From positions 196,001 through 260,000 of the forward strand of contig JACATO010001431.1 in assembly GCA_018389105.1 (NCBI GenBank): a stretch of DNA of 64,000 nt, given 5' to 3'. The notes under the pieces were generated by a model. It was not told the DNA's origin and ran no database searches. It saw only the letters and a program-made list of their open reading frames with translations. The stretch comes from Nautilus pompilius. Lineage: Eukaryota; Mollusca; Cephalopoda; Nautilida; Nautilidae. The position numbers and the translations under genes are program-made. Shown here one piece after another: positions 1-64,000 of the stretch. Numbering within the stretch: the stretch's first letter is position 1; each line of letters begins with the position of its first letter.

Positions 1-34
1 CGGCGTTGGCGGAACCTCGCGTCCTTTAAGCTAT

Positions 35-112
35 ATAATAATAATAATAATAATAATAATATAATAATAATAATAATAATATAATATAATAATAATAATA
101 ATAAAGAAAATA

Positions 113-147
<35 letters not shown>

Positions 148-152
148 TATAA
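35..152. repeat. (TAA)n microsatellite
   Basis: An almost pure TAA/ATA trinucleotide tract with a few two-base interruptions. It is followed by AT-rich sequence of TTTAT/TTAT character. No coding content is seen. Confidence 0.95.
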
Positions 153-517
153 TGGATTATTTGTTTATTTATTTATCTATTTATAATAATTATTTATATT
201 ATTATTATTCTGTGAACATCATTAAATATACTAGAGTGGAGAGTACATAGCAGAGTGGATAGTGAACTGAATAAAGAATAAATATTACACTAGGCAATGC
301 ACATGATACTAGAGTTGATAGTGCAGTGTAAAAGGTAGCACAATATGGAAAACTGAAATTTTGATGGGGCAACTTGAAAACGGCATTCTCAAGATTAACA
401 TTATTAAGATGATGATGGTGGTGGTGGCGATGAATTATCCCAGCACCAAGAAATAATTTTCTCTTGCTGAAAGTAAGATACTGTTCGCCTGAGTGCGATT
501 GGGTGAAGTTTGGTCTC
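153..517. other. Unrecognised non-coding stretch
   Basis: AT-rich sequence with two related short segments (ACTAGAGTGGAGAGT and ACTAGAGTTGATAGT, near 230 and 309) that suggest a decayed local duplication. No gene, RNA or element end is seen. Confidence 0.6.
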
Positions 518-782
518 GTCGGTCTCTCTCTCTCTCTCTCTCTCTCCTTCTCCTCCTCCTCTCTCTCTCTCTCTCTGTACTGACGTCATCTCTCTCTCTC
601 ACGCTCCTCTCTCTGCTCCATCTCTCTCTCTCTCTGGTACTGACGTCATCTCTCTCGCTCTCGTCTCTCTCCTCTCTCTCTCTGTACTGACGGTCCATCT
701 CTTCGCTCTCTCCTCCTCATCTCTCCCTCCTCAACACCTCATTCTCCCGCTTCTCTCCCTCTCTCTCCTCTCTCTCTCTCAA
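518..782. repeat. CT-rich array with TGACGTCA units (array 1)
   Basis: A polypyrimidine tract of CT and CCT steps interrupted by three copies of the unit GTACTGACG(T)CAT. The perfect palindrome TGACGTCA occurs at 581-588 and 641-648. The third copy, near 687, is altered to TGACGGTCCA. Open frames here encode only Leu/Ser runs on one strand and Arg/Glu runs on the other, so they are not genes. Confidence 0.9.
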
Positions 783-1041
783 AGCAGACTTCATTCAGAC
801 ATAGATGAATGCGCACTCACCTGAAAACCCGTGCGATCTTTCCTCATTACATATTGCCCGCATCACACGATTATTACATTTTGAGGCTCAGATAAGTTTA
901 CCTTATACATACACATTTCTGGTGGCATCAGCTCATTTAGATACTGTTTTCGCTATTTACAGTTTCGTCGCATGATTCGACCCTAGCTCCCCCCCACCAC
1001 CCCGTGAGCCTGCACCGCTAATGTTTCTGTAACTAAGCTCG

Positions 1042-1097
<56 letters not shown>

Positions 1098-2026
1098 TTA
1101 AAAGACAAATATTCATAAACTTCACTTCCAGCCTCTAACAGGAGAGATTGTCACTGACATGACCGATCGAAGACGGAGCTTGTCAGCTCTGCCCAGGTGT
1201 GAAAGAGACTGGGCAGGGCGAGGATTAGGGGTCGAATCTCCCGCACTGCCGGTTATTCTTCGTGACTATGAAAAAGGTTAACAGAAACAGCTCCAGTCTG
1301 GTTATCCGACGATCGGCCGGAGACCAGCGACTGATAGTTGTGATAACGACACGTGTGTTTTTAAAGGTCTCAGGTCGCCGACCACCTTCGTTCCACCTGA
1401 ACGAACTGTCGAAGAGCGTAGACCAGGAAACGGGTTCAGCGAAGAAACGAGCGTGGGTCTGTCTCCAAGTGGAGAGGTGCTCGATTTCCCATCAAGCGTC
1501 GTTCACGGTCAGCGGTGCTTACCGAAACGTGACCAGCCGGTAAAAGGATCGCGGCGCCACGCCCACACAGGTAACTTCCGGCCCGGCTAAGGTTTGGTCT
1601 GCACAACGCTAGGAAGCCGACCATTTCACGCTTCAGTTCCCTACCGGACGATTTAAAACCGAGAAATACCTAATCGAAGAATTCGCGCTCGGACGTTCTT
1701 TAAGTCATCCCCCCCCAACCCCTAGAATTATTAGATACGAAGGATCCGCGGCTGATGTATTTACAGTATTCCACGCCCCTCTGAGGAGTAGAATAAGGTC
1801 AGAGGAATCGAGACCGACGCGGACATTTCCGAGAAGACGGGTGGAGGGAATCGATCTGTTGTCGCTTTAAAATTATGCGCTCCATTCCCCAGTTTCCAGC
1901 CGGCCCCAGCTAACAGACTGCGCCGGGCCGATGGCTTCATCTCTACTTCATCTCCAACGGCCGGCGTGGAAGACGAGAAATAGCCTTCTCTTGGTAAAGA
2001 ATGGAGACCGACCGACGACTCGCTTC
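783..2026. other. Single-copy non-coding stretch, partly CpG-rich
   Basis: Apart from the TTA microsatellite (listed separately), the part from about 1150 to 1640 is richer in G+C and CpG than its surroundings. It contains GGGGTCGAATCTCCC near 1228, which weakly resembles a tRNA B box but has no A box at the right distance. Open frames of 60-100 codons here match no family I know. Confidence 0.5.
1044..1095. repeat. (TTA)n microsatellite
   Basis: A pure TTA trinucleotide tract of about 17 copies. It is the reverse-complement motif of the TAA tract at the window start. Confidence 0.95.
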
Positions 2027-2029
2027 TCA

Positions 2030-2060
<31 letters not shown>

Positions 2061-2498
2061 CATCTCCCTCTCTCTCTCTCTCTTTCTCTTCTCTGCTCTC
2101 TATCTCTCTCTCTCTCTCTCTTCTCCATCTCTCTCTCTCTCTCGCTCTCTCTCTCTCTCCTCTCTCTCTCTCCTCTGCTCCTCTCCTCTCCTCTCTCTCG
2201 CTTTCCTTCTTCATCTCTCTCTCTCTCTCTCCCATCTCTCTCTCCATCTCTCTCTCTCTATCTCTCTCTCCTCTCTCCCATCTTCTCTCTCTCTCTCTTC
2301 ATCTCTCTCATCTCTCGCTCTCTCTCTTCTCTCTCTCCTCTCTTCCTCTCCTCCTCTCCGTCTCTCTCTCCTCTCTCTCTCTCCTCTCTCTCTCTCTCAT
2401 CTCTCCTCTCTCCTCTCTCTCTCTCCTCTCTCTTTCTCTTCATCTCTCTCCTCTCTCTCTCTCCCATCTCTCTCTCTCTCTCATCTTCATCTCTCTCT

Positions 2499-2534
<36 letters not shown>

Positions 2535-2535
2535 T

Positions 2536-2592
<57 letters not shown>

Positions 2593-2613
2593 CATCTCTC
2601 TCTCCTCTCTCTT

Positions 2614-2644
<31 letters not shown>

Positions 2645-2703
2645 CCATCTCTCTCTCTCTCTCTCTCCCTCTCTCTCTCTCTCCCATCTCTCTCTCTCTC
2701 CTC
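2027..2703. repeat. Long CT-rich microsatellite
   Basis: About 680 bases almost wholly pyrimidine on this strand. It is built from CT runs broken by CTC, CAT and TTC steps. Unlike array 1 it has no TGACGTCA unit. Long open frames through it (up to about 300 codons of Leu/Ser) are products of the dinucleotide repeat. Such a mirror-symmetric polypurine/polypyrimidine tract can adopt triplex structure. Confidence 0.95.
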
Positions 2704-5488
2704 GCCAGCCGTTAAAGGCGAAGCAGGAAGAACTCGTGTCCGGCTAGTAGAGGAAAGTCAGACGGCGCACCGTGTAGGTGAGATCCGTCTAGCACCAGGG
2801 CCTTTTGTTAGCTACCTGATTCATATTTAAAACCACTTGGATTATAGCGGAATTGACGCCTGACTGATTTGTGTGAAGCTCGGTGGAAGCAGCTATCCAC
2901 AGTTCTGTACGATCGTCTCGCATGCAAACCATCTTCCATCGGACAGATTTGCCGGGAAAGTCTAGACTAATGGAGACTGGGCAGCGATCTAACTTCTCTT
3001 TGCGGAAGCTGAGCGTTTTTTTCTCTTCTTTCCAGTTTCCAAAGGACTGGTCCCTTTAACACAGCAAACGAGGCCGTTAGGAGTAACCCTCCGTGAGTCG
3101 GCCCCTTTCTGCGCCGAAGCGACTGACGGACACGAGAAATCGCGGACCCGTCGAACGTCGTACGGCTGCTGGAAGGCGTTCACACCGACCTCAGTATCAT
3201 TAACGAAAAAAGAAATCAATCAATATTAGCAGCATTTGTTAGGGGTTCACTCTGACAGTTACACAGCAATCAAAGACATTTCGCGGCCAATGGGCTCCGC
3301 TTTACATGAGTATAACGCCCGACCGGGTAGAAATGTTAATTCCATCCTACGGTAATGTCTTTATTCTCTAAGACAACTTCTTGGTTTGGCCAATTCGGCT
3401 GAGTGCGCGCTACCCTGTGATTTAGGTCCGAAATGAACGGTCTTTCGCGATACGTTTTGTGCAATTAACGTCAGCGTTAATTTGGGATCGTGCAGAGGAT
3501 AATGAGCTATTAATGGGGACCCAAAGAACGGAGCAATGCTCGTGTCTTGCCTGCTGTTTCCTGTTGAACGTTCAAGGAAGATCACGTCAAACAACCGTGC
3601 AAATGACTTAAGTTGACTAACCTGTGGTGGTTATAGTAGTAGAATGGTAATTCAGTTACCCTTCCCCTTGTCTAGATATATATCTGGTGCACCTCTAATC
3701 CGGTGATGGTAATCTATGCAAGAATAGAGAAGCTGTAAAACAGAATATACATTTAGGATAATTGTAACACCCAAAAATGTAAGAACATAAACTAATTCTC
3801 GTCAGTAAATGGTTACATAGAATCGTTAACCAAAAGCTCATCCTACTGATAAAATACAGAGCAGTGAAGTCGACAACAGGTTTTTACTAAATTAATTAGA
3901 ACTTTTAAATAAAAACTAGTTTATAGCGAGAGGGTAAACGGCAGAATAGGTCCCTCTTGTGGGCGGAAATGGTCTAAAAATCTGTTGACGATCGATATTC
4001 CCCCTCGCACTTGTGAGGGGGGTTCGGGTTAGGCCTCGCCAAAGCCATATCGGTGTTTTACGTGGACTGCTGCGGCTTGTTCCGGCTATATTGTGTTTAC
4101 CGAGTGTGAGAAATGCCGTTTCCTGACGACGGTTAGAGATGCGCCGCCGCCTTAAAGCAGTAACAACCAGGAAGTCAGAGAAGTCAGAAAGGAAGACAGA
4201 AAAGAATCTAAGCCAACATGTAAGTGCTGGGTTGGCGTCCAGTGCGCTGCTGATGTCGTGCCATTGCTGGTAAGACTTTGAGGCGACAGCTTCATGCTGA
4301 CTTTCTTGGATCGTCTGACAAAAATGATATTATTTTCGAATTAAAGTAAAAAGGCGAGGGGGGGAGTCGCAGCAAACCACGAAGAGAAGGGGTAGTTTGG
4401 GGACACGACCGATTATCAGGGAGGGCCCGCAGTTATAGGGGATGGAGTGACTGCTGGGAGCAGGCGTAAGTAATTACGCAAGATGAGAAGGAGGAAGACG
4501 GAGAGGTCACAAGGGGAGAAGACTGTGTCTGACTTAATCGGTCTCCCGGGTCTTGGCGGCACCCCTGATGCACCTCTAATGGAGGAAACATAACCTCTCG
4601 GAGATACATCTTAGAAAAAGAGAGTTCTTCTTCTTCAAAGTACCGCAACTGGGCCGAGCAAAAACAGGTTCCCTCTCGTGAAACCGACGACGTTTCGGAC
4701 CAAAAACCCCAGAAGTTTGCCATCTTTTACTATTTACCGTTGCAATAACGCGACCTGTAATAGTGTGAGATCGGTCCAAGTAAATATCTTTGTGTCAATC
4801 ACTTTCTGATGCAAGAACTCGGGAATAAAAGATTTATGTGTATGATGGCAGCGCCACAGCAGTTCTGGACAAATCGTTATCCGTCAGCATTGAACGAGAG
4901 TCCTTATTATTTGGGGACATCATCACCTACACGTATATCTATTCTGAGATTAACCGGATATGACGTCATGCGGCGTTTCTTTAGAGGAAGAAGGAAAGTC
5001 TACAGATCGCACTGTCGCCGAACTCTGGTTAATGTTAGTAATTAACCCGAGAGTGAAAATTCCTCATAAAATTAACATCCAGAAGACAATTAAAGTGGCC
5101 ACTGACACGGGGTTTGTTGGGGGGGGTGGACAAAGATTTATTACTGAGACACCGAACTCGTGAGAGGATACATACGCCAGGAACGTCCACCATTAGTGGG
5201 AGGAGAGACGACAGCCTGGCGGGAAGGTCGCTCGTTCGCCCGCCAACTCTTCACCGCTCTGGCTGCCGCTGCCTGCTGCGCGGTTACCGATAGCTGCATC
5301 CTCATCTCGATCGGAAGACGCGACGGGTGGTCGGGGCATCGCGTCGTGGGCTCCTCGCAAACATGAAAACGGACGCGGACTTAGCTGAGATATCGAGCGG
5401 CAGTTCACCGAACGGAACGGACCAGTGCCCGGTTGATTCGAAGTTTCTAAGTACAAATTTCAGATTCATTTACCGGCTAAAACGTTTA
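2704..5488. other. Unrecognised non-coding stretch
   Basis: About 2.8 kb of mixed-composition DNA with no recognisable exon, RNA gene or transposon end. A 7-bp-stem hairpin (CCCCCTC paired with GAGGGGG) lies near 4000-4021. A solitary TGACGTCA is at 4961-4968. Open frames are short and have no family resemblance. Confidence 0.55.
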
Positions 5489-5881
5489 TAGTACTCTCTC
5501 TCTCTCTGTACTGACGTCATATTTCTCTCTCTGTGCTGACGTCATGTTTCTCTCTCTCTGTACTGACGTCATATTTCTCTCTCTCCATCTCTCTTTCTCT
5601 CTCTCTCCATCTCTCTCTCTTTCTCTCTCTCTCTGTACTGACGTCATATTTCTCTATGCTGACGTCATATCTCTCTGTACTGACGTCACATCTCTCTGTA
5701 CTGACGCCATATTTCTCTATGCTGACGTCATATCTCTCTGCACTGACGTCACATCTCTCTCGGGTACTGACGTCATGTTTCTCTGTACTGACGTCACATC
5801 TCTCTGTACTGATGTCATGTTTCTCTATGCTGACGTCATATCTCTCTGTACTGACGTCACATCTCTGTCTGTACTGACGTC

Positions 5882-5911
<30 letters not shown>
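5489..5911. repeat. CT minisatellite with 15 TGACGTCA-type units (array 2)
   Basis: CT tracts alternate with 15 copies of the unit (G/A)T(A/G)CTGACGTCA(T/C). Thirteen keep the perfect palindrome TGACGTCA and two differ (TGACGCCA and TGATGTCA). In the right part, units carrying TGCTGACGTCAT alternate with units carrying TACTGACGTCAC, so order exists above the monomer. Spacing is mostly 20-22 bases from about 5635 onward and looser before it. Open frames through the array encode only Ser/Leu/Thr/Val repeats. Confidence 0.95.
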
Positions 5912-5913
<2 letters not shown>

Positions 5914-6716
5914 GGTTGTTGCATGATGCTACACTAAGTCAGTCGATTTTACAATTCCAATTCCATCTACACTCGTTTAAAATTTATACTTAAATATCGC
6001 CAGTTCTCTAGTGTCTATAGAAATTTCTATTTTTAAGTCTTATTTTTTCCTCCTTAGTCACCTGTACACGGAACTAATCAATATTCAGGTGATTTACCAG
6101 ACGGAATATGAATTTTTTCTGTATTTATACTCACCTACATCTTCTCTATGTTCCTACAATACGGTGAATGCTGAAGTATCTCCTTGCTCAAATTCGCACA
6201 TCTCTCTCTCACTCACACACACACACAGAGTCTGTCTTTCAAGATAACAAATAATTAACAAAGATTTAATTGGACAATTTACTAATTGTCTTTTACCTTG
6301 GAGGTAAGGCGCCCTATCCGTACTTTCCTTTTATAACAGTATTAGAGAGAAAATCCATTTTAAGTATCTTATTTTTCAATCCCATTTCCTGAGATGGTTT
6401 CCTGTCATGGAACGAAGGGTCCCGCCTGGACGTCAACTCCTCTCTGGAGACCTCTTTCGCAGTTTTAATTGTATAGAAGTTGCTATCATTTGGAGGATAA
6501 TTAAACAGAAATTGTAATAATCGTTTTGCTTTTTATTCCCAAACACCTGAAAAAATTTAACGTTTAATTCAGCACTTTATACTGTACTCCTTTTAACAGA
6601 AAAATCACCCTTATATTGTTTATCCTATCCGAAAAAGCTAACTGGAACGGGATCTAACTTAACTTTCTATTTTCTTAGATCTTAGGTGAGGGAATAAACT
6701 AAAAGAATGCGGGGAG
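5912..6716. other. Unrecognised non-coding stretch
   Basis: AT-rich sequence with a short CA run near 6208-6226. No exon or element is recognised. Confidence 0.6.
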
Positions 6717-6838
6717 GGGGGCCCAAGCCATAGAAGTACGCCCAGCAGATTAGGCTCAGACTGGGACTCGAACCCACATCCGCAGCCTTGGCAGTCCACC
6801 GCTAGACACTGCGTCTGACCAATCGCTCTGTTTACCGA
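6717..6838 (-). mobile_element. tRNA-derived SINE candidate
   Basis: Read on the minus strand, this segment contains GGGTTCGAGTCCC (6766-6778), a near-perfect RNA polymerase III B box. About 35-40 bases earlier comes TAGCGGTGGACTGCC, which partly matches the A box and D-loop region of a tRNA. Downstream on the minus strand is a C-rich, then T-rich tail. The tRNA stems are not intact enough for a functional tRNA, so a tRNA-derived SINE or tRNA pseudogene is the better reading. The boundaries are estimates. Confidence 0.6.
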
Positions 6839-9800
6839 GATAGAACTTAAAGGTATGTGGAACATAAACGAAGTAACCGTATTGCATGCTAATATATTGA
6901 CTATTCTCGGACAGAAATGTAAATACTTTGATAAATCCTGTAAATCCACACAGTCAACAATCACAAACCATGTCTTTTCTGATGTGACGATTGATGTATA
7001 TAAAGCCATTATGCTCAAAGTAAAGGATTTAGCTAAAAAAATAAGCCTTACCTGTACATTTAATGCACCTTTGTTTTAAAGTATTTGAAAGACCGATCGA
7101 CGCCAGTTATTACAGGAGATTAGTAGTCACAGTATCCGATATTTCTAACTAGACGTCATCACAGCATATGGCGTCGACTACGGCTCATCTATTAGGAATT
7201 ACTGGTGATGCATAAACTTACCCCAACCGTAATAAGTAGCTCTGATTTTTTTCCCAATAAACTACATGTATATTTTAGTAAACGCATTCAAATGATTCTT
7301 CTTGTATGAATTTCAAGAAACTCCATCTTACGAGATGTTTAAATTGTAAGACTGATTCGAGGTTTTTCATCTGGCTTTTAAATTCTGTTATTACGTGTCC
7401 CATGTGGTCCTGGAAATTTATGTAGATAAGTAACGACATCTACATGCAATTGAAATTTGGTTATAGCTTAGTCGCTATTCTTAAATCAAAATCTGATGTT
7501 TAATACATTTTTCTGCATTTGTATGCAAGCACACGCGGAGTAGTGATCGACACTCAAGTTAATACTTAATACGGATAACAAAAACAAGCTTTTAATAAAA
7601 AATTTTTAAAAAATCGAAATATTCCTGTCTTTCAGGTAACTTTCATCCTTGGGCTTCATTAAATAAATTACAATAATAAGTAAAAAGAATAGCTTCATTT
7701 TTCAAAATGGTCTTCTCACTATTTCAAGAAAAATGTTAATTTACATGGACTGTATTCCAATTCAGCTGTAAATTTTCTAATTGCTGGTTTTTAAAAAAAA
7801 AAATTAAAGGTCAAGGGAAGAAAATAGGATTTTAAATGTGAGATCTGTCGAAAAGAAACAGGACTGGATCTGTAAGGGAGAAAAGTAGAGCCGGGGCACC
7901 AAGGCTGGGAAAACCATCACCGCGAACTTTAAGATTATAATCCATAAACTGATTCTCAGCAACACGGCCATTCCGGCAGAAAACGAAGGGGTTAGACCAC
8001 TTCCTGAGAGTGGCATTAAAACTTAGTATCAGAACCGTCATTAGGGACTTGGCATGGGTTCTAGGCAGCCATGATCGCGGCCGGCAGACTTCGGCCTGAG
8101 AGGCGCAGATCCAAATGGCATCGGCCATTAACGCCGCTCTCCAAGGAAGATCGGTTACCGGTAACAGACTGGCACCGCCGACCTTGCAAAGCTTCTGTTT
8201 CTGCGGAGAAAGGCCACTCGATGATGCGCAAACAACCAAACCTCGTTAGACCACCAACAGGGATTTTCTTCGACAATTCGTCCGACGTGAAATTGGCAGG
8301 TTCTTCACGGACAAACAACAGCACCGCCTGGATAACTGGACGGTCAACTGTTTGACCGAGGTAATGTGGTAAAGTACGCGGTTGGAATACCCCCTTGCCA
8401 AAGAAAGGCGCTCACACACGTTGCAATGATGGCAGGGGGGGGGATTTGAAACGTTAAAAAAAGATATGATGTAATCGCATTCTCCGGGCTCTAAAGACAA
8501 ATTAGGACATGTTGGTGCTAGTTCCGTGTTCCAGAGTAAAGATTTACCTCACCTTCATAATCTCGCGGCGAACGGGGTGAGCCTGAGCCTTCAGAAAAGC
8601 CAGAGCTTTCTAAAGTGGAGAATCGAATACTTTACACTTTGATTTACGATGACGCAATGATATATAATGACATCTGTCGATGACTAGCCTATTTTTCTTG
8701 GCTGATGAGGTTGTGGGGCGGGCAGGTGATAAAAACTTCAGTGGGGGTCAGTAAACTCACAGTCTACCCTGACTGTGGTGTCTTTGATCTCGATGTTCTT
8801 GGCGGTGTTCGTCACAGAGCGGATCAGTCTTATCCTGGAGCTGGACAGTGAAACAATGATCACTGCATACAGAAAAATAGTTGTATGCATAATTAGTTAA
8901 GGTCCTTTTTTAAAATATAGTTCGATTAAAGCCACTAAACCGCTTTAAAGGGAGTGGGAGTAATTTGTTGATACACTCAAAGCACAAGACGAGGAAAAAA
9001 TCTATAAATTAAAGTTTTTTTGAGACAGAACTTTCGTACAAGTCTAAAAGCAGCTGAAACCGAATTGGTCAGAAATGCTAACAATGTCCCGTTAAGCATC
9101 ACCAGATGTTCCCTTAACAAGTCTCCCGCAGGTGGGCGTCGTTCTGAATCGCATGCGGCTAAATGGTGACGGTTAATGCCAACACTGAGTGGAACCCGCT
9201 CTTCGTATACATTCTCCTACCATCACAATGCTACTCACATGACATACAATGCGTTATCAGTGGTACTTCCTGCTACTATTCGTCTAAAGCCTGGGCCATT
9301 TCATCAATATTCTGAACTTTACACTAGCCCCATCCCAAAGATGCTTTATCAGAGCGGGTCAGAGAAGGGACTCAATCGTATTGACCTGGCGCGGTGAGAT
9401 GCAGCTACTGATGTAGCGAATGGACGATTGCCAAAAAATACGGAAGAACGACAGATTGACAAAAAAAAAAAAATATCTTCACAGTTACCAGTTAGCATTT
9501 GTAGATCCAGACGCAATAACCAAACTCTCGACGTTTATCGGAACTCTGTGCGCCATTCTAAGCTCCTGGAAGAGGCCGAGATAGATGGCCGGATTGAGCC
9601 GCCGAAGCACCTCGTGTAACTGGCCGCCAAAACGGCAAGTAGTACGACCCATGTTAGGAGAAGCCGAAGCTTCTAATTAGGAGGGATCGCTTCCCCAGCC
9701 AAAAACCAATCTTGGGGGGAAAAGGCCTCGGCACCGTCAAGTCCGAAATTCGGCCTCGACGTGCCTAACCTTTCCAACCAGACAGGCAGGTCAAAAGCCA

Positions 9801-10175
9801 CGAGAGACTGATGCCCGGATTTCATTCGAACGATCTGCCATCTCTGCGCCTTGCTCGTGCACGGTAGCAGTTTCAGTCGCGTGATACCACGAACTTATGC
9901 AGCTTAGCGCATGCGTAGATCGTGTAGCAATTCTTTACGTTCCAAAGATCGTTTGCCGGGAGACAGGTAAAGCTGACTTTTATCTTTTGTGAAAGTTACG
10001 CCTGACTTTGTTCCATTTAGAAATCCAGATTGAAGAGAAACCCAACAACAGTCAATGCCACAATAATTAATAATTCGGTTTTCACGCGACTTTCCGTGAA
10101 TATCTCTCCTCATCTTACAATATGCGCGGTTACACGTAGAATTAACCCTAATACAACCATAATCATGGATCATAC
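6839..10175. other. Unrecognised non-coding stretch
   Basis: About 3.3 kb without a recognisable gene. The part near 8050-8200 is more CpG-rich than its surroundings. Near 9812-9825 there is a weak minus-strand match to a B box (GTTCGAATGAAATCC) with no convincing A box. Frames of up to 135 codons near 7832-8239 show no domain. Confidence 0.55.
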
Positions 10176-10903
10176 TTTTACGCAACTTTCCAGCTGACAG
10201 TCTGTCCCTGATACTATTAACCTGCCGAGTACTATCTTAGATAATCACACCTTTCCGCGACATTACAGGTGAAATTATCACCGATACTGGCATTGTAGAG
10301 GACTTCACTTTTACTCTACTTTCAGGTGCCACTCTTCCTGGTACTGGCATAAACTTTTACGCGCAGGGATCTTTCTTTATGTGACGTTTCGGATGAAAGT
10401 ATTTCAAACATCACTAACTTGTGCTTCCCATCTGAGATTCTCTCTAAAACCACTCTTCTTGCAAATCTTTCATCATAGATACTTTACGTGTGAAACACCC
10501 ACTAACACTACTGTCCAAGTGAATAGCTTTCTAAAGTTATTTACCAAGTGATTACTTTCCTAATACCACTATCCTAGTGAATCTGTAACTCTGTTTTCAG
10601 GCTGGACACACTCTCCCTAATGCTGCTATTTCTGCGAATCCCTCTTGAGCGCTTCATTTAAGGCTGTGATCTCCCTTATATTACCAGCCTAACGAATATT
10701 TCTCTGTCGCTGCATTCCAGCTTGGACACCCAGTAATACAGCTTGCGAATCCCTCTCCAGTGTTTCTTTCCACTGTCTCTTTAATACATAAATCATAGCG
10801 AATGTTTCTCTAATGCTACATTCCAGGTGAGACCCTTTTTGGTACTTCTATCCTGTCGAATTTTTCCACGTTACACTTTCCCTTGCACTACTATTACCCA
10901 AGT

Positions 10904-10955
<52 letters not shown>

Positions 10956-11150
10956 ATCTCTCCATCCTCTCTCTCTCTCTATCTCTCCATCTCTCTCTCT
11001 CCTCTCTCTCCTCTCTCTCTTCTCTCTCTCTCTTCTCTCTCTCTCTCTCTCTCTGTGCAAGATTTTTTCACTAAAGCTGCTCTACTCTCCTAGTGAATCT
11101 TCCTGTGTCACTAACTTTCCAGGTGAGATTCATCTCTAATACTGCGTTTC
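10176..11150. repeat. Highly diverged tandem repeat
   Basis: A phrase recurs in drifting form through this kilobase: a CAGGTGA/CAGGCTGGA/CAGCTTGGACA anchor, then a TAATACTACTATCC-like part, then a GTGAATCTTTCTCTAA-like part. Anchors lie near 10266, 10323, 10599, 10719, 10823 and 11121. The implied spacing is roughly 57 bases or multiples, with half-units near 28-30. Copies are too diverged to give a firm consensus by eye. A CT microsatellite sits inside it. Confidence 0.55.
10903..11055. repeat. CT-rich microsatellite
   Basis: CT runs with CTAT and CCAT interruptions and no TGACGTCA unit. It is embedded in the diverged tandem repeat, probably grown from a TCTCTAA-like part of that unit. Confidence 0.9.
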
Positions 11151-14100
11151 TTTTGTATTTCTTTTAAATTTAAGACAACATAAATTCGTGTGGTGATCAG
11201 TTAGTCAGCTGGAATGTGTGGATCCGCGCAAAAAATTTAGAAAATCGACAATAAAATTATTTCGTGATTATTTTTGTTGGGGAAATTGGTCTGGATAACA
11301 AGGATAATAAATCAATACTGTGGCAATTAACGATTCTGAATCCAGGCCTCTTCGCGGCACGTTGGCTTCACGAGAGCGAGGCCAATACGCTCGTGAAGGG
11401 TGGCTGGTATCTAGTCACGGTAGATAACCCGTGGTTAAGTAGAAACAGGTCGCTCTGGCCACACGATGGCGCCACAGGGACCGTGTGTTCTCGTTTAATT
11501 CTTTTCGGAAGGCGATCTTGCTAAATGAAAACTGCCTAAGAGCATTCGTGAAGATGCTACGTGGCAGTAACTTCTAGCAGTGCCTCTACCTGGATAGTTC
11601 TGACAAAATATGTTTTATTTTGTAAATGCATGTAAAATGATACTAAAAAAAAGAAGAGGCTAATGCGAGTATTTTATAAAGTTCTTTCTTTCTTAACAGA
11701 CTCCACGCGGCAACAAGTCGTAGTTTCTTATAAATCAAACACATACAGCTAATTAGTAACGGCAATTCCTTTTACTGTAGGCTGATATTAATTGACTGTG
11801 TACTGTTAAAAGTTTGTTCTATGCATACTGACGACATTTGGGAGCCCTTCATTGCCAGTAAACAGATCGCTGCCTTCCTTAGCAACGAGGCTCTGAAATT
11901 TCTATTGATTGTAGGTTTTGTACAAACAAGTTTGGCTGCTCACTTTGGTTTTAAATCGTCTACAGATTAGCGCCTTCATGGTGCGTCATTCGCCCTTTCC
12001 ACCGATCGAACCATTATCCCATATCCTTTCGGCGTCTACCTCCATCTCGAATGTTGCTGTGCGCATCAATCACGCCTCATTTACATACGCAAATGCGCCA
12101 TTATGGAGGCCCCAGTTTGAGTGTTGGATTGATCGGGGTGATAAAAAGATGTACCCTGCCAAGTTCAAGGGAAAACCCGTTCTTTTATTTCCGATATGCC
12201 GCACCGCCCTACCGAGTCATGCCAATAACACCCCCCCCCCTCCAGTCGTCTTTCGCTCGTCTCTGAACGGTTCCCGCTTCTGGAGACCGATCTACCCACC
12301 CGCTGCAGCCTTTTGTTGCCTCTGGGATCGAAGCCGCGCTGAACTATTAAGACCACCCGCCTCCCGGCTTGTGTGTTTACCAGGCCGTTCGCCGACAATC
12401 TGAAGTAGATTATCCCGTCCTGTCTTTTAATTTCAGCGGGTCGTCGGGTTTAAAAGAGTCGATGGAAGATAAGGGCGAGAAGCCGTGAGCTGGTGGGCGA
12501 TGGTAAATGTTCATAAAGACAGGAACGACGCCTTACATAGAGACTCGCCTCAGTGGAGGCCCAAAGGCTGGCATCTTGCACCGAATCCCGTTCTCCTACA
12601 GTTCTCGGGCTTCCAGAGCCTACAGTTACAAAGGAAGTATGAGAATTACTGGAAAGTAGCTTTATAAACAGAGAAAGCCAATGAAACATTAGAGTAAAAG
12701 AGACAGCCAAGGAACGATTTATCAATACAGCTGTCTGGGTAAACCACTACTTCTCTGAGTAGGATTATATTGACAAGGTTGTGGATATTGTATGTATTCT
12801 GTACAAAATTAAATTATTCTACTATGCAGTGTTTAATATAAAAATAAACATTTCAATTTGACATTTTAAAACTGCATTCTAAAATTAAAAAATAATGTTC
12901 ATTTATCTTGATGCTGGATTTTCTATCTCCCCCACCCAAGGTTTTATCAATAAATATACTTATATCAAGTATTTAATATTTTATGATTGTAATACAAACG
13001 CTTTAAGAATTAATATGTAGCATTTATTCTCTGTTACATATACAGGCAGTTAATCGTATTTTTAATTTAATAATAAAATAACTAATCAAGCATAAAAGAG
13101 ATGATGTTCCAGTGTAGTAACCATAGAACAGGTACATCGATTATATATTGAATAGGTGTTTTCTTGACAATTATGATCGCCAAGACACACGTGAAGTGAT
13201 TCATAACGATTAGAGAATCTTTGACGGCAACAGACTAATTGTAAACCGTACAGGGCCAGGCTTTCAGATTCTGGTCAGCTCGAAGAGAACATCGCATAAC
13301 TGACGTGTTTACAGCAGGTAAATCTGCTTTCAGAACACTCCACATCAACGAAAGGTAACAACTAATGCATCTGGTTCGATCGCCTGCTTTTGAAACAGGT
13401 TTAAGAGGGACTTACTTCTGGGTGTGTAATGACACGCAGGTATATCGTTTGACTACAGACCTTAATTCGTTATTAATCCGTTTGATGTTCAGCTTGTTAC
13501 GCTAGATCAAAATAAAATTGTAAACACAGGGGTGGCGCGGGTGCGATTACCGTCCTGTAACGTAGGAAAGGCTCCAAATATGACGACCAGCTCTTTCAAT
13601 ACTTACCAGAGCGGTCCCAGACGAAAGGTCATCGATGATTCATCTTTCGATGTTAAAAGTGAAGGACAGCAGATGTGATCGGGGTGCCCAGGAAAGACGC
13701 CCTTTTGCTGCCATTTAAGATGAAGTAAAACATTTTCAGTGCGACTGGCGAGAGGAAGGAACGTCCGATTTCAAACTTAATACGACGCTTTATCCTCGAC
13801 TCGGAAAAGTCAATTTATTTTGGCTTACACATTGAAAATAAATTGGCTTTAGAGTAAAACTGAATATTCAGTTCAAAACTATACCCCCCCTTTTCTTTCT
13901 TTGTAGAAAAATTCGTAGAATTTATGGGAACCAGAACTGAGTTTCAATCTGCGAATCACCAAGTTTCATTCTGCGCACAAGAAAAATTTAAATAATTTTT
14001 TTCAAACTGTTGATTTTTTAAAAAAAAATTATCCTCCCCCCACCCTGAAGACTTTCTCATTGTTTCAGTTCAAAGTGCCTTCTTTCCAATTGTTTTGTCT

Positions 14101-17100
14101 CTCAGCCATTCCAGGCTTTGCAGGTGTTGCAATCGATATTCCAAGTTTAAACAACGCCTGCTTCTTTCCGTTCTCACCTGTCCTGCTTGCGGTGAAGCTG
14201 GACATCATAAACCGAAATGGCAGTGTCACGTGTGTAGGATACCTGCCTCGTTTTTTTTTTTTTTTTTGTTACTCTGCCGGGGACGGAGTTTATTGCTTCC
14301 ACCTAATCCTCATCCGCAAAATTGTCTGCATCAAAATTGCTTCTCAAGGTATCCTTTTGAAATAGTCGGAGATGGCACCATACAGGTGAAAATTATTGAC
14401 GTGGACTTCTATACGAACCGTACATCATTAATGAGTCATTTGAGAAAACTCGCTTCTAAATTTTGCCAGCCTAGCTGCGTATTGATCATGAAGATTGTGT
14501 GGGCCCCCCCTTATCTGTTCCATGAATTATTTTCCACGCTGAGGTGATAACCCGGTAAAGGATACTGAACCTCTCGTTGTAAGTTTTCACAGAATCAGAA
14601 CAACTCGCTCGTTATTATTATAACGGCCTACAACTTCTCAGAAAGGCGTCGTCAGGGCTCTGTCATCTCTTGGGCACGGACGGGGACAAAAGCGAGAATA
14701 TGCGAAACTGGCTTTTCTTCCTTGTTCGCATAGTTGTTCTATTGTTTAAGTTAAAATAGAAAAACAATTACGATGTCAATTCGATCTTAGAGACGACTGA
14801 TCCCGAATAATTTAATTATAATGATGAAAACAAACGCTTAATTGTCAGACGTGATCGCATCTTGTGAAATTAAAGCCTAGTTCCCCAAATAACAAATAAG
14901 TGGCTCATTTAAAGTCCTACAGCAGCTGTTTTAAGTTGTTAAAAATTAACTTACTTTGAGTTTAAAATTAAGTAATTTTCTCTTCAAAAGCCTTAGAACG
15001 CAGGAAATGCGGCAAGTGGTAACTGAGATGAAAATCTTTTACTTTTATTCTGGAAACTCAGCTGAAAAGTTTGTCTTTAGAAAAGAACGATCTAATTGAC
15101 AACTTTTGCCTTAAATGTCAAAGCTCAGTGTAATTTTGTAGTAATTAACATCAACAATTCAACTACGAAGATGCACCATTTAGATAATAAAGGCTTTACT
15201 TTAAATTAAATAGCCTGTGTGATTTTCACATCTCGGAGACTTGTGGAGGGCAGTTCTACTGTATATACCGCGTCGACAGAATAAACAAACGACGTGAAGA
15301 AGAAAGGACGTTAGATCATTCTATTGACATTCATTTTTTTTTTTTAGGAAAAAATGCACAACCAACCGTAAGGTTCGTTGGCTGCTCGTACGGCTGGTTG
15401 GTAATTGGACGGTTGTGATCGAAGGGCGAAACATATGACGTCGATTACAACCTCACGTCTGTTCTAAATCAAGGAACAGCTGCGGATACCGCTCTCCGGT
15501 CGGCCTCCCTGCTGGTAAACACGGCGAGAGCCCGACATCGGGAGACAAACGTCGGTCAGTATTCGATCGGAAAATGTCGAACCGAAACGAAAACAAAAAT
15601 CAGCCGCAGAACCGCAGTTCTAAACTGACAACAACAACTAACAAAGTGCTACTGTTTTAACTCGGGATAAAACGTAGTCGGCGATCTAAATCTCAGCTCG
15701 TGTCGCCTTAAATTCGATTTAAAAAACTGAAGTGCATATTGGAAATCAGTCGGGTGGGAAGCGGCCCCGCCATGATAAATAAATGGCTGACTTTATGGTG
15801 CGGCTGTTGCCATCAGTTTGGCTCGGAGCCCGGGCCGCGTAGTCACCTGACAAAAGTTTTATTTTATTACCAACGTAACAATGGCTATAAATCAATATGC
15901 CCTATTTCTACTAGATAATCTTGGAACTTACAGCTTTAAAAGAATATTTATATATATATACGTGGGGAGAAGGGAATTTCAGCACAGAAGGGTATTCACT
16001 CCAGCATTCCTACCGAGAAATATTGAAACGCATTTCGATATCACCAGCGGGGGTTCTATCTGCGTTGACTTGTTTTTTGACGTTTCCATGGCACCAGTCT
16101 TCCAAGTTACCAGTAGACAATGGCGCTTGGAAAGCAGAAAGCTGTTGTCGGCCGATTAAAGCCTGTATTCAGCGCTGCGGATGTGGGGTCAATCATGTGA
16201 AGCAACAGTATTCTGTGCCCGATGACTCACAATCAAAGCGGAATCTAGGTTAGAACCTAGCCTGTAGACCTGCTTCGTGCAGTTTCTACCATCCGCACAA
16301 CGACCACTGTATTCCACCGTTCACACAAAACGATGTTTCGTATCGCCCTACTGTTGTAGAACTCCGTACAATTAGCCGGCTTCACGACAAAGGCTACAGG
16401 AGTAAATGCATCTATACGACAGCCGTAATTAGGCTAAGTGCGCAAATTATTAATTTTTGGACATTGCAAGAAACTGCGCCAGTTCGTAAGACAGAAAACA
16501 GGGGAAGTGTCCTTAAAAATACACAAGGAAATCAACAAACGCAGCGTGCGTTTTCAGACAGAAAACAATTTTCGCATTAATGCATTTTTGTTATCCCTAG
16601 TGGATTTATGAGCGCACTAGAGAGAGAGGGTTCCCCTTTAGATGACTGCCCACGTGTTAATTAAAAATCATGGTTTGTTTTCAACTGCATCGTTGGATCT
16701 CGCCACTCCGGCACACATTTTTCGTATACCTCTCCTCATCAGCAATCAACTGATATCGCAGTCGCTTTTGTTTTAATTGAAAAGCCATCTTGGATGCTAA
16801 AATACTTTATAAAATTTGTTTTTAAAGTTATTGCTGAATACCGTGGAACTCTCAGAGATATGCTTATCGTTGATTGTCAGCGCATTTTCCAAATATTTCG
16901 CAGACAGTTAAGCGGAAAATTTAATGGTTGGTACACGTTACATATATTACTATCTGCTATAGCTGCTGCAGCTGAGCAGAACGCTTGCACCTCGTCGCAC
17001 GTAGCCGTTCAACTTTGACCTGGCTATAATTAGTTCGTAGGAAGCCAGGCAGATTTGGGTAATTAGACATGTGGAATCATTTAAAACGAACGACTCAAAG

Positions 17101-18316
17101 TTTAGCATTATATTCGGGCAACCGAACACGGGTTAGGATCCCAGGCTGGCCGATGTACGAAGCCGTAATTGGGAATTGGTAGCTCCCACGTGACTAGACA
17201 AGATCTGTAGAGTCTGGGAACCACGTGTTGACGGGAAGCTGAACGTTTTATGACAGAATTAAGGCGGAGAGATGATGTACGGCGGTTATAAGACAGGCGA
17301 AAGTAAGCGGAACTCCGATTAATCGCTCGCGATTTTGGTCTGAAATATAAAGCGAAATTAGGGTCCACGTGGTCGCGGTAAGAAAAACCAACTCGTCGCA
17401 TTCCGAACCTGGTTTAATAGTCGATTCCTTCCGGCGAGGATTCGTGCTGAAATCTGCACCAGATTGACGGTTCGTGTTGACTTCCGGTTTAATGACCCGG
17501 CAACAAGAAGAAAGACGGCCTCGTTGCTGCGGCATTCGCCAGGCATTTACCGCCTCCCTTATGCCAACGCCGTCGAGCCCGCGGACAAATCGCCAAAGAC
17601 GGGTGGTGAAGGGTGCTGCGGAGCCATTCCCGGACATATAGTCTCGGGGCGAAGTTGACGTAGAAGAAGGCAACATCTGAGGTAAACCTCCTTTTCCCTG
17701 GCCGATCCGCGTAATCGTTTGTCTCTGTGATAAACCGGCGAATTTAAAACTAAATCAGGTCTCGAAATACCAACGGCATGGATATAATTCCTGTGCAAGC
17801 GTAACACACATACCATAAAATCCTAACAGGCGAATCATTAGAATAAATAACACTCAATGAAAACGACTAGCAATTATGACAAAGTGGATACTTCCAACAA
17901 TCAATACTTCCTGTTGATCATCACGATTTACGGTAACCCGAGAAAGATCTGCACGTTCATTTCACTACGACATCGTACATACTTAGCTTAACAGCCAAGC
18001 CTGTGTAAAGGAGAAAAAAAAATTATATATATACAAATCAAAACGGCTTTGTCACCAAGCATCTTCGGTTTACCGCTCTTACTAAAGTCGCAATCACCGC
18101 TCACTACTATTACCAAGTCTCTACTTCGTACAGCTTTCGGTGACAGATTTCCAATATTCACAGAATTAAGCAAAATTAAATTTCTGTACTTATTTTTCAA
18201 AAAAATATTCTTTTAGCTTTCGCTGAAAGCTACTAACTACGACTTTGTAATCGTGTAGGCTAATCAACATTCGAATAGGCGAAATGGCTCTTCACCAATG
18301 TTTAACAGTTAAATAG
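11151..18316. other. Unrecognised non-coding stretch
   Basis: About 7.2 kb with no exon I can defend. AT-rich parts (12.75-13.1, 14.7-15.2 kb) alternate with CpG-richer parts (11.34-11.52, 12.23-12.45, 15.38-15.85 and 17.23-17.66 kb). Frames of 90-160 codons at 11918-12403, 14095-14547 and 17248-17676 have no recognisable domains and cross homopolymer runs, so they are not called. Exact homopolymers include T15 near 14251. Confidence 0.5.
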
Positions 18317-19316
18317 CTACTATAGAACGTCTGTCCGCCATCTCTGTAAAACGTCTGTACACCACCTCTGTAAAACGTCTGTCCGCCATTTCTGTAAAAC
18401 GTCTGTACACCATCTCTGTAAAACGTCTGTCCACCATCTATGTAAAACGTCTGTACACCATCTCTGTAAAATGTCTGTCCGCCACCTCTGTAAAACGTCT
18501 GTACACCATCTCTGTAAAACGTCTGACCGGACCTCTGTAAACGTCTGTACACCATCTCTGTAAAACGTCTGTACACCACCTCTGTAAAACGTCTGTCCGC
18601 CATCTCTGTAAAACGTCTGTACACCATCTCTGTAAAACGTCTGACCGGACCTCTGTAAAACGTCTGTACACCATCTCTGTAAAACGTCTGTACACCATCT
18701 CTGTAAAATGTCTGTCCGCCACCTCTGTAAAACGTCTGTACACCATCTCTGTAAAACGTCTGACCGGACCTCTGTAAAACGTCTGTACACCATCTCTGTA
18801 AAACGTCTGTACACCATCTCTGTAAAACGTCTGTACACCACCTCTGTAAAACGTCTGTCCGCCATCTCTGTAAAACGTCTGACCGGACCTTTGTAAAACG
18901 TCTGTACACCATCTCTGTAAAACGTCTGACCGGACCTCTGTAAAACGTCTGTACACCATCTCTGTAAAACGTCTGTACACCATCTCTGTAAAACGTCTGT
19001 CCACCATCTCTGTAAAACGTCTGACCGGACCTCTGTAAAACGTCTGTACACCATCTCTGTAAAACGTCTGACCGACCTCTGTAAAACGTCTGTACACCAT
19101 CTCTGTAAAATATCTGACCGGAAATCTGTAAAACGTCTGGCCGCCACCTCTGTAAAACGTCTGTACACCATCTCTGTAAAACGTCTGTCCGCCATCTCTG
19201 TAAAACGTCTGTACACCATCTCTGTAAAATATCTGACCGGAAATCTGTAAAACGTCTGGCCGCCACCTCTGTAAAACGTCTGTACACCATCTCTGTAAAA
19301 CGTCTGACCGGACCTT
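18317..19316. repeat. 24-bp minisatellite, about 42 units, three monomer types
   Basis: Each unit is TCTGTAAAACG followed by TCTG and a variable tail. The tails fall into three main classes: TCCGCCATC, TACACCATC and ACCGGACC. The last makes a 23-base unit. I count about 42 units. A five-unit block (TACACC, TACACC, TCCGCC, TACACC, ACCGG) recurs around 18540-18770. A different block using ATATCTGACCGGAAA and GGCCGCCACC recurs around 19110-19270. Because 24 is divisible by three, minus-strand frames of up to 388 codons stay open with an 8-residue repeat. The 23-base units shift between frames. No start context, promoter or domain supports a protein. Confidence 0.95.
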
Positions 19317-20389
19317 GCTGATAGAACCATGAAGCAGTTATGGAGTTTCTAAGAGGTCGAAGCAAGGTTTGACCACAGTGGCTGGTGTTGACGGGAGAAT
19401 TTGCAAACCTGTCACGGTAATGTCTGTAATTTATCATTAGTCTGCACTGCCACTTCAATTATGCTATTTCTGTTTACTGCAATCAATTTTCCTACCAAGC
19501 CCTCCTGCCTGCTTCCCCCTTTCTCTCACAATTTGATGACTTAAAATTTCAAACTCCCTTCGTTCTTTTTTTATTTGTATTTTTTTAACTCTGTTATATT
19601 TTAGAAAATTTAATTCACATCTATGGAACTTCGAAAAGGAGCGTAAACGAACTGACTAGTAACATTATGGTATCTGCAGGCGGTTTAATTATCGTGCTAT
19701 AACGTGTGTATATTTCAAAGTTAAAGGTATTGACTCAACTATGTTAATCATGGCTAATAACATTTTCAGCGTTCATTTTTACTGTTTAACCCTCCAAATA
19801 CCACATCAGTCTTCACCTCTCTTATGCCACAAGCTGACCACCCAGCCTAAAAGCAACAGTCAATATCTGTGTTCAGCAAGCAGCGAATTTACTCGGCAAC
19901 TCGTGATGCAAAACGTGAGATTGGAGATTTGTTGCTACAAAGGCTTATATTAAAGAGAAAAGTACTGCATGCTCCAGCCCCTACGGCAAAGCAACGTAGA
20001 TCTAAAGGGTAGTAGTGGGGTGCGCATGCACTTCAGATGATATGCAAAATATTAAATAAAGCGTTTAAAAATAATCTAATTTGTCTTAATAACACCACAT
20101 GATACTTTCAGTTAGAGATATCTTACTGTTAGTTGCTCATCTAGTCCTTTTTGTAATAGTATTTTTACCAAATCTTTCTTTGTACAAAATAACTAAAGAG
20201 AAATACCAAATGGCTTATCGGCGCTTGGTATGGTTGGCGACGTTGTGCAGATGGTGCAATCTCTCTGCCCGCCGATAGAGGACTCATCACCAGCGAGGAA
20301 GGAGAAAAACATGTGACCCAGTCTAACGGTGTCAGCGATAAGATCGTGCTGCTCAGCATCTGAAAACATTATATCGATACATCATGGTC
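19317..20389. other. Unrecognised non-coding stretch
   Basis: AT-rich sequence with no gene or element recognised. Confidence 0.6.
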
Positions 20390-20640
20390 TGCTTAAGGTT
20401 GTAAAACAGGATGTTCGACTGAGTAAAACAGTTTTCGATTGCGAAGCCTGAGGGACGAGGTCGAATCCCGGTCGGGAGCTGTTGGAGTTGATATTGTATA
20501 TATATCTGACAGGATTTCTTTCCATTCTATTTAGCAGACGTTCGCGTAGTCTGTTTTTCCAGGGTTTTCCGGTTTCTTCCCACATCTGAAAATAAATCAT
20601 TTCTAGTAAAGTTTTACCGGGTTTACCACCGCCCAAGACA
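20390..20640 (+). mobile_element. tRNA-derived SINE candidate with CCGGTTTC-type 3' domain
   Basis: GAGGTCGAATCCCGGTCGGG (near 20457-20476) resembles a pol III B box and T-arm. It is preceded by TGGTCTGCTTAAGGTTG (near 20384), which weakly resembles an A box. About 85 bases after the B box comes CCAGGGTTTTCCGGTTTC followed by TTCCCACAT. This resembles the shared 3' domain of tRNA-derived SINEs in several marine invertebrates; that comparison is from memory. The copy is diverged, its ends are uncertain, and the A-to-B spacing is longer than in a normal tRNA. Confidence 0.45.
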
Positions 20641-21039
20641 CCACCATCCGGATCTGAAAAACTGGCTTGGTCACCAGGGCTGATGCTCCTTACCTGGCTC
20701 ACTACTTTGAGATGTGTGTAGCTATTGAAACGCTGGTCAGAATTCGATAAGAAGATCAAAATTTTGTTAAACAATTTTTTTTAAAAATGATCTTTTAGTG
20801 AAATCCAGTAAGCGAAATTTATCTTTAAAGTTTTAAAGCAAAATACAAAACAATATAACCTATAGGGTTATTTAATAATCTGTAGCGGGATTTATATTAT
20901 TTTAAATATCTGCTATTCTATAATGCAGATTTTTCAGTCTATCTGTCTTTTTCAAAAACGTCACGTGTAAATTGTATAAATTGATCAGACATTTTAAAAT
21001 CAAATAATGTACAATTACCGCAAGAATAAAGGTGAATAT
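20641..21039. other. Unrecognised AT-rich stretch
   Basis: AT-rich DNA between the SINE candidate and the GA array. Nothing is recognised. Confidence 0.6.
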
Positions 21040-21063
21040 GAGAGAGAGAGGGGGAGAGAGAGA

Positions 21064-21144
<81 letters not shown>

Positions 21145-21179
21145 AGAAGAGAGAGAGAGAGAGAAGAGAGAGCGCCTTA
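21040..21179. repeat. GA microsatellite
   Basis: An almost pure GA run with a few GGG and GATG interruptions. About 65 bases later a CT/CGCT array begins on the same strand, giving opposite polarity. Confidence 0.95.
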
Positions 21180-21244
21180 GTGGCCTAGAGAGAGAGATAT
21201 GAGGAGATAGAGCTAGCTCTCGCTGGATATCGATCTCCTCCACT

Positions 21245-21545
21245 TTCGATTCGCTTTCTACGCTCGCTCCTCTCTCCTCAGAGCCTTCGCTCTACTCATA
21301 TTTCTCCGATCTCTCTCTACTCTCGACTCTCTGCTCTCGCTTCGCTTTTCGCTCTCTTCCTCGCTCTCGCGCTTTCGCTGCTCGCTCTCTCTCGCTCTCT
21401 CTGTCTTCTCTCTGATTCTTTCTCGCTCTCTCGCGCCGACTCGCCGCTCGCTCGCTCTCTCGCTCTCTCGCTGTCGCTCTCGGCTTCCTCTCTCGCTCTC
21501 GACTCGCTCCTCTCTCTCCGTCTCTCTCTCTCTCTCTCCCCTTCC
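21245..21545. repeat. CT/CGCT-rich array
   Basis: Pyrimidine-rich with many CGCT and TCGC steps, so it has many more CpG sites than other CT arrays in the window. It forms an imperfect inverted arrangement with the GA array to its left. The short link contains the palindrome GAGCTAGCTC near 21210. Minus-strand frames here are Arg/Glu/Ser artefacts. Confidence 0.85.
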
Positions 21546-24500
21546 TGTCCGCAGCCGTACACATCTTTAACCAAACACTGTCCTTGAAATGATAATGGTA
21601 TAATGTTTGTTTATCGATTCACTGCTGGTCTGGAGAGTTTATATCTCATATCTATCTCCATATAATTGACTTATCATGTCTATTATCTGTTAAATAGACC
21701 ATCGCCAGTTTGTTCTCTGCTTAAGTTCTCACTCACGTCTAATCTTTTGTCCATGACGATTTACCGTTTGTAAGCGAGTGAGATGTTGTCCGGAGTAGTA
21801 ACTATCTCTATAAGGAAATTTTATGTGCTTTTGATTACATTTTATGAAAATAGTACACTTATTTTAATTTGTTTGCTTATAAAAAGAATAAGCAAATACT
21901 TTGTCAAAATTTATTCCTTTATTTTTTGTTAAATATTCATTGCCAGTCTTAAAAAATCCAAAACTCACCAACTTTGTCAGATTCAGCATTTATTTTCATA
22001 AATAGAAATGTTGAGGAATGGAGTTCGAAACCTTATATCGTGAGGTATTGATTGCAAGTGCAATTCAAGAAATTTGGCATAATTACTTAGTAACACATAT
22101 CAGTATGAAATAAAATGTAGAACAAGATTTCGAGTTGTACATAATTAAAGATTCCCATCGCATAGGAATGCTTCAGAAAGGTGCTAGCAAGATGCTAATA
22201 TTACACAGGCAAATGGCTCTTTCCCAGAGGAATGACAGTTTAGATAAAGTTTAAAGACAAACGGTTCGGAAGAGCAGATAATGACCCTGTTGCTACAATA
22301 GTGACTCTTCACGATGTCCGGAAATGCAATGGAGACTTCGTAATATACGACGAGAAACACAAATTTGCTAAAGAAACTGGATGGAAAAAAAAAGAGATGG
22401 AACCAGGCTTACAAACTAATTAACCGATGGTTTGAGTTAGTTCAAAGCAAATCTGTGCAAGAATTTGAGAAAAGTAAATGGAACAAAAAAGGTAAAACGG
22501 GTGTATGAGAAAAGATGATCGTGTGTTACTGAATGACTAACTGCAGAGGTTAGAATTTGACCAGGTGAGTAATATACATTTTCCGATAACGAAGGTAAAA
22601 CCCAAACCCTGCTCTGCAGCAGTATTTAATTCTATTGTCATATTTAAACTATAATAATTAAAAACATATATCATCGATCGTTACATTTAATTACAAACCG
22701 TCTTAATAAAAGGTGTGCTTTTTTTTTTGGCTAACTAGTTCCATCAGCACTTACCCGGTACGTCTTACATGCAATACCAGTATTTCTTGACTGGGTTCTA
22801 CTGCGATATTGTTCCCAAAACAGAAAATACCCCCCCCCACGATAGTATTTCTATGCCGTCGAGCCACTGGATAACTAGGACAAAGACACAGCGTGGCGTC
22901 AACAACGCACATTAGCCGCGATAACTCAAGCGAATCTACTGGTAGAAAGGTATGCATTCACCTTTTCGCTCGACGCCGAAGTTTGGCTCAAATGTGTGGG
23001 AACACTAAACACCTAAGTCAACAGTTAACAAGCCCAGTGTTTTAATCTACTCCATAACGCATAAACTGTTGTTTATTATTTTTTTAATGCAAGCGTTTAG
23101 TTAAATATTTTTTTTTAAAAAAAGTATAACTTATTATTATTTCGTTTAGCAAGCCCCCCTCTCTGTAATACACTCGTTGTTTCATCATCGATTTTGTAAT
23201 CTATATTAGTTGATTAAAAGTCTGCAAACAAGATTGGAAAATGAGCGCTAGTGAAGGGTTAAAATGGCGCCAGTTTAGCAGCGCTCTAGCGGAGATCTTG
23301 TGAATTTCTCTTTAGCCTGACTCAGGTGATGTAGGCATGTACAAAAATCTAGATCCCATAATAAATTGATGCTTTCCAGGCCGTCTGTCTCGTGTTTGCG
23401 AAGGTCTGGCACGCAAAGAACTGATACCCTAAATAATATAGCAAAATGGACTTACAGCGGTGCTATCTTACTGACGAGCCAGGTTTTTACCAGAACCACA
23501 CCTGCGTCCTTGATACATAGTTTTCCGTTTCTCCCCACCCCCCCACGGTAATCCAAAAAGTAATTTATAAACCGACAATTAAACATCTCAGGAGGTTCAT
23601 TAAAGATCTTTTGTTAAAAATCAAACTGCACTCGCTATCCTGCGAAACTCTCTGTTTGTTTTTTTTCTAAAAAAGAAGATTTAAACAGAAATCCGGGGAC
23701 TGAATTTACATTCCGCTTCAAAACGAACCAATAGTCGAGAGTACAGAACAGGACAAAGCAACAGCAACGTTTACTCGCATCCATACAAAATTAGACCGAA
23801 AAGGGTAGAAATATACTGGTTTAGTAATTGCAAACCGTCCAGCACCGGTGTCAACAGGTAAACGAGCGTCGAACCGGGTGACCTGTGCTGATCAGGTTAC
23901 AGCTTCTGCAGGTGGTTACAACAGGTAATCTTTGTACTAACAACCCGCAGCATAATTTTCCCAGTATTTCCTACATTTGTATATATGGTGGCCTAAAATG
24001 TATTGATGGGAATTCACATGAAAAGACGGCATCGGACCTGGCAGCTGTCCCGTGATGGTTTTTTTTCTTTTCCTTCTTTTATTCAGTTTCAAAAAAAAAA
24101 GCGAAAACAGCCAAGTTCCCCCCACCCAATTTAATGGAATCGTGTTGCATTCTGATTTGAACAGCTTTCAGTCGCGATGGGAATTCAATTTTTTTATACT
24201 TCAGAGTCGTACCGGACTATTACGAGAAACATTTTCCCACTTAAATTACCGTATCTCTGTTGTTCGGTGTAAAATCGCAGTTTTCCACGTGTAATTATGT
24301 GAAAGATCGCACAATTTCGTCTGTCGCCGAGTTTTTATAAGCGGCATCATCACGTAGACTCGGTTCACGCGGACATCCATTTGATGCGGTGAAGCGAAGA
24401 CGGCAAACGTAAGAAGTGGCGAATGCATTCACCCTTTTCCGACACTCATAACTTTCTTGTTTTCCCTCCAAATTCCTCTGAATGTGAATTGTGGGCTGGC

Positions 24501-24982
24501 CGCAGTCTGTCGAATGTAGCACCACAGGGAAACTGTGCCGTCTTTAGTAGTTTCAAACCTTAGCGCAAATATGTGACATTCTGGTGATCGTACGAAATAC
24601 AAAACAATTACGAAAATGTCAAAAAATATGCAAAGTTTTCATGACATTGGGCTTAAGCAAGGGATATCTTAAAATGATCAATTCCGACCAATAGTTAAGA
24701 ACTGTGCCAGTACTTTCGCATGTTCAATGAGTTTACATGGTTATCTTGGTAACAATACAAAAACTAGGATTTTATTTTGTTGGGTCGAATATTAAGTAGT
24801 CAGTAGAATTCCTTTTCAAGTTTGTTTAAAATGCTAGATTTTAGCATTCTCAAGAAGTCCCAGGCTAGTTATTTATCTGACGTTTAATGAAGGCCTCATC
24901 AAGAAATGGCTAGTTTTTGGCTGTATTTCTTTAGACTTTCTCTCACACGATCTCGAGCGAAAAAAAAACAAATGCGGAGTCG

Positions 24983-25097
24983 AAAAGAATTGTCAAGTTA
25001 GCCGTAAGAACTGTATGTCGCTGGTTCCGGGGGTGAGACGGTGTCGACCTTCATAAAAGAATTGTCAAGTTAGCCGTAAGACGGTGTCGACCTTCAT
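24983..25097. repeat. Imperfect tandem duplication
   Basis: The phrase AAAAGAATTGTCAAGTTAGC continuing into CGTAAG occurs at 24983-25008 and again at 25055-25080. The phrase AGACGGTGTCGACCTTCAT occurs at 25036-25054 and again at 25079-25097. The second copy lacks the roughly 28-base piece between the two phrases. This is a recent duplication of about 72 bases with an internal deletion. Confidence 0.9.
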
Positions 25098-25539
25098 CCG
25101 TGAGTCTGTGCGTGTTTCTGAGGGAAGGAAGAGAAAACTGACAGCATTCTCACGGTTCAACCTCCATCGTCTATCTTACAGCATCATTCGTGCGCCTGCT
25201 AGATATCTGAATCGAATATTTCAGAGTGGTTTAGACGCCTGAGTTTTAGTATTTTCTTACTTGCAGACTTAGAGCGCAGATTTTTAGTTATGAAATGAAA
25301 AGTTAGCGCCATCAGCTTTGAGGAGGAAAGCCGGTCCAGAAGAGCGTTAAATAATAGTGTATTCGTGCATCGGAAAAAGAAAGTAGCAACAGCAGCATCT
25401 CATCAGATCACTCACCGCGTCTGGCGTTTATAGGATGGTTATAAAACTTTCAAGAAAGTTACTCTTTTATCGTGACGGTTCTAGTGTGCAGGAGAAAGAT
25501 CGCTTTCCGGCCCAAGAATCCGTACAACGAACGAAAAAA

Positions 25540-25563
25540 AAAACACACACACACACACACAAC
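25540..25563. repeat. (CA)n microsatellite
   Basis: A short pure CA run following an A9 tract. It may form Z-DNA but is short. Confidence 0.9.
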
Positions 25564-26831
25564 AAACTGTGAAGTGTAAATCGGACAATTATTTCTTTGA
25601 GAAGTTCACCACTTATTCGAGCGCCAAACGTCAGACAAAAGATGCCTTTGATTGATGCCGCTACCACAGATCGAAGTAACCCTGTCGTAAATAACGAAGA
25701 CTCCAAGACGAAATCTGAAGCACATCTCAAGACTCTCTAGATACGCGTTCTTCAGGTCTGAATCCGATCTCGATTCATCTGTAAACGTCAAGAGATCCTC
25801 AGTGCTATCCTACTGGTATACTTGTGGAGTTTCTGAAGCTTTTCTAATCTTTTATCCTAGTTGTCTGATAAGCAGCATCTGATACGGTTTCGTCCTGTTG
25901 TTATTATTTTGCTTTTTTTTTTTTTTGGTCCAGCCAATAACTTGCTCCACTTACCTTATGGTCTCGTAATTCTAATAATTTTTGTCTGCTGTCTCTTTAT
26001 TTAATATTGGATACTCTCACTGTGCGTTGTGCCACCCGAATGATTATTTGTTATAGGATACACGAACAAAAACAGATTAAACATTTTAAACTCGGTTTCC
26101 TCCACTTATTTGCCATAAAAATGTTGCACACCGCTTCACTATCATTGATCGAATGTAATCAGATTAGAAGCACAGGATACTAAAATACTAAATAAAGATG
26201 ATACAAGGGATAACTAATGAAAATGAATTTGTCATGAAAACAGAAAATAAACCAATTTTTTCTACGATTGCATTAATGTCCAGTTTTATATTATTCTGAT
26301 TCTCATGTCAAGTCTTTTAGTTTTTAATGTGTTAAAGAAGAAGGAATTTCGGGTTCTCAGCCTGAATTGGCAGTTTGGCGGAGTTATGCGCTCCTGCCGG
26401 TCAGTTTAGTGACTTTTGATAAGATGAGACGCACCTGGAGGTGCTGGTTGATTTTACTTATCTACACAGATAAAATGACTGACCTGAACCTGGAGTCACG
26501 GAATAAGTTCCATATTTCACATATACATAATTTTATAGCACATATAAATATATTCTATTAGCTCAAGACTGTTATATATATATATAAACAGGACTAAATG
26601 TTGTTCAATAAGTTGGAACTTTAAGAAAACAAAAATTTTTTCTATTCAATATCTTCTCCACCTATTTTATTAAGGAGTAAAAAAATTATGGCCCGCAGTG
26701 TATTATTGAATATCGTAAAAAAATGTCAGGAATGTTCCTGTAAGATTTCTTTCGACAGCTTGTTATAGATTTAATTTTATTCTTTCATAAATTGTGTGAT
26801 TTTAAATATATGTTTTACGCTTCAAATACTA

Positions 26832-27345
26832 CAGGGTCTCGCCAAAATAATTGGCGAAAGGATTGTCGGTACAGCTGTGTTATCTTCTAAAAGGACACTG
26901 AAAGCCTCTACCCTGTGTGGCATCGAATCATCGAGGTTTTGTACCACGATTTGATTTAGGTTCTACCATTTTCGTGTGACAACTTTTATTAATTCAATCG
27001 AATTGGCTGTGACTGGTGCTGTCGGCTGACGACCCAGATGCTCCAAAGTTGTTTGTCTTTCGGAAAAAAGGAAAAAAAGGTTTCTGAACGTGCTAAATGT
27101 CTTCTTCAGCCAAGTCAGCGGAAATAACGTCAGGCTAATTGTGTTGGCTCATTTTCTGTTGCACAGGTCACACCATCGAACAGAATCGTGTTGATGAGCG
27201 CGGGCGCGGTGTGACGCCGTGTTCTTGTCGTTGTGTCACAGACGAAAGCCATAGAGATCGTTTCACTGCAGCACTGATATTTACCCGGAGAGCTTCTACG
27301 ATAAATCTAGAGGTCTTTGTTAATCTTTCATCGATTCTCGCGTTC
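26832..27345 (-). pseudogene. Tc1/mariner transposase relic with one terminal repeat
   Basis: Read on the minus strand, the part from 27043 down to about 26880 translates in one frame to a Tc1/mariner-type C-terminus. It starts EHLGRQP (compare the family pattern EHLWDxLGR), then runs through IELIKVVTRKW, a stop, and NLNQIVVQNLDDSMPHRVEA. The last part fits the family pattern VxxLxxSMPxRVxAVI. Upstream on that strand, 27213-27345, RIDERLTKTSRFIVEALRV followed by NISAAVKRSL resembles the second helix-turn-helix of the N-terminal domain. Stops, frameshifts and loss of the central catalytic region show it is dead. The sequence CAGGGTCTCGCCAAAATAAT at 26832-26851 is preceded by TA and has the form of a mariner terminal inverted repeat and TA target site. 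I did not find the other end. Confidence 0.75.
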
Positions 27346-28466
27346 CGAACATTCTACAGCGTGCGTCGTTTGGTAAACAGGGTATTGTTACTGCGGGATC
27401 AAACAAGACGATTGCGGAAAATGCCCATATGCACATCATCACCTCCGGAATACGTATATTGGTCGGATACGCCCTTTTCATGGGAGTGGGAAAAATTAAT
27501 ACAGCAGATCACCGTTATTCAGTTATATATGTAAAAATATATTTTTTTTGCAAGTTATAATAATAATAATAAAAGGAAATGCGTTTGCCCTTAACTGAAT
27601 AATATGGAAAGGTCTAAAGAATCGTCTTTTGACCGGAACATGAGCGTGTTTCTTGACAATATAGTTCCCTTAAACCATTAAATAGGCAACTGTGTTCACT
27701 GTGAAATATACAGAAAGTAACCTAGAGGTTTAAACCTCCGCTAAGTAGATTTATAAAGATGTATAAAGGTATTGCAGAGCCTTCCTAGAAGAAATGGGCA
27801 CCCTTTAAGTGTGAATAATTTGTATTTTCGTACTTGCGTACGTCATACCAAATAACAGACAACTTATAATTAATATCTAACAGGTTTTGCACCTGTCTCA
27901 TTAAGGGCCAGTACACATTGTTTCTATAGTTTCAGCGAATGTTTATATGATAGGACGATTCAAATTTTTACGTGGGAAAAAAAAGATGTGTTTATTGTAG
28001 ATGGTGATGTCCCAGGCGAGTTCAGTCGGTTCCGTGTCAAGCCTGTTAGGTTCAGCAAAGACCCTGCAGCCCCGTTCGTCTCTTCCATGAGGCGGTGATT
28101 CTTCTGGAAGTGTGACAGGTGACGATCTTAAGGCAAAGGTCTTCTGAACCGCAAAACACATTGTTGGGGGGGGGAAACACGACATAAGGCGATTATCAAG
28201 ATTCTATACAGAATCCAGACGTCTCTCGATAAACACCAGGTCAGACTTTCTAGCATCGCAAGTTATCGCCAACACCATTATTCTAAAATCACTGCATTGA
28301 ACTGTAGGCTTCCTGGAATTCCCAACTGGCTTTCTTTACTCATCCGCGGTCGTCCATCCGAAGTGAGCCTATACTTCGATGTATTTATTTATGGTTCGCA
28401 TTTCCAAAGAACTAAAAGCAACAAAAAAAAAATGCAAACAAAACGTAAACTAGGTTAATTATTACC

Positions 28467-28468
<2 letters not shown>
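27346..28468. other. Unrecognised non-coding stretch
   Basis: AT-rich DNA. The missing 5' end of the transposon relic should lie here, but no matching GGCGAGACCCTG end with TA was found. Confidence 0.5.
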
Positions 28469-28520
<52 letters not shown>

Positions 28521-28851
28521 GTCAGTACAGAGAGAGATGAGGTCAGTACAGATAGAGAGAGATGACGTCAGTACAGAGAGAGATGACGTCAGTACAGAAA
28601 AAGATGAGGTCAGTACAGATAGAGAGAGAGATGACGTCAGTACAGAGAGAGATGACGTCACTACAGAGAAAGATGAGGTCAGTACAGATAGAGAGAGATG
28701 ACGTCAGTACATAGAGAGATATGACGTCACTACAGAGAAAGATGAGGTCAGTACAGATAGAGAGAGATGACGTCAGTACAGAGAGAGATGACGTCAGTAC
28801 AGAAAAAGATGAGGTCAGTACAGATATAGAGAGGGAGAGAGAGAGAGAGAG
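28469..28851. repeat. GA minisatellite alternating TGACGTCA and TGAGGTCA (array 3)
   Basis: This is the reverse orientation of arrays 1, 2 and 4. Units read TGACGTCAGTACAGAGAGA. I count nine TGACGTCA and five TGAGGTCA. The order is regular: after a first pair, the block TGACGTCA, TGACGTCA, TGAGGTCA recurs four times with a period near 66 bases. The unit carrying TGAGGTCA always ends in CAGATA rather than CAGAGA. The second TGACGTCA unit is marked by an AAAAAGA tail or by CACTACAG. The higher-order block has therefore been amplified as a whole. Confidence 0.95.
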
Positions 28852-29965
28852 CTCCTAAAGTCATCGTCTCTTCGTTGCTGCCCGTTTTCCATCAGCTTCC
28901 TTTGCATAATGACTTAAAGACGAAACCTGATTTTCTGTTGCAGGTAAGTTCGCCTATAAAGTAAAGAAAAAACAAAGGTGATGAGTAACGTAAAATTTTT
29001 TCTCTCTCTTGGTAATATAAACTAGCTGAAACTTTGTAAGAAGCTTTGTCGAATTCCTTTCCTAGGACACGAAATTTACCTACAAAGGTCTCGCCTTTCT
29101 CCGCGAATGAATTATTTCAATAATAAACCTGATTTTTACTGAATGTTTTGTTTTTACTTGTGCAGGTAAGACACCTATGGTGGAGCGTCAGTAATGCTGA
29201 CCGCTCTCGCTTGGTTCCAACTTAGTTAATATTAGCTGCTGGTGTCGAATTTAAGCCGAATGCAACACGAACTGCATAAGACAGCGATTTTGGTTGGCAC
29301 TTTAACAGTTAATTTTTATAGATATAACTTTTTTTTTTAAAGAAAGAAAGACAAACTGTTGAAAGGAACCCTGTATAGAATTCTGCTCGTTTCATTACTT
29401 CTGCTAAACACTTTTCAAAGACCATGCCAGGATCTCTTCCTTTTGTACGTTCGAATTGCCAAAGAAATGTTATGCCTTTCATCCCGTCCAAAGGCCATCT
29501 ATTTTCCTGTGAAGAAAAGTAACGAGGTACGAGACTGCGTCTCCGAGGCTCCAAAACTTTTACTGGGCGTCTACAGAGACATCGAGTCTACATTGGCTGG
29601 CATCTAAACGAGCCACGATTGGGTAATTCAGACGCTACTTGGACAAGTTGAAAGCTGCCAATTAATCGATCGCCTGTTATCTTTCCTACTCCCTTTGACT
29701 TGTCAGTTCTTTATGCTGAACAGCATCTCACACTGGGCTTTCATGAAAACCAAGTATCCCTTGAAACTTATCATATTAATTGAATTTTTTTAACGCTTTC
29801 TCTCGGCTTCACCGTTGTCTGGATGATAAGAAAACCCATAACCGTTTATATTTAGCAAAGAAGCAGGGAACTCCGCGACAAAGGCTACGGAGTCGGCGAA
29901 TTGTAGTCCTTTTTGGGCTTTCTGCAGTCTGCCATTCCATTGACTTGAGCGCAAATTCCGCCGTA
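28852..29965. other. Unrecognised non-coding stretch
   Basis: No exon is recognised. Two spots combine an acceptor-like and a donor-like consensus back to back (TTGCAGGTAAGT near 28940 and GTGCAGGTAAGA near 29161), each preceded by an AACCTGATTTT phrase. This looks like an old duplication. Confidence 0.5.
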
Positions 29966-31288
29966 AACAGCTCGGCGCTACGAATCATGCATACTGCGCC
30001 ATGCCGAAGACAGCCCGGCGCTACGAGTCATGCATACTGCGCCATGCCGAAGACAGCCCGGCGGTACGAGTCATGCATACTGCGCCATGCCGAAGACAGC
30101 CCGGCGCTACGAGTCATGCATACTGCGCCATGCCGAAGACAGCCCGGCGTTACGAGTCATGCATACTGCGCCATGCCGAAGACAGCCCGGCGCTACGAGT
30201 CATGCATACTGCGCCATTCCGAAGACAGCCCGGCGTTACGAGTCATGCATACTGCGCCATGCCGAAGACAGCCCGGCGCTACGAGTCATGCATACTGCGC
30301 CATGCCGAAGACAGCCCGGCGTTACGACTCATGCATACTGCGCCATGCCGAAGACAGCCCGGCGTTACGAGTCATGCATACTGCGCCATTCCGAAGACAG
30401 CCCGGCGCTACGAGTCATGCATACTGCGCCATGCCGAAGACAGCCCGGCGCTACGAGTCATGCATACTGCGCCATGCCGAGACAGCCCGGCGCTACGAGT
30501 CATGCATACTGCGCCATGCCGAAGACAGCCCAGCGTTACGAGTCATGCATACTGCGCCATGCCGAAGACAGCCCGGCGCTACGAGTCATGCATACTGCGC
30601 CATGCCGAAGACAGCCCGGCGCTACGAGTCATGCATACTGCGCGCCATGCCGAAGACAGCCCAGCGTTACGAGTCATGCATACTGCGCCATGCCGAAGAC
30701 AGCCCGGCGCTACGAGTCATGCACACTGCGCCATTCCGAAGACAGCCCGGCGCTACGAGTCATGCATACTGCGCCATGCCGAAGACAGCCCGGTGTTACG
30801 AGTCATGCATACTGCGCCATGCCGAAGATAGCCCGGCGCTACGAGTCATGCATACTGCGCCATGCCGAAGACAGCCGGCGGTACGAGTCATGCATACTGC
30901 GCCATGCCGAAGACAGCCGGCGGTACGAGTCATGCATACTGCGCCATTCCGAAGACAGCCCGGCGTTACGAGTCTTGCATACTGCGCCATGCCGAAGACA
31001 GCCCGGCGCTACGAATCATGCATACTGCGCCATGCCGAAGACAGCCCGGCGCTACGAGTCATGCATACTGCGCCATTCCGAAGACAGCTCGGCGTTACGT
31101 GTCATGCATACTGCGCCATGCCGAAGACAGCTCGGCGTTACGTGTCATGCATACTGCGCCATGCCGAAGACAGCCCGGCGGTACGAGTCATGCATACTGC
31201 GCCATGCCGAAGACAGCCCGGCGGTACGAGTCATGCATACTGCGCCATGCCGAAGACAGCCGGCGTTACGAGTCATACATACTGCGCC
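29966..31288. repeat. 43-bp minisatellite, about 31 units, open in all plus-strand frames
   Basis: The unit runs CTACGAGTCATGCATACTGC, then GCCATGCCGAAGACAGCCCG, then GCG. Copies are highly similar: most changes are CTACG/TTACG/GTACG, ATGCC/ATTCC and single-base indels near 30480, 30640, 30875, 30918 and 31259. The unit has about five CpG sites and the inverted pair GGCGC/GCGCC. Because 43 leaves remainder one on division by three and no frame has a stop, every frame reads the same 43-residue His/Cys/Arg-rich repeat over 129 bases. The longest frame, 29780-31498 (572 codons), also extends through about 65 non-repeat codons on each side. No domain, signal peptide or promoter supports expression, so it is listed as a repeat rather than a gene. 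Confidence 0.95.
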
Positions 31289-34200
31289 CGCCTTTACCGA
31301 TTGTCAGATCATCTCGTGAGCTTTAAACACCCGGACATATTTATAGTGAAAGAAGACAAACAAAAACAAAAAGAAATCCGTGCGAGAAGCGATCAGTTGA
31401 GTAAGGTTTTTAAAAAAAGGATGGCGCCTGATTGGGGAACCAGCGGAATGAAGATTTATGGTGTTAGGCGGATGCGTAGGAAAAAGATCGGGCCGTAGAC
31501 GTGGCGCCACTGGGAACGGAAATTTAGCAACAGGATTTTCACGTAAAATATATTCAAATAGCCGGGTGTTGTGACGACTGCTGCATAAATGTTCTCCCCA
31601 GAACGGAGAGCTTAATAGATCTGGCTGCTGCTATGTGGAGGTGGGGGTGGAACCAGACCAACTTACCTCAGCAATGGTCGTCAGAACAACTTTAAAAAAA
31701 TAATAAAAGAGACATCTGCATCGGCAGAAATTCAGTAGAATAATTGGTAGCTGCTTCAGCGTTGATACAATTAGTAGCTAAAATGTGGAACGGATTCACA
31801 AGATGGCGATGATTCGGGCCGATTCCTTTCTCTCTCCTCCCCAGTAAAAAAATGACAAATAAACAGCTTTAAAAGCTGAACGTATAGGGTTAATTAAATC
31901 CTTGACTTTTTGCGACATCTTTTCATGGTCGTTGTAAATAGTCGTCGGTTTAATCGCCAAACCTAAGGATGGGAGGGGTGGGTGGGGGGGGCGAACGATC
32001 ACTCGGAGATGTTTCCGGTTTTATGGAAATACAGAAAATTCAACGAAAATCCGAGTGAAAGAACTGAAGGTACAGCTGCTGGAAAATGGAGCGGGGAGAT
32101 GAAGTGAGGGTCAGTGATGGGCTGCCAGTATCCCTTCGCTTCCTTACCGGGGTTGATCGATTTCTGTACCTGGGAAACCCTGGCTAATTATAGCTAAAGT
32201 TGGATGGAGTTGTTCCGGAAAATTTGGACGCTGCAAAGGGATGAACATTAAAATGCCTGCGGCGATAATATACGGTCGGAAAACCATCTGTGTCCAGTAA
32301 TTTGCATTTGGCCAAGCATCAGTGACCAGATGTGGAGTGTAGTCGCTGGTGGGCACTAGTTTGGTCGGTTTGCCAGCCATTTCCCATTTAATGCTATTAT
32401 GAAGACGGGAGAGTCTGTGTACGCACGTACAGTACATGGCAAATGCTTGTACAGCTACAACGAAGCTGTTGTTGTTCCGCTTCTCTTGTTATATTCTAGG
32501 TAAATGGTGAGAGTGGAATCGTTAAAAAAATATACATAACGAATGCACGTGGCTATATTAAAGCAAACAAGTTCGCTTGTGTTTCTATGCACGCAGCGTA
32601 TCGTAGTGTAGACAATTTACCTTTTATTGTTTCTTCTTTTCTTCCAGTTATCGACACCTGAGCAGAATCCGCATCGCAGATCGGGCGGCACTATTCAGTG
32701 GTCGGCGGTCTAAGGAATTAACGCAATTGAAGGGGGACAGGGTTCCATGCGAGACTTGACTTGGTTACAGCTTCGATGGCTGCTGAAAAGGGCACGCGCA
32801 GGTGCGACTGGAGAGGGCGGAGAGGCCCTAAAAATAACACCTGTATCGGTAACGTCAGGGTTAGGGTTAAACAACCAACAGAATCGCAGGAAACATCTTT
32901 TAGGCTGGAGTTGATTCCCGACGGTTGTTGCTCCTCCAAGATGGCTTAGAGCTTCAGAAATCTTTACTTGGGTACAACACACACACATATATATATATAT
33001 ATATTTAAAATTTTCACGGCTTACAGGTGGGCACTTCTTCCCTGAACAGGTGTGGTGTTTCCTCGAATGCATTAAAATCCTCTCCAAGACATTATCGGCA
33101 CTCTGTCGGTATCCGTTCTACCGTGGAGATGGAGGAGCGGTGGCGACATCACCTTACCGCGCTGAAGAATCGCCCACCCGAAGCCGAGCCGTCACTATAT
33201 TTCTCCAAGAATATTAAATTAAATAATAAATACAATTTTGAAAATAATAATAAACACGACTCTGTTAATATTCGAAACGAATATTAATTGTCTAAATATT
33301 TCTTATTTTATTTCGCCAAATAGATGCTTAGAATTTGATGGAGATGCTCCTGTGTTATCAAGTTAATATTTCAAATTCTTATGTAAAAGAGAGATATTAA
33401 TTTTTTTAAAAAAAATGTTGTGTTAATGATTTAGATAGTTTTTGCTTGTTTTACATATATAATCCCAAACATAACTGAGCATACGTGGTTATGTAACATT
33501 TTTTCTTGCCAAAATATCGATCTCTGGGACCATCGAATATCATATATCAGCTCCCAACAACAGCAAAACAAAGTCAGTGTGAAGTGCGATATTTCCATCA
33601 ATCGCTTGATTGTAGGGGCTTCAAAGAAGCGACCGACGCACGCCCCCTCCCTTCGTGTTCCGTCGTAGAAGGGAGGAGAACTCGGTCGCTAAAAGTGAAA
33701 GTCAAAAACATACTGAGCACGAGAGATGAACTGGATTAGAATCTACCGTCACACGGATTTCGATAGCTCGCACCAAACTGAGCCCGCCGCCGCCATTTTA
33801 TGTGGGAGTTCTGTCCTTCCGAGGCGATCCGCCGACAGCTGTAATGGCACTGGCTCTCAGGCGATCAAAGGAGCTCGCTTTTCATCTCGGAGAAACGCCA
33901 TCAATTATTTATAGATTCCATCAAACCACGCAGATTCGTACACAGAGCAATTAATCCAGCACATCTAATGCCCCCTTTTTTTTATCCCTATGAAATTTGG
34001 TGCATAAAAATTATCACCTGGCCCACTTTGTCACGCATGATTGAGTATGGTTCGAAGGCCCTCTTTTTGAGGATATAATATTTGTTGGAATGTGCGTGAC
34101 ACCTGTCGAGTTAGTCACTCGTCCTTTGATCACCGCGTGGTTTAAACATAATATCGTTAGTATTCACCTGTCTTCGTAGACCTTTCTCAGCCATCTGTAG

Positions 34201-37200
34201 ACACGGTCCAGTTATGGCGCAGAGAGAAGGTGAATTCGGTTTAAATGCCCATATCTAATAAAAGTAATTAGTCACTGGTTATTAATTAGTGCGTTCAGTG
34301 CGGACTTTGCTGTCAATGGTTTTCCTAAACCTATTAGAAGGCTACTAAAGCTATTTCTTCCGAGTAATGTACTCCGGATTATTTTGTACGTGAAGGGTTA
34401 AAAGAAGTAGAGGGGTTGAATTTTGACTGCATTGACACTGATGTTATTTTAATATAACGGGGAATTTATTGGTAAGTTTGTTCCTTTAACTTAAAATCCG
34501 AATTGTCTTTGACGCATTAAAAAGTCTAATGAGGCAATTATAATAAGTGTAAGCATAAAAGAGAACTCCTCCCACGATCCTGGAAAAGGTGAGTTAACCA
34601 ATGATTTAGATATCTGAGTACTGTCGCCACTTTATAATAGGGCAAAAGAAACGGTTTTTTTGCCCCCCTTAAATAATGCGACTATAAAATCATGTTTCTC
34701 TATTAACCCCCGGAGAGCCATCAGTTCCCTTCAGCTTCCGCAACAGCATCATCGCTAAGTTGGGGCACTGCGCGAACAGCGCGGACTTCAGTATACGGAA
34801 GGTTTACTTATTGGAAACCATTTGTTGGTGACAAACGTGAATGCTTTGCTTAGTTCGATGTGGCTGGGATAACGGCTGGCAAGGTTTTGGTTTGAGTACG
34901 TTCACGGACCCGGCCTTAGCTTGTCACAGACAGATCTCTTTTGGAAATGTCGCTCTGTCCGCGGGTTAAATCGCAGTATAATGGGGGAAGACGCGGCGTC
35001 ATAAACGACGTTGGGGGTTGGGGAAACGTGGGATGTGCTATGGTGGGTGACCAGGACGTAGAAACCGAATCTGAGATCCCAATGAACACCGAAGGAACAT
35101 CTTGACAGGTGGCTAAAGGCCGGGCGACTTAAACCAGTCTCACAGGGCTACCTAAAAGACGTTGACGCCTACAAGCCCCAAACGGTACAATAGATGCCCC
35201 TATCACATGCCGAAAGTGACTTTTCAAACGGTTGTTATACAAACCTTACAAAATAAAGGTAAACCTGTCGCGTCCAGATCTGTACGTTTAATACAACACT
35301 ATCTTTTCTTTGAGCTACTGAGTTCGGAATTCTCTCTCATTATAATCGTTGTATTTAATGTACAGCCGTGAAAACGTCATTGTTATCGCCACAAAAGGCA
35401 GTGTTTGTCCCATCTCTCGCATTACATCTAAGGTTTCAATTAGTTCTGACCGCTCAGCAGGTTATAGATTGCCAGCGCTCACGCGACACGTCTCTATATA
35501 CCAACTAAACTTCACCACAAAATACTCATTCCACACTTCTAATTAATAAACGTCCTAAATCGCAAGAAATTCCACGAATCATCGAAATTCTTACCGTGCG
35601 GAGCCGCAGAAGTAACTACGATTGGAAAAGTTCAGTTGGAATAGCGGGGGGAGTCTCTTTGTATTAAAAAAATAAATAGAATTTATTATTAACGGAAGGA
35701 ATTACAGAAATTTATAATGTATTCTAATGAAAAGGGTTAAAAAACAAACTGCATCAATTCAACCCGAGATGGAGAGCGGATGCTTCTTAGCTTTAGAATA
35801 AATGGCGGAGATGTAGCCCTGCCGTCTAATGTAAGTCTGCCTTTACCTACAAAACAACTGTTCAAGAATTGTTCAGTTTCTTATAAATATTTCTGGGTAC
35901 CAGTGTTAGAAAACTCTAACAACTTTTCAAACGTGCAACCACGGAAGCATTGACTTAGTTACCTTTTCAATATTTATTTGGGATAGCCTGATTATAATTT
36001 GGCTCGTTATATGCAAATACAAACAATGGACTTTTCCTCTTTTTGTTTCGAAATAGGATGTCCTGCGTGTAGATAAATCCGTAACCCGATATCGTTCAAA
36101 GCCTTAGTTTCTTTTCCTTCTGAAGCTCAGTGAAAACAGACAGCCCCTTTAAAAGATGTTGGAGAATGAGCTCGAAACAAGTGTGGGATGGTCATCTAAT
36201 TTCATTTTGTTTACTTGGTTTTTGGAAGTTTCAACATACTTTAAAAACTTCCGATTTTTAGCGCGTGGAGAATCGACATTTGCTTGCTTTGATCTTGCAG
36301 AAGTTCATTCCCGGTGTCGGCACAGAGCCGATATATAAATAATCACCCGGCTACTTCGCGAGGAAGGTGGCCAACAGAGGATCGATGGATCTTGGCCAGA
36401 ACCGAAACTGTGCGGGATATCTGTCTTGGCACCTGTTAAAGCAGAGTTACCCTGCCAGCTCCCTACCTTGGCTGCTTACTCAGAGTTGCTTTCATACCAT
36501 CCCCCCCCAAAGGACGAAAACGTTTTCAGTGCATTTATTCAAACTGGATCGTAATTCTTCGACCGAAACAGGTCCCGATACGTCCATCAATGAGAGTAAA
36601 AGTAAATCCTAGCGGTTTTAAAGTCGGTTTCCAGAACAAAGAGATACCTGATCGATAATTAATCTACAGAGCTTTTGTTGTTGTTTTTTTGTGTTTTTTT
36701 TTAAAGTGTCATCTATGTATTTATTGTACCGGTGTGGATTATGTTTGGTTAGATGTAGACTGTAAACGGCGAGGAGATTTGCAATGATAGATTCGCTAGA
36801 AGGCTTCATATATCATGATAGAGCGCCACTGCTTTTCTCAAATTGAACTCCATCCTAAGGAAGGCTGTCTACCTTATAGCCGATCACCTTTCCATCACTG
36901 GAATGCAGCTGAGCACCTTCGACCCTGTTGGATTTCCAGCACAGTTCTACTAAAACCGGAGGCTTTCGTCTGGAGTCACTGGCGGACGGAAGCTGAACGC
37001 GGCAGGATAATTTTGAAGCTCCTCCGCCACGTGAAGCGACTCATGATGCACAAATCCGTTCTCTCGTGAAAAGGAGTCGAATTGCGGCCAATCTTCATTG
37101 CCAATACTATTATCAGAAATCTTACATAATAGATATTAATAGACAGTGTGATGATGATGGGTTTTGATCATTCTCTCTATATATTCACATTCATCTTATG

Positions 37201-38601
37201 TTTTATAGAGAGTGCATTAACCTACACACATCATCTATAATTGCTTTCATATATTTACAAACAAAGCGAGTTTATCGCAATCTTTTTCAATAAATTTTTA
37301 AAAAAGTATAGCATCTGTCTAATGTGAGTATGAGGTGCTTTAATTCTGCAAATTCAAAACGGAATTGTTTTTCTAGCAAGTGCTCTAAGTATTTTATCTT
37401 CAATCTTGTTATAAAGTGCTCCAACATTGAAATTACAATTCAGTATGGTAACTAATTACGGAATTCTAAAGCGTTTGCTTCTCATTATTAATTTTAAACA
37501 CTTATTTATGTATGTATATATTTTGTATATTATTCCCTATGGGGGTGTGTCGCGCCTAACCACACTACCTACTTCAGCAGGGAAATTTTTACTACAACTA
37601 TTTATTTTTATATGTGGGAAGAAACGGTAGTACTCGGAAAAAAGCTCCGCGGCCGGCTAGGGAAGGAGGTGCCGCGCCTAATATACACTATAAAACATGA
37701 TTTCGCTCACAGATTTATCTTAAAAAAAGAAATTTTATTGTCAGTTTAGCCCTTTAATTTCGTTTTGAAAATTTTAAAATTAAATAAACCCGAAGCTCCG
37801 AACAGTGACGATGGAAAGCGATAAAATTATAAAACATGAAACTTTGAATAAATGTATTTGACTTTGCCATTTCCGTTGTTGCTAATTTACAACCCTGAGA
37901 AAAATGTTTTTTTTGAAATTACAACAAAATTGAAATAGAAATTTATTAAATACAGAGATGGTTTTCTTCTTTAAAAAAAAAAAAAATTCGGAATGTAAAA
38001 TTTGAGCAGAACAACTTCCTGAATACAAAGGAGACAGGTTTCTGATTTTTTAAACCCCTGTCTGATTGTTTGTACATTACATTATGACGTCCAAAATGCA
38101 TAGGTTTTTCAGGAATCTCTTCAGATTATGGAATTCGATGGCTTTTTGATATATTCGCTTTGCAAATATCATCGGCCCTGGTTCCACTCTGTCGCATCCA
38201 CAATGAGGAAATTGCTATCAGAACATTCGCAAGACATCAAAATTAGATAAAATTGAATGCTTCGTAATGGTTTACGAATGCAATTATGCAAGGTATGACA
38301 ATGTAAATCCAGTCACAAATGAAGTTTTGTTAATTCAGTAAAAAAAATAAGGGTTAATATTAGACTGTCGAACTCACGCGTTCGCGGAAAAATGTAAATA
38401 GGTCTGAAATGTTTTTCTGGTCGGTCTCAAATAACACGTGACTTAGATAAAGGAAGTCCAGTTTGGTTCTAACGCAGATGAAAACTTTCTTCATATTTTA
38501 CATCTTTAATACGAGATTGTTTGTTGTTGTTTTTTTTAAAAAAAGAGAGAGAAAAGGTTACATTTCCGATAGCAAGATAGGAAATAGTGGAACGCACACT
38601 C
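31289..38601. other. Unrecognised non-coding stretch
   Basis: About 7.3 kb with no defended exon. Noted items: a G-quadruplex motif (separate entry), a short TA run at 32985-33004 and CpG-richer DNA at about 33.6-33.9 kb. The last includes CCGCCGCCGCCATTTTATG (near 33783), which contains the reverse complement of a YY1-type AAATGGCGGC site. That is compatible with a promoter but not proof of one. Frames of 60-125 codons here match nothing I know. Confidence 0.45.
31971..31991 (+). other. Strong G-quadruplex motif
   Basis: GGGAGGGGTGGGTGGGGGGG plus one more G gives four G-runs separated by single-base loops. That is the arrangement that forms very stable parallel quadruplexes. No nearby gene is recognised. 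Confidence 0.8.
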
Positions 38602-38818
38602 TGTTCCATCTGCGAAGACCAATCGGTTCTGCTCCATCTGCGAAGACCAATCGGCTCTGATCCATCTGCGAAGACCAATCGGCTCTGATCCATCTGCGAA
38701 GACCAATCGGCTCTGATCCATCTGCGAAGACCAATCGACTCTGATCCATCTGCGAAGACCAATCGGCTCTGATCCATCTGCGAAGACCAATCGGCTCTGC
38801 TCCATCTGCGAAACCTAG
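38602..38818. repeat. 28-bp minisatellite, about 7.5 units
   Basis: The unit is CCATCTGCGAAGACCAATCG followed by GCTCTGAT. It starts at 38606 and repeats every 28 bases up to 38802, where the last copy is cut short. Units are almost identical (GCTCTGAT, GTTCTGCT, ACTCTGAT), so the array is young. As 28 leaves remainder one on division by three, all three minus-strand frames are open and read the same 28-residue repeat. This is not evidence of a protein. Confidence 0.95.
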
Positions 38819-41800
38819 ATCGCGTCACTTTCACGGATGGTAGACCATGCAGCTTATGACGACAGTACTGTGGATAAATGGCATTAACAAAGCCACGATG
38901 TAATAAAAGGACTAAATATTCTCAGGATTTTTGCTTAACGACGGACATCTATAAAAGGGAAACCTGCTTCAGGAACAAAATGCTGACTTCCGGGAAAAAT
39001 TACCTTGACAATATATATATATAGGTTAGCTCACACTGAGTGCCAGTCATTGAGAGAGACACTGTTCAGATAATTACTTGTGTAGATGGCATCAGTTTGA
39101 TCTTATACTTAATGCTTAAAACCGGTTTCTTTTGAAGGCAACGGCTCTTTTTATTTACGCAAGTTTGGATAAGATGCAGATTCTTTCGTGCAGCTTTCTT
39201 ATTTGATAGGCGACAATGAGCACACATAAACTTGCTAAGAAGTAGACGATGTTGCTGTTTCCGTTGATGGAAAAGCACGCATCAGGGAAATGATGCGACG
39301 GGAAGTTTCCGTTTATATAAACAACCGGGCGAAGAAAGGGCAAAAGATTTAATCAAAGGTTTGTACAAAAGAAAAAAAAAATCTAATCCTTTCATTAAGG
39401 CCGCAATAGAAAGTGGGTAGCAATTAAAGTAACCTTAGGTAAATTAAGCATCATTGGAGTATTTTATGAAGTCTATCGCAGCGATGTAATTTTCTTTTGT
39501 AACCAAATAATTTACGCATTTTAATAATTATATTAACGGTATAAATAATTTCTAAAATATTAGCCGCATATTAAAGATATATATTTTTAAATTTGGAATT
39601 TCTGATTATCGATTTACTTATTTACGAATTATCTTATATTCTCTAATGCAGAAAGAAAATTACAACTTTGAAACTTATTTGTATTATTCTTTTCCTTGAG
39701 AAGGAAAGACATAGCTGTCAAAAGTCAGCGTATGGTGGACAGATAGGAGGAGAGACGATCAGCTGAACCGTTTCCGCCATAAATCTCTGCTAGATAGGTT
39801 GAATTACCGTTTATACTTATCCCTAATTTCTAACGACTAGCTTCATTAATTAAAAATGCACCATCTTGACGTCATTCTCGATATCTTTTTAACACTAAGG
39901 TGGGTCCATCTTCATTATAAATTTTCGTATGAGGCCTTAAATATACGGCGAGTCTCCAATTACCAAATCTTTCTTGCTTTGTGTTATCGTAGCCAGTGGC
40001 GGGGGACTAAAAATATTTGGCGTTCGTTTTTGCAGGCACTTACCCGCTAAAACGCTTCCAGTCCTTTTACCTGATGTCTTAATCCGATCCTCGGATTATC
40101 GATTTCTTTATGGCAGTCACAGCCACGCTACCTAAGCTCTGCTTAGTCATAAGCAGGCTAAACCTGTTAGGAAAAAAGTAATAACCTTAATATATAAATT
40201 AGTTGTTTACTGGTTTATCGGATATTTTAAAAAAAAAAATATAACGTCTACAAAGAAAATTAATTTAATAAAAAGGTGTGGATGATTTACTGATCCTTTT
40301 TTTCCTTACACAGCTTCATTTTATTCCAAAATGATTGATTTCAAGCGTGAAAGGTTCGATTGCGTTTATGAGAGCAACTACATTGAAAACCGGGTACCGT
40401 GAGCCATGAGCAAAGTTTCACTTGGCAACGATCTCACCACTGTGGGCGTTCTTCTCCCTTGTTCTCCTGCTCGCATTGTATAAGCGCAAACGGCCCCCGA
40501 TTGCTTGCAGACCCCTTTTATGTAAAGCGAACTGCCGAGTACAGGCTGGAAGTGCTGGGTCCGAGCTGCACAATAGCGCCTCGGCGGATCACGTGTAGAG
40601 ATCGGGCGCCGTTGAAAGTCGCATGGGAAAATCCAGGGGTTTTACGTGGTGAGGCGTAACCCCCCCAGATTCTTCCTTTTCGGATAAGAACGCCCGGTAC
40701 TGGCTATGAATTACAGGCACGCCGGCACAAGTTAACCTTGCGCGACAGTGCACGAGCGTAAGCAATGTTTTGAAAGAGTGTGAAAAGTTTGCGACTGAAC
40801 ATTGGCCACGACCATTACGAACCAGATGGGTGGCGAGAGGGGCTTCGACGCGGGGCTACTGGTCAGTGGGCAGGAGAAGTCTCGCAGGTACTCTGGTAAA
40901 AGAAGGTAGACTTGTGGAGAAAATATATAGTGCACGCATCGCTTGTGTGATGGCCTCCGACGAAAACGGATTTTCCTATTCTCTTCAAGAGGATGAAGTC
41001 TAAGACATTCGTCTTACGTCATCACAAAATACGGAGTGTAAGAAACGGTTAATGTAGATTTGCTGAAACTAAAGTTTACTTGTAATTAATGTCCTGTTGT
41101 TCTGAAATGCAAAAATGAACGCTGTATACTATTAAAATTTATAACATGTAAAATTCTGTAAGGTAAGCGACACTGATACAAGTCTTCGGAATCTCGGTGG
41201 CATAGTTTCCTAGCCAACAGGGCAGAATTTTTCCGCTGGCGATGACGTAATATAATTAATTCACGTCTCGGAGCATTTGCCTGCTTGGTGCCAACATGTG
41301 GTAATGGGATCCTCCTTAACACGGGTCGTTAGTACAGTGGCTGGTGTTGCTAAAATATGATTATGGAAAATTATATATTATATGATAAAATCTGTCAATG
41401 CATTAAAGTGTGTTAACAACACGGGAAACTATTTCGACAATTATAAACAATAGTCTGCGCCTGTTCATGAATATTTTGCTAACGATTTTGCAATTTTACA
41501 TTTCTTTCCACTTTGTGCAAATTTTCTTGCTATATCCATACGTTAGAAAAGCTGAAAGAAACATGGCTAAACCCTATCCAGGCAATTATATTTTCTGTAT
41601 AATTCTGTTTACCATTCCTTTTACTAGTTGTTTTTTAAAGCAATTTATGAGTTGAAGAATTATTTATGACGAAATTCCAAATTTAAATGCATGCAAAAGT
41701 AAACAATTCACTAGGCAGCATAATGCTTTTCTCAGTATTTTTGAAGGATTTTTTGTCCACTTGCTTTCCTAACTTACTAATTTCAATGTTTATTCAAATA

Positions 41801-43176
41801 GTAATTAGCTATATTTAAATTAGATACATCAATTCTATTGCCTTCATTACCTAATGATTGAACAAACTATTACATCCCCGTATCCTAAGTGTGAAAATGA
41901 GATGCTCTGGCAAACTGTCATTTAAATATATTGCATGCAGGTAGCGTCGTGATAAGGTAAGTGATATGAAGTGTAAGTCCGTATACATTTTTTTTCTATT
42001 AACCCTCCAACTAAAACATATCTTTCTTTTATTGTACACCATTTATGGATTAAATCTCCTTGTCTAAATTTCAATCATCCGGGATTTTGCACAATCTGCT
42101 ATACCAACGCGTGTTCAGTCAATATTACTATTGTCTATATACATCGCGCCCAGGTCTTCAATTTAATAACGTTACTGAGAGACCATTGCTTGTACTGGGA
42201 TCGGAGAGGGGAAGCCTACGTCACGAACACTCCCATGTTATGGATCAGTTTATGTTAATTTCCCGTCAACTGTTCATCGGGTACACGTGTGTAGATGTGT
42301 ACTCCTATCTGGAAAATGCATTTTTATTCGATCTTGACAAAAATGTTTTTATTACCTTTTTTAACCAGTATAAACTGGCGATAGTTATTACATCATTAGT
42401 AATAATTTTAGTTAGACGTAGAAGTGATAAGGCTGTAATCGACCTCATCGAAGGTCAAAATGTGTTACGAATTTTTTTTAAATTTTAGTCACATTTTGCT
42501 TTGAATAATTCTGGTGTTTTTGTACTGGGTAAGAAATGCATAAAGGTTAATTTAAGCTCCCTTTTTAAAATCTTACAATTATTGATCAAAGTCTAGTTGT
42601 GTAATAACTTTTACAGTTACTTTGTAAAGGTGTTTCGTAAAGCTATATTAATTCAAAAATTCAAAATGAAAGAAAGTGATAAAACTGGGAAAGAATAGTT
42701 TCCTTTTGCATATGTTTATATTGTCTAGCATACAGCGACCGCTGCGATAGATACATTAATTAGATACACGAGACGAACTTCTTGCTAATTTAAATATATT
42801 ATTGCTCGTGCCTCGTGGTTGTAAGGACGCCTCAAAGCGTAATGGCCTCCGGTTGATTTACTCAGTTATAGACAAAAGCGGGTTCGTGGTCAGAAACACC
42901 GAAGTTCTGTCTGATAACGAAGTCACAAAGAAGGAACATATCGTTTGTAACATTTAATTTTGGGATCATAGTATTAAAGCAGCGACGTTCCTAAGCTGAA
43001 AGCAAAGGAATATCTTTCGGGGGAAAAAAAAACACATTTATTAGCAGGTGAAACAAAAACCAACCAGCTATGGCTTTCTCGTTCTGGTACTATTGCATAA
43101 CTCTTGATAGCTTCCTGCTTCCTTGCAACAGATAAATTAGACTAGACACGATGACATTGGGATAGAACCACGCGGC

Positions 43177-43196
43177 CATTGGCTTTTTAGCCAATG
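43177..43196. other. Short hairpin of inverted CCAAT boxes
   Basis: CATTGGCT and AGCCAATG form an 8-bp perfect stem around a TTTT loop. Each arm carries an ATTGG/CCAAT core. Confidence 0.7.
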
Positions 43197-44377
43197 ACAT
43201 TTACACTAAAAATGGCTACATAATGCAAAATGTTGGCTGGATTAAACTGCAATATTGCACACCAGAAAGACCATTTGCAAATAGATACTATAGTGCCATT
43301 CAGTTCGACGGTGTATCATTCTAAAAGTTGTATTAAAGTGAAATAACTTATAGAGCAAAGTTACAGAAATTGTTATCCATCTACGACGTGAACAGGCATC
43401 AAGTTGTTTCGCTTTCTTCCCTTCTCTATAGAAAACAAACGTATACTTAGCTAAAGGGAAGAAATGGTGTCCAATCTCAGGAAGAGCTGCGACGACCCTG
43501 ACCATCTCACCTAGCTGTGCCTGCACTGGAATATATCTCTCTCTTTGTGTCCTGGTAAGACTTAATTCTACTTACAACATTTATCTAGGGCCGACAATAT
43601 CCGGTGTAGTGATTTTCGAGGCGTCAGTAAAGAAAATCTTTATTAATAAAAGGTATGTGTGCATTCAAAATATAGCATTACTGCAGTTCGGTACAGAAAG
43701 CCATAGCCGACATTATATATACATACATCATCTGTAGGCTTTTTCTCGGTTAGCGTACTGTAGTAGTTAATTGAGTCTATTCCCCAGGTAATATTTCTCG
43801 CTGGAAATGCTGACACCTAAGGATATTGTATGATTTTTACACGGTGGTGGTTTAAAAGTAACCCAATCGTTATCATCATTGATTATTAATTAATTCGTTA
43901 ATTAAACATAATCATTAAACTTTTAAAAAAAAACTTAATTTCGTATGTAATTTTTTTTAATTATTGTTTTAATCAAATGAAGACTCTGCGGCTTACATTC
44001 CAGTCACAAAAGAAAAGAAGAGCCAGATGCGAGCCGTATAAACTGTTCTGCAGAAAGTCTGCTCGGAGACCTGATACGATTGTTCTTATGTGTAATTGGA
44101 GATCACGCTGAAATAACACCAGCTCATTAAAATCGGAATACAAAAAAAAACCCAGTTGTAATAACCCCAACAGTATCGATTTCCTCGCCAGGAAAGCCTT
44201 GCAATAGCCATGATGACTTCCTGATGGCCTCTTGAAATCATTACATTAATTGAAAGTAAGAGACGAAATGCTGCCCGTGTCTCCCGGAAAGCTTTCAGCG
44301 GTGCCAGGCGAGGATGGTTGATATCGGATTAAAGACTCGTTTTGTTTTTGCGTTTTTTGTGTTTTTTTTTATTACAG

Positions 44378-44473
44378 ATGTACACATACCGCGCTCCGAC
44401 GCTTCCACGATGTTGGTTGTTGCTCAAATACGTGCACGAGGAACCGTCCGCGAATCCATCGGCCGAGGAGCAG
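44378..44473 (+). other. Possible exon, unassigned
   Basis: A T-rich tract ending ATTACAG directly precedes 44378, and GAGCAG followed by GTACGA marks a donor-like site after 44473. The 96 bases between are richer in G+C than the flanks, a multiple of three long, and open in all three plus-strand frames. The frame starting ATG at 44378 encodes 32 residues beginning MYTYRAPTLPRCW. I do not recognise this peptide or the other frames. It could be a real internal or 5' exon or a chance pair of splice-like sites. Splice-site resemblance is the only evidence. Confidence 0.2.
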
Positions 44474-45324
44474 GTACGACGTCATCCTTCTCCGAACACA
44501 ACAACAGCGACTGAACCGGCTTCTTTCTGGAATCCTCTTTACATTCGTTAAATGCGGCAACTCCGGCTGCTGCTAAGTGATCACGCCTAAGGTAGGCCGA
44601 GCTATCCGTAACACGGACAGCAACATTTACTTTACTGTTTACAAGGAGGCCGCCATGGCTTCAGCACGTGCTCCCAGGGATGAAGATGAAGGGTTGTCAA
44701 CATCCTTCCCAACATAAGTGTACACTATCGTCAACTTCATTCGCTAATAAGTCTTTTTATTAACAATTCTATTGAATATAAAACACATTTTCACTTCTCT
44801 AAGTCCGCTGGAATCTAAGTTGACCCATCATCGTGACTTTTATTATTAGTAAATGTGTATAACAGAAAATATATGCTCAGCACCTTCCGATTATTATAAA
44901 GATAAACATTGTCTCCTTTTTTAAAAATAAAATCTCGGTAGAGATCACCCTGTACGGAAGCACGTGAATCTAGGTCTACGAGCATCCCGTGGTGTGTAGT
45001 GACATGTATTTGAAAATGCATGCTTGCTGATGAAAACAGAAGGTGGGCATGAAACAGCACACATCGGTTTTGAAGTAAAATCCGCTGTGACAATTCTAGT
45101 TGTGTGCCACATTACCGGAGACTCCTTGCATCAGGTCGGTTCCAAAACAGCTTTAGGCGGGTCGGCATTACGGAAAATCGTACCACCGCAGTCAGGTATC
45201 ATACGATTGTTCAGGCAGGTGCCCGTTGAGCAGATGCTCGTGGTAAGTCGAGGATCAGAGTAAAGCCCCGCGGAACAGGGTAGTTAGTCTTTGTTACCCG
45301 AATCCCAGCAACAGTTGGCTGGCC

Positions 45325-45328
<4 letters not shown>

Positions 45329-45386
<58 letters not shown>
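45329..45386. repeat. GA microsatellite
   Basis: A pure GA run of about 29 copies with no TGACGTCA unit inside. Solitary TGACGTCA sites occur nearby at 45566-45573 and 45770-45777. Confidence 0.95.
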
Positions 45387-45389
<3 letters not shown>

Positions 45390-48300
45390 ACCTAGACAAA
45401 CTATTACCAACCGTCTTCACCGTGCAGAATTATATGCTAGACGTTCGTGTATTGGTCACTCTTTTCATAGTCGTCACCGTGGTATCTGATTGGCCAGGCA
45501 AGGTTCAGATCACTGGACAAGGGGTCTAGTGAGGAAAGATGAATATCATTCTGTTTGAATTTCTCTGACGTCAAGTTACCTGAATGTTGTGGGGGAGAAT
45601 AGTTTTGTTAGTGGCAAAGTAACGGTGTGGGGAGAAATTATATCTGACAGAAAGACTTCTTTGGTCATTATTCAAGATCACCAGCTGCGCACAGCCTCGA
45701 ACTGGTCTCACTCAATCCTGACTTTACCAACCTTGTGGTTTATTCACGGCAGGCTGCCTGTATAAAATGTGACGTCATTTCTCCACTAACGTCTCTAATG
45801 AAATCCATGTGAAATCAAATTCTAATATAATCTGAAAATTTTTAATAGGCAGTGTATTTATAATAACTCCTATTTTGATTTAAACAAAAGATGGTAGACA
45901 AAAGGTGACTGTAAATAAAATTTAAATTAATTAAATTAATTTAAAAGCACATTTAGTTATTCCCAGCTGCATGTATCGCAGCGAGGATATGATGGGTTTT
46001 CGTTTTATTGCTGTAGTTGGTTCCGTGTTGCTGATATCAAGAGATCGGGAAGACACCATCTCTAGAGTATCGGCGAAGAAACAATAAAGTTGGATGTGAT
46101 ACTAGAAACTAATTCCTATGCAGATTTAATGTAATCAAAACGGATTCACTCTGGTTTCAGCTACTCTCGGACCAGCAGCTGTAAACTCTCAGCATTCGAA
46201 ATCATATTGGTCCGCCCTGTCTGTAGCAACCTATCATCCTTCAAATCTACCACTAAGCACTGACTGATCCCTGGGAGCTATGACGGGCAATATCTTCCTT
46301 ATTAAATTAATTTAACTCTTTTTAATGTCAAACCTCCAACCCAACGTGTTTTGCAATACAAGCGTGTTGGATAAATATTCAACCGGTTCAACGCAATTAC
46401 TATCCGGTACTTTTAGAAGGCCCCGGGTGGTATACGTAAGGCAAAAACTAACCAGCAGTATACAAAGAGAAGAGTCAAACATGTATTCGCTTTATAAGGT
46501 TTTAAAAGTAACGGATGTGCTATTAAAACAATGGCGTCACAGAAACAGAAAGTCTACTGCATATTTATTTACAAGATTCTTGCGTTTTTCAATTACAGAT
46601 TCTGTCCTAATCTCCCTAAACAAAAATATGAAGAAAAAAATGTTTGACTGCAAATGCAAATAAATAAATGAGATATGTATTCGTAGCTAAATCAATGCAA
46701 AGTAAAAGAAAAGGGAGAAACAACGAAGCATGGATAATAAACAAAGTTTAACTTGATATATTGAAATGGTTTTAGTGTTTATAAAGTTCGTTGCCTAGCA
46801 GAAATGCTAAAGAATATGATCTCTGCTATAACTGACTGATTGGTCAGTCGAAAATGGATGATTTCTCAGACGCCTCGATAGATCAGTTACCAGCAGAGCT
46901 GCACCATCATCGCGCTCTCCCAGAAATTAACAAGTTTGAAAATTTACCTTTCCACATTTTTAGATGAAACCAATATTCAAAACAAAGAAAATGATTGGAA
47001 TGGATGAAACCAGAATATGCTATTGTATCCACTTTAAGTTAGTGAGGAGGAATGTTGTCGGATGCTTATAACAGAGACATTGGAAAGCGCTCGAGCTATT
47101 AATCTCAGTCGAATTGCACTGATTGCTATGTCAATTTGATATATTGTACATTGTGACGAGTATTGACTTCTTGATTTTCGGAGTGTATCTTTGTTTATCT
47201 CAAGGGGAACACTAATGAGGATTCCTCTTAAGATATGGAGGTCAGTCCTAGGCCAAGCACACAAAATATTTGAAAGTCAAATCCAGCAACTCAATGAAAA
47301 CATCACTTTATTAAATCAGATCGTAGAGAAACAAATAGAGCCTTTAGTTTCGAGACGAGATGAAGGCAAAGAACCATTTGAGTTAGCTTTATTTTGTATT
47401 TTGAAATTTTGATTATTTATGCACTTTGGATTAATAATGTGTAGATCAATACACATCTAAGTACCTATCAGATCATTGGCCAATGATCTGAAGGACATCA
47501 TTATAAAACGACCTGACCTTTTGACCTGATGCTGTTGATCGCTGTACAACAACTTATGTAGATCCATTCCAGCTGGTGTTTTCAAGAAAGGCTTCAAATT
47601 AAAGCTGATCAAATCCAAGAAAAAAATAGAAAAAGAAATTTAAATGAATGGAATTAATTTAAATACATTAGAAAAATCATTGATGGTTCTGACTACTTCC
47701 GGACACTGGCGATCAGTGAAGGAGTATTTTAGTGCTAGAAAAATCAAGAGCTGAGGTATAAAATACGACTTGTTCATAACAAGCTGGTTTTATATGTAAC
47801 AACAGATCTGAAGGTGGTACATCAGCAGTAAATAGCAGTCATGCGGTTAAAGCGTCACATTGTCGATCTCCGCAATAAATCATTTTTTATAGTTACCACA
47901 AATCCGCAACAACAAAAAAAGTTGACAACTTCTTTTAAAATGTGATGATCAGATTTTGCTATAAACTGCTTTTTTTTCTTTTTAAAAAATAAATTTAGAT
48001 GTTTGAACAGAGAAGAAAAGAAATTATAGAGATTTGTATTGAATTTTCCTAATAAAAATCTAAAATTTTCCGTAAATTCGCAAAAAGAAAAAAAAATTAT
48101 TAAAACTAAAGTGTTTATATATATATAACAAGCAAACTTTGTAATATCCAACTTTAAGAAAAGAAGAAATGCTGCTATTTGGTAATCTAGTGTCTCAACA
48201 ATTTAGTTAATATTAATAATTTTAAGTGTTTTTTTTCTTATTAAAAAAAATTCATGACGACAATGGTTCAAAACTAAGAACGTTATAGTTTTAATAAATT

Positions 48301-49560
48301 CTCAGTATATATTTAGCTGTTCTGTTTTCTGATAATTTTAGCAACGATGAATGGAAATCATTGTTAGAATTGATTTAGACCAGCGAACCAGTTGATCGAG
48401 AGGGAATCCATAGTCAGTTTGAGAACGCTTCACTCTATTTGTGTCTTCTTCGATTTTTTTTTAACCACTGCCAAGAACATCTGTCTACGCTGATCGATAT
48501 TCAAAGATTTCCTGGTGCGTTGACATCTGAAGCCGGACATCAGGCTTTAGTTACCTGCCCCTGGTAACTGGCGTATTGACAGGCGAATATAGGATTCCGC
48601 GTAAAAGATTTTGCGAACTGTTGAAAAATATGAAAAATAAGTATTTCTTCAGTTCCGAGAGAAAGCTATTTAGATCACAACTTTAAAAAAACTTGCTGAA
48701 TCTGTATACATCGTAATTAAAATCCATACCAATATAACAGAGACAGATTCCTTACACTATTATATTTCAACGTGGAAAGAAATTTTCTTAAAGAAATATA
48801 ACGAACATAAGTAATTGTATTTCATGTAAGAAAATATCCAAAAACTGATATAAGAAAGGAGAGTATTTGTGATCGACTTAAGTAACCTTCTCCACACTTA
48901 AGATATCAAAATCTTCATTAATTTTATTGATGCAAACATACATACCATCTGAGGGACAGTTACAGAATGCACTAAATCAAGTAAAAAACCAAGTTCTTTT
49001 TACCTTTATTTATGTTGTATCTTTCGCGTTTAAAAATTATACTCTATTTTTCCATTAGAAAATTAAAAATTTTATTGGTAAAGATAAAATATTATATATA
49101 TATATATAAGGTACCATTAATTAAAAAATTTTTTCCTTATACAATTATCAGTGATGGAAGTCAACTTTCTAATTTCTCTGAACTTTTCACGCACTTTAGT
49201 ATCTCTGTATAATTTTGGCGACGTCATTTGTCTTTACGGAGTAGATCACGTGATAACACCTTTTCTCGTACAGTTAAGTTTTTACCGTTATCTCGAAACG
49301 AGTTAATTTTGGAAACAATTTTCAACATTATAATTGGGAAAAAAAAAAACAATTTAAAATTTCACTGAATTTTTATATATTTTGAATTATTTACCACCGT
49401 ATTAAAAAGAAAGAGACGGCTGTGAACCAGACCAAATATATATATTTTGCTAATCTCCCTTTACTAGATGTCTGTATTTTACGCCATCGAATATCAAGTT
49501 TTTGGATCGAATGGTTACAAATAATGTTTTCATTTAAATAATTTCTGAAGATTAGCACAG
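45387..49560. other. Unrecognised non-coding stretch
   Basis: AT-rich DNA. Two plus-strand peptides look more protein-like than chance: 46855-46968, starting MDDFSDASIDQLPAEL, and 47191-47412, with the coiled-coil-like segment IQQLNENITLLNQIVEKQIE. They are separated by stops and I cannot assign them. They might be remains of a processed pseudogene. Confidence 0.4.
47468..47491. other. 24-bp perfect palindrome centred on TTGGCCAA
   Basis: TCAGATCATTGG is followed directly by its exact reverse complement CCAATGATCTGA with no spacer. The centre is ATTGGCCAAT, two abutting CCAAT boxes in opposite orientation. Perfect zero-spacer palindromes of this length are rare by chance in 64 kb. Confidence 0.9.
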
Positions 49561-49848
49561 AATCCAAGTTGCTTGAAGTACAGTGTGAAGTTTCCATAGT
49601 CAGTGATGATTTGGGGCGCCATGTCATCTGCTGGTGTTGGTCCACTGTGTTTTATCAAGTACAAAGTCAATGCAGCCATCTACCAGGAGATTTTAGAGCA
49701 CTTCATGCTTCCATCTGCTGACAAGCTTTATGGAGATGACTTCCTTTTCCAGCAGGACTTGGCACCTGCCCACAGTGCCAAAACTACTGGTAACTGGTTT
49801 GCTGACCTTGGTATTACTGTGCTTGATTGGCCAGCCACTCATCTTAAC
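49561..49848 (+). pseudogene. Tc1-like transposase fragment
   Basis: One frame reads NPSCLKYSVKFP, an in-frame TAG at 49597-49599, then SVMIWGAMSSAGVGPLCFIK and, after a short gap, AAIYQEILEHFMLPSA. It continues FLFQQDLAPAHSAKTT and ends WFADLGITVLDWPA. This is the central part of a Tc1-family DDE transposase; the second catalytic Asp lies in FQQDLAPAHSA. The N-terminal DNA-binding domain is missing. After LDWPA the expected SPDLNPIENLW block, which carries the third catalytic residue, is absent and unrelated sequence follows, open to 49938. It is a dead fragment truncated at both ends, with no terminal repeats seen. Its coding sequence is well preserved, so the insertion is fairly recent compared with the relic at 26.8 kb. 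Confidence 0.9.
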
Positions 49849-51559
49849 AACACAAATAGCTTTTCTGACTTTAAACCTAACCTATCTGATGGAAAGTGGA
49901 TGGTTATTCTGGGAATTTTCCACCACCTTATTAATTAGTCCACTAGTTTGTTAAATTACTACTACTAAGACATTGGAAAATACTAAAATCAACCCTTTAC
50001 TTTCCATAAACCACACATCACCATTATCTCATCTTATCTGGTGGCAGTTAAAGCCAAGGTATGTGTTATTTATTGCATGTACCACTGCTGAAAACATTTA
50101 TGGTTATCTCCACTAAATAAAGTTGTTACAAGGTTAATACTCAATGGTGTACAAAATGTTAGTTAGTGCCATTAACAAAGTGATGGGGAGGATGCCAAAA
50201 CTAACTTCATATTTGTGCCTCAACCTATACACCATTTTAATACTTTTGGTGATGAAACCTTCAAGAATTTAAACTGACTTTGACAAGTCTTTTTTTTGTT
50301 CATCTACTTTCATACTCTTTGCAGGAGGTTCGGTTAAATATCACGAAAATTCGGCACGTGAAGTCACTGCGCTCGCCAAAAATATTAGGTGGTAATCAAA
50401 TAAATAAAATTCTCAAAAAAATCAATTTAGTTGTGATTTTCACATATTTCTAGTCAGGTGGAGTGTTGTCTGTTTTCATAACACTCGCTAGTAAGGGACC
50501 GGCGTGTGAAGATATTTTAAAAAATAAACGGGCGGGGCACTGGATACCCTGTTCCATTGCAGAAAACCAAACCCTGACTGAGAATGCGTGAAAATAAAAA
50601 AAATTTAAGTGAGGAGCCCTGGAAACTCTGCTCCCAAGCCCAAAACCTCAGCCCCAACAATGAACATAACTGATTCTTGTAATGTAAAAGACAATAAAAG
50701 CATGTCACTGTCCTGAGTTATTATGAATTTCTGATTGCTCATTAGGAAATGAGCAGCATTTCCTAGCTTTATAACCATTGATTATGCTCAGTGTTTGTTT
50801 TCTTTCAGTAATTTGTTCTACAATTAGTCTATGAAGAAACTGTACATTTTACTATTCTGTGCCTATAGAAAAGTTATACCTGAGCGCACCTGTAAAGTCT
50901 GCACCCGATAAATAAAAAAAAAATTTTCTATTATTTATAATGTATATAAATTATATAATAATGTATATGTGTATTTATATTAATATTAAATATTACAATA
51001 CCACATACCACATTCGCTATCGTAAAGTTTTGTCAAATTAGAAGCAACATTATCGATTAACGCCAGATGTGAATTATTTTAGCCGGAAAAAAAGATTGTT
51101 TAAGGTAGAAGTTTGAAAATGCCTAATATATAAACAATAATAAATTAATTGCAATAAAATCGTTCCACAAAGTTTTTAAAATGACGTACATATTACGAGA
51201 TGCAGATTTGAGAGATGGCCGACCACTGTCGTTATTTCACTTTTAAATTTAAAATTTTAAATTTTATGCATTTTAAATTGTATAAATGCAAATACCTTTT
51301 TATTTTTTTTTCCTATTTTTAAAAAAAATTTTCAATAAAAGAACAGCATAAAACTCTGGTTATCGCATTAGATTATCACAAAATTTTTAATATATTGTAA
51401 TACTGTAAACCAGATAAGTTATGTAACGATTAAAGTCTACATATAGTTTATTCCTCAAGAATAAGTTTCCTCTATATACATCAATGGCACTGCCCAGACT
51501 ACCCCATGATAAATGCAGCGAATATCAAAATACTAATGAATAGTAAATATCTTGACGTA
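49849..51559. other. Unrecognised non-coding stretch
   Basis: The left part, to about 50.3 kb, has fewer CpG and a different texture from its surroundings. It contains AATAAA near 50117, so it may belong to the inserted material that brought the Tc1 fragment. The remainder is AT-rich with nothing recognised. Confidence 0.45.
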
Positions 51560-51632
51560 CAAGGAAGTTCAAATAAAACCAGGGGGCCGAATACCATGAA
51601 TACTACCTTAACTGAGTTTCATTTGACCTCCG
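51560..51632. mobile_element. MITE candidate (copy 1)
   Basis: About 73 bases flanked by TA on both sides. Near the left end is GTTCAAATAAAACC, and near the right end GTTTCATTTGAC, which is its inverted partner. The left half shares GTTCAAATRAAACCAGG and CCGRATACCAT with the copy near 60.7 kb. The size, TA flanks and shared ends fit a mariner-type miniature element. The terminal repeats are imperfect. Confidence 0.5.
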
Positions 51633-51689
51633 TAGTATCATAGTTTGCCGCGCCATAGTAAGTTTTTAAAAATAATATTTTTATTGAAC

Positions 51690-53690
51690 ATCTACGTGTA
51701 CTTATAGTGTCGATCGAGGCTTTATATGTACGTAAACGTTTGGTGTCGATTGAGGCATTAAATATACCTAAACGTATGATTTCACTTGAGGCTTTATAGT
51801 ATTTACGTAAACTAATTGTGTCGGTTGAGGATTTATATCTGCGTAAATTTATGATGTAGATTCAGGCTTTGAAACTAACGTAAAATTATGATGTCAATTG
51901 AGTCTTTATATTTAAGTATATTTATGATGTCAATTGAGGCTTTATATCTACGTAAACGTATGAAATTGAGAGAAAAGTTACATCGACGTAAACTTACGGC
52001 GTCGATACAGACTTTATAACTACGTGTACTTATGTTGTAGATTCACGATTCATATCTATGCACACGTATGACGTCGAATGAAGCTTTATATGTACGTAAA
52101 CGTTTGGTGTCGATTGAGGCATTAAATATACCTAAACGTATGATTTCACTTGAGGCTTTATAGTATTTACGTAAACTAATTGTGTCAATTGAGGATTTAT
52201 ATCTGCGTAAATTTATGATGTAGATTCAGGCTTTGAAACTAACGTAAAATTATGATGTCAATTGAGTCTTTATATTTAAGTATATTTATGATGTCAATTG
52301 AGGCTTTATATCTACGTAAACGTATGAAATTGAGAGAAAAGTTACATCGACGTAAACTTACGGCGTCGATACAGACTTTATAACTACGTGTACTTATGTT
52401 GTAGATTCACGATTCATATCTATGCACACGTATGACGTCGAATGAAGCTTTATATCTACGTAAATTTATCGTGTTGATAGAAGGTTTACATAGACGTAAA
52501 CTTACGGTATCGTTTTATATTTTCAATCTACGTAAACGTATGATGTCGATTATCGCTTTATATCTATGTAAACTAATTTTGAAGTTTTAGGCTTTATATC
52601 TACGAAAACCTATGGTGTCATTTGAGGATTTATATCTACGTAACTCATGATGTAGATTCAGGCTTGATATTCACGTAAACTTATCGTGTCGATTAAGGCT
52701 TTATATGTACGTAAACGTATGGGGTTGATGGAGGCTTTATATCTACGTAAACAACAGTGTCTATTGAGTGTATATATCTACGAAAATTTATGGTGTCCAT
52801 TGATGCATTATATCTACGTAAACGTATGATGTCGATTAACGATTTATATCTACGTAACTTGATGTAGTTTCAGGCATTATATGTAGGAAAAATTATGAGG
52901 TCGATTGAGGCTTTATATTTACGTAATCTTATGAGTTCGAACGTATGATGTCGATTGTGGTTTTATATCTAAGTAAACTGATGGTGACTGTTGAGATTTT
53001 ATATCTAGGTAGGCATATGATTTCGATTTACGCTTTATATCTAGGTTATCAAAAGATTTTGATTGACGTATTATATCTACGAAAACGTATGGTGTCAATT
53101 GAGGATTTATATCCACGTAAACTTATCGTGTCGATTAAGGCTTTATATGTACGTAAACGTATGGGGTTGATTGAGGCTTTATGTCTTTGTAGACATATGG
53201 TTTTTATAGGTCTAAATCGACGTAAACTTAACTTTCTATCCACGTAAACTTATCATGTTGATTAACGCTTTATATCTATGTAAACTAATGTTGTAGTTTA
53301 AGGCTTTATATCTAGGTAAACTAATGAAGACGATTGAGGCTTTCTATCTACATAATCTAATGGCGTCGAATGATGCATTATATGTACATAAACTTATGAT
53401 ATCGATTAAGGATTTATATTTACGTATGTTATGATGTAATTTCAGGTTTTATATCTAAATAAATTAAGATGTCGATTGAGAATATATATTTACGTAAATT
53501 TATGATTTTGATTGAGTCTTTATATCTATGTAAACATATGATGATTGACGCTTTATGTGTATGTTATCAAAAGATTTTGATTGACGCATTATATCTGTGG
53601 AAAAGTATGGTGTCAACTGAGGATTTATATTTACTTAAGTTTACGGTCTCGATTATACCATCCTACGTCAACTTGTCTTATATGTTAAAT
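51690..53690. repeat. Satellite-like array of about 36-bp units
   Basis: About 55 diverged copies of a unit that reads TTTATATCTACGTAAACGTA and then TGATGTCGATTGAGGC. Units vary in length by a few bases and in sequence by 10-30% judged by eye. The core TACGTA and the GTCGATTGAGG part are best kept. Frames of 60-100 codons here (for example 52945-53247 on plus and 52919-53116 on minus) show a 12-residue repeat only because 36 is divisible by three. They are not genes. The array carries a long internal duplication, listed separately. Confidence 0.95.
51721..52458. repeat. 364-bp higher-order duplication within the 36-bp array
   Basis: The segment 51721 to about 52094 recurs from 52085 to about 52458 with almost no change. 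The only difference I saw is GTGTCGGTTGAGG against GTGTCAATTGAGG. The offset of 364 bases equals about ten monomers. Neighbouring monomers differ far more from one another than these two blocks do. Confidence 0.9.
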
Positions 53691-56600
53691 ATAAAAAAAA
53701 AATTTAGGTAATATAAAGCCTTCTTTTTAAATATTTTGTGGCAGTGATTTTCTCAATTTTGGTTATAAGAATTTACTTTTGATAAAATGAGAACGACTGC
53801 TTTAACATAATTTATATTTTTTCCTAATCTATAAGAGCTACTTCGTGGCGCGGATGGTGACAAATAATGCTTCCATTTAAATATTGCGCGCACTTCACTT
53901 AAAACCGATCGATCGTAATTGGTCTTCTTATTCTGGCTTGTTTTTCTGGAACTATACAATTTCTGTTATATGTCTGCGAGTAGGATAAGATTAGATTTTG
54001 AATAATATGCTTAATTGTTGGGCAAGGTTGCAGGCCCTTTTACGGAGAACAGAAGTGAAACTCTTCTGGAACTGCTCTGCCGTAATAGTACCCAACAACC
54101 AGATTCCATTGAAACGATAATCAGAGCAAAACAATGAATGGATGAATGAGTAAAAATATTACTATAAGATGTTATTCAATCATTTCGCTTAGATCCACGT
54201 GACACTCTACATGCAAAAATATTTTAAAATCCATTGCTCAGGTAAACAAGTTATTTTTAATTAAATTAGTAAACCTGATAAAAGGCACTGATATCAATGG
54301 ACTGCAGGCTCAACGGTAACTATATCTCTCCGTTTGGATGCAGAAAAAAATATATAAGCAGCAAAAGGAGCCAGATCAATCACTACTAATGTCTTTTCTT
54401 TCTCTTATAGAAACTCTTTTACAGCCACACAACGATAGTTTAGAAACTCTGTTTGCTTATAACAAAAGGAGACTTCAGAATCTGTTTTAAATGCACGCCC
54501 TGTTACCTTCACAATGCCAGAGACTTCATCAATCAGGTTCTTCTTCGTCGCCAGGAGCTGCGGTGTTGTTGCCTTTTTAGCATCCCTGCTGGCCGGCATA
54601 AATTTTTGAGCCGCTGACACGTTAAAGAATCCTCCTTTGATGTTCCATTTCCTTTTATTCTGTATAGTATTCAAGTAGTAAACTGATTTCTTACCAAGCA
54701 GAAAGCACCCCCATCCCATACCTGCAGATGGCTCGAGAAAGTCTACCTCTTTACCACAGCGAGATTTCCAATTCTTTTCTAACATAATGAGAATATTTTT
54801 AAAAAAGCAAAAGTATTGCGAAGCTCAAGGCGAGGAATTCTTCTGATTGATTCTAGTAATATTAAATAAACCCGAATATTAGCAGAAATTACCATTATCG
54901 TCATGTGCCAATCGGCGCTGTTGAGCCATATTTCTGAGAGAGAAAGGGGTAGCCGAGTGGCGGTCTTTCGTAAACCATTCCACGCTCGGTGTTTCCGATC
55001 AGGAAGAACCGAGTTATCGGGCCACTACTAGAAATCTCTGTTTTCAAAATGTGGACGGAAACCAGAAGGCGACCTCCGGTGCCAGAGAAGTACTCGAGAT
55101 CAGCAGCTTGCGTGGTCCCCAACCTTAATTAGAAATGACGAGTGCATCTTTAACAAACAGAACTAACCGAGGAGCCCCTTCATTCCTGAAAATAAAAGGA
55201 TACAAGAGATGGGAAACTCGACAAGAAAGGAAAGACACCAGGGTTTTTGTAGAAAGAATTTCTCTTTTTTTTTTTCAGTTCTTTATTGTTCCTTCTACCA
55301 ACAGGCACAATAAATAAGATACCATATACACAGCCAGCATTTCGAGGCTCCAATACTGAAAAAAAGGGTCGCACCAGTATTGCACGAGTTAATAAATAAT
55401 AGGACAAAATAGGACAACAAAAAGAAAACCAGTGAATAAATTAGAAAACGTAAATCATGTATTGTTTCTTAGCTGATTCCATTTACCCTTTGGAATTTCA
55501 AAGGTCTTACATTTGTACTCAGTTTTCTTCCTTTTGATAATATAATATAATTTAATATAATTTAATTTTATATAATATAATATATATATATATATGTATA
55601 TATATGAGAGAGCTTGTTGTAATTTTATTTAATTTTTGCACAACAAACTGATTGAAATCAGCTTATAACAAATGAAACACAAAACGCTACCATTGCACCT
55701 GTGCAATTTTCCTTTCGAGAATAAGCCTTTTCCTCGAGTAAGTACCTCGGATTTGTTAAATCAGATTATAACAGGGACACCGAAGGGGCAAAGCCGGACA
55801 CTGTGAAGTCTTTAATTACGGTTCGAATAAAATAAAGTCGGGTAAGAGAGGAGGAGAGGCAACTTTTCATTGTAGAATGAATGTAGCCCTCAAAAGAAAG
55901 CATCTGCTTTTCATCGATATCATATTCATAATTATTCACGTTGTTTCCATGTGAAAATTAAGATCTACAGAGTTAGAGGCCGGCAAAATTGTGAACAAAT
56001 GTTTGTAAAGGTGGAGAGCCCCAGCCCCCCACAAGTGTTCCTGACACTTCCGGTCCGACTCGCCTCAAAAAACTTGGTCTGGTGTACCTGATGATAAGTG
56101 AGGGCCTTGGATGAAGCTGAATCGAGAGCAACGTGTGCAGTAGTGCATGGAAACTGGTTTCTCTGACACGGCCAAAGATTAGAAATCGATATTTGGTAAA
56201 ATATTTTCCATATTCGCTGGAGTCCACACACCTAATTTGATGGGATTTTACAAAAAGGGCATCAACTGCATCTCCATTTTTGGTTCTTAAATTTTAGGGT
56301 AAATCGGGATTCTTTACTTCTTCGGTAAACAAAGAGATCCTTCAAAATTCGCCCTATGGCCGAACCAACCGACGCTTCCCTATACTTTAAATATGCATAA
56401 TTCCAATAGATTTCATGGTGCCGTATATAATTTTTATAAGCGCAACTGTTACGCTATCAAATCAGTAAAAAATTTGTATATTCTTATTTAATAAATATAA
56501 CCTTTAAAAGTCTGCTTTTATGCATTAAGTCTCCTTCCTGCCAAGAAGCTCTCTATAGAGATCTGGGCTACATTAAACGCTCTTAGATTGGAATGTTATG

Positions 56601-57430
56601 GTATTGTAAACACAATAGAAAGTAATAACACGCAGAGATCTTAAAGGTAAAAAGTGGATAAAATTCCACAAATAAACTCTTGAGAACATAACAAAGTATA
56701 CACAGAAAAATAAAGAGAAAAGGCGAACAGAACTTTAATTACTCGATGCTGTGCGTATATGGGCTGACTTAAGTAATTTTCCTTAATTCTTTTTACCAGT
56801 ATATCTTGTTTATACTTTCGAGATGGAGTTTTTCTCTTTCTTTCAAAAAACAATTGGAAAATACAATGAATCTTATAGTATTTAAATTAACGTTATCTTC
56901 TTCACAAAAACTAACAACAATGGCGCAAAAATAATGAAAACAAAACTGTTTAGAACTTTGATGTGTACGCACAGGTACACATCATCCCGCCACAAGACTG
57001 GAATGGTCTCATATACACATCGTACAATTACCCCAAAAAAGCTCATTATCTTCCATCTATAGAATTTCCGTGCCGATCTCTCGCCAAACCCCACGTCACA
57101 CCGTTTTTACCCTGTTGCATGACGGTCATTATGCCAAGAAACATTTCAGGTTCTTTTTTACTCTCTTTTTCAAGTTTTCCTTTTTCCTTTTTTTTTTTTT
57201 TTTTTTTTGGTCGATTTGTGCAAAAAATGTATTTTTTAAAATTTTCTTTTTTTATAAAGTCATTGAAAATAATGACGGCTCTGACAGAAGAAACAAGAAA
57301 CCTGTTACAGCTGTTTGTTGTTTTTTTTTTTTTGTATTTTAGGGAAGTTATAGTATGCACGAAATATACATAAGAATATATCCAAATATATATTGGACAT
57401 TATTATGACTAGATCATCTGTAAAACAAAA
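53691..57430. other. Downstream flank of the NOL4-like gene; possible 3' untranslated region at its right end
   Basis: For the minus-strand gene ending at 57631, transcription should continue leftwards into this stretch. The nearest minus-strand poly(A)-type hexamers I found are ATTAAA at 56734-56739 and 56487-56492, and canonical AATAAA at 55624-55629, so the transcript end cannot be fixed. A minus-strand frame of 126 codons (54405-54785) has an ordinary residue mix but no family I know. Near 54954, GTAGCCGAGTGGC looks like a tRNA A box but has no matching B box. Confidence 0.4.
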
Positions 57431-57434
57431 ATAC

Positions 57435-57467
<33 letters not shown>

Positions 57468-57572
57468 TTGTGTGTACTTACATACACACATACACACATA
57501 CATACATACACACACATATATATACATATATATATATATTTATATATATATATATATATACACATATATTTT
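57431..57572. repeat. TA/CA compound microsatellite
   Basis: TA runs flank a CA/CATA-rich centre. It starts 59 bases past the stop codon of the NOL4-like exon, so it would lie in the 3' untranslated region or immediately beyond it. Confidence 0.9.
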
Positions 57573-57630
57573 TTTCTCTCGAATCCACCGACAGTCACAA
57601 CTTGGAATGTATATATAGAGCATCGCTATC

Positions 57631-57791
57631 TCAGTTCTGCTGTAACAGAAGTTGTTCCAGCTCATCCGCAGAACGATAAAGGAAGGCGGCAGACTCTCTA
57701 TAGCCCGCTATCAGCTGTTTGATGGTAGCAACTTCGTTAGCACTCAACTGATTTTTGGAATTCTGCTTTTTCATGCTCAAGTCTGTTGGAC
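57631..57791 (-). CDS. NOL4: NOL4/NOL4L-family protein, last coding exon
   Basis: On the minus strand the exon starts with the last two bases of a split codon, so the intron is phase 1. It encodes 52 residues and ends in TGA at 57633-57631. It opens PTDLSMKKQ, has a short Asn/Ser/Lys linker, and then [20 protein letters not shown] and [10 protein letters not shown] before the stop. From memory, vertebrate NOL4 and NOL4L end in the same way: a GPTDLSMK motif, a variable linker, then a conserved [25 protein letters not shown] tail. PTDLS fits the PxDLS consensus bound by the corepressor CtBP. The tail looks like one amphipathic helix. Its biochemical role is not established to my knowledge; the family is nuclear. 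All other exons must lie beyond 64000. I cannot tell whether this is the single invertebrate family member or one of several, so the symbol denotes the family. Confidence 0.9.
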
Positions 57792-57815
57792 CTGCAAGAA
57801 AAATGAAGAAGGAAG
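57792..57815 (-). promoter_or_regulatory. 3' splice acceptor of the last NOL4-like exon
   Basis: Read on the minus strand, the bases before the exon are CTTCCTTCTTCATTTTTCTTGCAG: a good pyrimidine tract ending in a consensus CAG. It fixes the exon boundary after the C at 57792. The GPTDLS reading in other animals fits a Gly codon split across this intron. Confidence 0.85.
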
Positions 57816-58188
57816 TTTTTTTTTTTAAAAGAAGGAGAAAAAAAAAAACGCCTGAGTGCCAAACGACGTTCAGCATCTGCTGCGTTCGGGCGAAGCTCCT
57901 TCGACAAATAAAGTTTTTTCCTTTTCTGTCAATGGTTGCAGAATACACCATTAAACAAGCTCCAAACGTTTTTCCTGTGTTTCGAAAGATATTCAAGCTG
58001 GAGAAGTAAGTAACGTTCGTAGTGCGAGCAAAAAGGATACGTTAATAACAGGTAGACAGATTTTGCTCCAGGCGTGGTATATTGTTGTTTAGATTATAAT
58101 CGACCTCCTAACGTTAGATCCATAACCACCGTGGCTAGCACCATCTTCAGCTCAACTAACATGCACGTCTCTCTATGGAAGCATCCGT

Positions 58189-58244
58189 CTGCACTGTCCA
58201 ATAATCTCCACAGTAGACGGAAGCTTGAACAGACCAAGATGGCA
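58189..58244. repeat. 56-bp exact dispersed duplication, copy 1
   Basis: The sequence starting CTGCACTGTCCAATAATCTC and ending ACAGACCAAGATGGCA is identical to 59803-59858 in the same orientation. Flanks on both sides are unrelated. Confidence 0.95.
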
Positions 58245-59802
58245 TATTGTATTAGATTGTTATTCTCTGATTCCTGTTTTAAGACCACGCCTTTCTTTTT
58301 TAAAAAGCAGTACGAGGAAAGGGAAGCATGAATGACCGAGCACCTTGCGATCTTACGGTGAAGTATTTACATTTATTTGTTTAAAAAAAATTAGTAATAC
58401 TTTTTGAAGAACTTCAACACTCTTCTATCCTATTTACAATAAAAAATCCGAACTATATACTAGTTACTTATATAGCTAGATAAGATTGGTAATATTTAAA
58501 TGTTGATTTGTGTACATTTTAAACTTGCTGATGGTAAACAATAGTTGGAACTATTAGAGAAAATTCTTCTAACAGAGATTGCGTACGTACAACACTTTTT
58601 AACTCACCTGCCCATAAAGAGCAAAAAAAAAAAAAAAAAATTCTGTAGTTAATGAATATACTTGTATGAAAAATGTAGAAGGTAAATTTAGTAACACTTG
58701 TAATAAGATGTATCTCCTGGCTATAAATAAATCCAGGTAAGTTTATAATATTTCTTATACAATTCAAGATGTATTTTGTAATTAAACTATACGGACTAAT
58801 TTAAAAATAATTAAATTGAGAAATATAGTATATTTCATATGTGAGCCCACCTTTATGGTCGTCAGTGTATATTTTTTATTGCCAACCATAAAGTGTTAAC
58901 TTAAATTCTTCTACCCACAAAAACAAAGCAAAGAAAGCTTACATGAATGTAAGAGATTTAACTGAAATGAAGTCTGCTATAATTACAAATCGTATATTTA
59001 AATTGCACGATTTTTTAACTAGCAAAATCTTTCAGTAAAAGACTTTTATCTGGCCATCCAAATTCGTGACCCCCGCCAACCGCCGCTGTGTACCCTCGAA
59101 TTTAATTAAGTTAATGTATTTCCCTTTCTTGTTAAGCCAATTACATTTAGGCCAATTCGGGATAAAGCGGGGTTACTCTTATCATTACTAGTGCCTAACA
59201 TTTACGGTAGGATAGCTTCTGAGCTTCAGACACGTGGCGCCATCTAGTCACAGCTTGACTAATGTATCGAGAAAGTCCCGTTTTCAGTGGGTAACCTGTA
59301 GATTTTCTGTAATATTTGGGCCGTCTTTTGCATCAGAAGTACGGAAGAAGTATTTATTTGAAATTTGGGCGACTCTTTCTCTCCTTAAGGTAATACCAAC
59401 CAGTTTTATAGGTGTCAGGGGAATTTTGCAGGCATGGGTGGGTTAACTGGAGTAAAAAGAGGTCTGAATTATTTATCGTTTAAAATGAATCGAAAGCGCT
59501 TGCGGAATTCTATTATTTTTAGATATGTCAAGAACGTATATATATATATATATAATAAAATACTGATTGTCTGCTGCGCAGATAGAATAGCAATGATATG
59601 GAGTACTGCGTTCATAAAAAAAACACACACCACATTACTGTGTCTTCCGAGCCACATCTCACACGTTCTCCAACTCCCAGACAAATCTAGGCCTCTTATA
59701 AACGTAATACAAACAATCAGTGGATCAGTAGGTTTTCCAAAATCCACCTACCAGGTGCCAGAAGTGAATCTTCGATAGGGACGAGGAGCAATCACCTTCA
59801 CC

Positions 59803-59858
59803 CTGCACTGTCCAATAATCTCCACAGTAGACGGAAGCTTGAACAGACCAAGATGGCA
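59803..59858. repeat. 56-bp exact dispersed duplication, copy 2
   Basis: Identical over 56 bases to 58189-58244, 1614 bases apart and in direct orientation. Both lie in the NOL4-like intron. Confidence 0.95.
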
Positions 59859-60681
59859 CACTTGGCTACAGTTACAAATGCGCTGGAAAGATTTAGAGGA
59901 AGAGGGATGATCTGGTCCACCAGCTGTACCGTTTCTTTTTCCCATTCAGTGATGATGAACTAAGAACGTCAATTCCAGCACAAGAGTCCAATTCGAAGCG
60001 AGCGCTCTTGATGTTTCGATTAGAGCGGTCCTGTCATCATCAGGGAAGAGGGAAAGTTGGAATGTGAAAACAAGGCGGGATGCCTGCATTTTGACATCAC
60101 CGGAGAACATTAGAAAAAGCTTGTAATATATATATATATATATTTAAATGACGCAATACCTGTTTCTGTAAAAGACAATTTAACCCAATTTTCTGCAGAC
60201 AATGCTCGTGGCATTAACAATACTGAACTTTGTGAGAGGAACAGTTATTACGAGGTGGAATGGGTGATCGGATACAGCGCCGGACTTGTGGTACCTGGGT
60301 CCATGGAGTTTTTGTTGGGGCTTCTGGAAAGAGCTGGTTCATTTGCGGAAGGTTTTTATGTCCCAAATGAACATCTTCCGAGATAGGTAGCCTAATCTTC
60401 TAGTTTTCGCCTGAGTCACTTCTCTCCCCCCCAAACGTTGGCCTGAAACTAAGCAGAACGCGGTTAGTAATATGACTGTTTGTGTTAATTTTATATAAGA
60501 TATAGTAGCCACGTGATAGGCAATCACTCAAAGACTTTTATTTGACAGTTCCATAATTCACTGCATATCTGTACGTTTCGTAGCAGTCAGATGAGCTAGC
60601 GCCATGACTTTAATTGCTGACGGATATTCATAGGGAAAAAATTCTGCTGGCTATTTTAACACGAGCCAAACATAGTTAATA

Positions 60682-60764
60682 CTAAGGGCGTTCAAATGAA
60701 ACCAGGCCGGATACCATTACGGCGAGGATACTGTGGGCCGGGTTTTATTTGAACGAAGTCTCCA
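60682..60764. mobile_element. MITE candidate (copy 2)
   Basis: The left arm CGTTCAAATGAAACCAGGCC and the right arm GGGTTTTATTTGAACG form an imperfect inverted repeat of about 16 paired bases around a short centre. TA lies just outside at 60680-60681 and 60765-60766. The left half matches copy 1 near 51.56 kb. Non-autonomous and mariner-like by its TA site and size. Confidence 0.55.
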
Positions 60765-60899
60765 GTACTCTTTCTAGATCGAGAAGAATTCGCTGCATGT
60801 CTGTGAGGATAACGCGAACACCGGACCTTCCAGCTGCGCCAATTCTTGTTTTCATTTTTATCGATTATCCTGGAAACTCTCCTGGTAGTTTTTTTCCCC

Positions 60900-61300
60900 C
60901 TTCTTCTCCAGATATCCACAATTCAGTTATAATGCAAGTTTCCACTCGCGTTCTGCGTTCTCGGGAGGAACGTCCGCTTCCCCCCCTGCTGGGGATCTTC
61001 CTTCTTTGATGGAAGAGGAAACGGGAGGAAAAGCAGCGCAGGGGAACCGGTTGGTCAACGGAACGGGAAGACGGCTCGCAGGCGGGATGGGATGTACGCC
61101 GCCAAACCGACCCAGTTCCGACGGTAGTTCGCCGGTGCGCCGACCAGAAATCCCAGCCGGTCAACGACAGTAAGAGGCGCGGTGGAAAGCGTTCCGGAAC
61201 ACGAGAAGTTGCGGTCCCGTTTTTGCCGACATGCCCGAACTCGGTGCACTGCCGGAAGCCAACCTTCCCCACGTTCTACACGCGACCGTCTTCTAACCCC
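60900..61300. other. CpG-rich, GC-rich segment within the intron
   Basis: This stretch is markedly richer in G+C and CpG than the rest of the intron. It has frames open on both strands (for example 60865-61272 on minus) but none resembles a known protein. It could be a regulatory island, an internal promoter or an insertion of foreign composition. Confidence 0.45.
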
Positions 61301-61937
61301 ATCAATGAAAGCGGATTCCTTTTCCGGGTAGAAAAATGGCGCAGACCGCTTCGGTCCCTTTCATTAACACGCGCACCCCCACTCCATCAATGTCAAGCAT
61401 GCGTTCTACAGAGGATAGAATTCGCAGCATCTTTGTAACTCTAGGCCTGGACTGAAATGATACAGCTTTAAAAGATGCGGCGACAGTTTTCTGTAATAGA
61501 GTGCCAGAACCTATTGACGGCGGGACTCGTGAACTACGCAAAGACGGCGGACTCCGTCTGTTTGTTAGGACAAAATAGTTACCACTAAATCCATCTATTA
61601 ACAACATAATTTATTCCGCGGAAAGGAGGCAGGCAGCACCAGGCATTTTCACAGCTACACAGAAGACGTTAAAGAACAGGGAGCGCTCATTAACTCAAAT
61701 TCAATATCGTCCAAGTTTCTTCTTTTGCCCTGACCAAACGCGTGTACCAAGATGGCAAGTAGTAAATCCATGTTAGTATCGATAATGACCTCCTATGCAG
61801 GAGAATATTTCATTAATCTGAAACCTCCTTGGTTAGCTTGGAGTGGAAAGAATAGGTTTTTCTTTTCTGGTTCGGGAGCGTGGCAAGTTAGTCACCGTGT
61901 AAACTGTATACCTCATTAGCATTCACTCGCTCGATGA

Positions 61938-62062
61938 GATGCTCTCTCGCTCTCTCCATCTCTCTCTCTCTCTGTACTGACGTCATCTCTCTCTCTCTCT
62001 CTCCATCTCTCTCTCTCTATCTCTCTCTCTCTATCTCTCCATCCTCTCTCTCTCTATCTCTC

Positions 62063-62093
<31 letters not shown>

Positions 62094-62121
62094 GCTCTCT
62101 CTCTCTCTCCTCTCTCTCTCT

Positions 62122-62167
<46 letters not shown>
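61938..62167. repeat. CT array with one TGACGTCA unit (array 4)
   Basis: CT runs with CTAT and CCAT steps. One copy of GTACTGACGTCATCTCTC is present, with TGACGTCA at 61978-61985. The unit is the same, in the same orientation, as arrays 1 and 2. Confidence 0.95.
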
Positions 62168-62169
<2 letters not shown>

Positions 62170-63675
62170 GTCTTGCGCTTCTTTGTAATGTGTATTTGCT
62201 TTCCCAAATATTTAAACCGTAGAGAGTTTGGAGCCAAACAATGCCTGGATAATTCATTATGCGAAAATAATCAACACGAAGTGCTGTCTGTATCTACGAA
62301 CCTTTCATTCTATGACTCCTGACTTTTCTTATCTTATCAAACGTGTGTGTGTGTGTGTGTTTTTTTCCTTTTAAAATTAAATATTCAAAGAACGCATTTA
62401 TCGTTTTCGCCACAATTTAAAAAAAAAAAACAAACTTTTATTATTAATTCCATTCAAGGCGATCACGAGAAAGGTCTATTTATAAACAGTTCTGTTATAT
62501 CTGTGTGTCTTCCTACAAAAACGAAACTAACAGCCAGCTCCCTTTGTTGCTCACTGCTGAGGCTGACACATCAGCTCCTTTGCATTGCAAGTATTAATTA
62601 TTATTCACTTCAGATGAACCCTTTTCGTCGTATGAATTTAACACTACAAAAACGCAAGGAAATATACATGTAACATTAGTATCTGGGTAATAATAGATGC
62701 AAATCCAATGCAGTTCAACCGATCGCATGTACGTAGGAATACTATAGTAACATTTCCGGGTACCCCTGAGACCAAGAGGTTTTTTCTTTTGTGTTCTGTC
62801 ATGGCAGTTCCCCTGTCAAGCCATTCGGTTTCCATATTAGCGAGGCTCCTTGTAGTGCTGTCTGGTAAGATTGGCGACTTGTCACTCCAAGCCTCCCTCC
62901 TACAGAAGGCAAGAAATCAATGCATTGTCTCTGTCCGCGGGGTGTCGTGTAAGGAAGAGACGGAGAGAGGGGCAATAGAGAGATGAAGACAGACTCCCAC
63001 CGCGAGCGTGTGTTCGCTCGCTCGCTCATTATGTAGCCCATACGTGACTCATTTGGAATCAGAAAGGGACTTGTCCTAATCTTGCGAGATTATAATTTAC
63101 AAGGACCCCTTGCAAGAAACTTTTAATCTAATTTGAAAAAAAAGAAAAAAAAAACTATTTTCAAATTTGGTAACAGCTCGATGAATTGGATCGATTCTAT
63201 TCAGATTTTAGCGTATTCCCTTCTGTGCGACATATAAAAGCCGCATCCAGGGATTCTGGCCGCCCCACCCCTGTACTGATGTTAACTGCAGTGTACAATG
63301 CGGTACATCCGCTACTCTACCGTGTAGCCTCTCCCCTGGCTTTTCCGAATACTCTTTCTTTCCGATCTAGCTTTCACAGGCTATGGTCATATTTTGTACA
63401 TTAAAAAATTAACAAAATAAAGTTTTTTCTTAGGCGTATCTGAGAAAGGAAAAAAGAACACAAATAACCACGTTATCTAATGGCTCTCTGCCGTGGTAAG
63501 CTGAGACCGAGGAGAGTTTCCAGACGGCAGGCTTGTCTAACGTCTTGTGACGTCAGTAAAATCGACCTTTCAGAATCTTTAACAAATGACTGCGTTTTGT
63601 CGTGAGCGATCATGTAAATTCCATGTTTTAAATAATTGATCTTCCTTATCAGTTAGTTTTGGCGATGGTTGCTTT

Positions 63676-63678
<3 letters not shown>
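62168..63678 (-). other. Intron of the NOL4-like gene (right part)
   Basis: No exon is recognised on the minus strand. It contains a GT run at 62344-62360 and a solitary TGACGTCAGTA at 63548-63558, 130 bases before the GA array that carries the same phrase. Confidence 0.5.
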
Positions 63679-63732
<54 letters not shown>

Positions 63733-64000
63733 AATATGACGTCAGTACAGAGAGAGATGACGTCAGTACAGAGAGAGAGAGAGATGGAGAGAGAGAGAAA
63801 TATGACGTCAGTACAGAGAGAGAGACGTCAGTACAGAGAGAGATGACGTCAGTACAGAGAGAGAGAGAGAGATGGAGAGAGAGAGAAATATGACGTCAGT
63901 ACAGAGAGAGATGACGTCAGTACAGAGAGAGAGAGAGAGATGGAGAGAGAGAGAAATAGACATCAGTACAGAGAGAGATGACGTCAGTACAGAGAGAGAG
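63679..64000. repeat. GA minisatellite with TGACGTCA units (array 5), runs off the window
   Basis: A pure GA run is followed by units reading TGACGTCAGTACAGAGAGA. I count seven perfect TGACGTCA and two altered copies (GAGACGTCA near 63824 and AGACATCA near 63958). An AAATATGACGTC unit recurs at about 63733, 63800 and 63887, marking a longer block of roughly 67-87 bases that includes GATGGAGAGA. The array continues past the window end. Confidence 0.95.

Follow-up and report, generated by a model that had tools for sequence, protein, structure and literature searches.

A 13-bp unit arrayed in a single direction along (CT)n tracts of the Nautilus pompilius genome

Dispersed short tandem arrays are often put down to transposons, and two routes of this kind are known: in Crassostrea gigas the Helentron HINE bears central repeats in arrays with characteristic flanking sequences (PMC7492417), and in Lepidoptera families of microsatellite-associated DNA are made by RTE elements (PMC2887409). 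An array may also be housed in another tandem repeat, as on the Drosophila X chromosome, where the Rsp-like satellite has entered 1.688 arrays that were already there (PMC7919458, citing Sproul et al. 2020). The repeat analyzed here, a 13-bp unit GTACTGACGTCAT with the CRE palindrome TGACGTCA as its core, lies in (CT)n and is compared below with these systems as they are portrayed in the cited passages. What it has in common with Rsp-like/1.688 is that a repeat family has gained new euchromatic positions within the arrays of another tandem repeat; their host, however, is a complex satellite and the positions are X-linked, whereas here a (CT)n microsatellite accommodates a 13-bp unit in an estimated 6,600 arrays. 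With the HINE repeats it shares many short arrays scattered over the genome in both orientations with no target-site duplication, but HINE arrays possess characteristic flanks and none were found for the 35 unit arrays compared. As in the lepidopteran families, non-random sequence is common to microsatellites at different loci; theirs flanks the microsatellite, while the unit lies inside it and the flanks are unrelated.

The core of the unit also recalls the M26/CRE-like recombination hotspot ATGACGT of fission yeast (PMC9775316). Read on the GA strand the unit is ATGACGTCAGTAC, which includes ATGACGT, a likeness of letters alone; M26 is a single site dependent on Atf1-Pcr1, with breaks nearby, whereas our unit is known from its sequence. 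According to the same review, no binding occurs at a canonical CRE placed in ade6. The letters of the unit were not found in the literature searched, which comprised open-licence papers.

Unit arrays in the window and in the genome

The window, that is the whole 64-kb stretch of DNA analyzed, contains 37 copies of TGACGTCA, against a chance expectation of 0.83 (mononucleotide) or 0.78 (dinucleotide). As the preliminary description had it, 32 of them lie within five arrays (Table 1) and five are solitary, at precisely the positions it gave (4961, 39867, 45566, 45770 and 63548). The complete unit occurs 8 times on the + strand and 14 times on the - strand, all 22 copies being inside arrays. One single-mismatch unit, which adjoins a 28-bp minisatellite, is situated away from any CT tract. 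Searches of the window for other features gave no family above its Pfam cut-off in 10 chosen ORFs, no Rfam family, no tRNA with ARAGORN, and no match to the phage records and viral contigs compared. A COX1 search yielded 117 matches, which were fragmentary and in many cases interrupted by TAA or TAG stops; they may be nuclear copies.

Table 1. Unit arrays and control features of the window
Positions	Strand	Feature
518..782	+	CT array; 2 exact GTACTGACGTCAT units and one broken unit (GTACTGACGGTCC)
2025..2700	+	Longest of all CT tracts in the window, lacking TGACGTCA; internal control
5489..5913	+	CT array; 15 units, 21-bp spacing in 9/14, linker variants GTGC/ATGC/GCAC
18326..19310	+	24-bp minisatellite (AACGTCTGTACACCATCTCTGTAA), weakly resembling the unit; control
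28467..28851	-	CT array (read on -); 14 units, higher-order repeat of ~69/136 bp, variant GTACTGACCTCAT present 5 times
38856..38868	-	Single-mismatch unit (GTACTGTCGTCAT) away from any CT tract
61938..62169	+	CT array; one exact unit
63677..64000	-	CT array (read on -); 9 units, continuing past the window end

The genome-wide search that had been proposed revealed that the arrays are spread over the whole genome. Exact GTACTGACGTCAT is present in 27,590 copies in 727.6 Mb, compared with 70 for a reversed-pattern control, and with up to one mismatch the numbers rise to 72,391 and 1,493, respectively; the 100 matches of the exact unit listed, all on one contig (C1), fall into 24 clusters. Confinement of the arrays to the window by one segmental duplication was thus not found. 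Nor was TGACGTCA as rare as other 8-mers of CT arrays: in 252 kb, with 26 CT segments, the only 8-mers having at least three purines and present in over three segments were the unit's own words. In this tally, which comprises the window and blind-chosen DNA and into which one array enters as three segments, 11 of the 26 segments carried TGACGTCA (6 of 17 in the blind-chosen DNA alone) and 15 were free of the unit, so that unit-bearing and unit-free CT tracts coexist. The presence of kindred tandem units at numerous unlinked loci is what a dispersed minisatellite family displays.

The direction of the unit along the CT strand is fixed. Counted over the CT segments in 252 kb, the ratio is 33:0, and genome-wide 14,763 copies are flanked by five pyrimidines on both sides and none by five purines. 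The occurrence in both orientations reported earlier is therefore correct in contig terms, while relative to the CT strand there is a single direction. A further polarity, with the pure CT tail always at the 3' side, was suggested by the first arrays and failed, the 3' tail being the longer one in only 19 of 35.

The solitary copies of TGACGTCA do not look like members of the unit family. None of 13 such copies in 252 kb adjoins GTAC, and in 11 of them the C that precedes the core in the unit is replaced by G or A.

Structure within and between arrays

Each array examined has its own period and variants. Identical variant tokens were encountered in 232 of 2,613 within-array pairs versus 51 of 55,698 between-array pairs, which is the within-array homogenization characteristic of a dispersed minisatellite family. 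The spacing of units is odd in 368 of 423 cases and follows a dinucleotide-ladder pattern, with 21 bp as the commonest value. A few arrays nevertheless have long compound blocks in common. Two arrays 51 kb apart, L036 and L038, share 69 identical bp including two rare cassettes, while their flanks are unrelated, and this is the only pair with rare cassettes in its shared block; L003 has plain repeat in common with L040 (66 bp) and L043 (64 bp), which could have expanded locally twice over. Rare tokens are shared more often by arrays less than 100 kb apart (permutation P 0.038, a weak test on 35 non-random arrays). Of the 100 places listed for the variant G6>A, none lie on C1 or C2, 21 on C7 and 48 on C117; the variant may serve as a marker when set against the number of arrays on each contig.

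The alignment of flanks, proposed earlier as a check for a shared element, brought none to light: comparison of 67 flanks of the 35 arrays revealed no common adjacent sequence. Two matches reached E<=1e-3. One of them stems from overlap with the window itself, and the second (L009/L022) pairs stretches about 725-890 bp distant from the arrays. Seven further matches at E<=0.1 (15-26 bp, in 15 arrays) include none that links two array edges.

Routes of spread

The family belongs to the dispersed tandem repeats, a known class, its unit being oriented with (CT)n. Genome-wide data lend support to the earlier proposal that one unit spread among separate CT tracts, since a single 13-mer occurs in a single direction in an estimated 6,600 arrays, with unrelated flanks in the 35 compared. 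With tens of thousands of copies placed in the same way, and with nothing akin in the DNA next to those arrays that were compared, it has the look of a dispersed repeat family whose spread involves no visible mobile element. We lean towards a dispersed minisatellite family whose unit would have been copied from array to array by means of CT homology and then locally expanded. The unit presumably arose once; where a CT tract suffers a break or its replication fork stalls, repair or restart would use another CT tract as the homologous partner, and the unit, or a block of units with CT linkers, would thereby be copied by ectopic conversion or template switching, with insertion into a pre-existing CT tract. 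Slippage of CT together with unequal exchange may subsequently have produced the private higher-order repeat at each locus. Hosts for such copying are available, as unit-free CT tracts abound. Also in favour of this reading are the homogenization within arrays, the block shared by L036 and L038, the more frequent sharing of rare tokens below 100 kb, the odd spacing, and the restriction of the neighbouring 24-bp minisatellite to a single locus. That the unit has a CRE core is most likely incidental to this process. Against copying by CT homology stand the suspected polarity, which failed (19 of 35), the one single-mismatch unit outside CT, and the plain repeat in the blocks that L003 shares with L040 and L043.

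An unlikely, though serious, alternative is that arrays were excised as extrachromosomal circles, amplified by the rolling-circle mode and reinserted at breaks carrying their own CT, so that the target need not be CT. This would account equally well for the unrelated flanks, the one CT-relative direction and the higher-order repeats, the 69-bp block of L036/L038 could be a reinserted fragment, and movement of whole arrays in general is compatible with most facts counted for CT-homology copying. On the other hand, no pair among the 35 arrays has more than two rare tokens in common, and the frequency of unit-free CT tracts likewise argues against reinsertion.

Two improbable readings assign a role to the core, in which the sequence expected of a CREB/ATF response element, TGACGTCA, is present. 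The core may have been kept by selection as putative CREB/ATF sites, the arrays serving as enhancers or decoys and their benefit driving the spread. In favour of this, 287 of 458 units retain TGACGTCA unchanged, and array-level changes number 7-12 at the non-CpG core positions compared with 9-26 in GTAC and 16 at T13; solitary TGACGTCA is enriched as well (13 versus 2.2-2.8 expected in 252 kb), and the organism may thus use CREs. The CpG of the CRE matters for CREB binding. However, its transitions are the commonest in the unit (C>T and G>A, each seen in 14 arrays), genome-wide G9>A accounts for 1,104 copies and the non-CpG G6>A for 763, against 11,877 unaltered copies in that context, and the spacing tracks CT steps rather than helical phase, despite the commonest value of 21 bp. 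The picture is mixed: the core CpG appears not to be protected, although the rest of the core seems slightly less variable than most of the linker. Were the sites to be bound, CREB/ATF factors could be titrated or redirected by tens of thousands of additional CRE-type sites.

By analogy with the yeast M26 site, and with equally low probability, the unit might drive its own spread: a germ-line bZIP factor would bind the CRE-type core and open CT chromatin, and repair of nearby breaks between an array and a unit-free tract would add units. Such a unit would be a selfish, transposase-free repeat owing its mobility to a host transcription-factor site and microsatellite homology.

Carriage of the array by a mobile element, in the manner of the oyster HINEs with central repeats or the moth RTE elements with microsatellite tails, is very improbable, established though these routes to dispersed short arrays are (PMC7492417; PMC2887409). 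Besides the lack of common flanks, and hence of the conserved element ends expected of a Helentron HINE or another transposon-borne array, the 32 arrays with both flanks gave no average signal of target-site duplication (mean shared word 4.28 versus 4.33 shuffled; 8 shared bases in one pair of 32), and array edges had no common 6-8-mer above the level seen 200 bp off. Neither the duplication nor the fixed repeat-tail polarity of a retrotransposon tail was observed. Among the routes named in the preliminary description, transposition via a mobile element was thereby left unsupported in the 35 arrays. A 13-bp phrase resides in microsatellite arrays that are estimated to number several thousand, and in those 35 no carrier could be detected; homology-guided movement from one microsatellite to another can thus be put to a direct test in sister genomes.

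An assembly or library artefact is scarcely credible: low-complexity sequence is error-prone and sequencing adapters can contain CT runs, but in the 35 arrays examined variants and periods are specific to each array and the flanks are unique, and two adapter-like words were found neither in them nor in the window.

The neighbouring 24-bp minisatellite is confined to one locus, its 20-base word having been found there only, and its kinship with the unit is therefore treated as unproven. Compared with the unit, it gave P values of 0.001, 0.006 and 0.013 in three of four comparisons and 0.317 in the fourth; among 12 comparisons with three other minisatellites, the remainder exceeded 0.1 and one, a 43-mer, gave P 0.033.

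Abundance and direction of the unit

The 13-letter unit GTACTGACGTCAT, which contains the CRE core TGACGTCA and is embedded in CT repeat, was searched for in 727.6 Mb of the genome (2,558 contigs; the window is C1360:196001-260000), and 27,590 exact copies were recovered versus 70 for the reversed-pattern control, with 72,391 versus 1,493 at no more than one mismatch and 14,835 versus 0 for GTACTGACGTCATCTC. Confinement of the arrays to the window, which had been raised as a possibility and was looked for, is contradicted by the 27,590 genome-wide copies. The 100 GTACTGACGTCAT matches listed, all on contig C1, formed 24 clusters with a mean of 4.17 exact copies each; dividing the genome count by this value gives about 6,600 arrays, an estimate derived from C1 only and missing arrays devoid of an exact unit. 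As a control for ordinary tandem repeats, a 20-base word taken from the 24-bp minisatellite (see the table) gave 18 exact genome matches, all at its own locus.

Within the window the preliminary description was borne out in its count of the core: 37 copies of TGACGTCA are present at an expectation of 0.8, 32 of them in the five arrays, and five solitary copies lie where they had been placed (4961, 39867, 45566, 45770 and 63548). All 22 exact copies of GTACTGACGTCAT are inside arrays, and comparison of the window with itself revealed array-to-array likeness confined to array interiors. TGACGTCA is absent from five other CT/GA tracts, and one single-mismatch unit was found outside CT repeat.

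The motif-blind sample consisted of 19 stretches (188 kb) with locations set before inspection, namely 14 of 20 first positions (six contigs were too short) and five further ones; together with the window it made up 252 kb, in which 26 CT segments measured 60 bp or more (one array was divided into three of them). Among 8-mers with at least three purines, only TGACGTCA and overlapping unit words occurred in more than three of these segments, TGACGTCA being represented by 49 copies in 11 of the 26 (6 of 17 outside the window), while the 8-mers present in three segments were, among the top 25 listed, mostly unit variants. The suggestion that TGACGTCA might be no commoner than other 8-mers in CT repeat thus does not hold for these 252 kb and 26 segments. 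The direction relative to CT was uniform, as GTACTGACGTCA was found 33 times on the CT strand and never on the GA strand of the segments, and exact units with five pyrimidines on both sides numbered 14,763 genome-wide versus 0 with five purines (the pattern permits one free base after the unit; the other 12,827 exact units, having less regular flanks, are outside this count). The contig orientation of exact GTACTGACGTCAT was balanced (13,759 vs 13,831).

Array flanks, array interiors and the route of spread

The flanks were compared in a non-random set of 35 arrays, comprising five from the window, ten from other loci and 20 from the GTACTGACGTCATCTC listing, the latter picked for holding an exact 16-mer; many lie on contigs C1 and C2. 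No adjacent sequence common to the arrays was found in 67 flanks (40 kb) of this set. Only two matches reached E<=1e-3, one being overlapping window DNA and the other, between loci L009 and L022, pairing stretches about 725-890 bp away from the arrays; at E<=0.1, the first 15 arrays gave seven further matches of 15-26 bp, none of which connects two array edges. In the 32 arrays for which both flanks were available, no target-site-duplication signal was found (the shared word averaged 4.28 vs 4.33 after shuffling; 8 bases common to both flanks in one pair), and no 6-8-mer was enriched at array edges above the level 200 bp off (best 6-mer 6/35 vs 5/32). Judging by these sequences, the 35 arrays examined are unlikely to be borne by a carrier element.

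When as many as four mismatches are allowed, the same arrays hold 458 units, 194 of them exact; TGACGTCA is intact in 287 of the 458 and GTAC, the part of the unit beside the core, in 329. Odd values account for 368 of 423 unit spacings, which form a ladder of 17, 19, 21, 23, 25 and so on (21 being the commonest, 90/423), as expected if CT steps change the linker length. Higher-order repeats are array-specific, and identical variant tokens were shared by 232 of 2,613 within-array pairs versus 51 of 55,698 between-array pairs. Rare-token sharing averaged 0.089 for arrays less than 100 kb apart (45 pairs) versus 0.012 for those located on different contigs (504 pairs), with a permutation P of 0.038. 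On C2, loci L036 and L038, separated by 51 kb, have in common a 69-bp block with two rare cassettes and are dissimilar in their flanks; a plainer repeat is common to L003 and L040 (66 bp) and to L003 and L043 (64 bp), on other contigs. The G6>A variant was distributed unevenly among the 100 matches listed (none on C1 and C2, 21 on C7, at least 48 on C117), which, as raw counts per contig, is a lead only.

These observations suggest a single ancestral unit, which moves either with or via its CT surroundings and is later expanded locally. We consider it somewhat better than an even chance that the unit is copied from CT tract to CT tract during repair or replication and would expand locally after arrival. 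Excision of arrays followed by their reinsertion appears less probable: many CT tracts lack the unit and only a few long blocks recur between arrays, which favours copying, and the two routes differ mainly in the predicted look of the empty site. The nearest parallel to the CT-embedded unit is the Rsp-like satellite described for Drosophila, which was inserted into 1.688 arrays already present (PMC7919458). Oyster HINE repeats (PMC7492417) and lepidopteran RTE microsatellite families (PMC2887409) are similarly dispersed, but as described they have shared flanks or element parts, which were not found here. No paper was found by a text search of the open-licence literature for the letters of the unit.

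Variation of the CRE core

Array-level changes numbered 26, 9, 14 and 17 at G1, T2, A3 and C4 (GTAC), 7, 7, 9, 16, 17, 11, 11 and 12 at the core positions T5, G6, A7, C8, G9, T10, C11 and A12, and 16 at T13. The CpG is the most-changed part of the core, C>T and G>A, each in 14 arrays, being the commonest transitions of the unit; in matched CT context, the genome holds 11,877 intact copies, 1,104 with G9>A (CpG) and 763 with G6>A (non-CpG). Strict preservation of a CREB site would not be expected to produce this substitution pattern. Core positions outside the CpG vary less than most linker positions, and weak constraint on the core may act.

Solitary TGACGTCA is also enriched, with 13 copies versus 2.2-2.8 expected in 252 kb (the window and loci L011, L015, L018, L019 and L025). 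It is preceded by G in 7 and by A in 4 of the 13, with GTAC alongside in none; we take these copies, whose context differs from that of the array family, to be a class of their own, and plausibly they are ordinary response elements.

In the yeast M26 hotspot, ATGACGT can attract breaks via a bZIP factor, and the same review describes a canonical CRE in ade6 as not bound (PMC9775316). ATGACGT is also present in our unit; attraction of breaks by the unit in the M26 manner is a speculative reading only.

Other repeats and open frames

Repeats and open frames of the window
Feature	Window position	Strand	Remarks
CT/GA tracts lacking TGACGTCA	2025-2700, 10907-11054, 21040-21197, 21270-21538, 45328-45386
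24-bp minisatellite	18326-19310		119-bp higher-order period
28-bp minisatellite	38599-38812
Single-mismatch unit	38856-38868	-	a short way past the 28-bp minisatellite
43-bp minisatellite	29960-31288		31 copies, 95% matches, GC-rich
Open frame	49600-49935	+	looks similar to a Tc1-type transposase fragment; no Pfam family found
36-bp AT-rich degenerate repeat	51690-53638		near-identical 364-bp tandem duplication at 51719-52464
Open frame	57634-58041	-	end resembles a conserved last exon, possibly that of a NOL4-type gene; no Pfam family found
Identical 56-bp repeat pair	58189-58244 and 59803-59858		1.6 kb apart, self-comparison

The unit of the 24-bp minisatellite weakly resembles the CRE unit. 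The 43-bp minisatellite carries long open frames in all three plus frames, because its repeats contain hardly any stops and a period of 43 bp cannot be divided evenly by 3. At locus L030 (G000:C1, about 287 kb), a CT array begins right after the splice-donor-like CAGGTGAGT and may therefore occupy the 5' end of an intron. COX1 gave 117 fragmentary matches across many contigs (e.g., G000:C112:262789-263529), a good part of them with TAA or TAG stops, which suggests nuclear copies of mitochondrial DNA.
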